A stretch of 64,000 bases of DNA from Helicobacter brantae (lineage in GTDB: Bacteria > Campylobacterota > Campylobacteria > Campylobacterales > Helicobacteraceae). The position numbers and the translations under genes were made by a program. How positions within the stretch are numbered: the first letter of the stretch is position 1; the number at the start of each line of letters is the position of its first letter. This document shows, piece by piece, positions 1 to 64,000 of the stretch. Where the stretch lies: positions 124,001 to 188,000 of the forward strand of contig NZ_NXLV01000002.1 in the NCBI RefSeq assembly GCF_003364205.1, written 5' to 3'. Below the pieces are notes generated by a model. The model searched no databases and was not told the origin of the DNA. It saw only the letters and a list, made by a program, of their open reading frames with translations.

Positions 1-34
1 AAATATGATTGTTTTTGAATAGTTGAGGTGATGC

Positions 35-364
35 ATGTTTGATTCTATTATTAGAGCTTGGAGATGGATTAAAAAAATAGTCTTGACTATCATAAGATTT
101 GTTGACAATATTGTGTCTTGGTTTGAAAATCCAAATAGATTGCGAGAACTACAAGAAGATATGGACAATATTGCCGTTGCTGTGAAAGAAAAACTAGAGA
201 ATGGTGATTGTGGGCTTATAAAGTGCCTTTTTAACACGAGAGAGGGGGAGATTGTTGGAAGAGAAGAATCAAGCAATCCGTATGCTGAAGGGATGATAAG
301 TGATAGCTTAGATGAAGAAACCAAGAGGGTTTTTGGCAATAAAGATATGATTGTTTTGGAGTAG
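35..364 (+). CDS. small hypothetical protein with amphipathic N-terminus
   Basis: A 109-residue protein I do not recognise. The first 30 residues are hydrophobic and basic (several Trp, Ile, Lys), more like a membrane-surface helix than a cleaved signal peptide. The rest is acidic and probably helical. The ATG follows a purine-rich GAGGTGAT stretch at ribosome-site distance. It ends five bases before the TTG start of the next gene, so the two are probably co-transcribed. Function unknown. Confidence 0.6.
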   Translation: MFDSIIRAWRWIKKIVLTIIRFVDNIVSWFENPNRLRELQEDMDNIAVAVKEKLENGDCGLIKCLFNTREGEIVGREESSNPYAEGMISDSLDEETKRVFGNKDMIVLE

Positions 365-369
365 CATAA

Positions 370-690
370 TTGGATACCCAAACAATTGAAACCTTTAAAG
401 ACAAGGATATGATGTCTTTGAGTGAAGAAAATATTTTTTCGTGTGATAAATGTGGTGCTTGTTGTTGTCATATATCAACAATCCTTGAATTGCAAGAATA
501 CGACCTAGGGAATGGTGTTTGTAAATTTTTCGACATATCTACAAAAGAATGCAAAATATATAATACCCGCCCCTTAGTGTGTCGTGTAGATGAGATGTTT
601 GAGGAAAAATACAAATCACTAATGAGCAAAAAAGATTTTTATAAAAAGAATCTTGAAATTTGTGAGATGTTAAAAAAGGGTGAGATTTAA
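370..690 (+). CDS. YkgJ-type cysteine-cluster protein
   Basis: A 106-residue protein with the cysteine pattern of the YkgJ/UPF0153 family of putative zinc- or iron-binding proteins: CDKCGACCC near residues 25-33, then single cysteines in GVCKFF, KECKIY and PLVCR. The Tyr-Asn-x-Arg-Pro-x-x-Cys ending (YNTRPLVCR) is typical of the family. The start is uncertain: TTG at 370 has GGAG about nine bases upstream, whereas ATG at 409 or 412 has an AAGGA-like site. It converges on crcB and the two reading frames overlap by four bases at their 3' ends. Metal binding is inferred from the family; the substrate is unknown. Confidence 0.7.
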   Translation: MDTQTIETFKDKDMMSLSEENIFSCDKCGACCCHISTILELQEYDLGNGVCKFFDISTKECKIYNTRPLVCRVDEMFEEKYKSLMSKKDFYKKNLEICEMLKKGEI

Positions 691-1028
691 CCTCTCCCCA
701 CCCACATTCCCACCCCCACAGCAATCACACTCAAAGCCAAAGAACCACAAGCATAAAGAAGAGCTAAGAGGTAGCGAGAGTTTTGAAGAAGTGAGAAGAC
801 TTCAAAACTTAGTGTGCTAAGGGTGGTAAAAGAGCCTAAAAACCCTACAAAAATAAGCATTCTCCACTCATTTGTCCCAATCAGTGAATAAAGTAGCCCA
901 AAGATAAAGCTTCCTCCTACATTGATGACTAGGAGATTAGCAAGAGGGGAGAGTGGGAAAAAGCTCATCACTAGATAGCGACTTAGCCCTCCCAAAGCAC
1001 TTCCAAGCAAAACATAGAGCAAACTCAT
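687..1028 (-). CDS. crcB: fluoride exporter CrcB/Fluc
   Basis: A 113-residue membrane protein with four hydrophobic segments, the normal size for Fluc fluoride channels that work as dual-topology dimers in the inner membrane. The family motif GFLGSFTTLSTLS lies near residues 72-84, and an NxGGSF element (NVGGSFIFG) lies near residues 36-44. The start codon overlaps the stop of ccoI by four bases (ATGA), so it is translated from the same message. I saw no fluoride riboswitch, consistent with expression from the upstream genes. Recognition is firm; physiological coupling to the copper ATPase is not implied. Confidence 0.9.
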   Translation of the reverse strand: MSLLYVLLGSALGGLSRYLVMSFFPLSPLANLLVINVGGSFIFGLLYSLIGTNEWRMLIFVGFLGSFTTLSTLSFEVFSLLQNSRYLLALLYACGSLALSVIAVGVGMWVGRG

Positions 1029-3406
1029 AGCTTCACCCTTTTTAATCTCATCGCATTAAGCACGACAACAAGTGAGCTAAGACTCATACTTAGGGCTGCA
1101 AAGATTGGAGCGATATATCCAAGGGAAGCTAGAGGGATAGTGGTGGTATTGTAAAGCAGAGAGAAAAGGATATTTTGCTTGATATTTTTGAGTGTGCTTT
1201 GTGCGATAGAGAAAGTTTGGGAGAGTGAGTGCAAATCAGAGTGAAGCAAGACAATATCACTACTTGCGATTGCCAAATCATTGCGATCTGCCATAGAGAT
1301 TCCAATCTCACTTTGAGAGAGGGCTAAAACATCATTAATCCCATCACCTATCATTGCAATCTTTTTGCCCCTCTTCCTTAATCCCTCAATCACTTTAGCC
1401 TTTTGAGTGGGGGAGTGTTTGGAGTAAAACTCATCTATCCCTAACTCATTTGCAATTCTCCTCACCTCACTCTCACTATCCCCACTCAAAATACACATCT
1501 CTAGCCCCTTTTGCTTGAGAGAATCGATAACCTCTTTGGCATAGGGTTTGAGAGAATCTTGCAAGAAAAACACGCTTTGAAGCTCTCCTGCCACACTCCA
1601 CGCAAACACGCTTCCCTCTCCCTCCAAATGTGGGATTTCCACTCCTCTCTCTCTCAAAAATTCCACACTTCCTCCCAAAATCACTTCCCTCTCATATTGG
1701 GCTTCAAGCCCTTGGTGGCTGTGGATTTTGACTTCAGTTACTTGGAGAGTGGAGGGGAGGGAGAGATAAGAGAGGATTCCTTTGGCAATGGGGTGGATAT
1801 TTTTTTGCATTAGTCCTTCAAGTAAGGCAGGATTATAAGAGGAGAATTTGAGTTCTTTGATGACTTGGGGTGTGCCACAAGTGAGTGTGCCTGTTTTATC
1901 AAAGCACAGATAATCCACTTTCGCTAAAGTTTCCAAAAACTTGCTTTGCTTAAAAAGTATCCCCTCTTGATATGCCCTACTAAGCCCTACGATGCTTGAG
2001 ATTGGCGTAGCAAGTGCCAAAGCACAAGGACAAGCAATGATTATCACACTGATTGCTATCCTTAGAGCCTCATTGAAAGGGTGATGGGTGAAAAAGTAGT
2101 AGCAAAATGTCCCCAAAGCACACACAAGCACAAACTGAGAGAATCTTGCTGAAATTTTATTGGCTATCTCTTGAATAGCAGGTTTTTGAGATGAGGCGTT
2201 GGTGATGAGTTTGATAAGAGAGTTTAGAGAGCTATCTTCAAAGGTTTTAGTTGCTTTGTATGTGATATTTTGCATTAGATTGATACTTCCTGAAGTGAGA
2301 AGCTCTCCTTGAATCTTGGCTATGGGATTGCTCTCTCCACTGAGTGCGACTTCATCAAGCAAAGCATTCTTACTCTCTAGCTCTCCATCGATAACGATTC
2401 TCTCCCCTACAAGCACCTCAATTCTCTCTCCCACTCTCACTTCTTGAGGAGCGACTTCATAGATTTGCCCCTCTCTAAGCACTCTTAGGCTTTGAGGGAT
2501 TTGAGAGGAGAGGGCTTCTAGGATTTCTCCTGCTGAATTCTTGCTCTTTAGCTCCAAAAACTTGCCAATCAGCACAAAGGTAAGAATCATACTCACCGAT
2601 TCAAAATAGCTCTCCCCTCCACTCAAAGAGGCATAGATAGAATAACAATAAGTGATAAAGCTTCCTGAAAATACGAGCAAATCCATTCCCACAAAGCCCC
2701 TCTTTAGCCCCATAAACGCACTTTTATAAAAAATGCTTCCACTGAAAAACAGCACAGGGGTGCAGAGGATAAAAGAAGCGATATTGAGTAGAAGTGAGTA
2801 TTCTGAGCTAATCCCTTGAAAATAGCCTGAGTATTGGGCGATTGCAAGCCACATAATATTCATCGAGCAAAAAATCGCCACCACAAGTTTGATGAAAAAA
2901 TCTCTTTTCTCCTCTTGACTTTTTGCTCCCATTTGCTCCCCCACACTCACCCCATATCCCAAACTCTCAATAAGTTTGATAATGTCAGGAAGAGTGATTT
3001 TGCTCTCATCATAGGTGATTGTGGCTTTGTGATTGGTGTAGTTGATATGAGCTTCTAGCACACCCTCAAGCTTGTTTATCATCGTTTCATTGAGCCAAAT
3101 ACACGCCGAGCAGTGGATATTGTGGATTAAAAGCGTGATTTGAGAGTGCCCCTCTTGTGTGGTAGTAATGTATTTTTCTCTAAAAGAGCTAGATTGATAA
3201 TAAGAGTTTGAAAAACTAGTTTTTTCTTCTTTGGGGCTAAGGGTAGAGCCTTGAAGTTTGTCATAGAAGCTTTGGGCGTGGTTTTCTTTGAGGAGGAAAT
3301 ACACGCTTTTGCACCCATTACAGCAAAAATACAGCTCCACCCCCTCATCATTGCAGACTTGCAAAGAGTCTTTTGGAAAAGTATTTTGACAATGGCTACA
3401 TTTCAT
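1025..3406 (-). CDS. ccoI: CcoI/FixI-type copper-translocating P-type ATPase
   Basis: A 793-residue P1B ATPase. The N-terminus has a Cys-rich metal-binding domain (CSHCQ, then CCNGC near residues 28-32), followed by a heavy-metal-associated domain with the metal site HCSACIW near residues 97-103. The membrane CPC motif is in IACPCALALATP, the phosphorylated Asp in DKTGTLT, and the hinge in GDGINDVLAL. The extra N-terminal domain marks the CcoI/FixI branch, which supplies copper to cbb3 cytochrome oxidase, rather than the CopA detoxifying branch. It lies just after the thiol isomerase gene and overlaps crcB. Assignment to CcoI rests on architecture; the oxidase genes are not in this window. 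Confidence 0.9.
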   Translation of the reverse strand: MKCSHCQNTFPKDSLQVCNDEGVELYFCCNGCKSVYFLLKENHAQSFYDKLQGSTLSPKEEKTSFSNSYYQSSSFREKYITTTQEGHSQITLLIHNIHCSACIWLNETMINKLEGVLEAHINYTNHKATITYDESKITLPDIIKLIESLGYGVSVGEQMGAKSQEEKRDFFIKLVVAIFCSMNIMWLAIAQYSGYFQGISSEYSLLLNIASFILCTPVLFFSGSIFYKSAFMGLKRGFVGMDLLVFSGSFITYCYSIYASLSGGESYFESVSMILTFVLIGKFLELKSKNSAGEILEALSSQIPQSLRVLREGQIYEVAPQEVRVGERIEVLVGERIVIDGELESKNALLDEVALSGESNPIAKIQGELLTSGSINLMQNITYKATKTFEDSSLNSLIKLITNASSQKPAIQEIANKISARFSQFVLVCALGTFCYYFFTHHPFNEALRIAISVIIIACPCALALATPISSIVGLSRAYQEGILFKQSKFLETLAKVDYLCFDKTGTLTCGTPQVIKELKFSSYNPALLEGLMQKNIHPIAKGILSYLSLPSTLQVTEVKIHSHQGLEAQYEREVILGGSVEFLRERGVEIPHLEGEGSVFAWSVAGELQSVFFLQDSLKPYAKEVIDSLKQKGLEMCILSGDSESEVRRIANELGIDEFYSKHSPTQKAKVIEGLRKRGKKIAMIGDGINDVLALSQSEIGISMADRNDLAIASSDIVLLHSDLHSLSQTFSIAQSTLKNIKQNILFSLLYNTTTIPLASLGYIAPIFAALSMSLSSLVVVLNAMRLKRVKL

Positions 3407-3413
3407 TACTTAG

Positions 3414-3425
3414 CCCCTAGAGGGG
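3414..3425. other. short palindrome between thiol isomerase and ccoI
   Basis: CCCCTAGAGGGG, a 12-base near-palindrome able to form a small GC-rich hairpin in the 21-base gap between the dsbC-like stop and the ccoI start. The same 12 bases recur at 8329-8340 between two other operon genes. It may tune transcript processing or translation; there is no U-run, so a classical terminator is unlikely. Confidence 0.35.
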
Positions 3426-3427
3426 GA

Positions 3428-4168
3428 TTATTTGTTGATGATGTGTTCAAATGGAACGCTTTGGATTCCTGCTTTAGCAACATCTTCATTGTTTTGCATT
3501 ACAGCTTTTGTGCTGAGTTTTTTATCTTTTGGAGTGAGGGCAAAATCAGGGTTATACACCTCTCTCATAATCTTGAGTTTTTTTGCATTGTCCTTTACGC
3601 CAATCAATCTCTCATAAATCACACTTGCCTTACTTGCTGACTCTTCTCCCAAAAAGGCAACAAGCAAGATTTTGACATCGCCTTCTTTGAGTTTTTTCTC
3701 AACCTCTCCTAGCTCTTTTCTACACCCTGGGCATCGTGGATCTGACACCATATAGAAAGTTTTTTTAGGATTTTTTATATCCGATTTGAGTGAGATATAG
3801 CGAGTTTGCTTAAGTGAGGAGAAAAATTTGTCTAGCACTTTGGGATCAGGGGCTTTGCTTCCCTCAATTTTTTGATAAACATCTTGAATGAGAGCTAAAT
3901 CATCATTGTTTGAGGGGATTAGCACATTTGAAAGTCCCAAAACCATTTGAGCATCAGCACTGACAAAAACGGGAATCTTGCTTTTGGTTGCAGTGTCTTC
4001 TAAGATGACAAATTTCACATTTGGGCTAGATTTGAGATCATAGCTTTCAATAGCATTGATTTTTGCCCCTGTTTTTTGACTAAGATAAGTGCTGACTTTA
4101 TCCAAAAACGCCTTATCAGCCAAAGCAAAAGTCGCCAAAGCGACAAAGAGTGCGATGATTTTTTTCAT
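3428..4168 (-). CDS. periplasmic DsbC/DsbG-like thiol:disulfide protein
   Basis: A 246-residue exported protein. Residues 1-17 form a signal peptide ending in ALA. The N-terminal half looks like a DsbC-type dimerisation region; the C-terminal half is a thioredoxin fold with active site Cys146-Pro-Gly-Cys149 and the cis-proline loop near the end (SVPFEHI). Lys-rich helices follow the active site. It would isomerise or reduce disulfides in periplasmic proteins. It sits 13 bases downstream of htpG and 21 bases upstream of ccoI, so the three are probably one transcript. Whether it acts as isomerase, oxidase or reductant for cytochrome c maturation cannot be read from sequence. Confidence 0.8.
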   Translation of the reverse strand: MKKIIALFVALATFALADKAFLDKVSTYLSQKTGAKINAIESYDLKSSPNVKFVILEDTATKSKIPVFVSADAQMVLGLSNVLIPSNNDDLALIQDVYQKIEGSKAPDPKVLDKFFSSLKQTRYISLKSDIKNPKKTFYMVSDPRCPGCRKELGEVEKKLKEGDVKILLVAFLGEESASKASVIYERLIGVKDNAKKLKIMREVYNPDFALTPKDKKLSTKAVMQNNEDVAKAGIQSVPFEHIINK

Positions 4169-4181
4169 TTTTTATCCTTTG

Positions 4182-6032
4182 TTATAGAGTTTTCTCAATG
4201 AGAGTATTGAGTTGATTGCAAAAATCTTGAGCATTGCCCAAAGAGCCACTTTCTAAGAGCTTGGCATTGCCATAGAGGAGCGTGATTGTGCTTTTGAGTT
4301 TCTCTTCATCACTTAGAGTTTTTAGCTTTGTGATGATGGGGTGAGTGATATTAAGCTCTAAGATTCTCTCTTGTGGGAGGCTTTGCCCCATTTGAGCCAT
4401 CAAATTTGCCATCATCGGATTTTGTGCTTGAGTGAGAAGACAGAGTGGAGAATCCAAGTCTTTGGAGAGTTTAAACTCACTGATTGTATCGCTAATGCAA
4501 GATTTAAATTTTTCAATCAAAGGCTCAAACTCTTTTTTGACTTTCTCATCAATCTCTTCTTGCACTTCCTCTAGGGCTTCTTTGCTTGTAATGTCTTTAA
4601 ATGGAGTTTTCTCAAACTCTCCAATGCTTGGAGCAACAAAGCCATCAATCTCATCACTTAGCAATAAAACATCATAGTCCTTTTTGGTGTATTTCTCCAA
4701 AGTCGGAGAGTTTTTAAGCACTTCAAGATTTTCTCCCAAAAGATAATAAATGCTCTTTTGCTCTTTACCCATTGCTTCTTTGTATTCTTTGAGAGAGATT
4801 GTTTTATCAAGTTTGTGAGAGTAGAATCTAAGAAGCTCTAAAATTTTTTCTTTATTCTCAAAATCCCCATATAGCCCCTCTTTAAGCACATTTCCAAATT
4901 GAGAATAGAACTCTTTGTATTTTTCCTCATCTTTGCTTAAAGTGGCAATCTCGCTTAGAATCTTTTTGGTAGAAGCAGATTTGATAGTGGAGAGGATTTT
5001 GTTTTGCTGGATAATCTCACGACTGACATTCAGAGGCAAATCTTCAGTATCCACAATCCCTCGCACAAATCGCAAATATGAAGGAAGCAATTCTTTGTCA
5101 TCATCGGTGATAAATACTCTTTTGACATAGAGTTTAACGCCTGATTTGTAATCCACTCGATAGAGATCAAAAGGAGCTTTAGCAGGGATATAAAAGAGTG
5201 TGGTGTATTCTAGAGTCCCCTCAACTTTGGTGTGAATCCAAGCCAAAGGGTCGCTATTGTCGTGAGAGAGGGATTTGTAAAACTCTTTGTAATCCTCATC
5301 TTTGAGTTCGCTTTTGCTCATCTTCCATAGAGCTTTTGCAGAGTTGATTTGCTCGTTTTTCTCTTCTTTTATCTCTTCTTTTTTGCCATCTTTCTCTTCA
5401 GTTTTGACTTCAGTGTATTCCAAAAAGATTGGGAAAGCGATATGATCGGAGTATTTATCGATAATACTCTTTAGTTCCCATCTTGAAGCAAAGTTTTTAT
5501 CCTCTTCTTTGAGATAGAGGGTAATATCTGTCCCATAGCCCTCTTTGGAGCATTCTGTGATTTCAAACTCTCCTTTTCCATCGCTAATCCACGCATAAGC
5601 TTTATCTTCTGTAGCTTTTTTGGTTTGCACCACGATTTTATCTGCCACCATAAAGGCTGAGTAAAACCCCACACCAAATTGTCCAATGAGGGCAGAATCT
5701 TTTTTCTTATCCCCACTGAGGGCTTCTAGGAAGCTCTTTGTGCCTGATTTAGCAATCGTTCCTAAATGCTCGATTAAGTCTTGCTCATTCATTCCTATCC
5801 CATTATCACTGATTGTGATACTTTTGTTTTCTTCAAATTTGATTGAAATTTTGGGGTTGAAAGAGAGAGTTTTGTATTTATCATCTGTGAGAGTGAGGTA
5901 GTTGAGTTTGTCTAGAGCGTCTGAAGCGTTGCTGATAAGCTCTCGCAAAAAGATTTCTTTGTTTGAGTAAAGTGAGTGAATCATCAAGTCCAATAATTGA
6001 TTGATTTGAGTTTGAAAGGTATGTTTTGCCAT
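4182..6032 (-). CDS. htpG: Hsp90 chaperone HtpG
   Basis: A 616-residue bacterial Hsp90. The GHKL ATPase N-terminus shows the conserved ELISNASDALDKL, the DNGIGM nucleotide-binding motif and GQFGVGFYSAFMV lid region. The middle domain carries LPLNVSREIIQQN. The length is normal for HtpG. A charged Lys/Glu linker lies near residue 220-235. The gene is the first of a minus-strand run (htpG, thiol isomerase, ccoI, crcB) and is divergent from the sulfite-respiration cluster across a 372-base gap. Function as ATP-dependent dimeric chaperone of the cytoplasm follows from the family. Confidence 0.97.
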   Translation of the reverse strand: MAKHTFQTQINQLLDLMIHSLYSNKEIFLRELISNASDALDKLNYLTLTDDKYKTLSFNPKISIKFEENKSITISDNGIGMNEQDLIEHLGTIAKSGTKSFLEALSGDKKKDSALIGQFGVGFYSAFMVADKIVVQTKKATEDKAYAWISDGKGEFEITECSKEGYGTDITLYLKEEDKNFASRWELKSIIDKYSDHIAFPIFLEYTEVKTEEKDGKKEEIKEEKNEQINSAKALWKMSKSELKDEDYKEFYKSLSHDNSDPLAWIHTKVEGTLEYTTLFYIPAKAPFDLYRVDYKSGVKLYVKRVFITDDDKELLPSYLRFVRGIVDTEDLPLNVSREIIQQNKILSTIKSASTKKILSEIATLSKDEEKYKEFYSQFGNVLKEGLYGDFENKEKILELLRFYSHKLDKTISLKEYKEAMGKEQKSIYYLLGENLEVLKNSPTLEKYTKKDYDVLLLSDEIDGFVAPSIGEFEKTPFKDITSKEALEEVQEEIDEKVKKEFEPLIEKFKSCISDTISEFKLSKDLDSPLCLLTQAQNPMMANLMAQMGQSLPQERILELNITHPIITKLKTLSDEEKLKSTITLLYGNAKLLESGSLGNAQDFCNQLNTLIEKTL

Positions 6033-6404
6033 TGATATTCCTTGTGTTATGAAGTTAAAACTTGAGATTATAACAAGCTAAAGAAAAATTGTGGTTTTTA
6101 AATGGTTTAAAAACCTAAAGATATTACCCCTCTCTTTGTAAAATTGATATAGAAAAATATTTTTTATCCAAGTGTTTTACCAAAAAACTTATTTTTGTGT
6201 GTAGTTTAGTAACAGATAGTAAAGAGTTGTTTCCAAAATGTTTCATTTCCATTCTTTTGTATTTACTTTTGATTTACATAGCATTTATTTAGAACGCACT
6301 TTTTTGCAGAAAGTAGGAAAATGCTATTTACAAAAGTTAGTGCGATTCTTTGGTGGTGGGTTTGGCATTGCATTGGCTTATTTTTGTATTTCAAAGGAGT
6401 AGCA
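6033..6404. promoter_or_regulatory. divergent control region between htpG and mccA-like gene
   Basis: 372 AT-rich bases without a convincing gene. They contain a perfect 10-bp inverted repeat, GGTTTTTAAA (6093-6102) and TTTAAAAACC (6106-6115), with only three bases between the arms. Closer to the cytochrome gene are two interleaved inverted repeats: ATAGCATTT (6278-6286) with AAATGCTAT (6319-6327), and CGCACT (6295-6300) with AGTGCG (6339-6344). The interleaving would allow a pseudoknot in a leader RNA, or paired operators in DNA. No CIRCE element is present. The cytochrome gene's ribosome site is AAAGGAG at 6393-6399. Confidence 0.45.
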
Positions 6405-8318
6405 ATGAAAACATTGAAGTTGATTTTTTGTGTTTGCTTTGCGTTTTTGGGATTGTCTTTTGCCCAAGATGTCAGCAAACCAAGAACGCTAGAGGGATTA
6501 GTCAAGCAAGAAGATGACTTCTATAAATTTCTCAAAAAGAATCACCCAATCTTCAAATACCAAAAAGAAGGCAGAGTGATTGGGGAGATTAGACTAAGTG
6601 ATAGAAAAGAAGAGTTTATGGAAATCTCTGGAGGACCACTCTTTGCCAAAGATAATGGCTTAGAGCATACAGCAGTAACTTATCGATTGCCTTTTGAATC
6701 TTTCCTTGATTTACCCAACAAATTTGTAGGACCAAAGAAATGTGGTGAGTGCCACCCTGCACAATATAAGGCTTGGGAGAGATCAAGACACGCAAAGGTA
6801 GTGAGATTCCCTCACGAGCTTACAGAAATTGGTGGAGATATGAAAAAACCTCTTTACAATTCCCAAGCCACAGCATTGCCTAAAGGGATTGAGGCAAGTG
6901 ATGTGTTTGTAATGATTGGGACACCTAGGACAAAATATGGATTTATTGATAATTGGCTTGTAAGAGGGACATATCACGTTGAGAATGGTAGCTTTGGGAA
7001 ACTTACAGGAAATCTAGTCGCAGGTGGGAATCAATTTTCAAGATTTTGGGCTGAATTCCTAACACCAGAGAAAGCTAAACAAATCGCTTCATTTGTGCCA
7101 AACTTCCCTACTACAATGCCTGAATTTGGTGGAAGTGGAAGCTATGTGTGGGGGATCAACTCCTATGCTGCAACTTACAGAAAGAAAATGATTTTCCAAC
7201 CTGCAAGTGCGTATTGTGAAACTTGCCATACTTTCAAGTTTGACTTCAAGAGCAAAGATGAGCTTTATAAGGCTTTAGGAAATTCAAAAGAGCTTCAAAA
7301 ACACACAATCTCTAAAGGAATCTCTTGTGAAGAGTGCCACGGAGCAGGAGCACACCTCTATGGAGCTAGAGGAGCAGGAATGCCTTCAAATTGTGAGAGA
7401 TGCCACCAAAGGTTTGTCTATAATGAAGAAGACGCAAAGCTCAACCCCAAAAAACCATTTAACTCTTATTTCAAATCAGCAAACCCTGCTTGTGGAACAG
7501 AGGGAGCTCAAATGTATAGCTCAGCTCACTATGATAAAGGAATCAGATGTAGCACTTGCCACGATCCACACGAAGTAACTTCAAATGATTGGAAAGATCC
7601 ATACACTAAAACTGCATTGAAAAAGACTTGTCAAGATTGCCACGCTACTCAAGCAAGTTTCTTCCAAAAAGGTGGAATCCACGCCAAAGATAACTGCACC
7701 TCTTGCCATATGCCAAATATGATGAGCTGTGAAGATTTTAGTGCGATTCAAACTCCTGATTTTGGTGGATTTGACAATGTTCGTGCCGCTCATATTTGGA
7801 ATATCAAAGTCGATAAAACTGCCAAAACTCTCAATCCTCCAAAAGGCAAAGAGAGAAGCTCACAAGTCAAAGGCTGGACTATCGCAAGAGATGAAGAAGG
7901 CAAATTCTTTATTGATTTGATGTGGAGCTGTGGAAGAACAAGTGCAAGTGATATCAATCTTGTAGGACCAGGAGCAAGTGGTTGCCATAGTGCAGTTCAA
8001 TCTACATTGCCCAAGAAGTTGCATTTCACAAATCAAGAGATGATTTATGACAAAGTAATGGAGTGGCAAAACCCTGTAAAAGAGGGATACACCAAAATCA
8101 TTACAGGAATCAAAAAGATTGATAAGACTTTGGCAGACAAGCCTAAACTTGCAGTAGATAAAAAGTCAAAAGTTCTTCTCTTGACAAAAAAGGCTGAAGA
8201 GATTGCAGAAAAACTCGAAAAAGATGGCTCTTGGGGAGTTCATGGTCCTGCTTACTCTAAGAAAATTATCGATGAGGCATTGACTTATATCCAAGATGCT
8301 CAAAATATCTTGAAATAA
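6405..8318 (+). CDS. mccA: MccA-type octaheme cytochrome c sulfite reductase
   Basis: A 637-residue exported cytochrome (signal peptide to about Ala20). Seven normal heme sites CxxCH lie near residues 113, 271, 308, 330, 382, 409 and 431. An eighth, widely spaced site Cys509-X17-Cys527-His matches the expanded heme motif (CX15-17CH) that defines MccA/SirA sulfite reductases, which reduce sulfite to sulfide in the periplasm. Extra cysteines in NPACGTEG and MSCEDF are candidates for the copper ligands known in this family. The ATG at 6405 is chosen over one at 6321 because AAAGGAG and the signal peptide start there. It heads a cluster with its own electron donor and cytochrome c synthase. Recognition is from motifs and context. 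Confidence 0.88.
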   Translation: MKTLKLIFCVCFAFLGLSFAQDVSKPRTLEGLVKQEDDFYKFLKKNHPIFKYQKEGRVIGEIRLSDRKEEFMEISGGPLFAKDNGLEHTAVTYRLPFESFLDLPNKFVGPKKCGECHPAQYKAWERSRHAKVVRFPHELTEIGGDMKKPLYNSQATALPKGIEASDVFVMIGTPRTKYGFIDNWLVRGTYHVENGSFGKLTGNLVAGGNQFSRFWAEFLTPEKAKQIASFVPNFPTTMPEFGGSGSYVWGINSYAATYRKKMIFQPASAYCETCHTFKFDFKSKDELYKALGNSKELQKHTISKGISCEECHGAGAHLYGARGAGMPSNCERCHQRFVYNEEDAKLNPKKPFNSYFKSANPACGTEGAQMYSSAHYDKGIRCSTCHDPHEVTSNDWKDPYTKTALKKTCQDCHATQASFFQKGGIHAKDNCTSCHMPNMMSCEDFSAIQTPDFGGFDNVRAAHIWNIKVDKTAKTLNPPKGKERSSQVKGWTIARDEEGKFFIDLMWSCGRTSASDINLVGPGASGCHSAVQSTLPKKLHFTNQEMIYDKVMEWQNPVKEGYTKIITGIKKIDKTLADKPKLAVDKKSKVLLLTKKAEEIAEKLEKDGSWGVHGPAYSKKIIDEALTYIQDAQNILK

Positions 8319-8324
8319 CTTCAA

Positions 8325-8343
8325 ATACCCCCTAGAGGGGTAT
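8325..8343 (+). other. intercistronic hairpin after mccA
   Basis: ATACCCC (8325-8331) can pair with GGGGTAT (8337-8343) across a five-base loop. It contains the CCCCTAGAGGGG core also found at 3414-3425. It lies just after the mccA stop and before the TTG start of the next gene, with no U-run. It could protect the mccA message or set a different level for the downstream gene. Confidence 0.45.
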
Positions 8344-8362
8344 GTGCTACAAGGAGAAGACT

Positions 8363-10525
8363 TTGAAAACAATATTATGTCGTTTGATGTTCCTTGTGAT
8401 GACTTTGACACTCCCAACACTTTTTTTAAATGCTGAGGGTAATGGTCGTATAGGAGCAATAGAAGGTGTCCCTACAATTAGTTTATCTGAAGCCCAAAAG
8501 CTAATGGGAGAGCCAAATGTCTATGTTTTTGACATTAACTCTGAGAAAGATAGAAAAAGCAATGGGTATATTCCTAAATCTATCTCAATCAATGAGCAAA
8601 ATTGGGAATCCAAGCTCCCCAAAGACAAAAACGCTACACTCATTTTCTATGGACTTAATCGCTTCAATTTCCAAGCAAGTCAGATTGCAGGGGCAGCGAT
8701 TGAGAGAGGATATAAAAACTCTTTTGTAATGCTTGATGGGATTGAGACTTGGATTACTTCAGGGCGAGAGGTTGAGAAAGAAGAGATTGTCAAATGGGAA
8801 GATGCAAAGCAAATCCTAGATTTCAAAGACACAATCCACTCAAGACTCACCTTTGAAGCCACTCCTGCTTGTCGTGATTGCCACGCAGGGGATAATAAAG
8901 GAATCAAAGTTACCACAGCTGCCACTAGAGAGCTTATCAATCAAAAATGTTCTGAGTGCCACAAAAAAACCAAAGAGCATTTTGATAAAAGTGTGCATAG
9001 TCTAAGCTACTTTGATAAAGAAGCCAAAAGAGAGCAAATCCTCAAAGAGCTTGAGGTATCCAAAAACCCTAGTAAAGAGCTTCAAGCCCCACTTCAAAGT
9101 GAGCATTGTGGAGATGTGGTAGAAAAAGATATTAAGCAAAAACCCCTTTGTAATGACTGCCACTCTATCCATATCACCCCTACTTTCAATGGCATACTCT
9201 CTCAAAAGCAAGTCGCAGATCTCAAATGTGGAGAATGCCACAAAGAGAAGCAAAAAAGCTTTCATCACACATTTCACGGCAAAGGAATGGCACTTAGCAG
9301 TGCTGGAGAGACTCCAAGTGTAGCTACTTGTTTTGACTGCCACGGAAAGCACAATATTTTGCCTAGCAAAGATAGAAACTCAACGCTTTCTATAATCAAT
9401 CGTGTAGATACTTGCAAATCTTGCCACCCCAATGCTGACAAAAACTTTTCAGATTGGATAGCTCACGCTGATTACACCAAAAAAGATGGTGGAAGTGCAG
9501 TGCTATTTTATATCTATATCTTTATGACTTGCTTAGTCGTAGGAGTGTTTTTATTCTTTGGAGCTCATACACTGCTATGGTCGATTCGCCTCATTATGCT
9601 AAGAATCCAACACCCCAAAGAGTGGAAAGAAGCTCAAAAAGTAATGCATGCTGATAAAGTCAAAATCCGACGCTTTAGCACATTGCATAGGATTCAACAC
9701 TTCTTTATGGCTTCAAGTTTCTTGGGACTTTCTTTCTCAGGATTGCCTCAAAAGTTCTATGACTCCTCTTGGGCAAAAACGATGATTGATTGGATGGGTG
9801 GAGATATTACTAATGCCACTACAATCCACCACATCTCAGCCATTGTAATGTTTGCAGTCTTCTTCTCTCATATTGGAGAGATTTTAATCCTCAATTGGAG
9901 AAGAAGAGATAGCGTGAGAAATCCTCAAACAGGCAAGATTGAGATTAGAAGAATCCTCAAAGCTCTCTTTGGTCCTGATTCTTTGATGCCAAATATGCAA
10001 GATCTTAGAGATATGAAAGCACACTTCAAGTGGTTCTTTGGTCGTGGTCCTCGCCCACAATTTGATCGCTGGACTTATTGGGAGAAGTTTGACTATCTAG
10101 CAGTATTTTGGGGTATGTTTGTGATTGGAATCTCAGGGCTTATCCTTTGGTTCCCTGCATTCTTCTCACTCTTCCTTCCTGGTTGGGCTATCAATGCAGC
10201 GACATTGATTCACTCTGATGAGGCACTTTTGGCGACAGGATTTATATTTGCAATCCACTTCTTCAATACCCACTTCAGAGCCGATAGATTCCCAATGGAT
10301 ACGGTGATTTTCTCAGGGATTGTCAGTGAAGAGGAAGTCAAGCACGAGAGAGGACAATGGTATGAGCGACTTAAAGAGAGTGGAAAACTTGAAAAACTCT
10401 ATGATAAAGACTCAAAATTTGCCTCTTATAAGTGGTTGGCTAAGAGTGCAGGATTTGTAATGCTATTCTTAGGACTTGCATTCTTGTTTTTGATGATTTA
10501 TGATTTCATTGAGAAAATGTTTTAG
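8363..10525 (+). CDS. rhodanese-like/hexaheme c/cytochrome b membrane protein, likely quinol dehydrogenase
   Basis: About 720 residues, three parts. After a signal sequence comes a rhodanese-like domain (about residues 30-145) whose catalytic loop reads FYGLNRFN: the usual active-site Cys is missing. Next come six CxxCH heme sites (CRDCH, CSECH, CNDCH, CGECH, CFDCH, CKSCH). The last third has about six membrane helices with His pairs (HRIQHFF, IHHISA, AIHFFNTH) like the diheme cytochrome b of FdnI/HydC. The layout recalls multiheme-cytochrome b quinol oxidases such as CbcL. It would take electrons from menaquinol to MccA, in place of the MccC/MccD pair of Wolinella. TTG at 8363 is preferred (AAGGAG at 8351-8356) over ATG at 8342. 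Role is inferred. Confidence 0.75.
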   Translation: MKTILCRLMFLVMTLTLPTLFLNAEGNGRIGAIEGVPTISLSEAQKLMGEPNVYVFDINSEKDRKSNGYIPKSISINEQNWESKLPKDKNATLIFYGLNRFNFQASQIAGAAIERGYKNSFVMLDGIETWITSGREVEKEEIVKWEDAKQILDFKDTIHSRLTFEATPACRDCHAGDNKGIKVTTAATRELINQKCSECHKKTKEHFDKSVHSLSYFDKEAKREQILKELEVSKNPSKELQAPLQSEHCGDVVEKDIKQKPLCNDCHSIHITPTFNGILSQKQVADLKCGECHKEKQKSFHHTFHGKGMALSSAGETPSVATCFDCHGKHNILPSKDRNSTLSIINRVDTCKSCHPNADKNFSDWIAHADYTKKDGGSAVLFYIYIFMTCLVVGVFLFFGAHTLLWSIRLIMLRIQHPKEWKEAQKVMHADKVKIRRFSTLHRIQHFFMASSFLGLSFSGLPQKFYDSSWAKTMIDWMGGDITNATTIHHISAIVMFAVFFSHIGEILILNWRRRDSVRNPQTGKIEIRRILKALFGPDSLMPNMQDLRDMKAHFKWFFGRGPRPQFDRWTYWEKFDYLAVFWGMFVIGISGLILWFPAFFSLFLPGWAINAATLIHSDEALLATGFIFAIHFFNTHFRADRFPMDTVIFSGIVSEEEVKHERGQWYERLKESGKLEKLYDKDSKFASYKWLAKSAGFVMLFLGLAFLFLMIYDFIEKMF

Positions 10526-10528
10526 CCT

Positions 10529-10546
10529 CTAGCCCTTTGGGGCTAG
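10529..10546 (+). other. intercistronic hairpin
   Basis: CTAGCCC (10529-10535) and GGGCTAG (10540-10546) form a perfect 7-bp stem with a TTTG loop, just after the stop of the multiheme membrane protein and before the lipoprotein gene. No U-run follows, so partial termination or mRNA processing is more likely than full termination. Confidence 0.45.
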
Positions 10547-10563
10547 GAGCATAAAGGGAGTTT

Positions 10564-11151
10564 ATGCGTTTTAAAGAAGCTTTTTTGTTTTTGGCACTTT
10601 TATTTTTTGTAGGGTGTGAGAGTGAGAAACCCACACTTCAATCTATCTCTAAAGGCAGTGCTTCAAGCAAAGAAGCCAAAGAAATGCACCAAAATATTGA
10701 TAAAAACTCCTACTCTGAACTTCTTCCCTATCTCCAAGATAATTCAATGATTGAAAGTAGGGACAATAAGGGGGTTTTGCTTATCTTTGGAAGCAATCAA
10801 TGCAAATACTGCGATAAGCTCAAAAGCGAGATTCTCAAAAGCAAAGCCCTCAAAAATGCTCTAAAAAATGATTTTTCTTCCTACTATATCAATCTAAGCT
10901 ATCAAAAAACTCATCTCTTCTTCCAAAACAAGCTAGACACTCAAATGCTAGGAGAAACCTATCAAATCCGCTCCACCCCCACGCTCATTTTCCTCAATCC
11001 AAAAGGAGAGATGATTTTTAAGATTGTGGGATTTATGGGGAGAGAGAAGCTAGAGATTGCCCTAGAGTTTATCTCTGAAAATCTCAATTTAGATGAGGAG
11101 CAAATCGCAGAGAAGCTCTATAATCTCTATGCTCAAAAATCTTTATTGTAG
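10564..11151 (+). CDS. thioredoxin-fold lipoprotein
   Basis: A 195-residue protein with a lipobox (FFVGC, lipidated Cys18) and a thioredoxin-like domain. The active site is CKYC near residue 79-82 in GSNQCKYCDKL, and the cis-proline region is STPTLIFLNPKGE. Proteins of this type (SoxW/DsbD-C-like) reduce periplasmic disulfides. It lies between the multiheme proteins and the cytochrome c synthase gene, nine bases before the latter. A reasonable inference is that it keeps the CxxCH and CX17CH cysteines of the cluster's apocytochromes reduced for heme attachment. The ribosome site is AAGGGAG before ATG 10564. Confidence 0.75.
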   Translation: MRFKEAFLFLALLFFVGCESEKPTLQSISKGSASSKEAKEMHQNIDKNSYSELLPYLQDNSMIESRDNKGVLLIFGSNQCKYCDKLKSEILKSKALKNALKNDFSSYYINLSYQKTHLFFQNKLDTQMLGETYQIRSTPTLIFLNPKGEMIFKIVGFMGREKLEIALEFISENLNLDEEQIAEKLYNLYAQKSLL

Positions 11152-11159
11152 GAGAGAGT

Positions 11160-13841
11160 TTGAAAGTCTTAAAAAAGTTTTTTTCAATGTGGGTAACTCT
11201 AGGTTTGCTTCTAGCCTATGCTGTGGCTTGTGGGGTGGCGACTTGGCTAGAAAATGACTTTGGCACACCTTCAGCCAAAGCCCTTGTTTATGGGGCATTG
11301 TGGTTTGATCTATTGCATTTGCTTCTATCCCTCAATCTCTTAGGAGTGATAATCTTTTCAAGAATGTGGCAGAGAAGGAAGAGGGCAAGTTTTTTGCTTC
11401 ATTGCTCCTTTTTGCTTATCGTTGTGGGAGCAGGGGTTACACGATATTTTGGAGTAGAGGGGGGAATGCATATCCGTGAGGGGGAGAGTAGCAATCTTGT
11501 TATCTCAAGTGAAAAGTATCTTACCCTCTATGACAAAGATAGCCAAGAGGAGATAAGTTTCCCTGTGGTTTTCACCCCATTGCACCAAAAACACTTCTCC
11601 CAAACCCTCACCCTTAGTGGCAAAACCCTCACACTCAAAACCACACGCTACACGCCCTTAGAAGAGTCAGAATACTCTGCTCCGATTTTGGAAGTGGAGC
11701 TAAGCAATGGGGGAGAGAGTAGAAGTATCTTACTGATAGAAAACTATGTGCAAGACAATATCGTTCCTTTCACTCTAGGAGATAGCACTTATGCCCTAAA
11801 TTGGGGGCCAAGATTTATCACTTTGCCTTTCTCTCTGAGGCTTGATGATTTTATCCTAGAGCGTTATGCAGGATCAAATAGCCCATCTTCTTATGAATCA
11901 ATCGTGCAAGTGATTGAGGGGGGAGAGAGTAAAAGCTATAAAATCTTTATGAATAATGTGCTTGATTATGGTGGGTATCGCTTTTTTCAAAGCTCTTATG
12001 ATGAAGATGAGCAAGGCACGATTCTCTCTGTCAATAAAGATATAGGCAAATACCCCACTTATGCAGGATATACCTTGCTGATTTTGGCTTCTCTTTGGAT
12101 ACTTCTCTCTCCAAGCTCTCGCATAAGTGCATTGAGAAATTATCTCAAAGCTCATAGTCAAATCGCTCTAGCTCTATGTCTTTTTGCCCTTACTCCAAGT
12201 TTTGGCGATGAGGGAGAGAGGGTTTTGGAGGTGATAGAAAAAGTCAAAACCCACTCCAAAGAGCATTCAGCCCAATTCTCCTCACTCCTAGTGCAAGATT
12301 TTGGGGGGAGAGTGAAGCCTATGGATAGTATGGCAATGGATTTTGTGCATAAGATGACAAAAAAAGATAGCTTTTTGGGAATGGATTACAATCAAATTTT
12401 TCTAGGAATGCTAGTTTTCCCTGATGAGTTTAGAGCGATAAAAATGTTTCCTATCAAATCCCCTGCACTCAAAGACACACTAGGAATCCCTCAATCTCAA
12501 AAATACATTGCTTATAATGATTTGATTGGTGATGAGGGCTATAAACTTATCAATTATATTCAAGAAGCCAATCGCAAAAAACCCCAAGAGAGAAGCACAT
12601 TTGACAAAGAAGTATTAGGGCTAAATGAGAGATTTAATATCGCTTATTTAATTTATAGTGGGGAAGCATTGAGAGTATTTCCTGATATGAGTGGGGAGAG
12701 TCAAAAATGGTTTTCTCCTAGTGAAATGCCAACTGCTAGAAAAACCCAAATCGCTCTTATGGGTTATCTGCAAGGACTAAGAGAGGGCATAGAGCAAAAC
12801 TCTTGGGAAGATGCCTCTATTTGGCTTGATTCTATCAAATCGCTTCAAAGTCAGTATGGAAGTGATATTTCTCCCTCTAAGCAAAAAATCACGCTAGAGA
12901 TTTGGCTCAATCACTGCAATATTTTCTACTATCTGATTTTTGCCTACTTGCTTTTGGGACTTGCTCTTTTGCTTCTCTCCCTCTACTCTCTCCTCTCTTC
13001 CCCTCTCTCTAGGGCGTCTTTTGGAGTTTTTGTCTTGTTGTGGGTGTGTATGATTATCCAAACGCTTGGACTTATTGTGCGTTGGATTGTGGGCGATCAC
13101 GCCCCTTGGAGTAATGCGTATGAGAGTATGATATTTATCTCTTGGGCGAGTGTGGTGGCAGGAGTGGTGTTTTTCCCCAAATCCTACCTTACTCAAGCAA
13201 TGGCAAGTTTGCTCTCAGCTATCGTGCTATTTGTGGCAAATCTAGGGTTTATGGATCCACAGATTGGCAACCTTGTGCCTGTGCTAAAGTCTTATTGGCT
13301 CAATATCCATGTGTTTGTCATCACAGCAAGTTATGGCTTTTTGGGGCTTTCTTTGATGCTAGGATTAGTGAGTTTAATCCTCTTTATCTTCAGAGCCAAA
13401 AGAGAGAAAATCAATCAAAGTTTGCTAAATCTTCATTGTATCAATGAGATTTCTATGATTATCGGACTTTTAATGCTAACAGCAGGAAACTTCTTAGGAG
13501 GGGTATGGGCTAATGAATCTTGGGGAAGATATTGGGGTTGGGATCCCAAAGAAACTTGGGCTTTGATTTCTATCATCATCTATACAATCATTTTGCACTT
13601 GAGATTTATCCCCTCTCTCAACTCCCCTTATGTTTTTGCTGTGGCAAGTATATGGGGGTTTTATAGCATTTTGATGACTTATTTTGGGGTAAATTACTAT
13701 CTTTCAGGAATGCACTCTTATGCAAGTGGGGATAATCTCCCTATCCCTACTTTTCTATGGTATTGTTTAGGGGTAAGTGTGCTTCTCCCTCTCCTAGCTT
13801 TCCCTCAAAGAGGGCTAAAAGCTCCAAAAATGCATAAGTGA
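11160..13841 (+). CDS. ccsA: CcsBA-type cytochrome c synthase (fused ResB-CcsA)
   Basis: An 893-residue fused system II cytochrome c heme lyase, the arrangement usual in Helicobacter and Wolinella. The N-terminal ResB/CcsB half has about three membrane helices and a large periplasmic domain. The C-terminal CcsA half carries the heme-handling WWD-type motif WGRYWGWDPKETW and conserved histidines (DHAPWSN, HVFVITASYG, MHSYASG). It attaches heme to apocytochrome cysteines outside the inner membrane. Start is TTG 11160 after TAGGAGAG. In Wolinella a dedicated synthase, CcsA1, matures the CX15CH heme of MccA; its position here suggests the same special role, but substrate specificity is inferred from context only. 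Confidence 0.88.
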   Translation: MKVLKKFFSMWVTLGLLLAYAVACGVATWLENDFGTPSAKALVYGALWFDLLHLLLSLNLLGVIIFSRMWQRRKRASFLLHCSFLLIVVGAGVTRYFGVEGGMHIREGESSNLVISSEKYLTLYDKDSQEEISFPVVFTPLHQKHFSQTLTLSGKTLTLKTTRYTPLEESEYSAPILEVELSNGGESRSILLIENYVQDNIVPFTLGDSTYALNWGPRFITLPFSLRLDDFILERYAGSNSPSSYESIVQVIEGGESKSYKIFMNNVLDYGGYRFFQSSYDEDEQGTILSVNKDIGKYPTYAGYTLLILASLWILLSPSSRISALRNYLKAHSQIALALCLFALTPSFGDEGERVLEVIEKVKTHSKEHSAQFSSLLVQDFGGRVKPMDSMAMDFVHKMTKKDSFLGMDYNQIFLGMLVFPDEFRAIKMFPIKSPALKDTLGIPQSQKYIAYNDLIGDEGYKLINYIQEANRKKPQERSTFDKEVLGLNERFNIAYLIYSGEALRVFPDMSGESQKWFSPSEMPTARKTQIALMGYLQGLREGIEQNSWEDASIWLDSIKSLQSQYGSDISPSKQKITLEIWLNHCNIFYYLIFAYLLLGLALLLLSLYSLLSSPLSRASFGVFVLLWVCMIIQTLGLIVRWIVGDHAPWSNAYESMIFISWASVVAGVVFFPKSYLTQAMASLLSAIVLFVANLGFMDPQIGNLVPVLKSYWLNIHVFVITASYGFLGLSLMLGLVSLILFIFRAKREKINQSLLNLHCINEISMIIGLLMLTAGNFLGGVWANESWGRYWGWDPKETWALISIIIYTIILHLRFIPSLNSPYVFAVASIWGFYSILMTYFGVNYYLSGMHSYASGDNLPIPTFLWYCLGVSVLLPLLAFPQRGLKAPKMHK

Positions 13842-13849
13842 GGTGGGGG

Positions 13850-14506
13850 TTAGAAGAGGTATTTATAGCCTAGGGTTAGGGTGGTATCAAACACAGGTTT
13901 TCCTACACCACACCCTAGCACAGGAAGTTTGAGAGTCAAATCAAAGATATTGTTATTAACTTGTGTATAAAATCCCGTTCTTGCTGAACCAAATAACCAA
14001 GTCGTTCCACCGACACTATCGCTTCCCTCTCCATTTGTGAAGGCAAAATCTACACTTATTCCTAGAATCATTCCAAAACGAGTTTTATCGGTTTTTACAA
14101 AATCAAATAATCCATCAAGGGCATAATATAAAACACTTTGATTGCCGTGAGTATTGCTAAATTTATATTCTTTGGCTTTATCACAATTGACTACGCAATA
14201 CTCTTTGAGGGTTTTATCTCTTATAGAGGTTACATTTGGAATATATGAGAATTTAAAACCAAAAGAATGTCTGATTCCTACTTTTTCATAAGTGTATTTT
14301 TGCAATCCACCCATAACACCCACAGAATAACCTAATCCCAAAGGGGAGTTGCTATTAAACACCGTGTTTCCTACAAGCATAAAACCTACATTTGTTGCAA
14401 ATACTCCTGCTCCCCCTTCGACTCCAAAAAATCCTCTCCATTGAGAATCTTCCTCACCCCAAACACAAGAGAGTAAAAGCGTGAGGATTAAAAGTATCTT
14501 TTTCAT
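13850..14506 (-). CDS. Helicobacter-type outer membrane protein, paralogue 1
   Basis: A 218-residue exported protein: signal peptide MKKILLILTLLLSCVWG, then alternating beta-strand-like sequence, ending in TLGYKYLF with the terminal Phe typical of Bam-assembled outer membrane barrels. Two Cys (EYCVVNCDKA) may form a loop disulfide. It shares its signal peptide and the motifs KYTYEKVG, LFDF and the C-terminal strand with the next two upstream genes, so it is the last of a three-gene tandem family. The barrel is small (about eight to ten strands). Ligand or adhesin function is unknown. Confidence 0.75.
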   Translation of the reverse strand: MKKILLILTLLLSCVWGEEDSQWRGFFGVEGGAGVFATNVGFMLVGNTVFNSNSPLGLGYSVGVMGGLQKYTYEKVGIRHSFGFKFSYIPNVTSIRDKTLKEYCVVNCDKAKEYKFSNTHGNQSVLYYALDGLFDFVKTDKTRFGMILGISVDFAFTNGEGSDSVGGTTWLFGSARTGFYTQVNNNIFDLTLKLPVLGCGVGKPVFDTTLTLGYKYLF

Positions 14507-14515
14507 TTCTAGCTC

Positions 14516-15175
14516 CTAAAAGAGGTATTTGTAGCCAAGGGTTAGGGTGGAGTTGATAGGAGCGTTAAGGAAGTCCCCTCCATTTGTAGCGAAATTTCCT
14601 CCTGACATTAGTCCAACCATCGGAATATTAAGGGTTAAATCAATCACATTATTTTCAATTTGAGTTTTAAATCCAACCCTAGCTACTAAAGAAGCAAAGA
14701 TTCCCAATCTCCCTGAAACTTTTTGAAACCAATCCAAGCCCAAAACATCAATCCCAATCCCTGCAAACATTCCATAGCGATTTTTGCCTTGCACTGAAAA
14801 ATCAAAAAGCCAATCAGTATCAAAAGAGAGCATAAACCCATAACCATTGCCTAGAGGAAATTGTTTATCGCCATTTTTATACTTTCCATAATCTTGCATA
14901 TAATCCCCACGCAATGAGAGAATAAAACGCTTTCCGAAATTCTCTGAAGTGTATTTCTGCCACCCTATTTGTAAAGCAAGGTTGTATCCTAGAGAGTTAG
15001 CATAAGCTTTGACTCCACTCAAATGATAATTGAAATTGACAAAGGCTGAAGGGAATATGCTATACAGCCCCACACCTCCCTCGATACCGATAAATGTTCT
15101 CCATTGAGAATCCTCTGATTCCTCACTCCAAACACAAGAGAGTAAAAGCGTGAGGATTAAAAGTATCTTTTTCAT
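14516..15175 (-). CDS. Helicobacter-type outer membrane protein, paralogue 2
   Basis: A 219-residue paralogue. Its signal peptide is nearly identical to that of the gene at 13850-14506, and the final strand again reads TLTLGYKYLF. The family pattern KYTSENFGKRF, then WLFDFSVQGKNRYGMFAGIGID, matches the other two members. The spacing to its neighbours is nine bases on both sides with an AGGAG-type ribosome site before each start, so the three form one operon. Function beyond outer-membrane location is unknown. Confidence 0.75.
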   Translation of the reverse strand: MKKILLILTLLLSCVWSEESEDSQWRTFIGIEGGVGLYSIFPSAFVNFNYHLSGVKAYANSLGYNLALQIGWQKYTSENFGKRFILSLRGDYMQDYGKYKNGDKQFPLGNGYGFMLSFDTDWLFDFSVQGKNRYGMFAGIGIDVLGLDWFQKVSGRLGIFASLVARVGFKTQIENNVIDLTLNIPMVGLMSGGNFATNGGDFLNAPINSTLTLGYKYLF

Positions 15176-15184
15176 TTTTATCTC

Positions 15185-15865
15185 CTAAAAGAGGTATTTG
15201 TAGCCTAGAGTTAGGGTAGAGCTAGTGATAATGTGAGTGCCTAATCTTCCTGATATGCTTATCCCTCCAGCATAAGGGATTGACAAAATTAAATCAACCA
15301 CATTTTTATCAAACTGCCCCTTAAATCCTAGTCTAAAGCTCCCTGCAAGAGGTGTCGTAACACTCCAAGCATTTTTGGAATCTGTATTGATGACTTTCAA
15401 ATCAAAAAGTTCAAATCCAACCCCCAAAATCATTCCAAAACTTGAATTGTTTTCTCTCACAAAATCAAACAATCCATCTATTGCAAAAGTCGCATTAAGC
15501 CCCCACCCTGATTTGAGATAAAAATTCTTCTCATCGCTTCGGTATTTCCACCCATTCATATAATCCGCTCTAAGTGCAAATAAATATCTCCAACCCACTT
15601 TTTCATAAGTGTATTTTTGCTTCCCTGTGGTGATTGCAATATTTCCACCAAAAGCTCTACTAGGGGCATATCCTGCTAGGCGAGTGTTGAGCCAAAAAAT
15701 ATAACCCAATCCTATATCATAAAGCCCTGCACCTACATTCACCCCTACAAACTCTCTCCATTTCCCAATCTCAGAAGAGCTTGAGAGGGGAGAGGATTCT
15801 AGCTCCTCAGCATTCCCTATCACACACAGCAAACACGCAAGATAAAATAAACTTCTTTTTATCAT
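15185..15865 (-). CDS. Helicobacter-type outer membrane protein, paralogue 3 (first in operon)
   Basis: A 226-residue paralogue with a distinct signal peptide (MIKRSLFYLACLLC...) but the same mature pattern: KYTYEKVGWRYLFALRADYMN, GLFDFV and the C-terminal TLGYKYLF. It is the promoter-proximal gene of the three. A TAAAAT -10 element lies at 15900-15905 on the minus strand and a (GA)14 repeat fills the -35 zone (15919-15946), so its expression is probably affected by repeat length. A 15-codon leader-like frame overlaps the start codon (ATATGATA), which may be chance. Confidence 0.75.
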   Translation of the reverse strand: MIKRSLFYLACLLCVIGNAEELESSPLSSSSEIGKWREFVGVNVGAGLYDIGLGYIFWLNTRLAGYAPSRAFGGNIAITTGKQKYTYEKVGWRYLFALRADYMNGWKYRSDEKNFYLKSGWGLNATFAIDGLFDFVRENNSSFGMILGVGFELFDLKVINTDSKNAWSVTTPLAGSFRLGFKGQFDKNVVDLILSIPYAGGISISGRLGTHIITSSTLTLGYKYLF

Positions 15866-15899
15866 ATTCTTATTCCCAATTTCTGAAAAATTTTTAAAA

Positions 15900-15905
15900 A
15901 TTTTA
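15900..15905 (-). promoter_or_regulatory. -10 element of the outer membrane protein operon
   Basis: TAAAAT on the minus strand, 35 bases before the start at 15865. Campylobacterota promoters often have a clear -10 and no fixed -35; here the -35 zone is occupied by the dinucleotide repeat. Confidence 0.45.
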
Positions 15906-15915
15906 ACATAAAAAT

Positions 15916-15949
<34 letters not shown>

Positions 15950-15996
15950 TAGAAGAATTTTTACTTTGAGTTACTAAAAGTAATGATATGAAGGAA

Positions 15997-17865
15997 TCAC
16001 TCCTCCATATAGTTTTTGAGTTGTCGTCCGACTTTGGGGTGTTTGAGCTTTTTAATCGCACTTGATTCAATCTGTCGCACTCGCTCTCGTGTAACATTGA
16101 GTTCTTTTCCAATCTCTTCAAGTGTTCGATCGCTCTCATCATCTAAGAGTCCAAATCTCATTCTAATCACAGCCCTTTCACGCTCATTGAGTTGATCCAA
16201 AATCAAATCAATCTGCCCCCTCAAATCCTCTTTGAGGATATGATCCATCGGACCTATGGCGTTTTTGTCCTCGACAAAATCCCCAAACTTGCCATCATCA
16301 TCGTTGCCTATGGGTGCTTCTAGGCTCACAGGTTCTTTGGTGATTTTGATAACATTTTTGACTTTATCCACGCTTAGCCCCACCTCTTTGGCAATCATCT
16401 CCACATCAGGCTCTTTGCCATACTCTTGGATATGCTTTCGCATAATTTTGTGGATTCGATTGATTGTCTCAATCATATGGATTGGGATTCTAATCGTCCT
16501 TGCTTGATCGGCAATCGCCCTTGAAATGGCTTGGCGTATCCACCAAGTGGCATAAGTGGAGAATTTGAAGCCTTTTTTATACTCAAACTTATCTACTGCT
16601 TTCATTAGTCCGATATTCCCCTCTTGAATCAAATCAAGGAAAGGCAATCCTCTATTGGTGTAGCGTTTGGCGATAGAGACGACAAGTCGGAGGTTTGAGC
16701 GTGCCATTTTGCCTTTGGCTTTGTCTGAGATATTTTTCCCTCTTTTGATTTGCTCTAAAATCTCTTTGAGTTTTTCAGGCTCTAAGTCAAACCCACCCTC
16801 ACTCGCTTCTTTGGTTTGGAAGAGTTTTTTTAGCTCCATATATACGCTTACCATTGTCGCTTCAGGCACAGAAGCAGCGATGTCCTCTCTTGACATATTG
16901 GTGATATTTTCTAGGATTTTTTTGTGATTTTCAATCAATGCTTCATTGAAAAGTGGAAGCTTGTATTCAAGCCTTTTAAGCTCTCTCTCAAATCCATCGC
17001 CATTTTTAAGAGTGTTTTCCATTGCCTTGACAAGTTCGCTGATGAGCTTACTTGTAGGTCCAAGCTCTAGCAAACTTTCTTTGAGAATATGCTTTTTGTG
17101 AGCTAGGAGCAAGATATGCACTAGCTCATCATCTTGAGGGTTTGGCTCTGATTCTAAGACTTTGAGCCATTCTTTTTTGGCTTTTTCAAGGTTTTTGAAG
17201 CTCTCGATAACATTATCAATGCGTTTTTGATCTTTTTTGGAGATTGGTTTTTTCTCATCTCCCTCAACCTCTTCAATCTCCTCGCTCTCCTCTTCTTCCT
17301 CTTCGCCCTCTTCCTCATCATCAAAGTTTTTGAATAGCTCTTTGACTCTTCGCTCACGATTGATTAGGGCATCGCGGTAATCGTGGATAAAGTCGATGAG
17401 GTAGGGGACTGAACAAATCGCATCTAAGATTGTGTTTTCTCCGATTTCAATTTGTTTGCTTAGCATTACCTCTTCTTCTTTGGTGAGTAGTGGGATTTGC
17501 CCCATTTCTCGCAAATACATTCTCACAGGGCTATCGCTTCTGCTCCACTCCAAAAGCTCACGCTCTTTCATAAAGTCAAATTCTTCTTCTAGCTCGCCAT
17601 CTAAAATCTTGCGTTTTTCCTCTTGAAGCTTGGTTTTATCGTGGAGATTTAGGCGTTTGGCGACTTCTGAAGAGCTCATCAACTGCTTGTCGTATTTTTT
17701 TGCCAACTCTTTGACTTTTTTGACTTGGGCAGGGGTGGGAGCTTTTTCTAGGGTTTGAGCGATTTTCTCATAAGAGATGTAGGGGATTTCTTCCTCTTGA
17801 AAGAGTGTTTCTAACTCTTTGATGGGGTCTTTTTTGACTTTTTTTGTCTCTTGTGATTCTTGCAT
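15997..17865 (-). CDS. rpoD: primary sigma factor RpoD (sigma-70)
   Basis: A 622-residue housekeeping sigma factor. Region 1.2/2 includes [13 protein letters not shown], and region 2.3-2.4 is [22 protein letters not shown]-like with the full RPOD box [21 protein letters not shown]. Region 3 ([14 protein letters not shown]) and region 4.2 helix-turn-helix ([20 protein letters not shown]) are intact. A very acidic stretch near residues 185-215 is the variable non-conserved region. It is flanked downstream by the outer membrane protein operon and upstream, head to head, by the accessory island, making it the core-genome border of that island. Confidence 0.97.
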
Positions 17866-17996
17866 ATTTAGCCTTTTAGTGGATTTGTGGAAACAATATC
17901 GGTTTGGTTGTGATATTTTTAAGTAAAAATAAAGGTGGATTATACCGAAATTTTTGTTTGTTTTGCAATGAATTTTTTTCTTGATTTTTTTGCTTT

Positions 17997-18013
17997 ATGA
18001 CACAACCTGTCGC
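17997..18013 (+). promoter_or_regulatory. island palindrome copy A
   Basis: Core GACACAACCTGTC at 17999-18011 with GC following; the left outer pair is AT instead of GC. It lies 99 bases before the ravA start, farther than in the other copies, and about 46 bases before a TATAAT box at 18059. It is the leftmost of nine copies and lies at the border of the island, between divergent rpoD and ravA. Confidence 0.7.
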
Positions 18014-18058
18014 AGGTATTAGCTAATTTTCTTGTGTCTATATACCGTGGTGGATGGG

Positions 18059-18064
18059 TATAAT
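18059..18064 (+). promoter_or_regulatory. -10 box of the ravA-viaA operon
   Basis: A perfect TATAAT 34 bases before the ravA ATG. No good -35 at normal spacing is visible; the palindrome copy A lies upstream, where an activator could bind. Confidence 0.55.
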
Positions 18065-18097
18065 ATGTTTGAAAATCAATGACAAAAGGATATTGCT

Positions 18098-19543
18098 ATG
18101 AATAATTATTCTCAAAAAATCAGGACGCTTCTTTGTGAGCTATCTATTGGACTTTATGAGAGAGAAGAGCATTTGAAACTTATTTTGCTTTCTATGTTTG
18201 CAGGCAAATCAATTTTTCTTTATGGACCTCCAGGGACAGCTAAGAGTTTGATTGCTAAGCGTGCTTCAATGGCTTTTAGTGTGAATGAAGATAAAAACAA
18301 GAAGTTTTTCTCATACCTAATGAATCGTTTTAGCACACCAGAAGAGATTTTTGGGCCAATTGATATTGCAAAACTCAAACAAAATCAACTCAAGCGTAAT
18401 ACAAGTGGGTATTTACCAACAGCATATTTTTGTTTTTTGGATGAAATATGGAAAAGCTCTCCTGCAATCTTAAATACTTTGCTTACTATCATCAATGAGC
18501 GAACATATCAAGATGGAAATGACAATATAAAAGTTCCACTCAAAGGTATTGTATGTGCAAGCAATGAGTTTCCTAAGGCAGATCAAGGGCTAGAAGCTTT
18601 GTATGATAGGATGCTTGTAAGACTTTGTGTCTATCCAATGCGGGAGAGAGAAAATTTTGAAAAGCTTTTGAGAAAAAAACAAGAAGAAAAACTTAAAATA
18701 TCAGATACTTTTAGTATCCAAGAATTAGAAGAGATTGCAACGCTAAGTCAGGAAGTAGATTTCTCCAAGGAAGCACTAGATACACTACACTTCATAAAAA
18801 TCAGACTTCAAGAAGGCAGGGGTGATGAGAATGAAAATAGTGGAGGCATTTATGTTTCAGATCGTCGTTGGGGGCAAATGGCTGAGCTAGTCAAAACTTC
18901 GGTTTTCTTGAGTGGAAGAGAGGAGATTATTCCTTCTGATTTATTATTGCTAAAACATTGTTTGTGGGGGAAACTTGAAGATAGGGAGAATATAGAAAAG
19001 ATCTTTGAAGAAGCACTACAAAATTTTGCTCCTGCAAAAGAGAATGAATATGTTCAAGTAAGAAAAGAATATCTAAATTTCAAAGCAGATTCAGATAAAA
19101 CTTTTTATAAAAGCGATGGAAGCTTTGACAGAAATGTTACTTTGGGGACAAAAAATCTTTATCTAAAACAATGCGATCAAATGGCAGATGATATTTCTAA
19201 GATTGTTGAAAAACTTAAGGATGAAAAACTGCTTCTATCATCCAAAAATCAAAATCTTTTTATTCCTCAAGAAGATTTTAATGTCGCATTTTTGGGAATT
19301 GATGAGCAGATATCAAAATACACACAGCTCCAACTCAAGATTCAAGAACTCAAATACAACATTGAAAATCAAAAAGATTTTCTAAAACAAAAAAAAGTTC
19401 AAGAAGCAAAAGGATTCAAAACAGCAATAGAAGAACCCAAATCAGAGGCCGACAAGATTCAAAATCAAATAGATGAAATATTGAATAAAAGAGGAATAGT
19501 ATACGGAGGCTTGTTGGGAAACATAGCTGACAAATTTCGATAA
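18098..19543 (+). CDS. ravA: MoxR-family AAA+ ATPase, RavA-like
   Basis: A 481-residue AAA+ ATPase. Walker A is GPPGTAKS (residues 43-50), Walker B is CFLDEIWKS (Asp115-Glu116) and the following PAILNTLLTIINERTY matches RavA closely. Sensor region LKGIVCASNE follows. The C-terminal third is a RavA-like helical/LARA-type region with long charged helices. RavA works with the VWA protein ViaA; in Escherichia coli the pair affects respiratory complexes and membrane stress. The partner gene starts 28 bases downstream. A palindrome and a TATAAT box precede it. The family is certain; its job here is not. Confidence 0.88.
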   Translation: MNNYSQKIRTLLCELSIGLYEREEHLKLILLSMFAGKSIFLYGPPGTAKSLIAKRASMAFSVNEDKNKKFFSYLMNRFSTPEEIFGPIDIAKLKQNQLKRNTSGYLPTAYFCFLDEIWKSSPAILNTLLTIINERTYQDGNDNIKVPLKGIVCASNEFPKADQGLEALYDRMLVRLCVYPMRERENFEKLLRKKQEEKLKISDTFSIQELEEIATLSQEVDFSKEALDTLHFIKIRLQEGRGDENENSGGIYVSDRRWGQMAELVKTSVFLSGREEIIPSDLLLLKHCLWGKLEDRENIEKIFEEALQNFAPAKENEYVQVRKEYLNFKADSDKTFYKSDGSFDRNVTLGTKNLYLKQCDQMADDISKIVEKLKDEKLLLSSKNQNLFIPQEDFNVAFLGIDEQISKYTQLQLKIQELKYNIENQKDFLKQKKVQEAKGFKTAIEEPKSEADKIQNQIDEILNKRGIVYGGLLGNIADKFR

Positions 19544-19570
19544 ATAAAATGATTTGGAGTAAAGTTAGCA

Positions 19571-21079
19571 ATGAATGTTTATATTGAAGGAGAAAATGAG
19601 CAGGTTCAGCAAAAGTATGATGAAGCACTTCGGGATTTTCAGAGACAATGTCAAGAGTTAGAGCATCCTTATCAGGAAGAAGAAGCAGAGCTTTATGGAC
19701 GCTCGTTGCGTCTTCAACTTCCCTCAGATAAAAAAATAACCCAAGAGGATATTGAGCTACTAGAAAAATATTATCCCAATCACCCTTCTTTGGCCTTTGC
19801 AAGAGAGAAGCTTCAAGCAGGAGAGAGTATAGAAAATCTTTCAGAACTTCGCAAATTTATTCATAACTCACATCAAGAGAGCTTATCTAAAAAAATCAGC
19901 GAATGGAGAGAGCAAGAGATTGCTAGATTGAAAAGAGAATTTGAAAAACGCATACAAGAATGGTTGGATCGAATTAGGCAGGCACGAGAGACAAAAAAGG
20001 CTTTGAGTGAAGCCCAAGAGTTGTTTGGAGATTTAGAACAAGATGCTCTTGAATCTTTGGATTTATCAAATCTAGGCGGTGGCAAAGAGCCTATCGATAA
20101 AGAAGGAAGGGTAAGAGGTGCAGGCAAAGAAAGAATGGACACAATCATTCGCCTCTTTAAGGAAATAAAAGATTCTTCATCGTTGCAAAAAATTTGTGAT
20201 TTGCTTGGAGAGTTAGAGAAAAAAGAGCAAGAAGAACGCACAAAAAAAATTATGGAGCAAAGAACCTATACTTTTAATGAAGAGATTCTAAGCAAAGAAT
20301 ATAAAGAAGAGATTGTTGGAGTGAGTTTGGGTAGAGATATAGAAAATCTATTGCCTCAAGAGTTGGGTATGCTAGATGACAATGAGCTTGAAATCTTGTT
20401 TTATCTAAAATTTATTCAAAATCGCTTGTTTTGTTTTGAAAAGGAGGGGTATTCTTCATTTTTGAGAGAAGAGCAGATTGAAGAAGAGGTGGAACAACAA
20501 GACGAAGATGAATCGCAAGATAAGGGAGCGATGATTATCTGTGTGGATACAAGTGGCTCAATGATGGGAGATCCAGAACTGATTGCAAAAGCCGCAACAT
20601 TGTTTTTGGCAGCAAAAGCAAAGAAGCAAAAACGCCCCTGTTTTTTGATCAATTTCAGCACTGAGATTGAGTGTATGGAACTTAGCAAAAAGGGAGGAAT
20701 CGTGGAACTTGAGGAGTTTTTATCTAAAAGTTTTAATGGTGGAACAACTATAGCTCCTGCACTAAAAAGAGGGATAGAAAAAATGAAAGAACCACAATTT
20801 GAAAAATCAGACTTGCTAGTTATTTCTGATGGTGGGTTTGGGCTAATATCTGATGGGTTGAGAAAAGAAGTGTTAGAACAACAAGAATTAGATAATCGCT
20901 TCTATCTTTTGGATGTATCTACTTTTGCTAGTGCAAATGATCTTTTTGACAAACATTGGAGATATGATCCAGCAACTCAAGAGATTGATACGCTTTATGA
21001 TAGAAAAAATGCAAAATCTACACAATATTCATCTGATAATGACACAACCTGTCGCACTGATCCTCTAAACTTCCCTTGA
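19571..21079 (+). CDS. viaA: VWA-domain protein, ViaA-like
   Basis: A 502-residue partner of RavA. A long charged helical N-terminal region (residues 1-310) precedes a von Willebrand A domain with the metal-ion site DTSGSMM (326-332), the second metal loop FNGGTTIAPAL and the third ISDGGFG. ViaA proteins bind the AAA+ partner through the VWA side. The last twelve codons are odd: residues 491-496 (DTTCRT) are encoded by palindrome copy B (21041-21053), so either the gene end has been remodelled by insertion of the element or the operator of the next unit overlaps this coding end. GTAAAGTTAGCAATG precedes the start; GGAG lies about a dozen bases upstream. Confidence 0.85.
   Translation: MNVYIEGENEQVQQKYDEALRDFQRQCQELEHPYQEEEAELYGRSLRLQLPSDKKITQEDIELLEKYYPNHPSLAFAREKLQAGESIENLSELRKFIHNSHQESLSKKISEWREQEIARLKREFEKRIQEWLDRIRQARETKKALSEAQELFGDLEQDALESLDLSNLGGGKEPIDKEGRVRGAGKERMDTIIRLFKEIKDSSSLQKICDLLGELEKKEQEERTKKIMEQRTYTFNEEILSKEYKEEIVGVSLGRDIENLLPQELGMLDDNELEILFYLKFIQNRLFCFEKEGYSSFLREEQIEEEVEQQDEDESQDKGAMIICVDTSGSMMGDPELIAKAATLFLAAKAKKQKRPCFLINFSTEIECMELSKKGGIVELEEFLSKSFNGGTTIAPALKRGIEKMKEPQFEKSDLLVISDGGFGLISDGLRKEVLEQQELDNRFYLLDVSTFASANDLFDKHWRYDPATQEIDTLYDRKNAKSTQYSSDNDTTCRTDPLNFP
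21039..21055 (+). promoter_or_regulatory. island palindrome copy B
   Basis: Core GACACAACCTGTC at 21041-21053 followed by GC. It lies inside the 3' end of viaA and its core begins 61 bases before the ATG of the small gene at 21102, the same spacing as in most other copies. It therefore probably controls the small-protein operon 21102-22443. Confidence 0.75.
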
Positions 21080-21101
21080 AATTCAAAACAAGGAGTAAAA
21101 A

Positions 21102-21281
21102 ATGAATTTTTCAGATTTGATTATTGGTGCTATGATTGGCTATGCAGGATATAAGCTAGGTGAGAAAGTGCAAAAGATTCGCCAAGAGAGGGGTGATGAG
21201 GAGTATGGGCTTGGAGATTTTGTGAGTGAGGTGTTTGAGGATTTGAGTGGAGAGGGAAGGAAGCTTAGAGAGAATGATTGA
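21102..21281 (+). CDS. small glycine-rich membrane protein
   Basis: A 59-residue protein, preceded by AAGGAGTAAAAA. Residues 5-20 form a short Gly-rich hydrophobic helix (GAMIGYAGYKLGE), followed by a charged tail with a GDEEYGLGDF motif. It is clearly related to the product of 21509-21709, which shares GYxLGExVQxxRxExGxxYG. The next gene starts inside its last codons (ATG 21274). Function unknown; a small membrane anchor or partner protein is a guess. It is the first gene after palindrome copy B. Confidence 0.65.
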   Translation: MNFSDLIIGAMIGYAGYKLGEKVQKIRQERGDEEYGLGDFVSEVFEDLSGEGRKLREND

Positions 21282-21501
21282 GTGCATTTTGCCAAAGATT
21301 TATCTCTTTGAGTGCCAAAGATGTGGAGTGCATATCTACTCAGATAGGAGCTATACGCAGGGGTGTGGGTGCTTCTTTTGTGGGGAGAGGTTGATACCGA
21401 TTTTGGAGCTTTCTCAAATCCCCCAAGAGCTCAAAGAGAAAAATTGGAGAGAGGTAAGTTGGATCACAAGAGTGTGGTTATTTTTGAAAAGGTTAATGTA
21501 A
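21274..21501 (+). CDS. small zinc-ribbon protein
   Basis: A 75-residue protein with two Cys pairs, ECQRCG (near residue 14-18) and GCGCFFCGE (near 30-38), typical of a treble-clef or zinc ribbon. ATG 21274 overlaps the stop of the upstream small gene, which favours it over a GTG at 21247. The C-terminus is basic and aromatic and could touch the membrane. Zinc binding is inferred from spacing; the target is unknown. It is one of several zinc-ribbon proteins in this island. Confidence 0.65.
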   Translation: MIECILPKIYLFECQRCGVHIYSDRSYTQGCGCFFCGERLIPILELSQIPQELKEKNWREVSWITRVWLFLKRLM

Positions 21502-21508
21502 GGAGAAG

Positions 21509-21709
21509 ATGATGGATAAGATTTTGATGACACTAGGTGGCGTGGCATTGGGCGTGGCAGGATATGCACTTGGAGAGATAGTGCAAGAGAGAAGGGCTGA
21601 GAAGGGGGAGGATTATGGGATTTTGGATTTGTTTGAAGAATGGACAGATGAGCTATGTGGAGAGGGGGAGAGAGCTGTGGAGAGGGTGGAAGAGCAATGG
21701 AGAAGCTAG
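21509..21709 (+). CDS. small glycine-rich membrane protein, paralogue
   Basis: A 66-residue paralogue of the protein at 21102-21281. A Gly-zipper-like hydrophobic helix (LGGVALGVAGYALGE) is followed by an acidic tail ending in VEEQWRS. Two ATG codons in tandem follow AAGGAGAAG. The next gene begins within its last codons (21697). Duplication of this small protein on either side of a zinc-ribbon gene suggests that the set works together, but no function can be named. Confidence 0.65.
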   Translation: MMDKILMTLGGVALGVAGYALGEIVQERRAEKGEDYGILDLFEEWTDELCGEGERAVERVEEQWRS

Positions 21710-22443
21710 GACTTGATGGTGAGGTAATTGATCAATGTGTAAATCTTATTCCTTTTGAAAAAGAAGGAGAAGAGCAAGTTTGCAAAGAAATTTGCAGTGA
21801 GAAACTTATCCAGGGTGGAGAGCATAAGATACCTAGTGATATGGAGTGCATTCATATTGGGGTTTTTAGAAGGATTTTAGAGGGTGTTGCCACACGAGTA
21901 AAACCCAAGATTAAAACAATGAGGGATATGCTTGAGTTGAGTGATGATGTAATAGAACGCTATCAAAATGATGATATAATGGGATTTTATCGCACGGAGT
22001 ATGAGGACATAGATGGGTTTTATGATCTGAGAGGTGAGAGAGAAGGGGAAAGCTATTATCAATGTCATAAGTTTTTTGTCTCTACAATTGTTGCTCAAGC
22101 CTGTATGGTGGCTCATATTGCTCATATTTATGGATACAAAATGAGAGAGGAGAACCTTGCTAGAGTGCTTTTGGTGATAAGAAACTTGATTGTCAAAGAG
22201 TGTGAGAGGCAGAGGGTATCATATCTTGCAAAGGAAAAAATGCATCAAATTAGCGGAAAGATACTGAGAGAAATCTTTGCCAATCACCATCCTGAAATTG
22301 AGGAATTTGATGTTTTGCATCCTGATTTTATGTGTGGAAACTACATGTTTGATTGCTCTCTTCAAGAGGAGGTTTCAAGAGGAATCCGTCGCGAGATTAC
22401 CATGGCTAGGAGATTGAGTTCTGAGAGAGTGTTTAGATTTTAG
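21697..22443 (+). CDS. hypothetical protein, 248 residues
   Basis: I do not recognise this family. The start ATG 21697 has GGTGGAAG upstream and overlaps the preceding small gene by 13 bases; an earlier GTG or ATG-like extension at 21655 is Gly-rich and unlikely. It is soluble, with several Cys near the N-terminus (DQC, EQVCKEIC) and a helical C-terminal half containing VLLVIRNLIVKECERQR and a basic final stretch. It is the last gene of the operon behind palindrome copy B. Confidence 0.6.
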   Translation: MEKLGLDGEVIDQCVNLIPFEKEGEEQVCKEICSEKLIQGGEHKIPSDMECIHIGVFRRILEGVATRVKPKIKTMRDMLELSDDVIERYQNDDIMGFYRTEYEDIDGFYDLRGEREGESYYQCHKFFVSTIVAQACMVAHIAHIYGYKMREENLARVLLVIRNLIVKECERQRVSYLAKEKMHQISGKILREIFANHHPEIEEFDVLHPDFMCGNYMFDCSLQEEVSRGIRREITMARRLSSERVFRF

Positions 22444-22495
22444 ACTTTGGTATCAGTGATGAGAGCAAAAACATACATTTTTCGTTTTAGCTTCC

Positions 22496-22524
22496 TTGAA
22501 AGATTGCATAAAAATGACTATACT
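22496..22524 (+). promoter_or_regulatory. sigma-70 promoter of the WYL regulator
   Basis: TTGAAA (22496-22501) and TATACT (22519-22524) are separated by 17 bases, a near-ideal sigma-70 promoter, 30 bases before the start codon. No island palindrome lies here, so the regulator may be expressed constitutively. Confidence 0.65.
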
Positions 22525-22554
22525 CATTTATTGATTTTTAATGAGGATTTTTAG

Positions 22555-23427
22555 ATGAGTAAAGAACACGACAAACTTGCCACACGCCTTGCCCATACCA
22601 TCGCCAAGCTCAATGGTGGGGAACTTTTGAGTATCGCTGAACTTGCCAAAGAGTTTGGGGTGGATTCACGCACGATACAGAGGGATATCCAAAGACTTTC
22701 ATTCCTTCCCATAGAGAAGAAGGAAGGCAAACTTTTTTTGGCCTCTTATGCTCTAGGGAGTGTGAGCTTTGAGAATCTGAGGGATTTTTTGAGAATGTGT
22801 GGGATTGAAGAGCTTTTCCCTAGTCTTGAAAATAAGGCATTGCAAGATTTGTTTAACCCCAATCTCAACACTTCTCTTCTCATTAACCCTGCAAGTTTTG
22901 AAAAGATTCAGAGTAAGATTTTTGAAGAGCTTCAAGTGGCGATTTTGGAGCACAAGCTGATAAAGTTTCACTACAATCAAAAAGAAAGAAAAATCAAACC
23001 CTACAAACTCAAGCACTATCTAGGACGATGGTATTTGCTCGGAGTTGAAAATGAGAGTATTAAGACCTTTGCATTAGAGAAGATTAAAAATCTCATAATT
23101 TGTTCCCAAGAAGACTTCACTCCTGATGAAGAGCTAGTCAAAGAGATTGAAAAAAATGAATTTAACTTCCTCTCCAAAGATAGAAATGAGATTGTGCTCT
23201 ATATCGACAGCTATGCAATGCCTTACTTTGAGAAACGCAAGATACTGCCCAATCAAAAGATTCTGAGCAGAGATGAGAATGGAATGGAAGTAAGTACGCA
23301 ATCAAGCTATGATGAAGAGATTTTGCGAATCATTCAGCAGTGGATGCCTCATATTCTTATCCTCTCCCCTGAGAGCCTAAAAGAAAGACTCAAAGAGAGG
23401 GTGAGGGGGTATTTGGAGGTTTTGTAG
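22555..23427 (+). CDS. WYL-domain transcriptional regulator (YafY type)
   Basis: A 290-residue regulator. The N-terminal winged helix-turn-helix reads ELLSIAELAKEFGVDSRTIQRDIQRL (about residues 24-50). The WYL domain follows, with the IKFHYNQ strand, KLKHYLGRWYLLG and a C-terminal extension domain. WYL regulators (BrxR, CapW, DriD, PafBC) often control defence or DNA-damage genes and may sense nucleic acids. It is the only sequence-specific DNA-binding regulator recognised in the island and thus the best candidate to bind the nine palindromes; this is inference. The last 51 codons are repeated almost exactly in the chimeric gene at 25145-25534. Confidence 0.85.
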   Translation: MSKEHDKLATRLAHTIAKLNGGELLSIAELAKEFGVDSRTIQRDIQRLSFLPIEKKEGKLFLASYALGSVSFENLRDFLRMCGIEELFPSLENKALQDLFNPNLNTSLLINPASFEKIQSKIFEELQVAILEHKLIKFHYNQKERKIKPYKLKHYLGRWYLLGVENESIKTFALEKIKNLIICSQEDFTPDEELVKEIEKNEFNFLSKDRNEIVLYIDSYAMPYFEKRKILPNQKILSRDENGMEVSTQSSYDEEILRIIQQWMPHILILSPESLKERLKERVRGYLEVL

Positions 23428-23706
23428 TCAAAATTTGTGTGGCTCAACAATGCCTTGTGTGTGAGTAGAGGAGGGCTGATTTTCTGGCAATCTTGCTAAC
23501 CACTCTTTCATTCTCTCCTCTAGTTCTTCTTTATTGATTTGCGTTTCTTCACTTTTTGGATAGGGTGAAGGGGCATAAAAACTAATCTTGCATTTTGTGC
23601 ATTTGCAAAAAATCTCATCTCTAAGTTCATCAAAATCATCAATGACTATTTCCCCTTTTCTTTGGCATTTTGGACATTGCACTTCTAATGTATATGGGAT
23701 AAACAT
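23428..23706 (-). CDS. small zinc-ribbon protein
   Basis: A 92-residue protein with CPKC near the N-terminus and CKCTKC about 25 residues later, a zinc-ribbon spacing, then a PSP-containing linker and an acidic helical tail. The start MF[IP] and the CPKC...KCK...PSP pattern resemble the product of 38659-38847, so the two are probably related. Palindrome copy C lies on its own strand with the core beginning 60 bases before its ATG, and AAAGGAGAG is the ribosome site. It ends directly against the stop of the WYL gene (tail to tail). Confidence 0.65.
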   Translation of the reverse strand: MFIPYTLEVQCPKCQRKGEIVIDDFDELRDEIFCKCTKCKISFYAPSPYPKSEETQINKEELEERMKEWLARLPENQPSSTHTQGIVEPHKF

Positions 23707-23751
23707 TTTCTCTCCTTTACAATCATTGGCTTAGCATTTTCTCATAATCTT

Positions 23752-23768
23752 GCGACAGGTTGTGTCGT
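23752..23768 (-). promoter_or_regulatory. island palindrome copy C
   Basis: On the minus strand ACGACACAACCTGTCGC; core at 23754-23766. The core begins 60 bases before the zinc-ribbon gene at 23706, which also lies on the minus strand. Orientation following the gene is strong support for a directional promoter/operator role. Confidence 0.8.
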
Positions 23769-23812
23769 AAATAAAAATTTTTCAAAAATTTTCACAAAAT
23801 CGATTCTAACCC

Positions 23813-23843
23813 TTGACAAACACTTGGGGGGGGGGGGTATAAT
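23813..23843 (+). promoter_or_regulatory. promoter with poly-G spacer before GTPase gene
   Basis: TTGACA (23813-23818) and TATAAT (23838-23843) are both perfect and are separated by 19 bases, of which 12 form an uninterrupted G tract (23826-23837). Loss of one or two G would give the optimal 17-18 base spacer. Such a tract is expected to slip in replication, switching the strength of this promoter. Confidence 0.8.
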
Positions 23844-23877
23844 ATTTTACTTAAAAGCAAAAAATATTTTTGATACT

Positions 23878-23894
23878 GCGACACAACCTGTCAT
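23878..23894 (+). promoter_or_regulatory. island palindrome copy D
   Basis: GCGACACAACCTGTCAT; core 23880-23892. It begins 62 bases before the GTPase start and lies about 35 bases downstream of the poly-G promoter's TATAAT, so it would sit in the early transcribed region of that promoter as well as act as its own site. Confidence 0.78.
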
Positions 23895-23941
23895 AGTGCA
23901 ATGAAATACTTTTGCTTCAAATTTATTTTTAAGGAGTAGTT

Positions 23942-25072
23942 ATGTCTGCAGAAAAAGATTTTTCAGCTGATGTGAGTGCAATTTTAGGGAAAGCATTTGC
24001 AGAATTTCAAAAGCATATGGAGGAAGACAAAGAGAGCAATCGTCTCAATGTTTTAGTGCTCGGCAAAAGTGGCGTAGGAAAAAGCTCATTGATCAATGCG
24101 GTTTTTGGAAAAGATATGGCAGAAACTGGGCAAGGAAAGCCTGTAACTAGGGGTTTTGAGAAATTTGGAGATGACAATGGCTTGAATATCTTTGATACAA
24201 GAGGAATAGAATCTGAAAATTTTGAAGAGACTATTTCAGATATTGAAAAATTCTTGCAGGAAAATGTTGCCAAGGGGAGTGCAGAGGACCAGATTCATAT
24301 TGCTTGGCTTTGTATCAATGAATCATTGAGAAGAGTTGAGGGCGAAGAGAGGGTTTTGGAAATACTAAAAAAAGAAAAGATACCAACAATTGTGGTGATA
24401 ACAAAAGCACAGCAAGACAAAGATGAAAAAGGTGAGAGTTTTAGAGAGAAGGTTATAGAAATTTTAAAAATCAATCATGAGGATTGTATCCGCACTCGTG
24501 CAGTGGAGGTTTCAGATGATGAAGGAGAAATCAAGAAAATTATGGGAATTGATACTCTTGTAAATAGAAGTTATCTTCTTCTTCCTGAGGGGAAAAAGAG
24601 TGCATTTGCTAAAAAGCAACACTATAACAAGACTATGAGAAGGGAGGCATTAAAAGAAGATGCTTTTTCAAAAGTAAAATATTATACAGCGGCAGCTTCT
24701 ACCGTAGCAGCAACCCCAATTCCTTTCTCTGATTTTGCAATTTTGCTTCCCACACAGGTTGCTATGATTTTGCATATCAGCAAGGTGTATGAAATGGAAA
24801 TCAATCAAGAAAATGCTACAAAACTCATTACTGCCCTAACTGCTGTAGCTGGAGCTGGATACGCAGTAAAAATGGGTGTAGGTGCAGTTCTAAAATTTAT
24901 ACCAGGATTAGGAAGTGTTGCTGGAGGGCTTATCAATGCCACTGTTGCAGGAACTACAACCAAGCTAATGGGTGATGCGTATATTGAATTTTTGGATAAT
25001 AAGTTTATGGACAATGTTTTGACACCAGATTTTGTCTTAAAAAATCTTCCAATTTTTATAGAACAAAAATAG
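23942..25072 (+). CDS. Era-like GTPase with C-terminal membrane (DUF697-like) domain
   Basis: A 376-residue protein. The GTPase domain has G1 GKSGVGKSS (residues 41-49), a switch region with PVTRGF, G3 DTRG and a divergent G4 TKAQ in place of NKxD. The C-terminal part (from about residue 235) has hydrophobic Ala/Gly-rich stretches: VAATPIPFSDFAILLPTQVAMI, AVAGAGYAVKMGVGAVL and PGLGSVAGGLINATVAG. This resembles DUF697/YcjF-type domains that follow such GTPases. It probably acts at the membrane. It is the gene behind the poly-G promoter and palindrome D, so its expression is likely switchable. Its pathway is unknown. Confidence 0.8.
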   Translation: MSAEKDFSADVSAILGKAFAEFQKHMEEDKESNRLNVLVLGKSGVGKSSLINAVFGKDMAETGQGKPVTRGFEKFGDDNGLNIFDTRGIESENFEETISDIEKFLQENVAKGSAEDQIHIAWLCINESLRRVEGEERVLEILKKEKIPTIVVITKAQQDKDEKGESFREKVIEILKINHEDCIRTRAVEVSDDEGEIKKIMGIDTLVNRSYLLLPEGKKSAFAKKQHYNKTMRREALKEDAFSKVKYYTAAASTVAATPIPFSDFAILLPTQVAMILHISKVYEMEINQENATKLITALTAVAGAGYAVKMGVGAVLKFIPGLGSVAGGLINATVAGTTTKLMGDAYIEFLDNKFMDNVLTPDFVLKNLPIFIEQK

Positions 25073-25085
25073 AAGTTTTAAAAAA

Positions 25086-25098
25086 GACATAACCTGTC
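25086..25098 (+). promoter_or_regulatory. island palindrome copy E (variant)
   Basis: GACATAACCTGTC, one base different from the consensus core in the central CAACC, with AT following. It begins 59 bases before the chimeric gene, and a TTAAAC -10-like sequence starts 24 bases after it. Confidence 0.65.
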
Positions 25099-25100
25099 AT

Positions 25101-25139
25101 TCTCCTAGATTAAACTTCTGTTTGTAAAAAACTAGGAGA
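25101..25139 (+). other. hairpin that would sequester a ribosome site
   Basis: TCTCCTAG (25101-25108) and CTAGGAGA (25132-25139) are perfectly complementary over eight bases. The 3' arm contains the ribosome site of the chimeric gene, so the structure would hide it. A similar arrangement precedes the gene at 38659 after palindrome H. If transcription starts just after the -10 sequence at 25110 the 5' arm would be absent, so the hairpin forms only on longer transcripts. Confidence 0.4.
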
Positions 25140-25144
25140 AGGAT

Positions 25145-25534
25145 ATGAATCAAAACAAACAATACAAGCTTCAAAAAATGAAACTCTTCACAACCTCTCT
25201 GCTCTTTGTGGCAGGTGGGTTTCTGTATCTTTCTTTTGTGCTAGATTGCCATTGGCTTAGGGCTGTGAGTGAAGCGGCACTTATAGGAGGGATTGCAGAT
25301 TGGTTTGCAGTGGAGGCACTTTTTAGACACCCTCTAGGACTTCCTATCCCTCACACTGCTATTATCCCCAAGAGCAAAGATGAGAATGGAATGGAAGTAA
25401 GCACACAATCAAGCTACAATGAAGAGATTTTGCGAATCATTCAGCAGTGGATGCCCCATATTCTTATCCTCTCTCCTGAGAGCCTAAAAGAAAGACTTAA
25501 AGAGAGGGTGAAAGGATATTTGGAGACGATTTAA
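25145..25534 (+). pseudogene. DUF445-WYL chimeric gene
   Basis: A 129-residue open frame made from two neighbours. Residues 1-78 match the first 78 residues of the DUF445 protein at 37402 with few changes (signal-like hydrophobic start, then GGIADWFAV). Residues 79-129 match the last 51 residues of the WYL regulator at 22555 almost exactly. The joint lies at about 25378-25385, at AGATGAGA, which is present in both parents; a 14-base stretch around it differs by one base. It has a good ribosome site and palindrome E, so it may be expressed, but neither parent domain is complete. Most likely a recombination remnant. Confidence 0.85.
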
Positions 25535-25595
25535 AAAGAAGCCAAAACAAACAAGGCTATTGGGGTTGAAAAAATTAAAGCAACAAGGTTTATCT

Positions 25596-26636
25596 CTATC
25601 TTGTCAATGCAATGATGGATTTCCCTAAGTCTTCAAACAGCTTTTTGAAATCTTCGATTTTGTTTTTACTTGTTTCTTCGGCTTGACCAAATTGTTTGGC
25701 TTCTTTGAGATCCTCTTCGCTGAGCATAAATACAGGCTTTTGACACCTTTGACTAATAGCAATGAGTGTATTGAAATCAGGAATTTGAGCAAGATCGTAA
25801 GGCTCATGATCTGTCACGACTTGTCTAAAAAGATCTTCATCAACTACACAATTTAGGGTTTTTAATTTTGGGATTAGAATCTCATTGACATTGATACGAA
25901 TTTTATCAATCCAGTTTTCAAAAGCTTTTGTCGGTGCATTATTGCGTAATCTAAAACGCTGTTGGATTGTGCCCAAGAATACAGGATGATTTTTTATTGA
26001 AACATTTGTGATGGCTTTAAATTGTTCGATATCGGTGTGCCATTCCTGAATTTTTTTGCTTACTGAATGAATTGCTTGTAAGCAGAAATAGTCAGGACTA
26101 GTTGGAACAATAAAAAAATCGCTCCCCATTAGTGCAAGTTGATTTAATCCTCCAATACTTGGGCTTAGATCAAGAAGCATATAATCAACATTTTGCATAT
26201 GTGCAATTTGAATAAGAGTATCAAAGAAACCTGAGATGACTTTCCCCATGATAGGAATACTTGGTGCGGTTTTGAGGGCAGTAGTGATTTGACTATCAAG
26301 ATTTGATAGATTAAGACTTCCAGCAAGAAGAAAGAGGTTGTTTTCATTTACCGGATAAACCTTGCCATCTTGTGCAATATCGGAACTTAAAGCTCCCTTT
26401 ATAACCTTTTCTACAATAGGATCAAGGGTAAGATTACCTCGATTTTGATAAAAGTTTTGCATAAACAGATCGTCTATGGCTTTTTCTGCAAGAACCAATC
26501 CGGTGAGATTGCATTGTGGATCGAGATCGACAAGAAGAACCTTTTTCCCCAATAGAGATAGAGCCCAACCAAGATTGTATGCTGTTGTAGTCTTGCTCAC
26601 CCCTCCTTTGTGGTTGAAAAAACAGATTGTTTTCAT
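25596..26636 (-). CDS. ParA/Soj-type P-loop ATPase (orphan)
   Basis: A 346-residue ParA-family ATPase. The deviant Walker A is HKGGVSKTT (Lys10 to Thr17), followed by VLLVDLDPQCNLTG (Walker A') and MLLDLSPSIGGLN (Walker B). Such proteins position DNA or protein complexes on the nucleoid. No ParB gene or parS site is recognised next to it, and it is surrounded by island genes on the other strand, so a cargo other than a chromosome is likely. The length is greater than typical Soj (about 260) because of a C-terminal extension after residue 250. Divergent from the gene at 26888. Confidence 0.85.
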   Translation of the reverse strand: MKTICFFNHKGGVSKTTTAYNLGWALSLLGKKVLLVDLDPQCNLTGLVLAEKAIDDLFMQNFYQNRGNLTLDPIVEKVIKGALSSDIAQDGKVYPVNENNLFLLAGSLNLSNLDSQITTALKTAPSIPIMGKVISGFFDTLIQIAHMQNVDYMLLDLSPSIGGLNQLALMGSDFFIVPTSPDYFCLQAIHSVSKKIQEWHTDIEQFKAITNVSIKNHPVFLGTIQQRFRLRNNAPTKAFENWIDKIRINVNEILIPKLKTLNCVVDEDLFRQVVTDHEPYDLAQIPDFNTLIAISQRCQKPVFMLSEEDLKEAKQFGQAEETSKNKIEDFKKLFEDLGKSIIALTR

Positions 26637-26748
26637 ATCGATTGCCCTCTATTTTGTTTTTTGTTGAAATTGCTCATTATATCGTAAAACTAAAGATTGC
26701 ATAGAACTTTTGTGCCAAACCCTATGGGGAAAAATTTGCTCTAAAACC

Positions 26749-26781
26749 TTGACAATGGGGGGGGGGGGATAAGGATAGAAT
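26749..26781 (+). promoter_or_regulatory. promoter with poly-G spacer before zinc-ribbon gene
   Basis: TTGACA (26749-26754), then an uninterrupted G12 tract (26757-26768), then TAGAAT (26776-26781). The spacer is 21 bases, too long for good sigma-70 activity, so the present tract length could be the weak or off state; loss of three to four G would restore 17-18 bases. The same layout precedes the GTPase gene. Confidence 0.65.
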
Positions 26782-26821
26782 ATTGTTCTTAGAAGCAAAA
26801 AATATTTTTTTATCATCTTTT

Positions 26822-26838
26822 GCGACACAACCTGTCGC
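26822..26838 (+). promoter_or_regulatory. island palindrome copy F (perfect)
   Basis: GCGACACAACCTGTCGC, with T before and A after, giving perfect 7-base arms around CAACC. The core begins 64 bases before the start of the gene at 26888. Confidence 0.8.
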
Positions 26839-26887
26839 AATGTAATGAAATAATGATGCTTACAACTAAGACAAATAAGGAGTAAAA

Positions 26888-27178
26888 ATGGGCAGTAGTA
26901 TTTGTGCGGATCCAAGATTTAAGCCATTGTGTCCAGAGTGCGATTCTAACCGTGTAGAGGCATATTCAAATCTATTTGGTTTAATGCAAGGCTATCAATG
27001 TAAGGCATGCGGTCATGCTTTTAGTGGTTATTTTGATGATAATTTTTCAAGTTGGGAATGGTGTAGTTCTTGTGGAAGAGCAGTATATGTTTCTAGTTGG
27101 AATAGTCGTTGTCGAGAAACAAGCGACCATAAACACACTTTAGAAAGAAGAAGGTGGAGAACCAAAGATGAGGTATAG
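26888..27178 (+). CDS. zinc-ribbon protein
   Basis: A 96-residue protein with two zinc-binding pairs of knuckles: CPECDS and CKACGH in the first half, and WCSSCGR with a further Cys (NSRC) in the second half, plus a basic C-terminal tail. This looks like a double zinc ribbon that could bind nucleic acid or a protein. Start ATG after AAGGAGTAAAA. It lies behind the second poly-G promoter and palindrome F. I cannot assign a function. Confidence 0.65.
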   Translation: MGSSICADPRFKPLCPECDSNRVEAYSNLFGLMQGYQCKACGHAFSGYFDDNFSSWEWCSSCGRAVYVSSWNSRCRETSDHKHTLERRRWRTKDEV

Positions 27179-27214
27179 TGGATAAGTAGATAATGTGTGA
27201 GAGGAGATGTTGAA

Positions 27215-27379
27215 ATGTTAGAAAAACAAGAATGTTATATTGACTATCTTGAGCAACTCAAAAATACCCTAAATGACACATCAATAAAATTTGATGAGGC
27301 AATAGAGCAAAGAGTTAAAGATATTGAACCAATTGTCCCTTTCTTACCTCTCAATCATCGGCTTGGCATTTTCTCATAA
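27215..27379 (+). CDS. small coiled-coil-like protein, probably truncated
   Basis: A 54-residue frame with AGGAG eight bases before ATG 27215. The acidic helical sequence (YIDYLEQLKNTLND...) looks like a real protein start, but its last ten residues (PLNHRLGIFS) come from DNA that matches, in reverse, the leader of the zinc-ribbon gene near 23707-23750. The gene therefore probably lost its original 3' end when the duplicated promoter block was joined here. Function unknown. Confidence 0.45.
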   Translation: MLEKQECYIDYLEQLKNTLNDTSIKFDEAIEQRVKDIEPIVPFLPLNHRLGIFS

Positions 27380-27383
27380 CTTC

Positions 27384-27400
27384 ACGACAGGTTGTGTCGT
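27384..27400 (-). promoter_or_regulatory. island palindrome copy G
   Basis: On the minus strand ACGACACAACCTGTCGT, core 27386-27398, with perfect 6-base arms. Relative to most copies the outer pair is A-T instead of G-C on both sides, a compensating change that keeps the symmetry. The expected gene 60 bases downstream on the minus strand is missing, so this is a fossil of the block at 23707-23820. Confidence 0.75.
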
Positions 27401-27443
27401 AAATAAAAAATTTTCAAAATTTCCAAAAATTTGCTCTAAAACC

Positions 27444-27473
27444 TTGACAATAGCGGAGATTTATGTTTAAAAT
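27444..27473 (+). promoter_or_regulatory. promoter of the RelA-like operon
   Basis: TTGACA (27444-27449) and TAAAAT (27468-27473) with an 18-base spacer. The preceding bases TTTGCTCTAAAACC match those before the poly-G promoter at 26749, so this is a related promoter that lacks the G tract. Confidence 0.6.
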
Positions 27474-27611
27474 TAGCCCAATATTTATTAAATAAATCCT
27501 AATACATTTTATATACTGATAAACTGAATATGTTTGCTCTGCTTACAATAAAAATACAATTTGATTTAAGAGCAAAAGAGCAATAAAAATATGAAAAGCG
27601 GAGGGACGAAG

Positions 27612-28817
27612 ATGAATGAGTATGATCCACGGGAGCAAGCCGAGCTGTTTGAAAAAGATAGAAAAAAATATCAATGTTTTGAACTTGTTTTGAGGGCTTA
27701 TATTGAGAAGGAGATTGCACAAAAGCTTAACGCAGAGAGCTTTTCAAAAACTCCCATTATCGAATCACGCACCAAAGAAGTTGAAAGCTTTAGAAAAAAA
27801 ATTTCACGAGAAGACAAGAGGGGGAAATACAAAAATCCGATTGAAGATGTTACAGATTTGGTGGGTCTTAAAGTGATGCCAATCTCATTGCCTGATGAGG
27901 AGATTGTCTATAATCTTTTAAATCAAAAATTTCAAAGCTACAAAATCCAAGAGCATTGCATAGACAAAACACATGAAAAGAAAGAAAATCGTCAGTTTGG
28001 ATATCTTGGTAGACATTTAGTAATCGAATGCAAGGAAGACTTGATAAAAGAACTAAAACCGATCTATAATGATCAAGGTGTTCAAAAACAGATTCAAGAA
28101 TATTTAAGGGGGGGGGGGAGTAAATATAGTCTAGAAGATTTTATTGGATTAAAAGCCGAAATCCAAATCAAAACTCTTCTTCAACATGTGTGGGCTGAGA
28201 TTGAACATGGAGCAAGATATAAGCCTGGAGAAGAGCTTTCAGATGAGAAAAGCAGAACCTTTGACAGATTAGCTGCACTTGTAGAGATCGCTGATGATAT
28301 GTTTAAGGCTCTTATCCAAGAAAGCAGAGAAAAAGAGCGAAAACTCCACGAAAATATAACCACCAAGCATAATGCACCTAAAGAGAGGGTGCAAAACAAA
28401 GAAGGTTTGTCAGAGGTTTTGAATAGTGAAAATATCCACTCTTATCTAACCCACAAAACAATACAGCAACATTTCTCAAATATCAAATCCCAATATTTTC
28501 AAATCGATAATGAAAAACCTGATTTTATCGGTTTATCTTTTGTGGAATTGCTCAAGATTGTTGGATTGAAATGTATTGGAGATTTAGATGAGCTTTTGTT
28601 TGATGATAAACTACTTCAAGAGATGATTAACTGCATAGAAAACGATCATCAATCCAAAAGGAAAAATCACACGATTTATCCTCAAATTCTCATTCTTCGG
28701 ATTTTAATCTGTCTAAAGTATCCCAATCAGATTGACAAAATCAAAGACAAACGCTTTGTCGATCCTCGTTTATTGGAAAATATCAAAAATTACACCATAC
28801 AAAAGGAGTTAACATGA
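27612..28817 (+). CDS. RelA/SpoT-like nucleotide synthetase
   Basis: A 401-residue protein with a (p)ppGpp-synthetase-type domain: SRTKEVESFRKK (residues 52-63), DVTDLVGLKVM (79-89), GYLGRHLVIE (130-139) and EIQIKTLLQHVWAEIEH (183-199). It lacks the HD hydrolase and TGS domains, like small alarmone synthetases, but has a unique C-terminal region (260-401). A G11 tract (28108-28118) encodes Arg166 and three Gly inside the catalytic domain; a change in tract length would shift the frame and stop the enzyme. ATG 27612 is chosen because GGAGGGA precedes it. The product nucleotide is unknown. The next gene overlaps by four bases. Confidence 0.82.
   Translation: MNEYDPREQAELFEKDRKKYQCFELVLRAYIEKEIAQKLNAESFSKTPIIESRTKEVESFRKKISREDKRGKYKNPIEDVTDLVGLKVMPISLPDEEIVYNLLNQKFQSYKIQEHCIDKTHEKKENRQFGYLGRHLVIECKEDLIKELKPIYNDQGVQKQIQEYLRGGGSKYSLEDFIGLKAEIQIKTLLQHVWAEIEHGARYKPGEELSDEKSRTFDRLAALVEIADDMFKALIQESREKERKLHENITTKHNAPKERVQNKEGLSEVLNSENIHSYLTHKTIQQHFSNIKSQYFQIDNEKPDFIGLSFVELLKIVGLKCIGDLDELLFDDKLLQEMINCIENDHQSKRKNHTIYPQILILRILICLKYPNQIDKIKDKRFVDPRLLENIKNYTIQKELT
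28108..28118 (+). repeat. G11 tract inside the RelA-like gene
   Basis: Eleven uninterrupted G in the coding strand (AGG GGG GGG GGG AGT). The reading frame is open at this length; +1 or -1 changes would truncate the protein within its synthetase domain. Typical of contingency tracts in Campylobacter and Helicobacter. Confidence 0.85.
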
Positions 28818-29734
28818 ACAGGCAAGAAATTATAAACAATTATGATGAGAATCAAATATTGAGTAAAGAGGAATATGAGCAATATTTTAATGAATGCGAA
28901 GAAACGATCAGGAGTATAAAGCTTCACGCTATTAAGGCAATAGAGAAGAGAGATAAGACGATAGCCAATCTTGAAAAGAAACTGAATGAAGAGCAAGGTG
29001 TAGTCAATCGACAAATAGAAGGGATAAGATCCAAAACAGACAAGATTGGTTTGATTGAGGAGGTGCTTAAGGAGCTTAAAGATCTTGTTGAAAACAAAAA
29101 CAATAGTGAGCTAGTTTCGCTTAAAAAAGCACTTGAAGGCAAAAAGATAGAACTAAAAAACGAGCAAGAAGCTCATTCTAAACTGAAAACAGATTGTGAA
29201 GAAAAAGAAAAACAATATGACGACAATAAGAGGGAGTGGGAGCAAAAAGAAAAAGCTCTTAATGAGCGGATTGAAGCTTATGAGCAAATTGAAGATGAAA
29301 AAAACAACATCGAAGCAGATTTGAAAAATCTAAGAGAAGAAATCCATTATGAACTTTATGAGCAGTATTGCAATCTTCCGAGTGATTTTAGGAATGAATT
29401 TACCTATATTGTTCCTATAAATATTTTTGCATTCTTGCAAACAAGTGGAAGAGAACGCATATTGCAAGAACTCCATACTTTTATTCATGGGGCTATAACA
29501 AACAATCAACCATGGGTAGAGGATTTGAAGTCTTTTTTTGACTTATTGTTTAAAGCAAGTCAAACATACAATCCATCACTCAAACGTCTTGAAACAAAAG
29601 AGGGGGATGACTACAATAGTAAAGAGATGATATCTATAAAGGGTGAATTAATTCAGAGAAGAGTTGCTGATGTCCTTTTTCTAGGATACAAGCAGGACAA
29701 TATGACAAAAGAATCATTGGTGGAGGTAAAGTAG
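28814..29734 (+). CDS. coiled-coil protein with GrpE-like C-terminus
   Basis: A 306-residue protein. Residues 20-190 are heptad-rich and highly charged, a long coiled coil. The C-terminus (VADVLFLGYKQDNMTKESLVEV) resembles the beta domain of GrpE, where VxEVLxxGYxxxxxxxRxAxVxV is usual. GrpE is the nucleotide-exchange factor of Hsp70, and the very next gene is a divergent Hsp70. I therefore read this as a dedicated exchange factor or co-chaperone; the similarity is by eye and weak outside that stretch. It overlaps the RelA-like gene by four bases (ATGA), so the two are co-translated. Confidence 0.6.
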   Translation: MNRQEIINNYDENQILSKEEYEQYFNECEETIRSIKLHAIKAIEKRDKTIANLEKKLNEEQGVVNRQIEGIRSKTDKIGLIEEVLKELKDLVENKNNSELVSLKKALEGKKIELKNEQEAHSKLKTDCEEKEKQYDDNKREWEQKEKALNERIEAYEQIEDEKNNIEADLKNLREEIHYELYEQYCNLPSDFRNEFTYIVPINIFAFLQTSGRERILQELHTFIHGAITNNQPWVEDLKSFFDLLFKASQTYNPSLKRLETKEGDDYNSKEMISIKGELIQRRVADVLFLGYKQDNMTKESLVEVK

Positions 29735-29775
29735 GGAACTAATGATTTTTTTTAATGCATTAATAAGGAGTTAAA

Positions 29776-31929
29776 ATGTCAGAGCAAATAAAACAAATTG
29801 ATGAGATTATTCTTCACAAGAATGAGCCGTTGGCAAAGGAACTAGAGTCAAAACCCGATGAGATTGCACAAGTCTTGCTTAATGTTGAGAAAATTGTAGC
29901 AAATTCATTGACTTATCCACAAAGCAGATTGACAGATCCAAATTTGGGACATTGGGATATTTATCGTGATAGCGAGGAAAATAAATCAACCATCTCTATT
30001 CCTCTATCACGCCCATTGATGGCAAGAAGCCCAAATTTAGATATCAAAAAAGGAGTGGTTGCAATTGATTTTGGAACGAAAAGCACAACCGTGGCAGTTA
30101 TGGATGAAAGATCTGATAAGCGATTGTTGAGAATTGGTGCTGGAGAGTTTCTGAAAGATGATGCAACAAAAGAGGATTATGAGAACCCAACTTTTATGTA
30201 TTTTGCGGATATTGATTCCTTTTGGAATGATTATCATTCTGGGAAATCTAGACCCCTTACTAGATGGAGAGATTTGAGCGTTGCCTATGAACCCAAAAGA
30301 GAATTTGATAGAAGCAGAGATGGATCTCGTTTTTATCAATATTTTGCAGATTTGAAACAATGGGCAAAAAAGAATACTAAAACACCCACAAACATTGTAG
30401 ATACAAGAGGTATAAGACCTTTAAAGAATTTCGTAGATTGTGGGGAAAAGAACTTCAATCCAATCGAAGTGTATGCCTATTATATTGGACGATATATCAA
30501 TAATATGATGGATGGAATTTATCTACACTATGTTCTTTCTTATCCTGCAAAATATCCCAAAAATGTTAGAGAGAAGCTCAAAGAGAGTTTTGAGAGAGGA
30601 TTGAAAAAGGCCATTCCTTATGCTGTGCTCACTCATCCTGAGAATGGAAAAGACTTTGAGGTGGAGATTTCTGTAAGTGAACCTGCTGCTTATGCAATCA
30701 GTGCTTTGAAAGAATATGGTTTTTATTCATCCAAAGCATTTGAAAAAGATAAAGAGCATTATTATGGAGTTTTTGATTTTGGGGGAGGAACAACCGACTT
30801 TGACTTTGGAGTGTGGAGAAAGTCAGAAGATCGTCGCTATAGTGTGGAGATTGAACATTTTAAATCTGGAGGAAACAATGAGCTTGGGGGAGAGAATCTG
30901 CTTGAATTGTTGGCTTATAGGGTTTTTGAAGATGAAGTCAATCAAAAAGCAATGAAAGAGAAGGGGTGTTCTTTTTCAGAACCTGAAAATTATAAAGTAA
31001 AAGTTCCGGGAGGACTAGAAACTTTAATTTCTTCATCCCAACAAGCTCAAAAAAATACAAAAATTCTAATGGAATTTTTGAGGTCTTTTTGGGAAAATGC
31101 TCATATTTTTGGAGAAAAAACAAATGGTGCATCTTCAGAATTTGAAACAGGGAGTTTGCAATTGACACTAGTGCCAGAAGAAGGAGTCGATTGTGTTGTA
31201 ACTCTTAAATTTGATGCACAAGCAATGCTAAAAGTGCTTGAAGAAAAAATCCAAGAAGGTGTAGATCAATTTTTTAGCATATTTGAGATTGCGTCAGAAA
31301 AAATGCCTGGGTTAAAGAAACTCCATATTTTTCTTGGGGGAAACTCTTCGAGATCACGTCTAGTAGGCGAGGCTTTTAAGAGAGCAATTGAGGACTATGC
31401 CGATCTTGGAGACAAACTCGAGTTTGTTTTGTATCCTCCACTTGGAACTCCAGAATCGGAGAAACTAAGAGAAGAGCTTGGATTAAATAAAGGCACAGAA
31501 GATTATAGTCGTCAGGTAACTTGCAAATCTGGTGTGGTTTTTGGATTGCTTGATGGGTTACCATCAGGAAAAATCAAGGTGATCCCAGAAGTGAGTCAGG
31601 ATGAGGAGGCAAAATTTGAGTTTTATCTAGGTGATGAGGATTTTGGTTGTTTTGAGATAATTTATGATCCTAACGAGGCAGTAGGAAGTGAAAAATATTG
31701 CATCAAGGATTATGTAGGTGACTTTATTTTGTATTACACCAAAGATCCAAGAGCAGGTGAAGGAGGACTTGGAATTGGAGAGACAAGAAGGATGCCTATA
31801 AGTTTTAATACAGAGCAAGAGGATGGAGGGGTTTATGTTGAGATTCTTGGTCCAAGCAAGATTAGGTTGATAGCTAAGAAGAAAGATGGAGAAATCTTGG
31901 AAATCCAAGAGTTTGATCTAGAAGATTAA
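29776..31929 (+). CDS. divergent Hsp70-like ATPase
   Basis: A 717-residue protein of the actin/Hsp70 fold. An N-terminal extension of about 90 residues precedes phosphate-1 loop VVAIDFGTKSTTVAV (near 92-106). Phosphate-2 is GVFDFGGGTTDFDFG (near 330) and the adenosine motif is HIFLGGNSSRSRLV (near 516). The C-terminal part (from about 600) is short and beta-rich, possibly a small client-binding domain. It is not DnaK: the N-terminal extension, insertions and the C-terminal region differ. With the GrpE-like neighbour it would form a private chaperone pair. ATAAGGAGTTAAAATG gives the start. Client unknown; the next gene product is a candidate. Confidence 0.8.
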   Translation: MSEQIKQIDEIILHKNEPLAKELESKPDEIAQVLLNVEKIVANSLTYPQSRLTDPNLGHWDIYRDSEENKSTISIPLSRPLMARSPNLDIKKGVVAIDFGTKSTTVAVMDERSDKRLLRIGAGEFLKDDATKEDYENPTFMYFADIDSFWNDYHSGKSRPLTRWRDLSVAYEPKREFDRSRDGSRFYQYFADLKQWAKKNTKTPTNIVDTRGIRPLKNFVDCGEKNFNPIEVYAYYIGRYINNMMDGIYLHYVLSYPAKYPKNVREKLKESFERGLKKAIPYAVLTHPENGKDFEVEISVSEPAAYAISALKEYGFYSSKAFEKDKEHYYGVFDFGGGTTDFDFGVWRKSEDRRYSVEIEHFKSGGNNELGGENLLELLAYRVFEDEVNQKAMKEKGCSFSEPENYKVKVPGGLETLISSSQQAQKNTKILMEFLRSFWENAHIFGEKTNGASSEFETGSLQLTLVPEEGVDCVVTLKFDAQAMLKVLEEKIQEGVDQFFSIFEIASEKMPGLKKLHIFLGGNSSRSRLVGEAFKRAIEDYADLGDKLEFVLYPPLGTPESEKLREELGLNKGTEDYSRQVTCKSGVVFGLLDGLPSGKIKVIPEVSQDEEAKFEFYLGDEDFGCFEIIYDPNEAVGSEKYCIKDYVGDFILYYTKDPRAGEGGLGIGETRRMPISFNTEQEDGGVYVEILGPSKIRLIAKKKDGEILEIQEFDLED

Positions 31930-31939
31930 GGAGGAGTAT

Positions 31940-32647
31940 ATGGGACTTTTTGACACAATTTGTAGTATAGGATCAAGTATAGTTAGTGGGGTAAAAAGTG
32001 TGTGCTCAGCTATTGGCAGTGCATGTTCAAGCATTGGGGGAGCGATAGCAAGTGGGATTGGGACTTTGGCTCAAAAAATCTTAGAGCTTCCTGTGAAGCC
32101 CACAATCGTTGATGCTATTATTGGTTTGGTTAAAGCAGTTGCAGAGCTTTTGATGGATTCTCCAAAAGATGAAAAAGTAGAAGATTTGGGAGCTGCAATG
32201 AAGCAGGCTGAGAAAAAACCAGAAGATTTTGATAGTATCAATGACTATATTGACTACTTGCGTGAGGAGATAAAAAAGGGCAATGTCAAGCTTGGACAAT
32301 CAGAGGGGATTGAATTGTTTTCTGAAAAAATGATGGGTGTGGCATTGCTAAGTGAAGGACTTGGTGAAAAATATGGAATGAAACCAAGTGCAGAGTTTTG
32401 GGGAGAGATGGGAAAAAAAGTGCATGATGGGAAGCTTGAGCCCAAAGAGGTAGGATCCATTATCCAAAAAGCCAGTCAGGCTGAAGTGCAACTCGATAAT
32501 GTTTCCAATTATCTCAAGGGAGAAGAAGTGAAAGACAATAAAAAGAGTGAAGTTTCTTCTGTCATCATTGGTGGATTAAAAGAGAGCAACCCATCTTTGA
32601 GTGATTTGGAAATTGATAAGCGTTTCAATGAATTGATTAAGCAGTAG
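31940..32647 (+). CDS. protein with glycine/serine-zipper N-terminus
   Basis: A 235-residue protein I do not recognise. The first 45 residues are rich in Gly, Ser, Ala, Ile and Cys (GSSIVSGVKSVCSAIG, GGAIASGIGTLA), like a glycine-zipper helix that could insert into or lie on a membrane; there is no cleavage site. The rest is acidic and helical. It starts ten bases after the Hsp70-like gene with AGGAGG upstream. It could be a membrane-active client or effector held by the chaperone pair; that is a guess from context. Confidence 0.6.
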   Translation: MGLFDTICSIGSSIVSGVKSVCSAIGSACSSIGGAIASGIGTLAQKILELPVKPTIVDAIIGLVKAVAELLMDSPKDEKVEDLGAAMKQAEKKPEDFDSINDYIDYLREEIKKGNVKLGQSEGIELFSEKMMGVALLSEGLGEKYGMKPSAEFWGEMGKKVHDGKLEPKEVGSIIQKASQAEVQLDNVSNYLKGEEVKDNKKSEVSSVIIGGLKESNPSLSDLEIDKRFNELIKQ

Positions 32648-32675
32648 TCCAACAAGGGGGAGGGAGGGGGAAATA

Positions 32676-32697
32676 TGCTAAAAATTATGCTTTAGCA
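32676..32697 (+). other. hairpin downstream of the glycine-zipper gene
   Basis: TGCTAAA (32676-32682) and TTTAGCA (32691-32697) with an eight-base loop, followed by A-rich DNA. A purine-rich G5AG3AG5 stretch lies just before (32656-32670). There is no strong U-run, so attenuation rather than complete termination is possible. Confidence 0.4.
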
Positions 32698-32735
32698 AAA
32701 AATAATCAAAACAAAAAGCTAGACAAGGAAGAAAA

Positions 32736-33242
32736 ATGCAAAGAGTGATTAGAATGGCTTTTGTGCTAGTGGATTCAAAACTTCGTCTTTTTAAGATTGA
32801 ACATCAAATGGAAGAAGTCAAAAAAGAAGGGGAGAGGCTCATTTGCGTTGATGAGAATTTTTGGGAATGGTGGAAGCAGGAGATGGATTATGTCAAAGAT
32901 GATGTGTTGGATCTTTGCTTTGTTTGGGATAAACAAGATGAGATTTTGCATAATGGTGAATTTTTCTCTGCAGAGTTACAATCTGACTTTTGGAATCAAA
33001 GAGAAGTTTTAAATCTACTAAGAGATCTTGGTATTGATGCTAAGGTGGTTGATAGTCGTGGAAAACTGCTTAAAGATTCAAAAAAATCTTCACTGCAACT
33101 TTATAGCAATATCGTGTGGAGTGAGTTCATTCAACAGCCTTCAAAACAAAAAGAAGTCATCTGCAAGGACGATGAAGGGAAATCCCCAGCTTGGTGGTAT
33201 TTTGAAAACAAAAGAAGAGAAAGAGAGCGAAGGAGAGGATAA
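32736..33242 (+). CDS. hypothetical protein, 168 residues
   Basis: Soluble, Trp-rich protein (WEWWKQEMDYVKDD, PAWWYF) with a very basic C-terminal tail of alternating Arg and Glu. I do not recognise the family. AAGGAAG precedes ATG 32736; an in-frame ATG six codons later is possible. Its stop overlaps the start of the HerA-like ATPase gene (TAATG), so the two are translationally coupled and their products may form one complex. Confidence 0.6.
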   Translation: MQRVIRMAFVLVDSKLRLFKIEHQMEEVKKEGERLICVDENFWEWWKQEMDYVKDDVLDLCFVWDKQDEILHNGEFFSAELQSDFWNQREVLNLLRDLGIDAKVVDSRGKLLKDSKKSSLQLYSNIVWSEFIQQPSKQKEVICKDDEGKSPAWWYFENKRRERERRRG

Positions 33243-36200
33243 TGGAAGCTTTAGGACAAAAATATCTCAATCACAAAAAACTTTTAATAAAACAAGAAAA
33301 ACAGATTGATGTTCAAGATATTGTTCTATATCAAGTAGAAAGCATTACTTATGAAGAAGAAGCTCCCAAAAGAGAGGCTTTAGAAAATGTTTTGAGTTCT
33401 TTGAGGATTGAGGGAATCAACTTTATTTATCTTATTATAGGAGACGAAAATGGAACAAACTTTTATTATGGTGTTTCAAGAGATCTTAATGCTTCAAAGT
33501 CAGAATTGAGTATCAATGAGATAGGGGAGTTTATTTTAAAACCCAGTATCAAAGGGAACTTTAGAGGTTCTCAAGTTCGATTGATTAGAGGGGAGGAAAA
33601 ACGCAAAATCTTAAATCAACTTAACTTCAAATGTTCTAGCATGATTGAGGGAGTTCCGGGGGTCTTAAAAAAAGAAGATGATTTTCAAGGAAGCGATAGA
33701 TTAGTTGATGTGATGAGTGGGTCTCATTTTGGTTTTATGATCATTGCTTCTTTGCTTAATGATGAACAATTAGAAAAGATCGAAAGAGGCATTTTCGAGC
33801 TTTACAATGCATTCTCTCCTCAAGCCAAGTGTAGCAAGCAAGAAACACAATCTACAAATACAGGTTCAAATACAAGTGTTACAAATACAACTAATACAAG
33901 CACAACCAATGGCACCAACACAAGTAAAAGTGAGGGGGGTAATGAAAGCCAAACGCACGGAGAGAGCAGATCACACTCATCTCAAACCACACACTCTCAA
34001 GCAAAATCAGAAACTGCAAATAGTGGCGAGTCAACAACACAGGGCAAAAATTTCAATACTTCAGTAAGTACTTCAGAAGGAACTACTGAATCAAGTGGGA
34101 GCACTTATAGCAAAGACAAATCTTCAAGCAACAGTACAAGCAATGGAACCAACTCTAGCACCACAACAAGTGCAGGAAAAACTCAAAGTAATTCTAGGAC
34201 AGAAACTACATCTCAAACAGATTCAACGACAACCAATCAATCCAAGAGTATCGGAAAAAGCAAAACGGAAACAAATGGGAGTAGCAAAAGCAAAACAGAA
34301 GGCACAAGTCAGGCTCAAACACAGGGGGAAAGTACGGGGAGCTCTACTTCTGAATCTATGACAAAGGAATTTTCAAACAAAGAAATTCAAGACTGGGTCA
34401 AATATATTGATGAAATTTTACTTCCAAGAGTAGATTATGGAAAGGGTAAGGGAATGTTTGTGGGGGGTATGTTTTGCTTCTCAGATTCTGAGGCTGTGCT
34501 TAAAAAACTTGAGAATACAGTTATCTCTCTTTTTAGTGGAGATATTGGCAATAAAGTTCCTTTGAGGGCTTTTTTGCTCAAGGATATAAAACAGATTGAA
34601 ATGATAAAAAATCTTCAACTTCCAAGATTTGATCAAAAAACAAAAAACCAATCTAGCGAGATTCTTTATTCTCAATGCGATGAGTTTTTGGGTAATTGGA
34701 TGAGCTCCAAAGAACTTAGTTTGATTGCAGGATTGCCCAAAAAGGATGTGGTGGGATTGGAGTTGAGGGAAGAGGTGGAATTTGGTTTGAATTTTCCACA
34801 GGTTAGCGAAGATGAGGGACTCACACTTGGCAAACTTATGCAAAGCGGAAATATCACTAGCAGAAATGTCAATCTTGCATACTCCAATCTTGATAAACAC
34901 ATTTTCATCACAGGTGTTACAGGGAGTGGGAAAACTACGACTTGCCAAAATATCCTTATCCAATCCAATCTCCCCTTTTTGGTGATTGAACCTGCAAAAA
35001 CAGAGTATCGAATCCTCAAAGAAAGATATGAAGATTTACTAATTTTCACGCTTGGCAAAGATACCACAGCCCCATTTAGGCTCAACCCCTTTGAGTTCTT
35101 TCCTCATGAAAGTATAACTTCAAGAGTGGATATGATCAAAGCAAGTATAGAATCATCTTTTGATATGGAAGCAGCTATCCCTCAAATTATTGAGAGTGCA
35201 ATCTATGAGATTTACAAAGATTATGGGTGGAATATCGCAACCAATCAAAACGAGATTTATGGAGAAAATGCCTTTGATGATGGAGTTTATTCTTTTCCCA
35301 CTTTAGAGGATTTAGTAAAAAAAGTTGAAGTGGTTGTGAAAGAGCAGGGATTTGATGAGCGATTAAAAAATGACTATATTGGCTCAATCAAAGCGAGATT
35401 GAATGGCTTACTTGTAGGCTCAAAAGGTTTTATGCTCAATACCAAAAGATCGATTGATTTTAGAAAATTGCTTAATCAACGCGTAGTTTTGGAGATAGAA
35501 GAGATTCGCAATGGAAGTGAGAAATCTCTTGTGATGGGATTTGTGCTAAGCAATGTGATAGAAGCAATCAAGGCAAATTTCCTCTCAAGCACTCAAAAGA
35601 GTGGAGTAAGACATATTATTCTTATTGAAGAAGCTCATCGATTGCTCAGTAAATTTCAAGCAGGTGATAGCCCCAACAAAAAACAAGGGGTTGAGGTTTT
35701 TGCAGATATGCTTGCTGAGATAAGAAAATATGGGGAATGTTTGATGATAGCAGATCAAATCCCCAACAAACTCACTCCTGAAGTGCTAAAAAACACAAAT
35801 ACCAAAATCGTTCATCGACTTTTTGCAGAAGATGACAAACAAGCAATCGCAAATACAATGGCACTTGAAGAAGAACAAAAAGAGTTTTTAAGCAAACTTG
35901 ATGCAGGTGTGGCGATTGTGTTTTCAGGAGGTTTCAACAAGGCGATTGCCACAAAAATCTCCCAAACTTCCAACACCACCTCAGATCTTGTCATTACCGA
36001 AGAGGAGTTGCAAAAAAATGTTTATAAATTCTATGCTGATTGTTATAAAAGTGGCGTGATTGTAGGCTCTTCTTGGCTAGAGAGCGTGGGGGTGGAAGAG
36101 ATTGCTATCTTGCTTGATTTGCAGAGAAGAGGTGGGCTAATGAGAGAGATAAAAAAACACTGGGAAGCAAAGCAAAAAATCGCCCCCAAACTCTTAAAAA

Positions 36201-36373
36201 GTCTTCAAAGATTTGCTGATAAGTTAAGTGTAGATTTTCTTGCAAAGTATTTTATCGTGGAGAATGCGATCAGTGAGACGAAGCTAGAATATGCAAAAGA
36301 ATTTTTGGCAAAATATCTTAGTAATAGTTTGTGCGAATCTGATGTGAGATATTTTAATGATGAGCTATTTTAG
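33242..36373 (+). CDS. HerA/VirB4-like ATPase with long Ser/Thr/Asn/Gln-rich linker
   Basis: A 1043-residue protein. Residues 1-195 form an alpha/beta N-terminal domain. Residues about 200-375 are extreme low complexity, almost only Ser, Thr, Asn, Gln, Gly and Lys in imperfect repeats, expected to be disordered. The rest is a HerA/VirB4-type (DUF87) RecA-like motor: Walker A GVTGSGKTT (558-566), LVIEPAKTEYR shortly after, Walker B ILIEEAHRLL (Glu796-797), sensor-like VHRLFAEDDKQAI. These motors move DNA or proteins through hexameric pores. It is coupled to the gene before and followed four bases later by the patatin gene. Substrate unknown. Confidence 0.8.
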   Translation: MEALGQKYLNHKKLLIKQEKQIDVQDIVLYQVESITYEEEAPKREALENVLSSLRIEGINFIYLIIGDENGTNFYYGVSRDLNASKSELSINEIGEFILKPSIKGNFRGSQVRLIRGEEKRKILNQLNFKCSSMIEGVPGVLKKEDDFQGSDRLVDVMSGSHFGFMIIASLLNDEQLEKIERGIFELYNAFSPQAKCSKQETQSTNTGSNTSVTNTTNTSTTNGTNTSKSEGGNESQTHGESRSHSSQTTHSQAKSETANSGESTTQGKNFNTSVSTSEGTTESSGSTYSKDKSSSNSTSNGTNSSTTTSAGKTQSNSRTETTSQTDSTTTNQSKSIGKSKTETNGSSKSKTEGTSQAQTQGESTGSSTSESMTKEFSNKEIQDWVKYIDEILLPRVDYGKGKGMFVGGMFCFSDSEAVLKKLENTVISLFSGDIGNKVPLRAFLLKDIKQIEMIKNLQLPRFDQKTKNQSSEILYSQCDEFLGNWMSSKELSLIAGLPKKDVVGLELREEVEFGLNFPQVSEDEGLTLGKLMQSGNITSRNVNLAYSNLDKHIFITGVTGSGKTTTCQNILIQSNLPFLVIEPAKTEYRILKERYEDLLIFTLGKDTTAPFRLNPFEFFPHESITSRVDMIKASIESSFDMEAAIPQIIESAIYEIYKDYGWNIATNQNEIYGENAFDDGVYSFPTLEDLVKKVEVVVKEQGFDERLKNDYIGSIKARLNGLLVGSKGFMLNTKRSIDFRKLLNQRVVLEIEEIRNGSEKSLVMGFVLSNVIEAIKANFLSSTQKSGVRHIILIEEAHRLLSKFQAGDSPNKKQGVEVFADMLAEIRKYGECLMIADQIPNKLTPEVLKNTNTKIVHRLFAEDDKQAIANTMALEEEQKEFLSKLDAGVAIVFSGGFNKAIATKISQTSNTTSDLVITEEELQKNVYKFYADCYKSGVIVGSSWLESVGVEEIAILLDLQRRGGLMREIKKHWEAKQKIAPKLLKSLQRFADKLSVDFLAKYFIVENAISETKLEYAKEFLAKYLSNSLCESDVRYFNDELF

Positions 36374-36376
36374 ATA

Positions 36377-37399
36377 ATGAGAAAAAAGCAAAAAATTGGA
36401 GTTGTCCTTGCTGGGGGTGGAGCTAAGGGGGCGTATGAAGTGGGTTTTATTAGGGCTTTGAGTGAGTTTGGGATAGAGCCTGATGTGATTGCTGGGACAA
36501 GCATCGGGGCACTCAATGGGTGTTTGTATGCATCTTTGAAAAGCACTCAAGATACTTACAAGATACTAAAAAAAGTTTGGAATCGGCTCAAAAAAGAAAG
36601 TCCTCTAAAAATTGATAAGCTTGATAGTGCATTGCACCTAACAGATTTGCTACTTCTTGTCAAAAATGGTGGCTCACTCTCTTCTACTGCCCTATCTCCA
36701 AAAAATAAGGGGATTTTTCAGACAAATCCTGTTTTGGAAATATTGCAAAAAAACACATCAATACAAGGGATAAAAAAGGGCTTACCCTTTTATATTTCAA
36801 TGAGTGAAGCAAATGACACACTAGAAGATGTTTTGCACCTAATGGATTTAAATAGATTTTTGAATCTCACAAAAGTCAAAACTCATTATCTAAAAGTTCA
36901 AGAAATAAAAGATGAAAATATTTATAAGTGTATTTTGGCCTCAGCGGCTCTTCCTTTTTTGTTTGACGCTCAAGAGATTGATGGAAAAATGTATCGAGAT
37001 GGCTGTCTTGGTGTAAATTACGATTCTTCAGCAAACGCTCCTGTTTTGCCACTCATTCAGCAGGAAAAATGCAATCTTATTTTTGTATGTCATTTAGATG
37101 ATAAGGTTTCATTTGTAGAGCAGTATGGTGAGTTTGAAAATACAAAAATTATAGAAGTAACCCCACGAAAAGATACTTTTACAAGTGCATTGGATCCACT
37201 AAGATTCAATCAAGAGAAGATTGATTTTTGGATGAAAAGAGGATATCAAGATAGCAAAAAAGTTTTAAAAGCTTTCAGAGAGGGCAAAACTATTGAAAAA
37301 CTAGGTGTAAATAAAACACAAGAGGTCAAAGAAACCATAGTAAAAACAGCGATACAAGGGTTAGTCGCCCTAATACAAAAAAACAATACTAAGGAGTAA
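36377..37399 (+). CDS. patatin-like phospholipase
   Basis: A 340-residue patatin. The oxyanion loop is GGGAKGAY (13-20), the nucleophile is Ser42 in GTSIG, and the catalytic Asp is probably Asp208 in RDGCLGVN, where the family usually has DGG/DGA. The enzyme would hydrolyse membrane lipids as a cytosolic serine hydrolase. Patatins are known effectors in several bacterial conflict systems (for example CapV in CBASS). Here it lies between the HerA-like motor and the DUF445 membrane protein, with tight spacing. No signal peptide. Whether it is an effector or housekeeping enzyme cannot be told from sequence. Confidence 0.82.
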   Translation: MRKKQKIGVVLAGGGAKGAYEVGFIRALSEFGIEPDVIAGTSIGALNGCLYASLKSTQDTYKILKKVWNRLKKESPLKIDKLDSALHLTDLLLLVKNGGSLSSTALSPKNKGIFQTNPVLEILQKNTSIQGIKKGLPFYISMSEANDTLEDVLHLMDLNRFLNLTKVKTHYLKVQEIKDENIYKCILASAALPFLFDAQEIDGKMYRDGCLGVNYDSSANAPVLPLIQQEKCNLIFVCHLDDKVSFVEQYGEFENTKIIEVTPRKDTFTSALDPLRFNQEKIDFWMKRGYQDSKKVLKAFREGKTIEKLGVNKTQEVKETIVKTAIQGLVALIQKNNTKE

Positions 37400-37401
37400 A
37401 A

Positions 37402-38595
37402 ATGAATCAAAATAAACAACAGGCACTTCAAAAAATGAAACTCTTCACAACCTCTCTGCTCTTTGTAGCAGGTGGGTTTCTCTATCTTTCTTTTGTGCTA
37501 GATTGTCATTGGCTTAGGGCTGTGAGTGAAGCGGCACTTGTAGGAGGGATTGCAGATTGGTTTGCAGTGGTGGCACTTTTTAGACACCCTCTAGGGCTTC
37601 CTATCCCTCACACTGCTATTATCCCCAAGAGCAAAGATGAGATAGCCAAAAACTTGGGACAATTTATCAAGCTTGAGTTTTTCAGCAAAGAGAATTTACG
37701 CAAATCCACTTTCCTAGAAAAACTCAGTCTCAAAAAAATCATCGAGAGCTTTATCGAGGGCAAAAGCACCTCATTTTCTCTCCACGCCCTCACCCAAGCC
37801 CTAGAGAGCAAAATCCCCACTTTATGTGAGAAAATCAAAGATGAGGAGAAAAATCTAAGATTTTTAGAGCAAGTCAATTTCTCCAAGCTCATCGGAGAGG
37901 GGTTGCACTCTATCCAAAATAGTGCTTCTTATGATGAGATTGTCAAAGAGCTTGTAGAGATTATTGATGAGAAGTTTCAAGGACTAAAGAGCAAGCTAAG
38001 GGAAGAGTTGGTGGGAGATTCTTGGATAAACAAAGGTATAAGCTTTCTCACAAGTTATGATGATAAAGTCATCAATGGGATTGAAGAGTATATTGACAAG
38101 CTCAAAAACCCTAGTGCAAAAGAACTCAATCAACTCAAACTTGCTTTGCAAGACTATATCCACAAGCTTCTCCACGATGAAAGCACTATCAACTCTGTTA
38201 ATGCCAAGATCAAAGGAGCACTGAGTTCCGAGACGAGTGCCAAAATTCTTACAGCAGTTTTAGAGCATATTCAAGAGAATAAAATCATCTCTACTACAAT
38301 TGCTGACATGCTCAAACGCTCACTCCAAAACTTCTGCAATGATACTCGCAAACTCGTTGCCACAGAGCGATGGATAAAAAATAAGATTGTCAATATTGTA
38401 GGAGATTATAGTGATGAGATTGCAAGATTTATTGAAAACACAATCAAGTCTTGGGATAGCCAAGAGATTAGCCAAAAGCTAGAGCTTGAAGTGGGAAAAG
38501 ACTTGCAATTTATTCGAATCAATGGAATGCTAGTGGGTGGAATCATCGGTGGGGTGATTTATGGGATTGAGAGATTTTTTGCTCTAATCTCTTAA
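37402..38595 (+). CDS. DUF445-family membrane protein
   Basis: A 397-residue protein of the DUF445/YjiN family. One membrane segment lies near residues 12-32, followed by the conserved ALVGGIADWFAVVALFRHPLG stretch, then a long helical middle part and a second membrane segment at the end (MLVGGIIGGVIYG). The function of the family is unknown; envelope location is inferred. It follows the patatin stop directly, with AAGGAGTAAAA. The first 78 codons are duplicated in the chimeric gene at 25145-25534. Confidence 0.85.
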   Translation: MNQNKQQALQKMKLFTTSLLFVAGGFLYLSFVLDCHWLRAVSEAALVGGIADWFAVVALFRHPLGLPIPHTAIIPKSKDEIAKNLGQFIKLEFFSKENLRKSTFLEKLSLKKIIESFIEGKSTSFSLHALTQALESKIPTLCEKIKDEEKNLRFLEQVNFSKLIGEGLHSIQNSASYDEIVKELVEIIDEKFQGLKSKLREELVGDSWINKGISFLTSYDDKVINGIEEYIDKLKNPSAKELNQLKLALQDYIHKLLHDESTINSVNAKIKGALSSETSAKILTAVLEHIQENKIISTTIADMLKRSLQNFCNDTRKLVATERWIKNKIVNIVGDYSDEIARFIENTIKSWDSQEISQKLELEVGKDLQFIRINGMLVGGIIGGVIYGIERFFALIS

Positions 38596-38597
38596 GA

Positions 38598-38614
38598 GCG
38601 ACACAACCTGTCAT
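38598..38614 (+). promoter_or_regulatory. island palindrome copy H
   Basis: GCGACACAACCTGTCAT; core 38600-38612, beginning 59 bases before the start at 38659. A TTTAAT -10-like hexamer (38625-38630) begins 25 bases after the core start, so the palindrome occupies the -35 position of that promoter. Confidence 0.78.
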
Positions 38615-38654
38615 CTCCTTTGGGTTTAATATCAAAAATCCAAAAAGAAGGAGA
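38614..38654 (+). other. possible ribosome-site-sequestering arms
   Basis: TCTCCTT (38614-38620) is complementary to AAGGAGA (38648-38654), the ribosome site of the small zinc-ribbon gene. The layout repeats that at 25101-25139. The 5' arm would be transcribed only from promoters upstream of the palindrome. Confidence 0.35.
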
Positions 38655-38658
38655 AGAT

Positions 38659-38847
38659 ATGTTTCCAAGAAGAGTAAGATATGAGTGTCCCAAGTGTGGT
38701 AGAAGAGAGAGCCACACAGAGGGGTGTTTGAAATTTCCAAGATGTTGCAAAAAATGTAAACTTGAGCTAGAAGTCAAAGATGTCAGTTTTAATCCCACTC
38801 CATCTCCCAAAGAGGTGGTGGATATGGTTTTAAATATTTTCAAGTAG
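38659..38847 (+). CDS. small zinc-ribbon protein
   Basis: A 62-residue protein: YECPKCGRRE near the N-terminus, CLKFPRCCKKCKLE in the middle, then an NPTPSPKE linker and a short hydrophobic helix. ATG 38659 follows AAGGAGAAG; an upstream frame extension to 38620 lacks a ribosome site. It resembles the product of 23428-23706, also first behind a palindrome. Zinc binding is inferred; function unknown. Confidence 0.65.
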   Translation: MFPRRVRYECPKCGRRESHTEGCLKFPRCCKKCKLELEVKDVSFNPTPSPKEVVDMVLNIFK

Positions 38848-38913
38848 ATTAAAACCTCACTTTGGGTATTTCATTGCGATAAAATGTCAATCAAAATACT
38901 CAAAGGAAAAATT

Positions 38914-40011
38914 ATGCAAAATCTCCTCATTCTCTTCAACCCCTACTATCAAAAAGATGTGATTGATTCTCACATTGCCATTCTCAAAGACAGAGGGGCA
39001 GTAGGATTTGGCAAAATCAAATCCAAGCTCACCTCTCTCTCAACCCCAAAAGAGCTAGATTGGGACTCTCTCTCAAGTGTTTCTTCTACCTCTCCACTTC
39101 AGCTATTTCTCACAGATTATTCCTCTCTTTTTGTAGCCAAAGTTGTGAGCGTGAGTGCAGAGATTGATCCCACTCTTGCTCCAAGCTATTATCAAGAAAA
39201 GAGCCTAGAAGTGGAAGCTTGGTTTGTGATAGCTGATATGATTGAGCTAGTGCATAAGGATTTTGAGAAAATTAGAGATCTATTCCTTGCAAATTTCACA
39301 ACCCCAGATTATGGCAATCACACTTATGCAATTTATGGCAATTCTTATCAATATCCCCTTAAAGTGGAGATGAAAAATGAGATAAACTATTTTACTTCCA
39401 ACGAGCTTTTTTATCCCAATATTTATAAATCTGATGAGTTTCTCTCTATCAAAAACAATTTGATTTCTTATGTTTTTGGAGATTTGGGGTATCGACTTCA
39501 TCCTGAGAGCTTGGAAAATTTAGTCTTTGCTGAAATGGAGTTTGAGAAAAATAAAGAAGATAAACTTTATGATTTTACTGGAGTTGCAATGCGGTATGGA
39601 AAAGCACTTGAAATGGAGGCGTATTGGTTCTTTAGTTTCTTCCTATCTTTATTGATGCGCAAAGAAGAAAGGGTGTCCAATGTGATTTTTTTGGCATATG
39701 GTCAAAAAACTAAAGTTTCGGATTTTAAAAAAGTTTATCCAGGTTTGGGGGCTTATAAGGTTTTGTTAGCTAATTCGATTATTGCAAAGACAATTAGGGA
39801 TAATCAGCTTAAATGGGCTTCAAAAAATATAGTTGATAATATCACGATAATTCAAAGAGTTAGAAATCGTGCGGCACATCAAGGAAAAATATCCTTGAAT
39901 GAAATAGAAAAAATGAGAAATGCAATTTTGGGTATTGGTGAAAATCAGGTTATTTTTGATTTTCTTAGAAAACGTTTAGAGATCAATAAAATAAATATGG
40001 GGAATAATTAG
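38914..40011 (+). CDS. hypothetical protein with possible HEPN domain
   Basis: A 365-residue soluble protein. The N-terminal two thirds are not recognised. The C-terminal helical part contains Arg317-Asn-Arg-Ala-Ala-His322 in QRVRNRAAHQGKIS, which fits the R-x4-6-H motif of HEPN ribonucleases often found in defence and toxin systems; the surrounding sequence is helical as needed. ATG 38914 (AAAGGA upstream) is preferred to ATG 38884. GC and codon use become less AT-rich in the N-terminal half than in the C-terminal half, which may mean a fusion. The HEPN call is tentative. Confidence 0.55.
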   Translation: MQNLLILFNPYYQKDVIDSHIAILKDRGAVGFGKIKSKLTSLSTPKELDWDSLSSVSSTSPLQLFLTDYSSLFVAKVVSVSAEIDPTLAPSYYQEKSLEVEAWFVIADMIELVHKDFEKIRDLFLANFTTPDYGNHTYAIYGNSYQYPLKVEMKNEINYFTSNELFYPNIYKSDEFLSIKNNLISYVFGDLGYRLHPESLENLVFAEMEFEKNKEDKLYDFTGVAMRYGKALEMEAYWFFSFFLSLLMRKEERVSNVIFLAYGQKTKVSDFKKVYPGLGAYKVLLANSIIAKTIRDNQLKWASKNIVDNITIIQRVRNRAAHQGKISLNEIEKMRNAILGIGENQVIFDFLRKRLEINKINMGNN

Positions 40012-40104
40012 GTATTTTCTCAATAAACGCCTAGCACTTGAGGGAAGAGATAAACAATAGAAAAATCCCTTGCAACCCTTCACTATAAAACCTATGTTTT
40101 AAAA

Positions 40105-40121
40105 ACGACACAACCTGTCGC
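40105..40121 (+). promoter_or_regulatory. island palindrome copy I
   Basis: ACGACACAACCTGTCGC; core 40107-40119, beginning 59 bases before the start at 40166. TTAAAT (40132-40137) begins 25 bases after the core start, the same geometry as copy H. The following leader (ATTAAATATCAAAAATC) is also alike in both copies. Confidence 0.78.
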
Positions 40122-40165
40122 AACTCTTGGATTAAATATCAAAAATCAAAACAAAAGGAGTAAAA

Positions 40166-40402
40166 ATGGCATCACTTTGGACATTGATTACAGAAGGTTA
40201 TGCTGAGTATGAAATGAAGAAAAGCATAGAATCTGTTAAAAAAACCTATATAGATTTTATGCTCTCTATGCACAAAAGAGGTTTTTTGAAAGATTGTGAG
40301 AATTGGGAGATACAACAAGCATATGAGTATGCGACAGATATTGACAATTCTTATGCAAAAAGAGCTTTTTATACAGAGCTTGAAAGTAGGGGATTGCAAT
40401 AA
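40166..40402 (+). CDS. small helical protein behind palindrome I
   Basis: A 78-residue protein of unknown function, predicted all-helical with many charged and aromatic residues (YAEYEMKKSIESVKKTYIDF). No Cys cluster and no membrane segment. AAAGGAGTAAAA is the ribosome site. It is the last gene of the island; the next gene, uppP, is core and converges on it. Confidence 0.6.
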   Translation: MASLWTLITEGYAEYEMKKSIESVKKTYIDFMLSMHKRGFLKDCENWEIQQAYEYATDIDNSYAKRAFYTELESRGLQ

Positions 40403-40447
40403 GACAATGCCTTTGCTTGAGGAGGTTGTGTAGGGTGAAGAACTCCC

Positions 40448-41212
40448 TCACAACACCCACACCAAAAACACCACCCCCAAAACAATCCGATAGATTCCAA
40501 ACACCCCATACCCAATAGAAGAGATAAACCTCAAAAAGACTTTGATGACTACAAGTGAGACTACAAACGCTACAAATGCCCCCACTAAAAGAGCTTGAAT
40601 ATTTGCAAGATCTAACACTTGATAGTTTTTATACACATCATAAAGTGTGGCAGAAAACATTGTGGGGATTGCAAGCAAAAAGCTAAATTCAGCCGCACAT
40701 TTCCTTGAAAGCCCTAGCATTAGCCCCCCAACAATCGTCGAGCCACTTCTAGAAGTGCCAGGAATCATTGCCAAAGACTGAAAAAGCCCAATCAAAAAGG
40801 CTTGTTTATACCCCACTTGCTCCACACTCTCAATCCTATGAGAGCTTTCTTTATAAAACCTCTCAATCAGCAAAAACACCACCCCTCCCACAATCAGCAT
40901 ATACGCCACTACATTGGGAGAGAAAAGCCCCTTTATCATCTTATAGAGCGTTAGCCCCAAAATCCCTGTGGGGATAAATCCCACAATAAGCTTCACCCAT
41001 ATATCAAGGGAGCAAGTGAGCTTTTTGTAAAACATACACACCACAGCCAAAATCGAGCCAAGCTGGATAGCCACCTCAAAAGTCTTGAGAAAGTCAGTTT
41101 GCTCTAGCCTCATAATCTTAGAGCCCAAAATCATATGCCCCGTGGAGGAGATAGGCAAAAACTCAGTAATCCCCTCAATGATTCCCAAAATAATCGCTTC
41201 AATGATTCCCAT
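40448..41212 (-). CDS. uppP: undecaprenyl-diphosphatase UppP/BacA
   Basis: A 254-residue polytopic membrane enzyme that recycles undecaprenyl pyrophosphate for cell-wall synthesis and can give bacitracin tolerance. The conserved (E/Q)GxTEFLPISSTGH sequence is present near the N-terminus (GIIEGITEFLPISSTGHM) and the second motif PGTSRSGSTI in the middle. The ATG at 41212 with AAGGA upstream is preferred to one at 41281 that adds 23 polar residues. It marks the right-hand core border of the accessory island and is divergent from accC. Confidence 0.95.
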   Translation of the reverse strand: MGIIEAIILGIIEGITEFLPISSTGHMILGSKIMRLEQTDFLKTFEVAIQLGSILAVVCMFYKKLTCSLDIWVKLIVGFIPTGILGLTLYKMIKGLFSPNVVAYMLIVGGVVFLLIERFYKESSHRIESVEQVGYKQAFLIGLFQSLAMIPGTSRSGSTIVGGLMLGLSRKCAAEFSFLLAIPTMFSATLYDVYKNYQVLDLANIQALLVGAFVAFVVSLVVIKVFLRFISSIGYGVFGIYRIVLGVVFLVWVL

Positions 41213-41340
41213 AATTTTCCTTGCAAGATAAATGGGGTGGATTCTACCAAAACCTTGATTTTTTCTCCTATTTTTACTCATCGCCCTTGAGATTCTTAAG
41301 TAGAATAATGCAAACTTTTCTCAAATCTAAGGAAGCCAAA

Positions 41341-42768
41341 ATGTTTAGAAAAATCTTGATTGCCAATCGTGGGGAAATTGCGGTAAGAATCATTCGTGCG
41401 TGTAAGGATTTGGGGATTGAGAGTATTGCGATTTACTCTCAAGCAGATAGCAAGTCTTTGCATGTAAAAATGGCAGATTATGCCTACAAGCTCAGTGATG
41501 ATCCAATCGGTGGGTATTTGGATATTGATTTGATTATCAAGATTGCCAAAGAGAGTGGAGCAGAGGCGATCCACCCAGGGTATGGATTCCTCTCAGAGAA
41601 TGCCAACTTTGCACGCAAAGTGCAAGAGAGTGGGATTGTGTGGATTGGTCCAAATGATAAAGTTATTGCCAATATGGGGGATAAAAATGTCGCAAGAGCC
41701 TTGATGAAGCAAAATGGTATCCCCATCGTCCCTGGAACTGATCCACTCAATGATAAAACACTTCAAGAGATAGCTGAGATTGCCAAAGTTATGGGCTATC
41801 CTGTGATTTTCAAAGCAAGTGCAGGTGGGGGAGGAAAGGGCATTAGGGTGGTGGAGAGAGAAGAGGATTTGAGTGAGAGCTTTGAGGCGTGCAAAAGAGA
41901 GGCAAAAGCGTTTTTTGGGAATGATGATGTGTTTATGGAAAAATGTATTACAAACCCACGCCATATTGAGTTTCAAATCCTAGCTGATAGCTATGGCAAT
42001 GTCATTCATCTAGGGGAGAGGGATTGCTCTATCCAAAGACGCCACCAAAAGCTTATCGAAATCGCTCCATCTCCAAGCATTGATGAGGGATTGCGTAAGA
42101 AAATGGGAGCAGTAGCAATCGCAGCAGCAAAGGCAGTGGATTATGTCAATGCAGGAACGGTGGAGTTTTTGCTTGATGAGTATAATCAGTTTTATTTTAT
42201 GGAGATGAATACCCGCATTCAAGTTGAGCACGGCATTACTGAAGAGATCACAGGGCTTGATCTTGTCGTGCGACAAATCCGAATCGCAGGGGGAGAAATC
42301 CTAGAGCTAGAGCAAAAAGACATTGTCTTTCAAGGCTATGCCATTGAGGCTAGAATCAACGCTGAAGACACAAGCTCTGACTTTGCTCCAAATCCGGGCA
42401 AAATCACCACTTATTATCCCGCTCTTGGTCCTTCTGTACGAGTGGATAGCTGTATTTACAAAGATTATGAAATCCCATCTTTTTATGACTCAATGGTAGC
42501 CAAACTCATTGTCAGAGCTACAAGCTATGATCTAGCAGTGAGGAAGCTCTCAAGAGCGTTGAGTGAATTTACAATTAGAGGAGTGAAAACCACCATTCCA
42601 TTTTTGCAAAAGATTTGTGATGATTCAATATTTAAAAAAGGCTTTTTTGATACCTCTTATATCCCCACAAACCTCCCTCATCTTATCCCTCAAGAGCAAA
42701 AAGATGAAGTCGATGAGGTGGCAATCATCTCAGCAATCTTAGCCCTAAAATCAGCAGAAGGAAAATAA
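41341..42768 (+). CDS. accC: biotin carboxylase (acetyl-CoA or pyruvate carboxylase subunit)
   Basis: A 475-residue biotin carboxylase. The N-terminus is FRKILIANRGEIAVRIIRAC, followed by IHPGYGFLSEN, the Gly-rich ATP loop KASAGGGGKGIRVV, and the active-site region EMNTRIQVEHGITEEITG (usual VEHxVTE). It carboxylates biotin on a carrier protein using ATP and bicarbonate. AccC proteins are usually about 445-455 residues; the extra C-terminus and the lack of an accB neighbour leave open that this is the pyruvate carboxylase A subunit. ATG 41341 is chosen over 41221 because of TAAGGAAG and the family start. The next gene overlaps its stop by one base. Confidence 0.9.
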   Translation: MFRKILIANRGEIAVRIIRACKDLGIESIAIYSQADSKSLHVKMADYAYKLSDDPIGGYLDIDLIIKIAKESGAEAIHPGYGFLSENANFARKVQESGIVWIGPNDKVIANMGDKNVARALMKQNGIPIVPGTDPLNDKTLQEIAEIAKVMGYPVIFKASAGGGGKGIRVVEREEDLSESFEACKREAKAFFGNDDVFMEKCITNPRHIEFQILADSYGNVIHLGERDCSIQRRHQKLIEIAPSPSIDEGLRKKMGAVAIAAAKAVDYVNAGTVEFLLDEYNQFYFMEMNTRIQVEHGITEEITGLDLVVRQIRIAGGEILELEQKDIVFQGYAIEARINAEDTSSDFAPNPGKITTYYPALGPSVRVDSCIYKDYEIPSFYDSMVAKLIVRATSYDLAVRKLSRALSEFTIRGVKTTIPFLQKICDDSIFKKGFFDTSYIPTNLPHLIPQEQKDEVDEVAIISAILALKSAEGK

Positions 42769-44147
42769 TGCAAAATATTTACAAAGAAACAGGAGTGCTA
42801 GATAAACGAGCCATAGAGCGATATTTTTTGAGTGAGGAGATTTTGTGCGAAAACGCCTCAATCGCCCTCAAAGAGCTATTAAGCAAAATCACTCACAAAA
42901 AAAGTCTAGTTTATATTATCTGTGGTGGGGGAAATAACGGAGCTGATGGATTAGCCCTAGCTAGAAAAATAAGCTCTGATTATCTTCTCAAAGTCTATAT
43001 GGCAGATGAGCCAAAAACCCCACTAGCCAAACAAGAATATCTTAGGTGCAAAAGTGCAGGCGTGGAGTTTGTCAGAAAGATTTATAAATGCGATGTTTTG
43101 ATTGATTGTCTTTTTGGCAGTGGGTTTAGAGGGGAGATAAGCCCACAGACTAGAGAGCTCATTGAAGCAATGAATCAAAGTGGAAGAAAAAAAATTGCGT
43201 GTGATATGCCTAGTGGAGTGGGGAGATTCTTTAAAGGCGTGGCTTTTAGGGCAGACTACACCCTATGTATGGGGGCTTTGAAGCTTGATTTATTTAGTGA
43301 GTGGGCAAAGGACTATGTGGGAGAAATCCTCACAGCTCCCCTAGGAATCTCAAAAGAAAACTATGAAATCCCCTCAAATATCAAGCTCTTAGAAGCCAAA
43401 GACCTCTCACTCCCTTATCGAAGCAAACAAGACACACACAAAGGAGAGTATGGAACTCTCAATATCCTAACCACTGAAAATGAGGGAAGCAAAGGAGGAG
43501 CAAGTGTGCTTTCAGCCCTTAGCTCCATTGCTTTTGGTGTGGGGAAAGTGAGTATAGTAGGGGGGAGAGAGGTTTTGCCTTATGAAGTGATGAGAAGTGA
43601 AGAGATTGGCTCTAGTGTGGTGCTCTTTGGTATGGGTGCAGGGGTTGTGGGAGAGAGAGAGTTTAGCAAACTCCACTCCAAAACTTGTGTGTTAGATGCT
43701 GATGTATTTTACTCTCAAGCCCTCAAAGACTTTTTAGCCCAAAACTCAGAGCTAGTCCTTACCCCTCATATCAAAGAATTTGCCTCACTTCTTAGAATCT
43801 GTGGCATTGCAGATTTGAGCGTGGAGGAAGTCAAGGCTAAAAGAGATGAGCTATTGCTTGAGTTTTGCTCTCTTTATCCTGAAGTGGTGGTAGTGCTAAA
43901 GGGGGCTAATACCCTCATAGCCAAAGGAAGCAAACTCTATATTTGCACACTTGGGAGCAATAACCTTGCAAAAGGGGGAAGTGGAGATATTCTAGCAGGA
44001 ATGATAGGCTCACTTCTAGCTCAAGGAGAGGATAGGCTAAAAGCAAGTACCAATGCCATTCTAGCTCACGCCCTAGCTTCTCAAAAAATCAAAACTTCCT
44101 ATGGGCTTAATCCTATGGATTTAATCGAGGCAGTGAAATATCTATGA
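42768..44147 (+). CDS. nnr: bifunctional NAD(P)HX epimerase/dehydratase
   Basis: A 459-residue fused repair enzyme. The N-terminal YjeF_N epimerase part has CGGGNNGADGLALAR and DCLFGSGFRGEIS; the C-terminal ADP-dependent dehydratase part has TPHIKEFASL, VVLKGANTLIA and NLAKGGSGDILAGMIGSLLAQG. Together they restore damaged hydrated NADH/NADPH. The ATG overlaps the accC stop (TAATG), and the stop overlaps cmoA by four bases. Confidence 0.93.
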   Translation: MQNIYKETGVLDKRAIERYFLSEEILCENASIALKELLSKITHKKSLVYIICGGGNNGADGLALARKISSDYLLKVYMADEPKTPLAKQEYLRCKSAGVEFVRKIYKCDVLIDCLFGSGFRGEISPQTRELIEAMNQSGRKKIACDMPSGVGRFFKGVAFRADYTLCMGALKLDLFSEWAKDYVGEILTAPLGISKENYEIPSNIKLLEAKDLSLPYRSKQDTHKGEYGTLNILTTENEGSKGGASVLSALSSIAFGVGKVSIVGGREVLPYEVMRSEEIGSSVVLFGMGAGVVGEREFSKLHSKTCVLDADVFYSQALKDFLAQNSELVLTPHIKEFASLLRICGIADLSVEEVKAKRDELLLEFCSLYPEVVVVLKGANTLIAKGSKLYICTLGSNNLAKGGSGDILAGMIGSLLAQGEDRLKASTNAILAHALASQKIKTSYGLNPMDLIEAVKYL

Positions 44148-44854
44148 GAGATGAAATTTTCAAAGACAAGTTAGAGAAGCAATTTGAGTTTGATGAAAGC
44201 GTGGTGAGTGTCTTTGATGATATGATTGATCGCTCAGTTCCCTTTTATAGGGAGCAAATCTCTCTTATCGCTCACTTTGCCTCTCTCTCTTTAAGCAATG
44301 GGGGGAGGGTGTATGATTTGGGGAGTTCGACAGGAAATGTGCTTTTTGAGCTTTACAAATCAATTCCCTCTCACACCGAGCTAATCGGACTTGATTCTTC
44401 TCTTGCAATGATTGAGAGAGCAAGGCTAAAGGCTAGGGCTTATGAGGCGTGCAATATCAAGTTTTTACACCAAGATTTTTTGGAATATGAGTTTTTGCCA
44501 AGTGAAGTGATGATTGCAAGTTGGACGATGCAGTTTGTGCGTCCTTTGATGAGGGAGAGGATGATAAGCAAGATTTATCAAAGTTTGAGAGAGAATGGAA
44601 TCTTTTTGATGAGTGAGAAAATGGTAAGCTCAGATAAGGTGCTAGATCGCTTGATGATTGAGAGATATCATCAATACAAAGCCACTCAAGGCTACTCTCA
44701 AATTGAGATTAACCAAAAGCGAGAAGCACTAGAGAATGTGCTAGTTCCCTACACTCAAGAAGAAAATTTCTCAATGCTCAAAAACGCAGGATTTAAAAGT
44801 GTGGAAATTCTTTTCAAATGGGTGAATTTCGCCCTACTGATTGCAAGGAAATAA
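44144..44854 (+). CDS. cmoA: carboxy-SAM synthase CmoA
   Basis: A 236-residue SAM-binding enzyme that makes carboxy-S-adenosylmethionine from prephenate for wobble-uridine (cmo5U) modification of tRNA. The Rossmann motif is VYDLGSSTGNVL, with IGLDSS, FLHQDFLEYE and SWTMQFV following. Length and N-terminus (FKDKLEKQFEFDESVVSVFDDM) fit CmoA. Translationally coupled to nnr; dapE starts two bases after its stop. Confidence 0.93.
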   Translation: MRDEIFKDKLEKQFEFDESVVSVFDDMIDRSVPFYREQISLIAHFASLSLSNGGRVYDLGSSTGNVLFELYKSIPSHTELIGLDSSLAMIERARLKARAYEACNIKFLHQDFLEYEFLPSEVMIASWTMQFVRPLMRERMISKIYQSLRENGIFLMSEKMVSSDKVLDRLMIERYHQYKATQGYSQIEINQKREALENVLVPYTQEENFSMLKNAGFKSVEILFKWVNFALLIARK

Positions 44855-44856
44855 AA

Positions 44857-45972
44857 ATGGGTGCTTTAGAGATTTTACAAAAACTCATCACTTATCCCAC
44901 AATCACCCCCAAAGAGTGTGGAATCTATGAATATATTTGCTCTCTTTTGCCTAACTTTGAAGTCATGAGATTTGATAGAGGGGAGACAAAAAATCTCTTT
45001 TTGCTCTGCAGAAGTCCTAATCCCAATGCTAGGCATTTATGCTTTGCAGGACATATCGATGTCGTCCCAGCAGGGGAGGGGTGGGAGAGTGATCCATTTG
45101 TGCCAACGCTAAAAGAAGGCTATCTTTATGGCAGAGGGGCTCAAGATATGAAGGGGGGAGTGTCGGCATTTTTGAGTGCATTGCGTGAGGTTACTCCCCA
45201 AGAGCTTACACTCTCAGTCTTGCTTACAAGCGATGAAGAGGGGGAGGGCAAAGATGGAAGTCGCTATGTTTTAGAAGAGCTAGAGAGGGCAAATCTCTTG
45301 CCTCATTTTGTGATTGTGGCAGAGCCTACAAGTGAAGAGAAAATCGCAGATATGATAAAGATAGGCAGAAGAGGCTCTATCAATGGGGTTTTAAAAATCT
45401 TTGGAGAGCAAGGACATGTGGCATATCCAAGCAAATGTAAAAATCCTGTGGAGATTTTGGGAGCAAAGCTAGGAGAGATAGCAGGAGTGGAGCTAGATAG
45501 TGGAGATGAGTTTTTTGAGCCTAGCAAGATTGTGATTACTGATATTCGTGGGGGAATGGAAGTTTGCAATGTAACTCCAAGTGAGCTAAAGATAATGTTT
45601 AATGTGCGAAACTCTACCCTCACAAATGCCAAAGATATAGAGGAGTATTTAGAAAAGGTGCTATCTCAAATCCCTCATAGCCTAGAGCTTAATGTTAGCT
45701 CCCTTCCTTTTATGACTTCAAGCTCAAACTCTCTAGTGCAAACCCTTATCTCAAGTATCCAAGCAGTTAAGGGCTACACCCCAGCTCTAGGAAGCACAGG
45801 GGGGACAAGTGATGCAAGGTTTTTCGCCCAATATGGAATCCCTGTGGCTGAACTTGGAGTGCTAAATGATAGGATTCACGCCAAAAATGAGAATGTTAGT
45901 GTCGAGGATTTACAAGATTTAGCAAAAATTTTCAAAAATTTTATTTTATCTTTTGCAAAGGAGAGCAAGTGA
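44857..45972 (+). CDS. dapE: succinyl-diaminopimelate desuccinylase DapE
   Basis: A 371-residue M20-family zinc hydrolase of the lysine/diaminopimelate pathway. Metal ligands are visible in FAGHIDVVPAG (His), YGRGAQDMKGG (Asp), TSDEEGEGKDG (Glu-Glu), AEPTSEEKI and the final His in DRIHAKNE. The start ATG 44857 has AAGGAAAT upstream; an earlier in-frame ATG at 44818 lies inside cmoA. The stop overlaps the GTG start of yedF. Confidence 0.93.
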   Translation: MGALEILQKLITYPTITPKECGIYEYICSLLPNFEVMRFDRGETKNLFLLCRSPNPNARHLCFAGHIDVVPAGEGWESDPFVPTLKEGYLYGRGAQDMKGGVSAFLSALREVTPQELTLSVLLTSDEEGEGKDGSRYVLEELERANLLPHFVIVAEPTSEEKIADMIKIGRRGSINGVLKIFGEQGHVAYPSKCKNPVEILGAKLGEIAGVELDSGDEFFEPSKIVITDIRGGMEVCNVTPSELKIMFNVRNSTLTNAKDIEEYLEKVLSQIPHSLELNVSSLPFMTSSSNSLVQTLISSIQAVKGYTPALGSTGGTSDARFFAQYGIPVAELGVLNDRIHAKNENVSVEDLQDLAKIFKNFILSFAKESK

Positions 45973-46580
45973 AAGAAGCAAGAATTGATATTACTCAAAG
46001 TGTGTGTCAAGATCCTCTAAACAAAGTCAAATCAGTCTTGGAGCAACTCAGAGAGCAGAAAATCTCTGTAAGCAAGATTGAGATTTTGGGAGATAGTGAA
46101 TTGGCTTTAGAGAGTGTGGAGAATTTTTTGATCAATAGTGGTTATATCTTTGAGACTTCAGGCAATGGAGAGCAGTTTGCTATCCTTGTCAAAGGCAAAG
46201 AGGAGATAAAAATTGAGGCACTAGAGGAGAAACCCATAGAGTTTGAAGACAAAATTTTGCTTTTCAGAGATGATCGAATCGGAGAGGGAGAACTAGGCAA
46301 AAAACTTGCTGATGGATTCCTCTCTCAACTCACTCTAAGCCACAAACTCCCCAAAGAAATTATCTTCCTTAATCGTGGAGTTTTACTCTGTGCTGATAGT
46401 CGTAGAAATGCCAATATCCTCAAAGATTTACAAAACCTAGAGCAAAAGGGAGTAAAGCTCTTGCTTTGTCGCACTTGTTTGGAGGCTTTGAGGGTGAAAG
46501 AGAGTGTGGCAGTAGGCAAGATTTCCAATGCTCAAGAGATTATGGATAGGTTGCTCTCAAGCTCTGTGATTAGCCTATAA
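45969..46580 (+). CDS. yedF: YedF-like selenium-metabolism protein
   Basis: A 203-residue protein. The N-terminal TusA-like half has SVCQDPLNKV, the family Cys-x-x-Pro position; the C-terminal DsrE-like half ends with LLCRTCLEALRVKESVAVGKISNAQEI. This two-domain form is the YedF family that travels with selD and is thought to help selenium delivery. GTG 45969 overlaps the dapE stop. Ten bases separate it from selD, in which selenocysteine is used, so context and family agree. Confidence 0.85.
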   Translation: MKEARIDITQSVCQDPLNKVKSVLEQLREQKISVSKIEILGDSELALESVENFLINSGYIFETSGNGEQFAILVKGKEEIKIEALEEKPIEFEDKILLFRDDRIGEGELGKKLADGFLSQLTLSHKLPKEIIFLNRGVLLCADSRRNANILKDLQNLEQKGVKLLLCRTCLEALRVKESVAVGKISNAQEIMDRLLSSSVISL

Positions 46581-46590
46581 GGAGGGAAAT

Positions 46591-47616
46591 ATGCAAAAGA
46601 TGACACCTTTTGTGCGTTGTGTAGGTTGAGCTGCCAAAGTGGGTCTGGAAGACCTAAGACAAATGATGGAAGGCATACAAACTTACCAAGATGAAAATGT
46701 AATCGTGGATTACCAAAAAAGCGATGATGCAGGGGTGTATCGCTTAAGTGATGAGATAGCTTTGATTGAGAGTGTGGATTTTATCACGCCAATTGTTGAT
46801 GATCCTTATATCTATGGGCAGATTGCTGCTTCAAATGCACTTAGTGATATTTTTGCGATGGGGGGAGTGGCAAAGACAGCGATGAATGTGCTAATGTGGG
46901 ATCAAGCCCATATCAGCAAAGAGATGATAAAAGAGATTTTAAGAGGTGGGGCTGAGAGAGTGAGTGAGGCAAAAGTTTCACTTCTTGGAGGGCATAGTGT
47001 AGGGGACTTGGAGCAAAAATATGGACTAAGCGTGAGTGGGGTGGCAAGTCCAAACAAGATTTGGAAAAATTGCACTGCAAAAGAGGGCGATGCTTTGGTA
47101 TTGACAAAGGCTTTGGGGACAGGGATATTAGCCACAGCTCTCAAAAACAATCAACTCAGCTTCAGTAAAGAACTAGAGGGGATAGAGAGTATGATTGCTC
47201 TCAATCAAAACGCTTCTCTTTGTGCCAAAGAGTTTGAAATCCACGCTTGTACCGATGTTACAGGATTTGGACTTATCGGACACTTGCTTGAGATGACTTC
47301 AGGAGATAAAAGTGTGGAGCTAGTGATGGAGAATATCCCTCTGTTTGAGTGTGTTCCAAGTCTAATCAATCAAGGCTTTATCCCCAATGGAAGCAAACAA
47401 AACCAAAGTTATTTGCTCCCTAGCGTTGAGCTATCAACCACTTCACCTTATAGCATTGCTCTCTTTGACGCTCAAACTTCAGGGGGATTGCTCCTTGCCT
47501 TGCCAAAGGCTGAAGCTCCCAAACTTGTAGAATCGCTTAAAGGAGTGGGATATACAAGAAGTGCAATCATTGGGGAGTTTGTGAGTAGGAGAGAAAAAGA
47601 GATTTATATCTTTTAG
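46591..47616 (+). CDS. selD: selenophosphate synthase SelD (selenocysteine-containing)
   Basis: A 341-residue enzyme that makes selenophosphate from selenide and ATP. The reading frame starts at ATG 46591 (AAGGAGGG upstream) and crosses an in-frame TGA at 46627-46629, read as selenocysteine 13: RCVG-U-AAKVG, the known active-site form of SelD. The rest is complete: DDAGVYRL, NALSDIFAMGG, GGHSVGDLEQKYG and DVTGFGLIGHLLEM. A GGTC loop candidate (46642-46645) follows the UGA, closed by CCA/TGG. Ignoring the UGA would give a false GTG start at 46639 that lacks the catalytic residue. Confidence 0.95.
46627..46654 (+). promoter_or_regulatory. selD UGA and candidate SECIS
   Basis: UGA at 46627-46629, with GGTCT at 46642-46646 that can sit in the loop of CCA (46634-46636)/TGG (46646-46648), or pair with AGACC (46650-46654). 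The stem is short, so the structure is tentative, but the position fits bacterial SECIS elements. Confidence 0.5.
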
Positions 47617-48551
47617 GCTAGAGAGTGTGTCAAAGCAATGATTTTATTGATAGTTTTTTCTCTATCTTGGCTTAAAAGCACATAGCTCATATTCTCCCCA
47701 CCCCACAAAATCGTATCTTTGAAGCTGAAAATTCCAATGCTAGGGATTCCTAAATTATCAGCGATATGGATATTCCCTGTGCTAGGAGAGATGAGAAGAT
47801 TGACTTTTGAGGTGAGTTCTACAAGATTGAGCAAATCATCATCATTGTGAAAAATGCAGAAATTTTGATGAGTGAGAAGCTCTTGAGGGAAGACACCTCT
47901 TACTTCCTCATCTTTAGAGCCAAATGTAGGAATGATGATGAAAAAATCTTCTATGAGCTTTTGGGTAAGGGTGGCGTATTCACTCAAAGCTAGATTGACT
48001 TTAGCAGCATAGCCAAAGGGGTTAATCATAATGATTTTTTTTCCTTTGATTTGAAGATTTGAGAGGAAAGAGGTGATAGTTTGTGTATTTTTGGGGAAAG
48101 TTTGGAGCTTGGGAGTGGAGATTGAGGGCTTTTGTCTAGCACCTTTTGGGCGAATGAGCCACACTAAGTCAATCAAAGTTTTTTTGATACTTTGAGGTTT
48201 GGTGATAAGATTGGCAAAGAGGGTTTTCACTCTAAAATCAAAGAGATTGTAGGGTTTGAGATAAGTTACAAGCTTTTTGGCATTGGAAGTTTTGAGATAG
48301 GTGATTGTATTTTTATCAGAGTTGCTAGAGAAGAGAAAATCTAAATGCAGTGAGTTTAGAGTAGGAATGAGATTTTCATCAATCAAAATAATCTCATCAA
48401 TCCACTCAAATGGAGAGTAGAGGTTTTGAGTAATAGGATTGCAGAAAATATAGAGTTTGCACTTTGGATAAAGTGTCTTTATCCCATAGATTGCAGGGAG
48501 TGCGACGACACTATCGCCGATTTTAGAATCGATATAAAACCCTATTTGCAA
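47613..48551 (-). CDS. glycosyltransferase family 9 (heptosyltransferase-like), copy 1
   Basis: A 312-residue GT9-type enzyme: GDSVVALPAIYGIKTLYPKCKLYIF at the N-terminus and the donor site LLISPSTGNIHIADNLGIPSIGIFS near the C-terminus. Such enzymes add heptose or related sugars to the lipopolysaccharide core. The start is TTG 48551, which overlaps the upstream paralogue by ten bases. The 3' end overlaps that of selD by four bases, tail to tail. Confidence 0.82.
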   Translation of the reverse strand: MQIGFYIDSKIGDSVVALPAIYGIKTLYPKCKLYIFCNPITQNLYSPFEWIDEIILIDENLIPTLNSLHLDFLFSSNSDKNTITYLKTSNAKKLVTYLKPYNLFDFRVKTLFANLITKPQSIKKTLIDLVWLIRPKGARQKPSISTPKLQTFPKNTQTITSFLSNLQIKGKKIIMINPFGYAAKVNLALSEYATLTQKLIEDFFIIIPTFGSKDEEVRGVFPQELLTHQNFCIFHNDDDLLNLVELTSKVNLLISPSTGNIHIADNLGIPSIGIFSFKDTILWGGENMSYVLLSQDREKTINKIIALTHSLA

Positions 48552-49531
48552 AACTTCTCAAACCTCTCTAAAACTTGCTTAATGATTAGTTCCTCATCAC
48601 TCTCTTTAAGCTTTTTTCTCTCTTTTGGCACGATGATGAGGTTGGCTAACTCCATATTCTCCCCTCTCCAAAGCATTGTGTCTCTTTTGCTAAAGATTCC
48701 AATCAAAGGGATTTTGAGATTATTTGCAATGTGAGCGTTCCCTGTGCTAGGGGAGATGAGGAGATTGATTTGACTTGTGAGGGCAATGAGATTGAAGAGA
48801 TCAAGCGTGTTATAAAAGAGTTTGAGATTTTCTAGCTTGGGGAAGTCAAAGCTCTGGGGATTGCCCTCATAGGTGGGAATGATAAAAAGCACATTGGGAT
48901 AACTCCTAGCTAGAGTGTCAATGAGCTTTAGCCACCCTTTGGGCGTGAGAGAATGGGAGCAGGTGCGAGAGTAGGGGTTGATCATCACTTTGTATTGATA
49001 ACTCTTGGCATTGCACTCATCTAAAAACTTTTTGGCAAACTCAAAATGATTTTCATAAGGTTTAAGCGTGATAGGAGAGAAATCGATGTGAGAGAATTTC
49101 TCATCAAAAACTTTAGGATTGATTTCTCTCACAAGCCTTAAAAGTCGCTGATATTGAGGGGTGGGATCAAAGTTTCTAGAGATGAAAATATTGTGAAATT
49201 TTAAGCGATAGAAGTTTCTTGGACTAAGCAGACTAATCACTCTTTTGGCATTGCTTTTTCCCAAAAGATTGCAAGGGTTTTTGATAGGTTGAGTGAGGAT
49301 AAATTCATCAAACTCCCAAGAGTTGATATGCTTCAAAGTCGCTTCAAAGTCATTTACGCTCAAGTCAAAAAGCTCATCAATAAAATCAAAATCTTTATAA
49401 AGCTCCATTCCGATATCGTTAGTATAAACCACAAGTTTGCAAGTGGGATAGAGGGCTTTGATAGAGTAAATTGCAGGGAGGGCAACGAGATTGTCGCCTA
49501 TGAGTGCATTGCGATAGAATCCGACTTTCAC
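48542..49531 (-). CDS. glycosyltransferase family 9 (heptosyltransferase-like), copy 2
   Basis: A 329-residue paralogue of the gene downstream, with GDNLVALPAIYSIKALYPTCKL and LLISPSTGNAHIANNLKIPLIGIFSKRDTMLWRGENME. I place the start at GTG 49531 because AAGGAG lies five bases before it; a GTG two codons earlier overlaps that site. Both copies probably build the lipopolysaccharide core or O-chain. Four bases or so separate it from speA, so it belongs to the same transcript. Confidence 0.82.
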   Translation of the reverse strand: MKVGFYRNALIGDNLVALPAIYSIKALYPTCKLVVYTNDIGMELYKDFDFIDELFDLSVNDFEATLKHINSWEFDEFILTQPIKNPCNLLGKSNAKRVISLLSPRNFYRLKFHNIFISRNFDPTPQYQRLLRLVREINPKVFDEKFSHIDFSPITLKPYENHFEFAKKFLDECNAKSYQYKVMINPYSRTCSHSLTPKGWLKLIDTLARSYPNVLFIIPTYEGNPQSFDFPKLENLKLFYNTLDLFNLIALTSQINLLISPSTGNAHIANNLKIPLIGIFSKRDTMLWRGENMELANLIIVPKERKKLKESDEELIIKQVLERFEKFCK

Positions 49532-49540
49532 TCCCACTCC

Positions 49541-51388
49541 TTACTCTGTGGGGGTGATAGTTTTGAGATAGACATTTTCACTTAGCATTACATACAATCG
49601 CCCCAAAATATCTTTTTTGTCTTCATCACTTAGAGCTGTGTTTTCCTCAATCCTAAGCTTCAATCTCCTCTCAATCTCTTTAGTATCATAGTCAATATCA
49701 TCAAGAACATCTAAAATCGTTTGAGCCTCCAAAATATTGGTAATCTCATAGCCTTTGTTGAGATCATCATCAAGCACGACGCTAAATTCTGTGGGGTGGG
49801 TGAAAAGATTGTGCTTCATTCCTAGCACCTCTTGATATGCTCCCACTAAGAAAAAGCCTAAGAAATAATCTTCTTTGGTTACATCAACGTCGTGCAAAAA
49901 TAGAGGTTTCTCACTATCAAAAGCAATCTCTCCATCGCTATCACAAGTAATATCCCATAGACTTGCACTTCTTGTAGGGCGTTTGTTGAGCCTATCAAGT
50001 GGCATTACAGGGAAGTTTTGCCCTAGTCCCCAATAATCAGGCAGACTTTGGAAAAAGGAGCAATTGAGCAAATATCGCTCTTGGACTTGCTCTTGGATTC
50101 GGATAATGTCATTGTGGTTTTTGTGCTTGAGGAGTTTGATGACTTTTTTTATCACCAAATGCACCAAAACTTCAGTATTGCTTCTATCTTGCAAATCAAT
50201 ATAACCCAAATCAAAAAGCGTTAGCAAAGATTCCATATGATCTAGGCTATCGTGCAAGTATTCAATCGCATTTTTTTCATTGATACTTTGATAAAGATCA
50301 TTGAGCTCTTCAATGAGTGGGGGGTTTTTTTCTTTGAGTCTTAGGGCTTTCTCATCGTATTCTTGAGAGAATAGCTCAAGCACAGGAGCGATAAGCACTG
50401 CGTGAGAGGCTGCCACATAGCGACCTGATTCGATATAGATATCAGGTTCAGGCTCTTTTTTGTTTTTGGCTATTTCTCTGAGGGAAAATACCACATCTCC
50501 ACTAAACTCGCTTAGAGTATAGTTGCGATTGTTTATCCCTGCGTGTTGGGTGTATTCTACTGCCAAACCTCCACCGATATTGACACAAGTGAGATTTTTT
50601 GCCCCCATTTTGCGTAACTCTGCATAGATATTTCCTGCTTCTCTTAGAGCCTTTTTGAGTGGGGAAATATCACTGATTTGGCTTCCGATATGGAAGTGAA
50701 TCATCGTAAAACGCTCAATAAGGTTGTTTTTCTCTAGCAAAGAGATAGCCTCTAAAAGCTCGGTGCTATTTAGTCCAAACTTGGAGTTTATCCCCCCACT
50801 CTTTGCCCACACGCCTATTCCACTGCTATGAAGACGGATTCTAAGTCCGATATTGGGGTAGGGTGGGCTAAACTCTTGAGCGATTTCTATGATACTTTCT
50901 AGCTCATTTAATCCCTCAATCGTTAGTGTAATCTCATGCCCCATATTGGCTGCCACAAAGCCTAGAGAAATCATCTCTTTGTCTTTGAATCCATTAACCG
51001 TGATTGGAGAGTTTTTGTTGGTATAAGCCATTGCTAGGATTAGCTCAGCCTTACTTCCTGCCTCTAGTCCATAGCATCGATCACTGCTAAGCTCTACCAA
51101 AGGAAGCACAAAGTTTGGCATCTGATTGACTTTGAGAGGGAAGACAGCTTTAAAAGCCCCTTTGTATTTATACTCAGAAATAGAGCGTTCAAAACAGCTA
51201 AAAATCTTATCAATTTGGTTTTTAATCAGGTGGGGGAAACGCAGGAGTAATGGTCCTCGATAGCCCTGCTCTCGTATATCTTTGACAATGTCTATCAAGG
51301 CTGGTTTTGTCTTATCTCCAATCTTAACCACCCCATCTTCAATCACAAAATCTTGATTTGACCAAAAATTTATCCCATAATCAACCAT
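49541..51388 (-). CDS. speA: biosynthetic arginine decarboxylase SpeA
   Basis: A 615-residue PLP enzyme converting arginine to agmatine for polyamine synthesis. Fold III decarboxylase motifs: FPLKVNQMPNFV contains the PLP lysine, IHFHIGSQISD the His over the ring, CVNIGGGLAVEY the phosphate loop, and the C-terminal LWDITCDSDGEI the catalytic Cys-Asp. Size and N-terminus fit SpeA in the Campylobacterota. It is the first gene of a minus-strand run with two glycosyltransferases, divergent from the restriction-modification locus. Confidence 0.93.
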   Translation of the reverse strand: MVDYGINFWSNQDFVIEDGVVKIGDKTKPALIDIVKDIREQGYRGPLLLRFPHLIKNQIDKIFSCFERSISEYKYKGAFKAVFPLKVNQMPNFVLPLVELSSDRCYGLEAGSKAELILAMAYTNKNSPITVNGFKDKEMISLGFVAANMGHEITLTIEGLNELESIIEIAQEFSPPYPNIGLRIRLHSSGIGVWAKSGGINSKFGLNSTELLEAISLLEKNNLIERFTMIHFHIGSQISDISPLKKALREAGNIYAELRKMGAKNLTCVNIGGGLAVEYTQHAGINNRNYTLSEFSGDVVFSLREIAKNKKEPEPDIYIESGRYVAASHAVLIAPVLELFSQEYDEKALRLKEKNPPLIEELNDLYQSINEKNAIEYLHDSLDHMESLLTLFDLGYIDLQDRSNTEVLVHLVIKKVIKLLKHKNHNDIIRIQEQVQERYLLNCSFFQSLPDYWGLGQNFPVMPLDRLNKRPTRSASLWDITCDSDGEIAFDSEKPLFLHDVDVTKEDYFLGFFLVGAYQEVLGMKHNLFTHPTEFSVVLDDDLNKGYEITNILEAQTILDVLDDIDYDTKEIERRLKLRIEENTALSDEDKKDILGRLYVMLSENVYLKTITPTE

Positions 51389-51570
51389 AAAACCCTCTTA
51401 AATGCTAAAGTTTATAAGAAAGGGATTATATCGACAAAATGAGGGAAAAATATCGCAAGGAAAAAGAGCTTTTGACACAAGTAAGCAAAACTAATGTAAC
51501 CAAAGGAAAATAAATCCGACTTTTTACTCAAAAATTTTACTTTTTTCTTTCAAAAATCCCCAAGTTTTTA

Positions 51571-51576
51571 TAGAAT
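51571..51576 (+). promoter_or_regulatory. -10 element of the hsd operon
   Basis: TAGAAT, 34 bases before hsdM, with a T-rich upstream region and no clear -35. GGAG precedes the start codon. The 221-base gap to speA holds nothing else I could identify. Confidence 0.4.
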
Positions 51577-51609
51577 TATCATTTTTGATTCTTTGACTCT
51601 GGAGCATCT

Positions 51610-53520
51610 ATGGATACAGCACAATTCCAACCCATCATCAACTTCATTTGGAGCGTTGCCGATGACCTCTTGCGTGATATTTATGTCAAAGGCAAATATC
51701 GAGATGTGATATTGCCAATGACGGTGATTAGACGACTTGATGCTGTGCTTGAGCCTACCAAAGAAAGAGTGATTAAAACCTATCAGGCCTACAAAGACAG
51801 GCTAGAAAATGTCGATTTGCTCCTCACAGGCTCTCAAGGCAGTGGTATGAGTTTTTACAACTACTCCAAATTCACCCTTCAATCTCTTTGCAATGAGCCA
51901 AAAAATATTCGAGCCAATCTTGAAAACTACCTTGATAGCTTCAGCCCCAATATCCAAGACATTATCTCAAAATTCAAGTTCAAAAACCAGCTTGACACTC
52001 TTGAAGAGGCAGGAATCCTCTTTGAAGTCATTGAGCGATTTTGCTCCCCCAAGATTAATCTCTCCATCAATCCCACTCTAGACCCTCAAGGCAATATCCT
52101 CCAACAAGGGCTAAGCAACCTTGGGATGGGCTATGTCTTTGAAGAGCTGATAAGGAAGTTCAACGAAGAAAACAACGAAGAAGCAGGGGAGCACTTCACC
52201 CCTAGAGAGATTATCCAGCTAATGACTCATCTCATCTTTCTCCCCATCAAAGAGCAAATCCAAGAAGGCTCATTCCTCATCTATGACAATGCCTGTGGAA
52301 GTGGCGGGATGCTTACAGAATCCAAAGACTTCATCACAGACCCTCAAGGGTTAATCCGCTCAAATGCCTCTATCCTCCTCTATGGACAAGAGATAAACCC
52401 TGAAACTTACGCTATCTGCAAAGCCGATATGCTTATCAAAGGCGAAAATCCTGACAATATCAAATACGGCTCAACTCTTAGTGAGGACAAGCTAGGCAAT
52501 CTTCAATTTGACTTTATGCTCACCAACCCTCCCTATGGTAAGTCGTGGGAGAAAGATCAAAAAGCTTTAAATGTGGAGAAAAAAGGAGGCAAAACCTCTT
52601 GCTCTGACCCACGATTCCAAGTGGGAATCACAAGCAAAAGCGATGGGCAAATGATGTTTTTGCTCAATATGGTATCCAAGATGAAGCAAACCCCTCAAGG
52701 CTCTCGTATCGCCTCCGTGCATAATGGAAGCTCCCTTTTCAACTCAGACAGCGGACAAGTGGCTATCCGCAAACACATCATAGAAAACGACTACCTAGAA
52801 GCCATCATCGCCTTGCCTACAAATATGTTCTACAACACAGGCATTCCGACTTTTATTTGGATCATCACCAACAGAAAAAAAGAAGAGAAAAAAGGCAAAG
52901 TCCAACTCATCAACGCCACAAGTGAGAAATATTACTCCAAGATGAAAAAATCCCTAGGCGACAAACAGCACCAAATGGACTCCTCTCATATCGATGCAAT
53001 CACAAAGCTATTTTTGGACTATGCTTGTGAGGGGGATGCCCTAGTGCTAGACAATGAGGACTTTGGCTACACCAAAATCACAATAGAGCGACCCAGAAAC
53101 ACCCAAGACTTGCTAGAAGATGAGAAGTTTAACTCCCTAGCCCAAAAAGAAACCCTCCTAGAAAAACTCACCCACCTAGAATCCCACCCCCAAGACTTCA
53201 AAGACAAAGCCCACTTCCTCTCCTATCTTGGAGTAAAACTCAGCAAAGCCGAAGCCAACCTCCTCATAGACAGCGACAAGACAAGCAACACAGAGAAAAT
53301 CCCTCTCAAAGTCGATATAGACACCTACTATCAAAACGAAGTCAAACCCTATGTGCCAAACTCTTGGATAGATTATGAAAGTGCAAGTGTAGGCTATGAA
53401 ATCCTTTTCAACAAATACTTCTACACCTACACTCCCCCACGAAGTATGGGGGAAATCAAAGCAGAGCTAGAGAGCCTAGAGAGTGAAGTGCAAAGCTTGC
53501 TTAGTGAGATTTTACAATGA
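51610..53520 (+). CDS. hsdM: type I restriction-modification N6-adenine methyltransferase HsdM
   Basis: A 636-residue methyltransferase subunit. SAM-binding region is NACGSGGML and the catalytic motif IV is NPPYGKSW, with LGMGYVFEELIRKF and GEHFTPREIIQLM typical of HsdM upstream. It methylates the recognition site together with HsdS and is also needed for cleavage. The stop overlaps the hsdS ATG by four bases. It is longer than many HsdM proteins because of a C-terminal helical region after residue 490. Confidence 0.95.
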   Translation: MDTAQFQPIINFIWSVADDLLRDIYVKGKYRDVILPMTVIRRLDAVLEPTKERVIKTYQAYKDRLENVDLLLTGSQGSGMSFYNYSKFTLQSLCNEPKNIRANLENYLDSFSPNIQDIISKFKFKNQLDTLEEAGILFEVIERFCSPKINLSINPTLDPQGNILQQGLSNLGMGYVFEELIRKFNEENNEEAGEHFTPREIIQLMTHLIFLPIKEQIQEGSFLIYDNACGSGGMLTESKDFITDPQGLIRSNASILLYGQEINPETYAICKADMLIKGENPDNIKYGSTLSEDKLGNLQFDFMLTNPPYGKSWEKDQKALNVEKKGGKTSCSDPRFQVGITSKSDGQMMFLLNMVSKMKQTPQGSRIASVHNGSSLFNSDSGQVAIRKHIIENDYLEAIIALPTNMFYNTGIPTFIWIITNRKKEEKKGKVQLINATSEKYYSKMKKSLGDKQHQMDSSHIDAITKLFLDYACEGDALVLDNEDFGYTKITIERPRNTQDLLEDEKFNSLAQKETLLEKLTHLESHPQDFKDKAHFLSYLGVKLSKAEANLLIDSDKTSNTEKIPLKVDIDTYYQNEVKPYVPNSWIDYESASVGYEILFNKYFYTYTPPRSMGEIKAELESLESEVQSLLSEILQ

Positions 53521-54836
53521 GTCTGGCACCACAGAGCATTGTCTATAAAGAGAGTGGAATCCCTTGGCTAGGGAAGATTCCTAAGCATTGGGAAATGAGG
53601 AGATTAGCTAGTTTTGGTTCTTTTTCAAAAGGAGGAAATATCTCCAAGGGGGATTTATCAGATAGTGGAAATTCTGTAATCTTGTATGGAGATATTTATA
53701 CAAAATATGAAATTAAAACAAGCAATCTAAAATCCAAAGTGGAAAAGGACTTAGAATCTTTATCAACCCCTATTTATAGTGGAGATATTCTTTTTGCAGG
53801 TTCAGGAGAAACAAAAGAAGATATAGGCAAAGCCGTTGTATATCAGGGAGATGAAAAGGCATTTGCTGGTGGAGATATTATTATTTTTAGACAAGTTGAA
53901 AATAATAGCCTATTCTTATCCTATTGTCTTAATAGTCAATATGCTAAGACATTTAAAGCTATAGAATCAAAAGGGGAAATTATCGTTCATATTTATACCT
54001 CAAATTTGAGAGATTTAAAAATCCCCCTTCCACCCCTTCAAGAACAAAAAGCAATCGCAGATTTTCTTGATAAAAAAACTCATCAGATTGAAGAGTTTAT
54101 CGCCAAAAAGCAAAAGCTTATCACTCTCCTAGAAGAGAAAAAGCAAACCCTCATCAATCAGTGCGTTACCCAAGGGCTTGATTCTTCAATCTCTCTCAAA
54201 GATAGTGGAGTGGAGTGGCTTGGAAAAATCCCTACACATTGGGAGATGAGAAAAATCAAACATATTGCATCGACAAATATAGGATTGGTTTATTCTCCAA
54301 ATGACCTTACTAAGAGCAGTGTCAATAGCGTTGGTATTTTGCGTTCAAACAATATCCAAGGAGGAAAAATTAACTATCTCAATTTGATTTACATCGGTTC
54401 TGAAAAAGTTGGAAAGAAGCAAATTGTTTCAATTGGCGATTTGCTAATGTGTGTAAGAAATGGTAGTGAGGCTCTTGTAGGAAAAACAGCAAAAATTACA
54501 AAAAATAATTTTTCTTTTGGTGCTTTTATGGCAATCATTAGAAGTCCATACAATGATTATCTTTATTGGATTTTTCAAACCGATTTGCTTAGAAAATCTA
54601 TCGCAAACTTTTCTGTTTCTATAGGCATTGGACAGATTTCTCAAGAAGATATAAAAAATTTTATTTTTTCATTCCCTCCCCTTGAAGAGCAAAAGGCTAT
54701 TGCAGAATATTTGGATACGCAGATAGCAAAAATAGATTTGGCAATCTCAAAAATCAAATCCCAAATTAATCTCATCAAAGAATACAAATCCACCCTCATC
54801 TCCGAAGCCGTATGCGGAAGGGTGGGGAGATGTTAA
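53517..54836 (+). CDS. hsdS: type I restriction-modification specificity subunit HsdS
   Basis: A 439-residue subunit with two target-recognition domains, each starting with a W-LGKIP-HWEMR block (residues 13-25 and near 230-245) and each followed by a conserved helix (LPPLQEQKAIADFLDKK and FPPLEEQKAIAEYLD). The two half-sites recognised cannot be predicted here. The repeated blocks at DNA level (TGGCTAGGGAAGATTCC and TGGCTTGGAAAAATCCC) could allow domain exchange. Complete, no truncation. Confidence 0.93.
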   Translation: MSLAPQSIVYKESGIPWLGKIPKHWEMRRLASFGSFSKGGNISKGDLSDSGNSVILYGDIYTKYEIKTSNLKSKVEKDLESLSTPIYSGDILFAGSGETKEDIGKAVVYQGDEKAFAGGDIIIFRQVENNSLFLSYCLNSQYAKTFKAIESKGEIIVHIYTSNLRDLKIPLPPLQEQKAIADFLDKKTHQIEEFIAKKQKLITLLEEKKQTLINQCVTQGLDSSISLKDSGVEWLGKIPTHWEMRKIKHIASTNIGLVYSPNDLTKSSVNSVGILRSNNIQGGKINYLNLIYIGSEKVGKKQIVSIGDLLMCVRNGSEALVGKTAKITKNNFSFGAFMAIIRSPYNDYLYWIFQTDLLRKSIANFSVSIGIGQISQEDIKNFIFSFPPLEEQKAIAEYLDTQIAKIDLAISKIKSQINLIKEYKSTLISEAVCGRVGRC

Positions 54837-54879
54837 CGCGATTCTAGTGGAATCAAAAAAATAAAAAGAAAGGAAAAAA

Positions 54880-55815
54880 ATGGTTATTGATATTAAGCAA
54901 ATTTCAGACTTGGAAATCTTAAAGGAAAGGATTTTGCAAGGAGAAAAGATTGAAATAAGAGAATTTTGCGTATCAGATTGTTTGATAAAACTTGGCAATG
55001 GAAGATTTCAGTCCTATAAAGAAAAAACCTTTAATGATGATATGGCAAAAGTTGTAATTGAGTTTCAAAAAAGCTATACAAGGTTTTTGAAAGAACTCAA
55101 AAAAGAGTTTAAGATAGAGATTCCAGCAGGTGCTGAAAAGATTACCTTTGAAGTTTCTAAGGGTAGTATAGAGTTTCTTAATCCTGAAATTTTTTCTTTT
55201 TTAAAGGAGGTTTTCAACAATATGGAGAGTGGAGATATCGCAGTTGTATTGTGTGTACTGATTGGGGCATTTTGTGGTGGATATGCTTGGAAAAAGAAAC
55301 TAAATAAGGATATGCTTGAAATAGAAAAAAAGACAGAAATTGAAAAACAAAAGATTGCAAAAGATGAAAAGCAAGATGTCTTAAAAATTGCTGAAAGTGC
55401 TTTAGAATTATTGAAAAATACAAAAAATAACGCTAACTTTGAACGAGCTAGTAATGGATACAAAGAGGCAATCATTAATCAATTGGAAGATGATGAACAA
55501 GTTTCTTTTTTGCAAGAGAGAACTCTTGTTAGACAAAATGCTAGTGAATTTTTAATTTCACAGACACAAGAGGATAATGAGCAAGAAATTGAGGAGATTC
55601 AAGAAGTTTCTCTACGATACTATAATTTCAAAAATAAGAGATTTAAAATCGATGGTATAAGTTGTGAAGCAAATTCAGATATTTTGACTCCAGATAAGCG
55701 TATAAAGCTAATGTCGTTTGCTGATAGTGGTAAAAAAATTCAGCTCAAACTTAAGTTTCTCAAAGATAGTAAAGGCAAAGATAAAGAGGTGTATATCCTT
55801 GATTGTATTTTGTAG
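54880..55815 (+). CDS. membrane/coiled-coil protein inserted in type I locus
   Basis: A 311-residue protein I do not recognise. An alpha/beta N-terminal part (1-120) is followed by one membrane helix (AVVLCVLIGAFCGGYAW, about 125-142), a strongly charged coiled coil (about 145-190) and a C-terminal part with many strands ending in a Lys/Asp-rich segment. AAAGGAAA is the ribosome site. It lies between hsdS and hsdR, where extra genes often serve in phage defence or modulate restriction. No known domain is visible. Confidence 0.6.
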   Translation: MVIDIKQISDLEILKERILQGEKIEIREFCVSDCLIKLGNGRFQSYKEKTFNDDMAKVVIEFQKSYTRFLKELKKEFKIEIPAGAEKITFEVSKGSIEFLNPEIFSFLKEVFNNMESGDIAVVLCVLIGAFCGGYAWKKKLNKDMLEIEKKTEIEKQKIAKDEKQDVLKIAESALELLKNTKNNANFERASNGYKEAIINQLEDDEQVSFLQERTLVRQNASEFLISQTQEDNEQEIEEIQEVSLRYYNFKNKRFKIDGISCEANSDILTPDKRIKLMSFADSGKKIQLKLKFLKDSKGKDKEVYILDCIL

Positions 55816-55816
55816 T

Positions 55817-55874
55817 CTATTGACCTATGCTACCTATCCCAAAAGGGAAGCCCTCCTTGAGGTCTTGTCAATAG
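55817..55874 (+). ncRNA. possible three-way-junction RNA element before hsdR
   Basis: A closing stem CTATTGAC (55817-55824)/GTCAATAG (55867-55874) encloses two small hairpins: TCCC-AAAA-GGGA (55837-55848) and CCTC-CTT-GAGG (55852-55862). All three helices are perfect. It lies in the 127-base gap after the inserted gene and 69 bases before hsdR. It could be an hsdR leader, a small RNA or a processing site; no known family is recognised and no U-run marks a terminator. Confidence 0.4.
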
Positions 55875-55942
55875 CTAGGAACCTTTGAGAGGAATTATAA
55901 CAAAAATGTTTTTGAATTTTAGAGATAACACAAGGATTAAAA

Positions 55943-58867
55943 ATGACTAATTACAAAGAAAAAGATTTAGAAGCCTTTATTGAGGAATATTTGCTTTCTC
56001 ACTCCTATGTCAAGCGAGAGGATAGCGACTATGACAAAGCCCTATGTCTTGATAGCAAAATGTTCTATGAGTTTATCCACTCTACTCAGAGCAAGGCAAT
56101 TGAAGAGCTTTCAAGGCGTGGGGTTAAGGATTGGCAAGGAGCCTTGCTTAAGCGAGTGGTTTCTGCTATCAGAGATAGAGGTATCCTCAAAGCCCTTCAA
56201 TCCCCTCTAGAAGTCAGTGGTGTGAAATTCACCCTTCTCTATCCCAAACCCTCTACAGATTCTAACCCCACAGCTCTAGAGAACTACTCTTGCAATACCC
56301 TCTCTCTCATCCGTCAGCTCCATTACAGCTCACAGAACAACAACTCCCTAGATATGGTGCTTTTCCTCAATGGAATCCCCATCATCACAATCGAGCTAAA
56401 AAACCCATTTACAGGACAAAATGTCTATCACGCCATAGAGCAGTATAAGAGAGACAGAGACCCTAGAGAGCCACTTTTTGATCGCTGTATCGTGCATTTT
56501 GCACTTGATAGTGATTTGGTATATATGACTACCAAGCTTCAAGGAGTAAAAACCTTCTTTCTCCCCTTCAATCGTGGGCTAAACAATGGCAGTGGAGCCA
56601 TAGGGTGCAAAAATGGTGCAGGAAATCCCCCAAGTGAAGGGATAAAGACAGCCTATCTATGGGAGAGAATCTTCTCCAAAGATATTTTGATTCCCTTAGT
56701 GTTAGATTTCGTGCAGGAAGTGGATGGCAAAATCATCTTCCCAAGATACCATCAGTTTGATGTGGTGGAAAAGCTTCTTGAGGATGTCAGAGAGAGGGGA
56801 GTGGGAGGACGCTATCTTATCCAGCATAGTGCAGGAAGTGGCAAAAGCAACTCAATCTCTTGGCTCTCTCACGCTCTTGTGGGATTACATAGAGTGAGAG
56901 AAGATGGAGAGTTAGAACTTGTCTTTGATAGCGTGATAGTGGTAACTGATAGAAGAGTGCTTGATGCTCAAATCCGAGAAAATATCAAGAAATTCTCCCA
57001 CACCAAAGGTATCGTAGAGGCTATCACCGATGGGAGTCGTCATCTCAGAGAGGCTCTAGAAGAAGGTAAGAAAATCATCATTTCCACCATTCAGAAATTC
57101 CCTCATATCCTTGATGAGATGTTGCAGGTAAAGGGCAAAAGATTTGCAATTATCATTGATGAAGCTCACTCTAGTCAGAGTGGCACTTCGGCTCAAAAGC
57201 TAGGAGAAGTCATCAGGGACAGAGAAGAGAGTAGTGAGGATAAAATCATAGAAATTATCAAAAACAAAAAGCTCCAGCCAAACGCTTCTTATTTTGCATT
57301 CACCGCTACGCCCAAGCCTAAAACTTTGGAGATGTTTGGCACACCTTATGAGATAGATGTGGTTCAGAAATTTATCCCTTTCCACCTCTACTCAATGAAA
57401 CAAGCCATAGAAGAAGGATTTATCCACGATGTGCTGAGGGGATACACCACTTACAATAGCTACTACAAAATCGCCTCAAGTGTTGAAGATAATCCTATGT
57501 TTGACAAGAAAAAAGCCAATGCCAAAATCAAGCGATATGTAGAGAGTGATGAGAATGCAATCGCCAAAAAAGCAGAGATAATGATCGATCACTTCTATGC
57601 CAATATCCATAAAAGAATCGGAGGAAAGGCCAAAGCAATGGTGGTTACTAGCTCTAGGGAAAATGCTGTGAAATACTTCTTTGCCTTCAGGGAATATCTC
57701 AAGAGCAAGTTTCCCCCTTATGGTGTTTTGGTAGCGTTTTCAGGAGAAGTAGTGATTGATGGAGAGAGCTATAGTGAGAGTGGGCTAAATGGCATTAGTG
57801 AGGCAAGACTAAAAGAAGAGTTTGAGAAAGACAAATATCGCTTCTTAATCGTGGCTGAGAAATATCAAACAGGCTTTGATCAACCTCTATTGCATACGAT
57901 GTATGTGGATAAGCGACTAAGTGGGGTGAGTGCAGTGCAAACCCTCTCAAGGCTCAATCGCACTTGCAAAAACAAAGAAGATACCTGTGTGCTTGATTTT
58001 GCAAATACTCATGAGGAGATTGGAGAATCTTTTAGCACTTTCTATGAGCAAACATTCCTAGGAGAACCCACCGATATCAACAAAATCTTTGATCTCAAAA
58101 GCAATCTATTTGAATATGAGGTTTTCTATCAAGAAGAGGTAGATGAGTTTGCAGAGATGATTTTAAGAAGAGAGAGGGAGAATACTATCCACGCAAAGCT
58201 TGATGTAATGGTGGCTAGATATGAGGCCTTAGGGAGTGATGATACTAGATTGGAGTTTTACAACAAGGCAAAAACTTATCTCAAAGATTATTCTTTCCTA
58301 GCTCAAATCTTGCCATTTGAAGATGTAGAGCTTGAGAAAACCTATATTTTGCTTAAAAAACTCATTGCCAAACTCCTCCTACCTAGGGCTGAAGATTTGG
58401 CTAAAGGGATATTAGATAGTGTGGATTTTGAGAGTTATCGAGTTCAGCTAGATAAAACACTAGATATTGCTCTTGAGGGTGAGGGAGAGCTTAAGCCCTC
58501 ACAAGCTGATGGCACTAGCAGAATGCCTGAGGCAGAGCTAGAGGGACTTATGGAAATCATCAGAGAGTTCAATGAAAAGCACGGAGTGGAAGACTGGGGA
58601 GAGGAGGATAAACTAGCCAAAGGACTTGTCTATGTCCAAGAGCAGGTTGAGGCCAATCAACAACTTCTCAAAACCGCTCAAAATTCTGACAAACAAAACG
58701 CTCAAATTGTGTTTGAGAAAGTGTTGTCTGAGAGTATGCAAAATGTTCTTGACATACACTTTTTTCTCTTTCAACAATTCAATGACAACAAAGAATTCAA
58801 AGAGCGTATCACACGCAAGATGTTTGATATGTGGTATGACAAGATTGGTGCAAGGATGGAGAGATGA
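55943..58867 (+). CDS. hsdR: type I restriction endonuclease subunit HsdR
   Basis: A 974-residue motor and nuclease subunit. The N-terminal endonuclease domain has the NxxDMVLFLNGIPIITIELKNP motif with the catalytic ELK. The helicase core has Walker A HSAGSGKSNSI, DEAH in IIDEAHSSQSG, and FTATPKPKT (motif III). Late motifs include VAEKYQTGFDQP and QTLSRLNRTC. Cleavage occurs at distant sites after ATP-driven translocation. Complete. The gene starts after a separate leader rather than being coupled to hsdS. Confidence 0.95.
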   Translation: MTNYKEKDLEAFIEEYLLSHSYVKREDSDYDKALCLDSKMFYEFIHSTQSKAIEELSRRGVKDWQGALLKRVVSAIRDRGILKALQSPLEVSGVKFTLLYPKPSTDSNPTALENYSCNTLSLIRQLHYSSQNNNSLDMVLFLNGIPIITIELKNPFTGQNVYHAIEQYKRDRDPREPLFDRCIVHFALDSDLVYMTTKLQGVKTFFLPFNRGLNNGSGAIGCKNGAGNPPSEGIKTAYLWERIFSKDILIPLVLDFVQEVDGKIIFPRYHQFDVVEKLLEDVRERGVGGRYLIQHSAGSGKSNSISWLSHALVGLHRVREDGELELVFDSVIVVTDRRVLDAQIRENIKKFSHTKGIVEAITDGSRHLREALEEGKKIIISTIQKFPHILDEMLQVKGKRFAIIIDEAHSSQSGTSAQKLGEVIRDREESSEDKIIEIIKNKKLQPNASYFAFTATPKPKTLEMFGTPYEIDVVQKFIPFHLYSMKQAIEEGFIHDVLRGYTTYNSYYKIASSVEDNPMFDKKKANAKIKRYVESDENAIAKKAEIMIDHFYANIHKRIGGKAKAMVVTSSRENAVKYFFAFREYLKSKFPPYGVLVAFSGEVVIDGESYSESGLNGISEARLKEEFEKDKYRFLIVAEKYQTGFDQPLLHTMYVDKRLSGVSAVQTLSRLNRTCKNKEDTCVLDFANTHEEIGESFSTFYEQTFLGEPTDINKIFDLKSNLFEYEVFYQEEVDEFAEMILRRERENTIHAKLDVMVARYEALGSDDTRLEFYNKAKTYLKDYSFLAQILPFEDVELEKTYILLKKLIAKLLLPRAEDLAKGILDSVDFESYRVQLDKTLDIALEGEGELKPSQADGTSRMPEAELEGLMEIIREFNEKHGVEDWGEEDKLAKGLVYVQEQVEANQQLLKTAQNSDKQNAQIVFEKVLSESMQNVLDIHFFLFQQFNDNKEFKERITRKMFDMWYDKIGARMER

Positions 58868-59010
58868 AAAGAAGCGTCTCACAGAGTTTAAGAAATGAAA
58901 GTTTTTATAAAAGTTTGCATAACAACATCAAAGATATAAAAAATAAAAATAAAATAATTTCTGCTATAATCACACCACAAATCAAGGCAGTAACCCTCTA
59001 AGTCTTTTTT

Positions 59011-59118
59011 CTAGAATTCCTTTGGCACAAAGTCAAAGCCTCTAGAATAGGCGTCATCATAGTTGAGAGTGGCGATCCCTTGATCCTTGTTTTCTAAAAA
59101 GGGATTATTGGTGTTCTG
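59011..59118 (-). pseudogene. 3' remnant of an unidentified gene
   Basis: On the minus strand an open stretch of about 35 codons ends at a TAG (59011-59013) and reads like the C-terminus of a real protein (NYDDAYSRGFDFVPKEF). There is no start codon context; upstream it runs into the antisense of the NYN gene. The NYN gene may have been inserted here and replaced the front of the original gene. Parent not identified. Confidence 0.35.
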
Positions 59119-59800
59119 TCTGCAAAAAAACAAAAAAGTCGCCGTGATTGTTGATGGATCTTTTTTTAGAAAACGATATTTTGATTATTACAAAAAGAAC
59201 TACTCCAATACGAGTCCAGAAGTTTTTGCAAAAGCTATTCATACCCATTCATTAAAGCACATCCAAAAAAATAAGGGAGAGGAGCTTTATAGGATTTATT
59301 ATTATGATTGTCATCCATTTAGCACCAAAGCTCATTATCCAAATTCAAAAGGAATGAGAATCTATAAATCAGAGGAAACAGAAACATTTAAATTTCAAAC
59401 AGAACTTTATAAAAAACTGATTGATCTTCCATGTTTTGCTTTAAGATATGGTTATCTTAACCCCAAGAATGCTCATTGGGATATTGTGGAAAAAAAGAAA
59501 ATTGATGTATTGAAGGGAAAGATTAGAATTGAAGATTTGCAAGATCAAGATTTTGTCTTTACAGCAAAACAAAAAGGAGTAGATATCAAAATCGGAATCG
59601 ATATAGCAAGTTTGTCAATCAAAAGGCTTGTTGAAAAAATAGTTTTGATTACTGGAGATAGCGATTTTATACCAGCAATCAAACTTGCTAGAACTGAGGG
59701 AGTTCAAGTTGTTCTTGATCCAATGGGGAATCCTATTACACTAGAGATGAGAGAAAATATTGATTTCCTTACCACAAAGTTGCTCAATTTTAAAAAATAA
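59108..59800 (+). CDS. NYN-domain (LabA/DUF88-like) protein
   Basis: About 230 residues. A NYN/PIN-like nuclease fold: VAVIVDGSFFRKRY at the start (first acidic residue), DIKIGIDIASLS in the middle and VLITGDSDFIPAIKLARTEGVQVV near the end, which supply the usual acidic cluster. Such proteins may cleave RNA. The start is unclear: TTG 59108 or GTG 59111 lie just after AAGGGA, while TTG 59087 extends into older DNA. Low GC and position after the hsd locus suggest recent acquisition. Confidence 0.75.
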   Translation: MVFCLQKNKKVAVIVDGSFFRKRYFDYYKKNYSNTSPEVFAKAIHTHSLKHIQKNKGEELYRIYYYDCHPFSTKAHYPNSKGMRIYKSEETETFKFQTELYKKLIDLPCFALRYGYLNPKNAHWDIVEKKKIDVLKGKIRIEDLQDQDFVFTAKQKGVDIKIGIDIASLSIKRLVEKIVLITGDSDFIPAIKLARTEGVQVVLDPMGNPITLEMRENIDFLTTKLLNFKK

Positions 59801-59874
59801 CAAATGTTTTTGTCTTCATTTTTCCACTGCTCCACTTTGACCAAATCTAAGTTAAAAGATAAAAGGCGATTATA

Positions 59875-60300
59875 ATGATCTACTTTGAAAACCAAAGCAA
59901 ACTAAATCTTCAAAACCTAGAGTTTGAAAAGATCCTCTCCTATCTTGGCATAGAGCGTGAGGTGGAGGTGTATATCTTAGAAGATGAAGATATGGCTGAA
60001 CTCAACTTCACTCATAGGGGAAAAGAAGGGATTACTGATGTGCTTTCATTCCCTTGTGAGGCAGTGGTGGAGGGATTGCCACTAGGAAGTATCGTGATGA
60101 GCTCTACCCTCATAGAGCAAAAGGCTAGAGAATACTCCCATAGCTTAGAATCTGAAGCTACACTTCTTTTCATTCACGGCCTTTTGCACTTGCTAGGCTA
60201 TGATCACGAAGTGGATAATGGAGAGCATCGAGAGAGAGAAAAAGAGCTGATTGAAGTCTTTGATTTGCCTAAAAGCTTGATTGTGAGAAATACTATTTAG
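59875..60300 (+). CDS. ybeY: endoribonuclease YbeY
   Basis: A 141-residue metalloenzyme for 16S rRNA 3' maturation and ribosome quality control. The zinc site is HGLLHLLGYDH, with DVLSFPCE upstream. Length and motifs are normal. The gene precedes the selenocysteine DUF411 gene by 44 bases. Confidence 0.93.
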   Translation: MIYFENQSKLNLQNLEFEKILSYLGIEREVEVYILEDEDMAELNFTHRGKEGITDVLSFPCEAVVEGLPLGSIVMSSTLIEQKAREYSHSLESEATLLFIHGLLHLLGYDHEVDNGEHREREKELIEVFDLPKSLIVRNTI

Positions 60301-60344
60301 AATCCTTTGCTAGTCTTTTGTATAAAAAAATCCAAAGGAGAAAA

Positions 60345-60767
60345 ATGAATAAGTTTGCTTTAATGTTTCTAACTTGTGTCAGTTTGTGGGCAACCCCTCA
60401 AATGAGCGTATATGCAAGTCCGACTTGAGGGTGCTGTGGGCTTTGGTCAAAGCACTTAGAAAAAAACGGCTTCAATGCCAAAGAAATTAAAACTGATCAA
60501 TGGTGGGATTACAAAGACAAAATGAATGTCCCCCAAGAGCTTAGAAGTTGCCATACAGGGGTGTATGAAGGATATTTCTTTGAGGGGCATATCCCTGCTG
60601 AAGATATCGCTAGATTTCTCAAAGAAAAACCCAAAGATATGATAGGTTTGGCTGTGCCTGATATGCCTCAAGGAAGCCCAGGGATGGAGCAAGGAATGGG
60701 GAGAGAGCCTTATAGCGTCTATTATGTCAAAAAAGATGGCAGTTATGGAGTGTGGGCAAGACACTAA
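60345..60767 (+). CDS. DUF411-family exported protein with selenocysteine
   Basis: A 140-residue protein whose frame is interrupted by one TGA (60426-60428). Read through as selenocysteine 28, the protein is complete: signal peptide (MNKFALMFLTCVSLWA), then YASPT-U-GCCGLWSKHL, where other DUF411 proteins have SPTCGCC, then ELRSCHTGVYEGYFFEGHIPAEDI and GLAVPDMPQGSPGM, all family hallmarks. The UGA thus replaces exactly the first Cys of the metal- or thiol-active CxCC site. A SECIS-like hairpin with a GGTC loop follows. AAAGGAGAAAA lies before ATG 60345. DUF411 proteins are linked to copper handling; the selenium form's role is unknown. Confidence 0.88.
60426..60455 (+). promoter_or_regulatory. 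UGA codon and candidate SECIS hairpin in DUF411 gene
   Basis: UGA 60426-60428 is followed by GCTTT (60440-60444), GGTC (60445-60448) and AAAGC (60449-60453): a 5-bp stem with a GGUC loop, the apical sequence known from the fdhF SECIS element. The loop begins 16 bases after the UGA, a fitting distance. Confidence 0.7.
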
Positions 60768-60777
60768 AGGAGAAAAA

Positions 60778-61767
60778 ATGAAAATTACCTACCAAGAAAG
60801 TGGGGTAAATATTGATGAGGGAAATGCGTTTGTAGAGGAAATCAAACCTTATGTGAAAAAGACTTTCAATAGCAATGTGATTGGAGGAATCGGCTCTTTT
60901 GCAGGAGCATACGCACTCCCTCAAGGCTATAAAAACCCCGTGATTTTGGGAGCGACTGATGGCGTGGGGACGAAGCTTAGACTTGCTATTGATTCGGGCA
61001 AACTTGGGGGAGTGGGGATAGATTTGGTAGCAATGTGTGTTAATGATTTGATATGTAATTTTGCTACTCCTATGTTTTTTTTGGATTACTATGCGTGTGG
61101 AAAACTCCAAAAGAGTCACGCCCTTGAAGTCATCAAAGGGATTTCTGAGGGGTGTTTGCAGGCCGAGTGTGCTCTTATTGGTGGAGAAACTGCTGAGATG
61201 CCAAGTATGTATGAGGGAGGGGATTTTGATCTAGCAGGGTTTGCTGTGGGTGTGGCAGAAAGAGAAGTGATAGAGGGGGAGAGCAAGGTGGGTGAGGGGG
61301 ATTATCTCATTGCTTTGCCAAGCAGTGGTTTGCATAGCAATGGCTACTCTCTAGCTAGAAAAGTTTTGTTTGAAGAGCAAAAATTAAGTTTTGATTCTCA
61401 AATAGAGGGGGAAAATCTCATTGATATTCTTCTCAAGCCTACTCAAATCTATGTGAAGACTTTCAAACTCATCTCTAGCGATATTCACGCCCTAGCCCAT
61501 ATCACAGGGGGAGGGATAGTGGAGAATCTCCCTAGAGTCTTGCCCCAAGGTTTGGGGGCTGAAATTGATAAAAATTGCATAAAAACGCCAAAAATATTTC
61601 AAATTATTGCCAAAAATGTCGATAAGAAAGAATGCTTTAGGGTGTTTAATATGGGCGTTGGAATGATCATTGCTTGTCCTAAGGCTAAGATTGATAGTGT
61701 GATTGCCAAAAGTGGTGGTTATCTTATCGGTCAAGTCATAAAAGGAAAGGAAGTAACAATACGATGA
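60778..61767 (+). CDS. purM: phosphoribosylformylglycinamidine cyclo-ligase PurM
   Basis: A 329-residue AIR synthetase of purine biosynthesis. Motifs: ILGATDGVGTKLRLA, DLVAMCVNDLICNFATP, ALIGGETAEMPSMY and AHITGGGIVENLPRVLP. ATG 60778 with AAAGGAGAAAAA is chosen; earlier in-frame codons lie inside the DUF411 gene. The stop overlaps the next gene by four bases. Confidence 0.95.
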   Translation: MKITYQESGVNIDEGNAFVEEIKPYVKKTFNSNVIGGIGSFAGAYALPQGYKNPVILGATDGVGTKLRLAIDSGKLGGVGIDLVAMCVNDLICNFATPMFFLDYYACGKLQKSHALEVIKGISEGCLQAECALIGGETAEMPSMYEGGDFDLAGFAVGVAEREVIEGESKVGEGDYLIALPSSGLHSNGYSLARKVLFEEQKLSFDSQIEGENLIDILLKPTQIYVKTFKLISSDIHALAHITGGGIVENLPRVLPQGLGAEIDKNCIKTPKIFQIIAKNVDKKECFRVFNMGVGMIIACPKAKIDSVIAKSGGYLIGQVIKGKEVTIR

Positions 61768-62198
61768 ATTTAGACTTACACGCAAAATCTCCATTTGAGA
61801 GAATCAGACTTTTTCTCAAACTTTACTCTCTCCCTGTTTTTGTCGCAATCTTTGGGATAGCAACTTATTGTATGGCATATGACAAGGCTTATGAATACAA
61901 ATCTCAACACAAAGCCCCAACTTTGGCTCAAATCTCTAAGCCACAAATTGCTCCACAAATCACTCAAGAAATCCAAGCCCCTCAAGTGGTGGAGGCGATT
62001 GTTGAGCCACGCGATGAAGCGTTGGGTGAGTATTTTGTCGATGCTTCAGCCCTCAATGTTCGCTCTCACGCTTCTACTCAAGCCAAAATCAATGCAAAGC
62101 TTTATCGCTCTGCGTCTGTTGAAGTGATTGCAGTAGAGGGTGAGTGGGCTCAACTTGAAAATGGTTGGGTGCTTCTCAAATACCTCTCAAGAGCTTAA
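61764..62198 (+). CDS. membrane-anchored SH3-domain protein
   Basis: A 144-residue protein with one membrane helix (YSLPVFVAIFGIATYCMAY, about 22-40), a Pro/Gln-rich linker and a bacterial SH3 domain at the end (ASALNVRSHASTQAKINAKLYR, then WAQLENGWVLLKYLS). Such domains often bind peptidoglycan or proteins in the periplasm. Coupled to purM by a four-base overlap and directly adjoining aroE. Confidence 0.8.
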   Translation: MNLDLHAKSPFERIRLFLKLYSLPVFVAIFGIATYCMAYDKAYEYKSQHKAPTLAQISKPQIAPQITQEIQAPQVVEAIVEPRDEALGEYFVDASALNVRSHASTQAKINAKLYRSASVEVIAVEGEWAQLENGWVLLKYLSRA

Positions 62199-63002
62199 AT
62201 GCAATATTTTGGAGTGATAGGCAATCCTATTGCCCACTCCCTCTCTCCCCTCATTCATAATTCTCTTTTTTCTCACTTCTCGCTTCAAGCCCATTACAAA
62301 AAGATTTTGCTTGAAAACTCAAATGATTTTCCCACAACACTTTGCCCTCTCAAAGGAGCAAATATCACGCTTCCCTACAAAGAGAGTGTTATCCCATTTT
62401 GTGATGAGATAAGAGGGATTGCCCAAGAGATAGGAGCAGTCAATACGCTCTATCGTGAAGGGGAGAGGTGGATAGGATACAACACCGATGCAGAGGGGTT
62501 TTACCTCTCTTTGGGGAATCACAAAATAAAAAATGCTCTCATTTTGGGAGCAGGGGGGAGTGCAAAAGCTGTGGTAAAAATCTTGCAAAAGCACAATGTC
62601 GCTGTTTCAATGCTTAATCGCACTATGGAGAAAATCGCTAGTTTTTCAGGTGTGAGGGCTTATGAGAGGGGAGAGAGCTATGAGCTTATTGTCAATACCA
62701 CAAGTGCAGGGCTAAAAGGAGAGTTGCCCCTAGAGGAGCAACACCTTCAAGAGATATTTTCTCGCTCTTCTCTTGCTTTTGATTTGATTTATCCAAGCTC
62801 AAATTCAATCCACACATTGCAAGATTTTTTGAGATTTTTACGCCAAAGAGAGGACACATTGTTTTGCTCTTTTGCAAAAAAATGCAAAATCCCTAGAATT
62901 GATGGGCTTGATATGTTATGCTATCAAGCATTTTTGGCATTTGAGATTTTTTGTGCAAATAAGTATCATTTTGAAGAGATAAAGCAAGTGTTTTATCCAT
63001 AA
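62199..63002 (+). CDS. aroE: shikimate dehydrogenase AroE
   Basis: A 267-residue NADPH enzyme of the shikimate pathway. GNPIAHSLSPLIHN, GANITLPYKE (catalytic Lys), GAVNTL and ILGAGGSAKAVV (nucleotide loop) are all present. The start follows the stop of the SH3 gene with no gap. Normal length. Confidence 0.95.
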   Translation: MQYFGVIGNPIAHSLSPLIHNSLFSHFSLQAHYKKILLENSNDFPTTLCPLKGANITLPYKESVIPFCDEIRGIAQEIGAVNTLYREGERWIGYNTDAEGFYLSLGNHKIKNALILGAGGSAKAVVKILQKHNVAVSMLNRTMEKIASFSGVRAYERGESYELIVNTTSAGLKGELPLEEQHLQEIFSRSSLAFDLIYPSSNSIHTLQDFLRFLRQREDTLFCSFAKKCKIPRIDGLDMLCYQAFLAFEIFCANKYHFEEIKQVFYP

Positions 63003-63011
63003 GGAGGAAAG

Positions 63012-63290
63012 ATGAAAATTGATGATCAATTGCTAAGCAAGTTAGAAAGACTAGGAATGATTGAGATTGAAGAGAGCAAAAAAGAGGAGATAAAAGCCCA
63101 GCTTTCAGAGATTTTGGGATTTGTAGATAATATCGCTACACTTGACACCCAAGCCCTAAGCTCAAAAATAGAGCAAAAAACACCGATGAGGGAAGATATT
63201 CCTCACGATAGTCAGATTCAGCAAGATGTGCTTTCTCACGCTCCAAGAGCAGAAGATGGCTACTTTATCGTGCCAAAAATTATCGAGTAG
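63012..63290 (+). CDS. gatC: Asp/Glu-tRNA amidotransferase subunit C
   Basis: A 92-residue GatC: helical N-terminus (LLSKLERLGMIEIEESKKEEIKAQLSEILGFVDNI) and the C-terminal LRED-like patch (MREDIPHDS) and FIVPKIIE. It stabilises GatAB, which makes Gln-tRNA and Asn-tRNA in this group. AAGGAGGAAAG precedes the ATG. One-base overlap with ung. Confidence 0.92.
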   Translation: MKIDDQLLSKLERLGMIEIEESKKEEIKAQLSEILGFVDNIATLDTQALSSKIEQKTPMREDIPHDSQIQQDVLSHAPRAEDGYFIVPKIIE

Positions 63291-63988
63291 TGGATAAGAG
63301 CAAAATCAAGCTCAGAGATGAGTGGAAAGAGGCGTTAGCTCAAGAGTTTGACAAGCCTTATTTTGCTCATATTAGAGAGTGCTATCTTGAAGCTAAGGCT
63401 AGAGGAGAGGTGATTTATCCCAAAGGAAGCCTAACCTTTGAAGCTCTCAATCGCCTAGCCCCTCAAGATGTGAGAGTAGTGATTTTGGGACAAGATCCCT
63501 ATCATGGAAGTGAGGTGGTTGATGGGGTGCTTATCCCTCAAGCAATGGGGCTTAGCTTCTCTGTCCCCAAACCCCTCAAAGCTCCTCCAAGTCTAAAAAA
63601 TATCTACAAAGAACTCCAAAATACCACTTCTTTTATCCCCCCAAACCACGGCGATTTGAGTGTATGGTGTGATAGGGGAGTGCTACTGCTTAATAGTGTA
63701 TTATCTGTGGAAGCAGGTAAGGCAGGATCACATACGCATTTTGGGTGGGAGCAATTCAGCGATAGTGTGATTTCTTATATTTCCACTCATTTAAGTGGCG
63801 TGGTGTTTATGCTATGGGGAAATTATGCTAAGAAAAAAGCTTCATTGATTGATTCAAGCAAGCATTGCATTATTCAAGCTCCTCATCCTAGCCCACTTGC
63901 TAGAGGATTTGTGGGGAGTGGAGTGTTTTTGAGAGCCAATGAAGCACTTCAGAGATTTGGCTATCCTCCTATTGATTGGCAAAATTAG
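63290..63988 (+). CDS. ung: uracil-DNA glycosylase
   Basis: A 232-residue family 1 enzyme that removes uracil from DNA. Water-activating motif VILGQDPYHG, then LLLNSVLSVEAG and the Leu-loop motif APHPSPLA are present. Start is GTG 63290, overlapping the gatC stop. Complete within the window. Confidence 0.95.
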   Translation: MDKSKIKLRDEWKEALAQEFDKPYFAHIRECYLEAKARGEVIYPKGSLTFEALNRLAPQDVRVVILGQDPYHGSEVVDGVLIPQAMGLSFSVPKPLKAPPSLKNIYKELQNTTSFIPPNHGDLSVWCDRGVLLLNSVLSVEAGKAGSHTHFGWEQFSDSVISYISTHLSGVVFMLWGNYAKKKASLIDSSKHCIIQAPHPSPLARGFVGSGVFLRANEALQRFGYPPIDWQN

Positions 63989-64000
63989 TTTTGTTTAGGG

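Follow-up and report, generated by a model that had tools for sequence, protein, structure and literature searches.

In a 64,000-nucleotide stretch of the Helicobacter brantae genome (the window, i.e. the whole stretch that was analysed), one palindrome recurs nine times in an island holding conflict-type genes, which raises the question of whether these copies are regulatory sites and, if so, which protein reads them. In the reading that we consider likely, each copy serves as the operator in a promoter that depends on an activator, the WYL protein encoded at 22555. The sites, their spacing, their co-occurrence with WYL genes and their match to the sites of known WYL activators were shown; binding, dimerisation and activation were inferred.

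The copies were located by a motif search of the whole window. Eight carry the exact core GACACAACCTGTC and one, site E, carries GACATAACCTGTC with one mismatch; outside these nine sites, the best further core matches in the window have 3 mismatches. In 9/9 copies a −10-like hexamer begins exactly 25 nt after the core start. Site A (17999..18029, +; core 17999–18011, TAATTT at 18024–18029) starts 99 nt 5′ of a gene for a RavA-like MoxR ATPase (18098..19543, +; Pfam bpMoxR, partial RavA match below cut-off), behind which profile searches placed a ViaA-like VWA protein (19571..21079, +). As a side observation, a perfect TATAAT at 18059–18064 is a possible second promoter of the RavA-like gene. 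Site B (21041..21071, +; core 21041–21053, TAAACT at 21066–21071) lies inside the 3′ end of the ViaA-like gene, with its core start 61 nt before the start codon of a small probable membrane protein of 59 aa (21102..21281, +; no Pfam family), which begins MNFSDLIIGAMIGYAGYKLGE; a similar small ORF of the same type is present at 21509–21709. Site C (23736..23766, −; core 23754–23766, GAAAAT at 23736–23741) stands 60 nt before the start of a Cys-rich (CxxC) 92-aa protein (23428..23706, −; no Pfam match), and site D (23880..23910, +; core 23880–23892, AATACT at 23905–23910) stands 62 nt before a GTPase with DUF697 (23942..25072, +; Pfam).

At site E (25086..25116, +; core 25086–25098, TAAACT at 25111–25116), whose T variant is also in use in H. 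pametensis (locus L103), the distance is 59 nt, and the gene at 25145..25534 (+) is a chimeric remnant in which Pfam recognised a DUF445 N-terminus joined to a WYL C-terminus, 92% identical to residues 238–289 of the WYL protein. Site F (26824..26854, +; core 26824–26836, AATAAT at 26849–26854) precedes a Cys-rich 96-aa protein (26888..27178, +; no Pfam match) by 64 nt. Site G (27368..27398, −; core 27386–27398, GAAAAT at 27368–27373) has no gene behind it and flanks resembling those of site C; we read it as a decayed duplicate. Sites H (38600..38630, +; core 38600–38612, TTTAAT at 38625–38630) and I (40107..40137, +; core 40107–40119, TTAAAT at 40132–40137) each start 59 nt before the gene of a small protein, namely a Cys-rich 62-aa protein (38659..38847, +) and a 78-aa protein (40166..40402, +; no Pfam match). 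A Pfam search of the small target proteins found no family. None of the sites stands directly before the long run of genes at 27591–38595 (RelA/SpoT-like, Hsp70-like, HerA-like, patatin, DUF445). A first-pass annotation, prepared from the sequence alone, had claimed nine copies with none elsewhere in the window, seven of them 59–64 nt before a start codon, and both claims held, the seven being B, C, D, E, F, H and I.

The candidate regulator (22555..23427, +), the proposed activator, meets the criteria for a WYL transcription factor, with an N-terminal HTH domain (HTH_11), a WYL domain and a C-terminal WCX domain in one protein, all three above the Pfam cut-offs. It is the only full-length WYL gene in the island, the sequence at 25145–25534 being a C-terminal remnant. 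A possible promoter of its own was noted at 22496–22524; such matches are no commoner than chance.

The spacing was examined further with 21 cores gathered from the H. brantae genome and relatives, the −10 being disregarded during collection. Matches to TATAAT averaged 4.5/6 at offset 25, against 1.0–3.0 at all other offsets; the peak was one-sided, and the last T of the hexamer was present in 21/21 cores. The −10-like hexamer had been claimed only for sites H and I, so that this part of the first-pass annotation held more strongly than stated. If the hexamer is numbered −12 to −7, the palindrome extends from about −37 to −25. Direct reading of the core showed nothing like TTGACA at the usual spacing; since Helicobacter promoters in general frequently have no clear −35, this lack is weak evidence by itself. 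The −10 boxes of the window sites are often poor matches. Both arms are invariant in the 21 sites and conserved over phyla, and the asymmetric centre of the core is fixed, as had been claimed. The covariation claimed for the arms failed, the base pair just outside the core being complementary in only 9/21 sites, as often as chance predicts (shuffle P 0.61).

In the whole genome (1.73 Mb), 10 exact cores were found, 9 of them in one 42-kb stretch. The two outside the window lie at C22:121806(−), 2.2 kb left of the window at the left edge of the island, a copy that looks orphaned, and on another contig at C33:106884, where the gene of an autotransporter of 2306 aa has its ATG 60 nt further on; the regulon is therefore not limited to the island. 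Among the single-mismatch matches in the rest of the genome, C22:87099 and C33:62509 were dropped for lack of a −10 at +25, and C2:45851, which has one, adjoins a WYL paralogue. The term island-wide, used for the regulon at first, is hence too strong, given that no site precedes 27591–38595, that two copies (site G and the left edge) are orphan-like and that one site is on another contig. A genome-wide scatter in the manner of a REP-like repeat, which would have refuted the initial proposal, was not seen at 10 exact copies in 1.73 Mb.

The attribution to the WYL protein was addressed by genome comparison. The exact core occurs in 6/121 genomes of the family, all 6 among the 9 genomes with a WYL homologue at E < 1e-64, and in 0/112 family genomes without such a close homologue (Fisher P 2e-8, uncorrected for relatedness). 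The more general pattern GACA-N5-TGTC-N12-TANNNT gave 91 matches in 120 family genomes, about 4 times the backward control (our count from the table), and 30/91 of these had a WYL gene no more than 15 kb away, against an expectation of about 2.

For a wider sample, 80 WYL loci from Campylobacterota, Beta- and Gammaproteobacteria and a few other groups were retrieved from a large genome collection by a search with the WYL alignment. GACA-N5-TGTC was present at 101 places in 67/80 of these loci, whereas other spacer lengths gave 8–38 places and different arms of equal composition no more than 55; TANNNT stood at offset 25 in 61 cases versus 0–14 at other offsets. The oriented site with a −10 at N12 was found in 62/80 loci, against 0–3/80 for shuffled loci, and was missing from 18/80; in 19 cases a site lies directly before the WYL gene itself. 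The consensus across loci is approximately AAAAC-GACAYVACCTGTC-N12-TANNNT. The RavA-like, ViaA-like, ParA and RelA/SpoT-like island genes were absent from the 80 loci, and other island genes were rare there. The 5-nt centre follows the WYL tree, with TGGTT/TCGTT, TTATR, CTTTT and TCTTA/CCTAA each belonging to a small WYL clade of its own. The attribution to the WYL protein is supported because of this co-occurrence, because the 62/80 loci keep the site with the other island genes mostly absent, and because the sites agree with those of characterised WYL activators. The protein at 22555 is thus likely to be the regulator with a directional promoter that had been proposed initially; no binding data exist, and this support is comparative.

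The characterised activators were compared in turn. DriD of Caulobacter crescentus is the WYL activator of an SOS-independent DNA damage response; its test oligonucleotide ATACGACAGTAACTGTCGTAT contains C-GACA-GTAAC-TGTC-G, its consensus operator is GAC-N7-GTC, and its sites, which overlap the −35, all keep one distance to the −10 (PMC12340889). All nine island sites fit the DriD operator GACA-N5-TGTC, and the operator likewise covers the −35 region with a fixed N12 to the −10 (in the 21 cores collected without regard to the −10 and in the 62/80 loci). For DriD, N12 is our own reading: with three printed DriD promoters aligned on a shared G as −14, position −12 sits 12 nt past the second arm. 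The systems differ in that the island WYL protein is distant in sequence, the Helicobacter centre is of AACC type, the outer ATA/TAT flanks are not conserved, and many sites are crowded in one Helicobacter island. In a predicted structure of the WYL protein (moderate confidence; mean pLDDT 72.6, pTM 0.44), DriD was the best fold match in the PDB (E 1e-12), followed by PafBC, with BrxR and CapW weaker. In the sequence comparison the DriD profile reached an E-value of only 0.0023 and PafBC scored better; PafBC was also the sole match of a single-sequence PDB search.

The mycobacterial PafBC promoter, which involves sigma adaptation, reads tTGTCRgtg-8nt-TannnT, i.e. TGTC-N12-TANNNT (PMC5656591). 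Island sites meet both the TGTC at −26 and the 12 nt to TANNNT, and the island WYL protein has the same domain order. PafBC, however, is a heterodimer of which only one subunit reads the promoter, whereas the Helicobacter site is a full palindrome and its regulator a single gene; a PafBC-type pair of adjacent WYL genes was not found in the island (one full-length gene plus the remnant). R181, Y196 and R208 of PafB matter for single-stranded DNA. Residues R145, Y160 and K170 of the WYL protein, invariant in 16 homologues, align with basic/Tyr positions of PafB near these residues (the numbering offset between species was inferred); other PafB arginines are not kept. SiwR of Mycobacterium smegmatis is a homodimeric WYL activator whose palindrome includes the −26 region (PMC10693628); it differs in that its palindrome is imperfect and spans 19 bp, that GACA/TGTC arms have not been reported for it and that it serves one operon only. 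Membership of the island protein among DriD orthologues is not established, and that the system works like DriD and PafBC is an argument by analogy. No report of the motif was found in the open-licence literature searched on WYL regulators of Helicobacter or Campylobacter.

In the proposed mechanism, the WYL protein, probably as a homodimer, would bind GACA-N5-TGTC in place of a −35 box (predicted binding sequence GACAYAACCTGTC; no binding data) and would recruit or steady housekeeping RNA polymerase at a weak −10 box whose distance from the second arm is exactly 12 nt. A pair of inverted arms would suit two winged-helix domains; the dimeric state, also part of the initial proposal, is inferred from the palindrome only. 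Direction would be set by the fixed asymmetric centre together with the one-sided −10, and the predicted transcription start lies some 37 nt downstream of the first base of the core. By analogy with DriD, PafBC and SiwR, single-stranded nucleic acid is the probable ligand of the WYL domain, and DNA damage or a comparable stress would then turn on the site-bearing genes; ligand, signal and response are all inferred in this way. Against the activator reading stand the lack of binding, expression or transcription start data and the merely distant sequence relation to DriD and PafBC; the moderate confidence of the structure prediction, the 18/80 loci without an oriented site, the gene run that no site precedes and the possible separate promoter of the WYL gene weigh in the same direction.

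As a rival explanation, the WYL protein might bind the same sites as a repressor that blocks the −35 region until released by a signal, as BrxR (BREX) and CapW (CBASS), repressing WYL dimers on palindromes in mobile islands (PMC9122601, PMC9122588), do for defence genes. In its favour, several WYL regulators repress islands, the site overlaps the promoter, and the island holds genes of conflict type. We consider it unlikely, since CapW binds over the −10 and the BrxR repeats are located downstream of it (PMC9122588, PMC9122601), whereas the Helicobacter-type site is always upstream, at about −37 to −25; a single spacing and polarity are kept over many taxa, which a need for contact between polymerase and regulator would lead one to expect; many of the −10 boxes are poor; and both spacing and operator match those of the activators DriD and PafBC.

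Recognition by an alternative sigma factor, or by another island regulator with the WYL gene a mere neighbour, would agree with the fixed spacing to the −10, which is typical of sigma factors, and with the centre, in that AACC resembles some ECF −35 boxes and stands 16 nt from the −10. A sigma factor would not need a palindrome, yet both arms are conserved throughout; the −10 is of housekeeping type, and, for either version, the sites stay beside WYL homologues where other island genes are mostly absent and the centres change with the WYL clade, which leaves this explanation very improbable. Control by LexA was excluded by a LexA profile search. A mobile or REP-like repeat, or duplicated promoter copies without regulatory function, could explain the longer flanks shared by sites C and G, the lack of a gene behind G and the duplication scar at 25145–25534. 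Outside the C/G pair, however, the flanks are unrelated although the −10 and the start codon keep their distances from the core; just two additional exact copies exist in the genome, one of them before a gene at the same distance; and the comparative data already contradict the idea. This possibility can practically be set aside.

To return to the activator reading, LexA was not found in the H. brantae genome, with 0/60 family genomes over the LexA profile cut-off; because of this, a LexA-free stress circuit, with the damage response inferred, would fill a gap. The gene of the paralogue on contig C2 of the same genome is itself preceded, at 67 nt, by GACATCTTATGTC, and paralogues in the H. brantae genome use other centres than the island sites, TCTAA and CTTTT being paralogue centres; in H. 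brantae and a sister species, sites related to GACATCTTATGTC precede surface-type proteins of 1600 aa and repeat proteins, which we take to be BspA-like. A bolder reading, for which we see as much reason to doubt as to believe, is that WYL activators of several phyla share the grammar GACA-N5-TGTC-N12-[−10], each regulator having a 5-nt centre of its own; DriD and this clade would use it in full, and PafBC its TGTC half. In Helicobacter and relatives, which lack LexA, sets of WYL paralogues would on this reading each recognise their own centre and run programmes, triggered by single-stranded DNA or stress, that turn on genes of the island as well as small membrane and surface proteins. New here would be a promoter grammar that spans the clade while its centre differs with the regulator, and its use at many sites as one regulon in a group without LexA. 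There are many WYL regulators, and targets are known for few; a searchable DNA element would give target genes for a whole clade in Campylobacterota, Beta- and Gammaproteobacteria without experiments, would supply a directly testable candidate for a LexA-free stress circuit in Helicobacter and would bring WYL activators that were described separately under a single promoter geometry.

In relatives, the first gene behind a site very often encodes a small or N-terminally anchored membrane protein (membrane call by eye), with a type beginning MLPLIIGGVALAATGYGIKK in Campylobacterota and a type of about 55 aa, MFWxFxLLVGL..VKLGAYSV..., in Beta- and Gammaproteobacteria. Window sites also precede the DUF697 GTPase, the Cys-rich small proteins and the RavA/ViaA-like pair. 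The DriD target didA encodes a cell division inhibitor (PMC4211646), and its product is a small membrane protein, for which reasons the parallel with the small membrane targets is worth testing. The product of 21102..21281 resembles first genes behind sites in relatives (L102, L103), and a homologue of the protein at 38659..38847 in H. pametensis (L103) is likewise encoded behind a site.

Outside the window, an exact copy of the island's palindromic site (of the form GACA-N5-TGTC) was located on a different contig of the H. brantae genome (G000:C33:106884; L010:9885-16865), 60 nt upstream of the ATG of a 2306-aa autotransporter gene; this connects the island's regulator, the WYL protein proposed to bind these sites, with a surface protein. 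An orphan copy on the minus strand (G000:C22:121806; L009:11807), with a -10-like AAAAAT at +25, was oriented towards a HipA-like gene, which it would enter at the 3′ end; it may be a relic of the island's left edge or, alternatively, an antisense promoter.

Contigs G000:C2 and G001:C41 carried WYL paralogues that have a promoter class of their own (L182:4728, 14668 and 18673; L183:1036-13617). The centres of this class were YCTAA, TCTTA and CTTTT, and its sites preceded BspA-like repeat proteins, surface-type proteins of ~1600 aa and the paralogue's own gene in one case. The relative G047 carried five GACA-N5-TGTC-N12-TATAAT-like sites with T-rich spacers (C3:2884, C4:18634, C10:23015, C13:248873 and C67:68742), none of them closer than 15 kb to the WYL gene identified there; conceivably, these form a separate regulon with the same geometry.

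Within the window, site E still looked intact upstream of a fused ORF (25145-25534), in which a DUF445 N-terminus was joined to ~50 C-terminal WYL residues (92% identity to the intact WYL protein). From sequence alone, this ORF was inferred to be a scar left where two cassettes were joined by a deletion. Downstream of site A and ahead of the RavA-like gene lay a perfect TATAAT (18059-18064), possibly a second promoter of the RavA-like operon, which could account for the unusual site A–gene distance of 99 nt. The 375-aa protein encoded at 38884-40011 contained an RNRAAH motif (HEPN-like R-x4-H), and its homologues were found close to the WYL gene in 8 of 80 WYL neighbourhoods, the highest count among the island genes.

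Follow-up and report, generated by a model that had tools for sequence, protein, structure and literature searches.

The zinc-ribbon gene at 26888-27178, located in a defence-like island of Helicobacter brantae, is probably served by two layered tandem promoters. P1 has a poly-G tract in its spacer and would act as a stochastic bypass, and P2, 40 nt downstream, would be activated by a WYL regulator. This reading is drawn from the sequence of a 64,000-nucleotide stretch of one contig (the window), the rest of the same genome and a set of related genomes. Taken alone, the poly-G promoter belongs to an ordinary, already known class; the novelty lies in its combination with a WYL promoter in one layered arrangement. 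The features are listed in Table 1.

Results and Discussion

Direct reading of positions 26749-26781 confirmed each element that had been assigned to P1 from the sequence alone: TTGACA (26749-26754), a G12 tract (26757-26768) and TAGAAT (26776-26781), separated by a spacer of 2 + 12 + 7 = 21 nt. The homopolymer lies between recognizable -35 and -10 hexamers, and the sequence supports the assignment of P1 to consensus-like sigma-70 promoters with a poly-G tract in the spacer, the contingency type of porA, opc and fetA. In these Neisseria genes the homopolymer tract is also located between the -10 and -35 elements (PMC2791445). Unlike them, there is a second, regulated promoter between P1 and its gene, and the genes concerned belong to a defence-like island instead of coding for surface antigens. 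Runs of at least eight G are enriched in the window (14 overlapping matches versus 0.5 expected; 0/100 shuffles).

P2 (26824-26854) consists of the near-palindrome GACACAACCTGTC followed 12 nt later by the -10 hexamer AATAAT, which does not fit TANNNT; no -35 box is visible. The sequence-only reading had named a different promoter, driving the gene regardless of tract length, as the finding that would count against it, and P2 is a strong candidate for such a promoter. The gene start that follows is preceded by AAGGAG (26877-26882), with the ATG at 26888. No homologue of the 96-amino acid protein was found in the 120 other family genomes, and a plasmid search with the DNA of 26690-27190 produced no match.

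Table 1. Positions of the promoter elements, putative regulator sites and related features in the window
Feature	Position	Strand	Remarks
WYL-type promoter upstream of the MoxR-type AAA gene (18098)	17999-18029	+	
WYL-type promoter heading the run of genes from 21102 to the WYL gene	21041-21071	+	
HTH-WYL-WCX regulator	22555-23427	+	proposed binder of the sites
WYL site	23754-23766	-	47 nt upstream of the TTGACA of the GTPase promoter; faces zinc-ribbon gene 23428-23706 (-)
GTPase promoter, homologue of P1	23814-23843	+	TTGACA-AACACTT-G12-TATAAT; spacer 19
WYL site with -10 AATACT	23880-23910	+	ahead of GTPase gene 23942-25072
WYL-type promoter upstream of the chimeric DUF445/WYL-tail ORF	25086-25116	+	
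Chimeric ORF	25145-25534		start of DUF445 protein (full copy 37402-38595) plus copy of the WYL-gene end
27-bp direct repeat AAAAATTTGCTCTAAAACCTTGACAAT	26730-26756	+	second copy 27425-27451
P1	26749-26781	+	TTGACA, AT, G12, ATAAGGA, TAGAAT; spacer 21 nt; direct sequence reading
P2 site GACACAACCTGTC	26824-26836	+	putative WYL-regulator site in the -35 region; motif match
P2 -10 hexamer AATAAT	26849-26854	+	12 nt after the site
Gene of the 96-aa small zinc-ribbon protein	26888-27178	+	faces P1 and P2
Left half of the third promoter cassette	27352-27456	+	without G tract or homologous -10
WYL site in the left half of the third cassette	27386-27398	-	motif match
G11 tract in RelA/SpoT-domain ORF 27591-28817	28108-28118	+	frame open at G11
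WYL-type promoter ahead of small zinc-ribbon gene 38660-38847	38600-38630	+	
WYL-type promoter ahead of a 78-aa gene	40107-40137	+	

The motif of P2 recurs with a fixed relation to a -10 hexamer. Exact GACANAACCTGTC sites occur 13 times in the H. brantae genome, and at 11 of them, nine in the window, the hexamer at +12 ends in T; the GACANAACCTGTC-N12-(-10) unit is present at these 11 places, and the other two exact 13-mers do not have the -10 T. Across the 121 genomes there are 19 exact GACACAACCTGTC sites, each followed by a +12 hexamer that ends in T. The spacing was counted on 22 sites chosen by the motif alone, irrespective of the -10. Six of an original 28 sites were left out: 27386 and C22:121806 (copies of the site at 23754), the G113 site (a near copy of that in G030) and three one-mismatch sites. 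At offset +12 the final T was found in 22/22 sites, an A at the second base in 18/22 and the complete TANNNT in 13/22, and the mean match to TATAAT was 4.55 of 6, compared to 0.95-2.82 at 20 other offsets. The putative regulator site thus covers the -35 region and keeps a constant offset of 12 nt to the -10, and at most sites the start codon is located 40-51 nt after the motif. The fixed +12 hexamer and the distance to the start codon place the motif at about -37 to -25 of a promoter that would function without a -35 box. Another candidate role, as an invertible-promoter repeat or as a recombination site, was rejected, since the majority of copies come with a -10 of their own and are followed by a start codon at a fixed distance. 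Inspection by eye of the genes behind the sites in several species (26888-27178, 23428-23706 (-), 38660-38847, L326 and L334 among them) showed that many code for small zinc-ribbon-like or short glycine-rich membrane-like proteins. A scan of viral contigs gave 13 matches, which is about the level estimated for chance.

The HTH-WYL-WCX protein encoded in the same genome is the proposed binder of these sites. The full motif pattern was found in 11 of the 121 family genomes (29 sites; reversed control, 2), and a homologue of the WYL protein at E 1e-10 was found in 30. All 11 motif genomes are WYL-positive versus 19 of the 110 motif-negative genomes (Fisher 4.3e-8, ignoring relatedness). When the WYL match was restricted to E<1e-60, a cut set after seeing a gap in the scores, the motif was present in 9/9 genomes (Fisher 4.9e-12, again ignoring relatedness). 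In a tree of the WYL proteins, which leaves out the truncated rows G071 and G109, all 11 motif genomes fall within a single 18-row clade (support 100/98), and the motif label requires four changes on the tree versus 9.1 in shuffles. Yet 7 of the 18 rows of this clade come from motif-negative genomes; three of them (G106, G099 and G097) adjoin the positives G102 and G098, and G099 and G097 are incomplete assemblies. The motif also lies ahead of WYL genes: at 21041 in the window, 0.8 kb upstream on the same strand in genome G001 and, with one mismatch, 0.4 kb upstream in an Acinetobacter plasmid. Autoregulation of the WYL regulator is therefore likely.

The model of the WYL protein is of moderate quality (pLDDT 72.4, pTM 0.38). 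Its best structural match was DriD (E 3e-12), followed by PafBC and then by BrxR and CapW, and PafBC was also its only sequence match in the PDB (E 0.0016). The published PafBC consensus is tTGTCRgtg - 8 nt - TannnT, which counted from TGTC becomes TGTC-N12-TannnT, as found here (PMC5656591). Mycobacterial PafBC, like the system proposed here, combines a WYL regulator with this arrangement and no -35 box; its two HTH domains take up different positions, one at the -26 element and one at sigma domain 4 (PMC11804915). Unlike the regulator proposed here, PafBC is a heterodimer with one half-site. The full palindrome of the present sites suggests a homodimer. Caulobacter DriD, a WYL activator and a homodimer, is the best structural match; its sites are pseudopalindromes that cover a poor -35, with the -10 always equally far away (PMC12340889). 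DriD and the window protein share about 16% identity in the structural alignment, and activation by ssDNA is a feature of DriD. Another regulator, SiwR, binds a palindrome between the -35 and -10 elements and requires the -26 region (PMC10693628). A literature search, with subscription papers mostly outside its scope, found no paper on a Helicobacter WYL regulon or on this motif.

The spacing of the PafBC consensus, together with the structural and PDB matches to DriD and PafBC, leads us to favour, with moderate confidence, a WYL protein that acts as an activator. The fixed distance between site and -10 points the same way, while being compatible with a repressor that occupies the -35 region. 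BrxR and CapW, which are among the structural matches, are WYL regulators tied to defence systems (PMC9122601, PMC9122588), and the palindrome could be an operator of this type: the WYL protein would silence the island, infection would open it, and the transcript from P1 would enter the operator. The GTPase cassette offers a parallel, as its regulator sites at 23754 and 23880 flank the unstable tract on both sides in the way NadR operators flank the nadA repeat of Neisseria meningitidis (PMC2791445). NadR, however, acts as a repressor, and the repeat at nadA is upstream of the promoter; the tract of the GTPase cassette forms part of a promoter spacer, and a separate -10 belongs to each site. 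A steric repressor needs no constant spacing such as the 12 nt found in all 22 sites, no -35 is visible in P2, and the activators DriD and PafBC outrank BrxR and CapW as structural matches, with TGTC-N12-TANNNT being the PafBC consensus. Repression is, in our judgement, doubtful.

A related island and the motif also occur beyond the family. The PADLOC matches judged plausible were those of the WYL and HerA proteins. A MoxR protein of the bpMoxR type (PF20030, E 3e-50) adjoins a vWA protein (VWA_2, E 2.6e-7), and no Pfam match to a beta-propeller, the third component of the MoxR-vWA-beta-propeller ternary conflict system, was found among the scanned subset of island ORFs. From its sequence we take the product of 29776-31929, a protein without a Pfam match, to be Hsp70-like. 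A plasmid of Acinetobacter piscicola encodes a WYL protein with 35% identity beside a HerA-like ATPase (35% over 932 amino acids); also encoded there are two relatives of the 29776-31929 protein (33% and 31%) and one protein related to that of 31940. In this plasmid island a start codon follows 46 nt after an exact motif whose +12 hexamer is CAAAAT (exact 13-mer, 0/300 shuffles); another motif has one mismatch, and its +12 hexamer is TATATT. Acinetobacter was the only one of the six non-Helicobacter WYL neighbourhoods examined in which the exact motif was found; those of Diaphorobacter, Sulfuricurvum, two Sulfurospirillum plasmids and the Moraxella phage Mcat5 had none. Two further gene groups were observed in the window: the gene at 15997-17865 (-), by our reading presumably that of the housekeeping sigma factor, lies immediately next to where the island's MoxR/vWA part begins, and 51610-58867 holds type I restriction-modification-like genes that we take to be HsdM, HsdS and HsdR.

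The poly-G tracts were surveyed in the complete assembly (1.73 Mb, 37 contigs) as runs of at least nine G, which gave 90 tracts, 87 outside the window and three inside. Their lengths are G9 (1), G10 (5), G11 (53), G12 (20), G13 (8) and G14 (3); for two tracts that stop at contig ends, including the sole G9, the lengths are lower bounds. An exact TTGACA is present at most 12 nt upstream of 8 of the 90 tracts, while 30 further 13-nt bins together hold 10. Seven of the eight tracts also have a downstream TANNNT, and the eighth is in an open frame without a -10. A genome search with TTGACA-N(0-12)-G8+-N(0-12)-TANNNT found seven places (reversed pattern, 0), three of them on the contig of P1, so within this genome the design is not the rarity it had been taken for. 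The seven promoters precede the genes of an 88-amino acid protein (followed by an AAA ATPase), the GTPase, the 96-amino acid zinc-ribbon protein, a GmrSD-N protein, an FMN oxidoreductase, a protein of at least 490 amino acids and an inorganic pyrophosphatase. The pattern is present in 6 of 59 genomes of the genus, family and order, H. brantae included. One homologous promoter of the same design and with near-identical flanks was found in two genera, with a G12 tract in G010 (C61:131-158, L076) and a G9 tract in G015 (C15:1546-1570, L077). This difference, which concerns a promoter other than P1, is the sole sign of length variation. No tract of eight or more G was found at the promoter of the loci of GTPase relatives; the G8 of one such locus (L304) is more than 100 nt upstream and apparently within another gene.

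Poly-G tracts were also seen in other settings. The G11 tract in the RelA/SpoT-domain ORF brings the number of unstable tracts in 4.3 kb of the island to three. Twelve opposite-strand tract pairs, with members about 105-150 nt apart, are present in the genome at C1:48.8k, C9:33.3k, C11:23.5k, C11:172.1k, C13:17.4k, C14:16.1k, C16:3.3k, C32:32.0k, C34:55.3k, C35:66.1k and the starts of contigs C9 and C11 (two pairs at contig ends). In several pairs one tract is just within the start of an ORF and its partner is in the upstream region.

The sequence-only reading had suggested that G12 possibly leaves P1 off and that shorter tracts would activate it. The spacers of the seven promoters are 14, 19, 19, 19, 20, 21 and 22 nt; none is within 16-18 nt, so the usual spacing rule does not tell which state these promoters are in. 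The spacer of 22 nt belongs to TTGACA-N10-G12-TATAAT (C35:44599-44632, L075) ahead of the inorganic pyrophosphatase gene, which indicates that long spacers need not mean off. Inorganic pyrophosphatase is a housekeeping gene in which phase variation is unexpected. The gene directly before it was identified by eye as, presumably, an adenylate kinase gene, and read-through from that gene may therefore feed the pyrophosphatase. As for activation by shortening, a 17-nt spacer at P1 requires G8, and only one of the 90 tracts in the survey of at least nine G is below G10, the one cut by a contig end.

These observations bear on the sequence-only account of the gene, in which P1 is its main promoter, G12 the off state, and a contraction to about G8-G9 the switch that turns it on. 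The hexamers with their 21-nt spacer agree with it, as do the porA, fetA and opc precedents (PMC2791445) and Helicobacter canadensis, where promoter-associated G tracts vary in reads and 29 tract-associated coding regions include five promoter candidates (PMC2823697). H. brantae resembles H. canadensis in having poly-G tracts in promoter regions, and differs from that set in its 90 tracts and in seven promoters of one exact design. This account is improbable, given that all seven promoters fall outside 16-18 nt with one facing the pyrophosphatase gene, that P2 is a strong alternative promoter candidate, and that G8-G9 is at or under the lower edge of the lengths found in a survey of at least nine G.

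The layered arrangement of P1 and P2 has a sister in the GTPase cassette. Parts of one divergent promoter cassette align at 23720-23940 (GTPase), C22:121.8k (outside the window), 26730-26890 and 27352-27456, and within an 80% identical block TAGAAT (P1) and TATAAT (GTPase promoter) are aligned to each other. P1 does repeat the GTPase promoter design, but because both lie in aligned copies of the same cassette the two island promoters are homologous and not independent, as had been supposed. What stands of the contingency reading is the sigma-70 type promoter with the tract in its spacer, not independence, rarity or the rule that G12 is off and shorter tracts are on. The P1 copy is the right half of the cassette only; a left half lies 0.6 kb downstream, and a common 27-bp repeat ending in TTGACAAT is found in the two halves. 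The chimeric ORF at 25145-25534, whose copy of the WYL-gene end is 154 bp long and 93% identical, is a recombination scar.

So much rearrangement (the 27-bp repeat, the half cassette at 27352-27456 without a G tract and the chimeric ORF) could mean that cassette duplication and recombination left P1 behind as a by-product that has no role today. We find this distinctly improbable, since TTGACA and the -10 are intact beside an unstable tract and the same design occurs at promoters of the genome that do not derive from this cassette. A reading of the motif as an RNA hairpin, with a GACA/TGTC stem and a CAACC loop, in the 5' leaders of transcripts from P1-like promoters would account for a loop about as conserved as the stem and for motifs downstream of P1-type promoters in three places, yet it is very improbable because the -10 is at a fixed 12 nt also where no such promoter lies upstream and the motif is linked to one WYL clade.

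Conclusions

The layered reading of P1 and P2 can be stated as follows. The strength of P1 would drift among cells through slippage of the G12 tract in its sigma-70 spacer, and its stochastic, tract-length-dependent transcription would pass through P2. The HTH-WYL-WCX regulator would most likely activate P2 in the way that PafBC and DriD do: by bridging its site and sigma, the regulator would allow RNA polymerase to use a promoter that has no -35 box. Transcription from P2 would thereby depend on a signal, and the same regulator may act at eight other sites in the window, one of them heading its own gene run. Through the P1 bypass some cells would make the zinc-ribbon protein, or the GTPase in the case of the sister cassette, without the inducing signal.

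A broader and more tentative proposal, possible but less than probable, is that a WYL activator of the DNA-damage type, using the grammar GACANAACCTGTC-N12-TANNNT (its core TGTC-N12-TANNNT common with mycobacterial PafBC), runs a conflict island of HerA, Hsp70-like, GTPase and zinc-ribbon proteins in Helicobacteraceae and Acinetobacter, and that in H. brantae poly-G promoters immediately upstream bypass sensing in a random part of the cells as a bet-hedged pre-arming.

The arrangement bears on how defence-like islands are kept silent and later turned on. Here, one short grammar of promoter elements predicts, across genera, which targets a single WYL regulator has. A phase-variable promoter ahead of a WYL promoter would join sensed and random control of one gene and, if the proposal is true, the way in which PafBC and DriD use sigma extends to Campylobacterota.

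Follow-up and report, generated by a model that had tools for sequence, protein, structure and literature searches.

The relA operon and its G11 tract

The window, a 64,000-nucleotide stretch of the Helicobacter brantae genome, carries a six-gene operon headed by relA, a gene for a RelA_SpoT-domain protein that contains a run of eleven G.

27612 to 28817, + strand: relA, RelA_SpoT-domain gene, 401 aa, operon gene 1 (PF04607; catalytic motifs in alignment)
28108 to 28118, + strand: coding G11 tract, Arg166-Gly169 of the RelA-like protein
28814 to 29734, + strand: coiled-coil protein with a weakly GrpE-like C-terminus
29776 to 31929, + strand: divergent Hsp70/actin-type ATPase, 717 aa (weak HscA/DnaK matches, phosphate-binding motifs conserved)
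31940 to 32647, + strand: small conserved operon protein, in 1-3 copies in relatives
32736 to 33242, + strand: 168-aa conserved operon protein
33242 to 36373, + strand: HerA/FtsK-type ATPase with a Ser-rich region (NF033849; PADLOC HerA and mad8)

A preliminary description of this DNA reported eleven consecutive G in an open frame, covering Arg166 to Gly169 of a RelA-like enzyme. The run is present in the sequence, the frame across it is open (ORF 27612 to 28817, 401 aa), and the residue numbers are correct when counted from the ATG at 27612. That ATG is preceded by a GGAGG Shine-Dalgarno sequence seven bases upstream; an alternative upstream ATG at 27591 would yield a 408-aa relA product. The RelA-like assignment also holds, with a match to PF04607 RelA_SpoT that spans the tract (E=1.8e-10) and scores 41.5 bits, above the Pfam gathering cut-off of 27.

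In the alignment, the RelA-like protein has the active-site motifs R-x-K, D-x-x-G, GY...H and E-x-Q, with conservative deviations (R to K in DLVGLK and EIQIKT; S to G in GYLGRH). Judged by these motifs, it may be an active pyrophosphokinase. The RelA homologue of G058, a genome from the same family as H. brantae, lacks the R-x-K motif, and together with the deviations this makes enzyme activity uncertain.

The name GrpE-like given earlier to the product of 28814 to 29734 did not hold up well. The C-terminus of this product resembles the GrpE of H. brantae itself only weakly (hhalign P 0.02, probability 2%); PF01025 (GrpE) gave no above-cut-off match in the window protein and matched 2 of 10 homologues, with a best E of 0.03. 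The product of 29776 to 31929 had no Pfam HSP70 match above cut-off and weak matches to HscA, DnaK and mortalin. By its sequence, this protein is Hsp70-like and divergent.

The operon lies in a probable conflict island

The operon sits in a 22-kb island that also holds a WYL regulator, RavA-ViaA, a GTPase, a patatin and a PUA/HEPN-like gene.

18098 to 21079, + strand: RavA-like MoxR ATPase and ViaA-like vWA protein, at the left end of the island
22555 to 23427, + strand: WYL-domain transcription regulator (PF13280, HTH_11)
23942 to 25072, + strand: DUF697 GTPase, downstream of promoter P1
26888 to 27178, + strand: Zn-ribbon protein, downstream of promoter P2 (sub-threshold Zn-ribbon matches)
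38884 to 40011, + strand: PUA-like (weak) protein with an invariant RNx3H HEPN-type motif

The order relA, coiled-coil, Hsp70-like, small, 168-aa and HerA-like is common to G058 and to G387 and G179, two genomes of the same order labelled Campylobacter-like. WYL homologues adjoin the operon in G387 and G179, and PUA/HEPN-like homologues lie at it in G387, G179 and G130. The distribution is patchy: relA matches were found in 4 of 121 genomes of the H. brantae family and 3 of 153 genomes of the family of G387, and the operon is absent from all five genus-mates. The RavA-like gene adjoins rpoD in H. brantae and in none of these five. In G048 the operon locus is split over contigs, and in G117 relA is a relic with seven stops. 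PADLOC returned partial matches to HerA, mad8 and a candidate PDC-S33. The composition of the island and the patchy distribution of the operon point to a conflict module, and its role is probably anti-phage. The RelA-like protein of such a module would arrest growth, as a pyrophosphokinase acting on nucleotides or tRNA.

Inside the island, 25145 to 25534 is a chimeric remnant, a recombination scar in which a 241-nt copy of the 5' end of the DUF445 gene (37402 to 37642, 95%) is joined to a 154-nt copy of the 3' end of the WYL gene (23265 to 23418, 93%). Downstream of the island, 51610 to 58867 holds a set of type I restriction-modification genes (M, S, R) that looks complete.

A palindrome accompanies the island promoters

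Three promoters and the palindrome copies beside them are located as follows.

23753 to 23767, - strand: palindrome copy, 45 nt upstream of the P1 -35
23813 to 23843, + strand: P1, promoter of the GTPase gene, with G12 (23826 to 23837) in a 19-nt spacer
23879 to 23893, + strand: palindrome copy, downstream of P1
26749 to 26781, + strand: P2, promoter of the Zn-ribbon gene, with G12 (26757 to 26768) in a 21-nt spacer
26823 to 26837, + strand: palindrome copy, downstream of P2
27385 to 27399, - strand: palindrome copy, 44 nt upstream of the relA (P3) -35
27444 to 27473, + strand: P3, relA promoter, TTGACA-18-TAAAAT, no homopolymer

The palindrome, CGACACAACCTGTCG, has nine copies in the window at up to three mismatches, against 0.3 expected, and all nine fall within 17998 to 40120. 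Outside H. brantae, the relA-bearing loci of G387, G179, G565 and G117 (loci L041, L073, L074, L102) carry it, and it is absent from those of G058 and G048 and from Hsp70-only loci. The WYL protein is a likely candidate for binding it. The palindrome might be a recombination site and not an operator, with recombination scars lying nearby, but at three promoters, including that of G179 (38 nt), it stands 38-45 nt upstream of the -35, a spacing that fits an operator better.

With an exact core, the palindrome is found at two further places in the genome. Copies outside the window lie between a HipA-like kinase gene and an AAA ATPase operon (L071:3805; C22:121806) and directly upstream of a very large autotransporter-like ORF (L072:2883; C33:106884). 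The last part of the ViaA-like ORF (21040 to 21079) reads through a copy of the palindrome, suggesting that another sequence has replaced the original C-terminus.

The operon could instead be a stress or surface chaperone system, in which the RelA-like enzyme stochastically tunes the ordinary stringent response. In favour of this, proteins of the Hsp70-like and RelA types serve in stress responses elsewhere, one sister genus often has Hsp70-like homologues where relA is lacking, and one palindrome copy precedes an autotransporter-like gene. We regard this as rather unlikely, because presence in few, scattered species fits conflict systems better, and the HerA-type ATPase, the WYL, PUA/HEPN-like and HipA-like neighbours and the PADLOC matches favour a conflict system.

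The G11 tract is far longer than expected by chance

In the window, G8 has 14 overlapping matches against 0.5 expected, and none of 100 shuffles reached 14. Counted by length, G/C runs number 72 at five nucleotides, 15 at six, none at seven to ten, one at 11 and two at 12. Since runs of 7-10 are missing while three reach at least 11, the long runs form a separate class. The G11 tract is far beyond chance length, and it lies in a coding frame, one of the two settings (the other being a promoter) in which such a homopolymer marks a contingency locus.

Similar tracts abound in the rest of the genome. The 1.73-Mb genome has 308 overlapping G9 matches, from which we estimate about 90 tracts of at least nine G; among the matches listed, most are 11-14 long and 11 is the commonest length. 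All five genus-mates are likewise rich in G-tracts. Sequencing reads of H. canadensis show length variation in all of its listed G9-G16 tracts, for example over 9-14, 9-12, 10-12 and 9-13 in G11 tracts (PMC2823697). By analogy, slippage of the G11 tract is very likely and is predicted for H. brantae. A second isolate was sought in genome and viral collections: protein comparison yielded no relative, and the sequences flanking the tract had no match.

If the tract were effectively fixed at G11, it would be a plain stretch of Gly codons. GGG is a common Gly codon in the window (126 of 457 counted) and the reading frame is open, but this explanation is very improbable given the lack of G/C runs of 7-10 beside runs of 11-12, the variation of comparable G11 tracts in H. 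canadensis reads (PMC2823697), and the alignment, in which homologues have no conserved Gly run at the tract position.

Elsewhere in the genome, G-tracts occur in pairs of opposite orientation, separated by about 115-147 nt (C1:48779/48902, C9:1/149, C9:33258/33388, C11:1/147 and C11:23477/23624). Two of these pairs sit at contig ends, and one tract of the C1 pair falls inside an autotransporter-like ORF, in its 5' end. In a sister genus, a genome lacking relA has G16 (L082:6779-6794) and G15 (L082:6988-7002) directly upstream of a coiled-coil/Hsp70-like pair.

Slippage is predicted to truncate the RelA-like protein

Slipped-strand mispairing at replication would turn G11 into G10 or G12. The computed products are 173 aa for G10 and 170 aa for G12, and G8 and G14 retain the relA frame. 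The earlier proposal that a slip of one base truncates the protein is thus upheld as a prediction: the products would end after about 170 residues, ahead of the catalytic Glu strand. A one-unit slip is therefore predicted to alter expression, as expected of a contingency locus.

The truncated forms lack EIQIKT (Glu183) and WAEIEH. The Glu, Trp and His of these motifs are invariant among homologues in the alignment, and the two motifs form part of the synthetase active site in known RelA enzymes. With both motifs lost, the G10 and G12 proteins should be inactive. The loss of the enzyme would be reversible, with G8, G11 and G14 as ON states.

The tract had also been placed inside the synthetase domain. 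It does fall within the PF04607 span, but the alignments put it in an insertion of variable length that holds no conserved motif. This loop appears to lie between GYLGRHLVI (the G-loop strand) and AEIQIKT, with a length that varies among homologues. In Campylobacter-like homologues and in solved GTP pyrophosphokinase structures the aligned loop is much shorter.

Translational coupling to the next gene, a further suggestion of the preliminary description, is possible since the relA stop and the following start overlap as ATGA (28814 to 28817). However, coupling is not needed, as an AGGAG stands 5 nt ahead of the ATG of ORF 28814 to 29734. The premature stops of the G10 and G12 forms lie 680-691 nt upstream of that ATG. 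Given the AGGAG, lost coupling or polarity may lower expression of the next ORF and should not abolish it. A switch inside relA could let relA toggle more or less apart from the chaperone and ATPase genes.

Homopolymers occur in the relA promoters of relatives

We compared the apparent relA promoters of relatives.

G387: TTGACA-A-G16-TGA-TATAAT, spacer 20
G179: TTGACA-AT-G9-ATTTG-TATAAT, spacer 16
G565: TTTACA-A13-CGA-TAAAAT, spacer 16

All three Campylobacter-like relatives with relA have a homopolymer between the -35 and -10, and its length differs among them, in a comparison across species. G/C runs of seven or more are scarce in the 19-kb loci, with two in G387 and one in G179. With so few long runs, one at the relA promoter in both genomes is unexpected by chance. 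A runs are generally less mutable than G runs, and the A-tract of G565 is included as support with that reservation. A G9 abutting TATAAT in G130 was left out as support, there being no clear -35 at a normal distance. G058 has the operon with no tract at relA.

A homopolymer in the spacer of the relatives' relA promoter would switch the whole operon. In H. brantae, P3 is one of the best-scoring promoter sites of the region and is free of homopolymers, and the two G12 spacers belong to P1 and P2, which are related promoter cassettes. The homopolymers in the relatives' relA promoters and in these two island promoters are what the present analysis adds to the preliminary description. The simplest reading of these sequences would be that slippage control was kept while its site moved; the move would have been from promoter to coding sequence.

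A different explanation is that the tract is a mutational hot spot with no adaptive role, either tolerated noise or the onset of relA pseudogenisation. G-tracts are common in the genus, with the roughly 90 similar ones in this genome, the G117 relA is already a relic, and the tract seems to occupy a dispensable loop. Yet relA is intact here, and homopolymers recur where one operon is controlled, in the relA promoter of three relatives and as G12 in two island promoters. These observations make a hot spot unlikely.

Long homopolymers can also cause transcriptional slippage. Ribosomal or transcriptional slippage on G11 would produce full-length and truncated protein in constant proportion with no heritable switching, and two protein forms are indeed predicted. 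Against this stand the other tracts of this class that lie in promoter spacers, where nothing but the length of the DNA matters, and we consider this explanation highly doubtful.

Taken together, these data suggest that the G11 tract probably serves as a contingency switch at the level of translation, acting on the first gene of a WYL-regulated, most likely anti-phage conflict operon. More tentatively, the Campylobacterota operon of RelA-like, coiled-coil, Hsp70-like and HerA immunity genes under WYL regulation may have come under slippage control repeatedly, giving mixed populations with and without a costly abortive-infection effector. To our knowledge, DNA methyltransferases account for most known cases of phase-variable immunity genes. 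If the reading is true, a RelA-type effector under slippage control, with a switch site that differs among operons, would amount to bet-hedging of costly growth arrest. ON and OFF clones of one strain would differ by a single base, a ready experimental handle, and the conserved palindrome and WYL regulator would delimit a small, directly testable regulon.

Comparison with known systems

RelQ/YjbM, FaRel2 (PMC11559606) and CapRel (PMC9712102), the last an anti-phage effector, share the RelA_SpoT pyrophosphokinase domain and most active-site motifs with the RelA-like protein described here. Unlike small alarmone synthetases and toxSAS, this protein has 401 aa, with no domain assigned to its C-terminal half, and its gene heads a six-gene Hsp70-like/HerA operon. 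The toxSAS and CapRel synthetases are paired or fused with an antitoxin (a pseudo-zinc-finger in CapRel), whereas no obvious antitoxin is seen here. Plasmid and phage collections yielded only distant RelA-domain proteins, and neither an Hsp70 nor a HerA gene is listed in four plasmid relA neighbourhoods (Limnohabitans, Cetobacterium, Bacteroides, Tsukamurella). One viral contig, L112, carries a RelA fragment in an unrelated gene context and was set aside.

In the sections drawn on here, the account of chaperone-based NTP-dependent conflict systems (PMC7159879) describes MoxR-vWA systems and GTPases with HSP70 and GrpE. The island resembles them in its MoxR-vWA pair, GTPase, Hsp70-like protein and possible GrpE-like protein. 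Those systems are built on GAP1/DO-GTPase or VMAP-type cores, and a RelA-domain effector is not named in these sections; no GAP1 or VMAP-type component is recognised among the island's Pfam hits, although Pfam may not cover these domains. Thus RelA-type immunity effectors and Hsp70/GrpE/GTPase/MoxR-vWA conflict systems have already been described, and the present combination was not found in the sources and sections considered.

As a mechanism, poly-G phase variation is ordinary in Helicobacter and Campylobacter, and the unusual part here is its target. Known poly-G contingency loci of these genera (PMC2823697; PhasomeIt, PMC6321876) have the same tract type, length class and placement in coding and promoter sequence. 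The table of phase-variable genes of H. canadensis (PMC2823697) contains no RelA-like enzyme, and the word pyrophosphokinase is absent from the main text of PhasomeIt (PMC6321876). In our literature search, of incomplete coverage, no RelA-type enzyme turned up as a reported target of slippage. Phase-variable restriction-modification (mod phasevarions, PMC3230613) likewise places a defence-type enzyme under slippage control; there the target is a DNA methyltransferase that alters the methylome, whereas here it is a RelA-like enzyme.

Follow-up and report, generated by a model that had tools for sequence, protein, structure and literature searches.

CopG is described as a periplasmic thioredoxin-fold protein in which a CxCC motif and two Met residues bind a tetranuclear copper cluster (PMC7558416), and either a copper oxidoreductase activity or a part in copper transfer has been proposed for it (PMC7558416; PMC8456105). 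In the related CutG, the two Met residues form the pair M120-x6-M127, and mutation of the CxCC motif in R. capsulatus had no effect on CutO activity (PMC8456105), so some doubt about the role of this site extends to the Cys forms. Linkage to copper genes is frequent, but not defining, in the DUF411/CopG family, and a periplasmic location has been shown for its characterized members. Selenoproteins of the bacterial group considered here were surveyed in 2015 (Cravedi et al., PMC4607533) and comprised Fdh, SelD, SelW, Trx, a peroxidase, and DUF466; the last of these, the KCU-star/DUF466 selenoprotein of Campylobacterales, resembles the case described below in that the family was first recognized in the group by UGA/Cys pairs, but it is an unrelated family with the motif CU. 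DUF411/CopG is absent among the 119 prokaryotic selenoprotein families of a 2026 inventory (PMC13188914). Selenocysteine (Sec) does occur there in two other copper-named proteins, the SO_0444 family Cu/Zn efflux transporter (UxC) and a CopZ-family (2Fe-2S)-binding protein, but these belong to other families, with neither DUF411 nor the CopG fold. We found no earlier report of DUF411 as a selenoprotein in a search of mainly open-access literature, so priority is not certain; two papers, genome or transcriptome studies of other organisms, mention both CopG and selenocysteine, each term once. Judged from sequence, DUF411/CopG appears to be a selenoprotein family new to the current inventory.

The window analyzed here, a stretch of 64,000 nucleotides, is part of the 1.73 Mb draft genome of Helicobacter brantae and contains a copG/DUF411 gene on the plus strand (60345-60767, 140 amino acids) with one in-frame TGA, which we read as a putative Sec codon. 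The frame begins with ATG at 60345, is open on both sides of the TGA at 60426-60428 (residue 28), and terminates with TAA at 60765-60767. A ribosome-binding site read from the sequence, AAAGGAG (60334-60340, plus strand), lies 4 nt 5' of the ATG, and the first codons (60345-60398) specify a probable signal peptide, MNKFALMFLTCVSLWATP, with a hydrophobic N terminus after Lys. The TGA corresponds to the U of the UxCC copper site, giving the motif SPT-U-GCC, and is followed by the codons of Cys30 and Cys31 (60432-60437) and by those of the M-x6-M ligand pair, Met107 to Met114 (60663-60686). The part 3' of the TGA matched Pfam DUF411 (PF04214) with E = 7e-25 (86.9 bits versus a cut-off of 27). These results bear out the preliminary description, which had placed the UGA at exactly the first Cys of the conserved SPTCGCC site in a frame open on both sides with family motifs, a ribosome site, and a signal peptide, the last of which we regard as probable. 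Seventeen TGA-interrupted frames of similar size occur in the window, and most of the 16 besides copG lie inside longer ORFs. With copG as the one frame compared with family libraries, it is also the only one recognized in which TGA stands where a known family has a conserved Cys. A chance origin of the TGA at this conserved Cys codon is very unlikely. Annotations of these genomes probably show the gene as truncated or in two pieces.

The only full-length relatives of the protein in the PDB were 6wis and 6wje, both named copper resistance protein CopG (phmmer E = 2e-28). Consistent with this, an AlphaFold2 model in which Sec was entered as Cys (mean pLDDT of 89, with residues 1-10, part of the probable signal peptide, at low confidence) had a thioredoxin-like fold and matched 6wis in a Foldseek search with E = 2.6e-15; for 6wis and 6wje, the TM score was ∼0.9 (0.91, target-normalized) at 1.4-1.7 Å. 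The protein thus resembles CopG/CutG (PF04214; 6wis and 6wje) in its fold, in ∼41% identity over the aligned part, in its probable N-terminal export signal, and in its ligand set, the spacing of Met107-x6-Met114 being that of the CutG pair, and it differs in having Sec where CxCC begins with Cys and in that its gene lies outside a copper operon. Positions 28, 30, 31, 107, and 114 were invariant in our alignment when Sec was counted as Cys. The preliminary description had suggested a selenium-based chemistry of periplasmic metals or redox reactions. This is supported and, because DUF411 is the CopG copper resistance family with solved structures, can be narrowed to copper, although the copper role of the Sec protein is assigned by homology.

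We consider it likely that the product of copG is a Sec-containing version of the periplasmic copper protein CopG with a Sec-liganded Cu(I) cluster. In the mechanism that we propose, SelB and Sec-tRNA(UCA) would decode the UGA at codon 28, aided by a downstream hairpin, and the product would be exported to the periplasm by its N-terminal signal. There, Sec28, Cys30, Cys31, Met107, and Met114 would serve as the ligands of a polynuclear Cu(I) cluster like that of CopG, and the protein would buffer Cu(I) exported by Cu-ATPases, or oxidize or transfer it. Because the CopG cluster is held by CxCC and two Met residues, Sec would replace a cluster ligand, and its placement there would represent a natural sulfur-to-selenium swap in a copper site. 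A selenolate is a softer ligand than a thiolate and has a lower pKa; from this general chemistry, tighter Cu(I) binding and faster electron or ligand exchange are expected. Cu-ATPases are present in the genus, and no multicopper oxidase was detected in it. On balance, we slightly favor the view that selenium bridges or terminates a CopG-type Cu(I) cluster and thereby tunes its redox or transfer properties, as an evolved alternative to a multicopper oxidase in bacteria of the low-oxygen gut.

A different reading of the same protein is that it is a CopG-fold selenoprotein using Sec for thiol-disulfide or peroxide chemistry and not for copper. Such a role would suit its thioredoxin-like fold, which is that of most known selenoproteins, themselves largely redox proteins (PMC13188914), and no copper gene adjoins copG in the immediate neighborhood, either in H. 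brantae or elsewhere in the genus. We nonetheless regard this reading as unlikely because every copper ligand of CopG, in both UxCC and M-x6-M, is retained without exception and because the close PDB relatives are named for copper resistance.

As named from translations, the neighbors of copG in H. brantae are ybeY on one side and purM on the other, and in the genus the gene can also lie beside ybeY and the aroE region. In G000, G002, and G004 of the six species of the genus, purM follows closely 3' of copG in the same direction, so that a stop at codon 28 could lower downstream translation; the UGA might therefore serve mainly as a selenium-dependent expression switch for copG and purM, the Sec residue itself being of minor importance. 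We consider this very improbable, since purM does not follow copG in G001, G003, and G005, two of which keep the UGA, and since the UGA stands exactly at the codon of a metal-ligand Cys. Shortly upstream of ybeY, translations of the region 51610-58867 revealed a type I restriction-modification-like set (methylase, specificity, and helicase-like subunits). At the other end of the window, a copper P1B-type ATPase is encoded on the minus strand (1040-2740; 456.9 bits versus a family cut-off of 397).

Next, we compared the codon at this site across species. copG was found in all six species of the genus, with TGA at codon 28 in five and TGC (Cys) in G003 (one contig); the nearest named relative found, Candidatus Helicobacter avistercoris, has a protein 87% identical to that of H. 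brantae. Outside the genus, we drew on a family sample (121 genomes, 32 with copG) and a phylum sample (397 genomes, 132 with copG). None of the ∼130 homologues outside the genus in these samples had a TGA within the match, and the codon equivalent to codon 28 was TGT or TGC in all homologues of other genera that were inspected. The search for U/C pairs recommended in the preliminary description thus returned five TGA and one TGC codon in the genus and Cys elsewhere, and the TAA or TAG codons that it had named as contrary evidence did not occur at this position in the relatives. TAA codons were seen only at other places, in two homologues from another family of the order (G445:C1:461092-461441 and G504:C1:447475-447874). 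With TAA codons or a broken frame away from codon 28, these two resemble ordinary pseudogenes. Two short open frames that had been considered as additional Sec candidates were set aside, that of G445 as this pseudogene and that of G224 as a homologue that stops at a contig edge. A plasmid search returned thousands of DUF411 genes, which lie outside the TGA codon comparison.

Downstream of the TGA, Ka/Ks was 0.04-0.20 in the computable pairs, although synonymous sites approached saturation or, in several pairs, had reached it; this part is therefore most likely translated and functional. As expected, the signal peptide part was freer in selection than the rest. One might suspect that copG is decaying and that the TGA is a plain nonsense mutation, or that a sequencing error produced it, because TGA works as a stop in this genome and copG pseudogenes exist in the order. 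This possibility is refuted by the identical codon in five species from separate assemblies, and strong purifying selection 3' of the TGA, the absence of any further lesion in copG of these five species, and the fact that the apparent pseudogenes are interrupted by TAA and elsewhere in the gene all argue in the same direction. A code in which TGA specifies a standard amino acid such as Trp, or a suppressor tRNA that decodes it, would equally leave the frame open but has practically no probability, because 11 of the window's 44 long ORFs end in TGA, as does copG itself in G005 and G003, which argues against a general code change, and because the homologous residue is Cys, Trp in the same protein is encoded by TGG, and a tRNA-Sec is present.

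The H. brantae genome has the complete machinery for Sec insertion. Genes for tRNA-Sec with the anticodon TCA (C35:19117-19211), selA (C35:19281-20600), and selB (C35:20632-22440) lie side by side on contig C35, and selD lies in the same window as copG, with its own Sec codon TGA at 46627-46629 (plus strand) in a read-through frame that ends at 47616. The expectation that the machinery exists, which the preliminary description had drawn from the Sec-containing SelD of the window, was therefore correct. An fdhA gene with an in-frame TGA is also present in the genome. From these sequence data, we hold Sec insertion at the copG UGA to be very likely. Directly 5' of selD, we noted yedF, a gene of selenium metabolism (window 45969-47616 for both), and the selD hairpin has the form TGGGTCT-GGA-AGACCTA. 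In G001, fdhA appears to be present twice, and both copies contain an in-frame TGA (G001:C7:2791-4296 and G001:C4:2776-4296).

The sequence that follows the copG UGA can be compared with established Sec sites of the same genome and its relatives. In SelD and FdhA of Helicobacteraceae and relatives (PMC4607533), the UGA is read by the Sec machinery that would also serve copG and, as in copG, is followed by a hairpin of 5-8 bp with GG in a loop 16-18 nt downstream; in the SelD and FdhA sites of these genomes, the stem is 5-8 bp and GG opens the loop, at a distance from the UGA of 17 nt in SelD and 18 nt in FdhA. The protein families are unrelated, and the loops differ, being GGUC in copG, GGA or GGC in SelD, and mostly GGUGU in FdhA. 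The predicted SECIS hairpin of copG, GCTTT-GGTC-AAAGC (60440-60453, plus strand), begins 11 nt 3' of the TGA, has its loop 16 nt 3' of it, and is found in all five Sec species. The GGUC-loop hairpin of the preliminary description is thus real, although the minimum-energy fold of the region alone was no better than that of shuffled sequences (z = -0.84). In addition, an outer GGGUGCU/AGCACUU pairing competes with the hairpin; for both reasons, thermodynamics alone was not used, and the hairpin takes its weight from its position and conservation. A hairpin descriptor recovered 30 of 31 SelD/FdhA Sec sites and all five Sec CopG genes, compared with 15 of the 2967 TGAs in the window (0.5%, including the selD and copG Sec sites) and 2-3% of synonymous recodings, rates that are descriptive because the descriptor was chosen after the three gene classes had been seen. 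In G001, the stem has a compensatory two-sided change from U-A to C-G; only one of the five pairs varies, and as much covariation arose in 105 of 500 shuffles. The descriptor also matched five Cys homologues from a single other genus through a different and weaker stem; these were taken as chance matches.

The Cys copG gene of G003 (locus L006, within 1561-1615) keeps a SECIS-like hairpin, GCTTTGGTCAAAGC, whereas the Cys copG genes of the sister genus are without one. Because G003 retains SelB and Sec-type SelD and FdhA, its Cys codon does not stem from loss of the pathway. The simplest reading, which we consider likely, is that this hairpin is a relic SECIS left after reversion from Sec to Cys. 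Alternatively, Sec may have been gained after G003 split off, on a hairpin that was pre-adapted, as would be possible because G003 and the group of five Sec species form sister lineages (96/94) in the species tree built from SelB plus IF2; the tree of the short copG gene differs and groups G003 with G001 and G005 (84/85). Under either history, the Cys protein of G003 is a sister form within the same genus that allows direct comparison with the Sec form.
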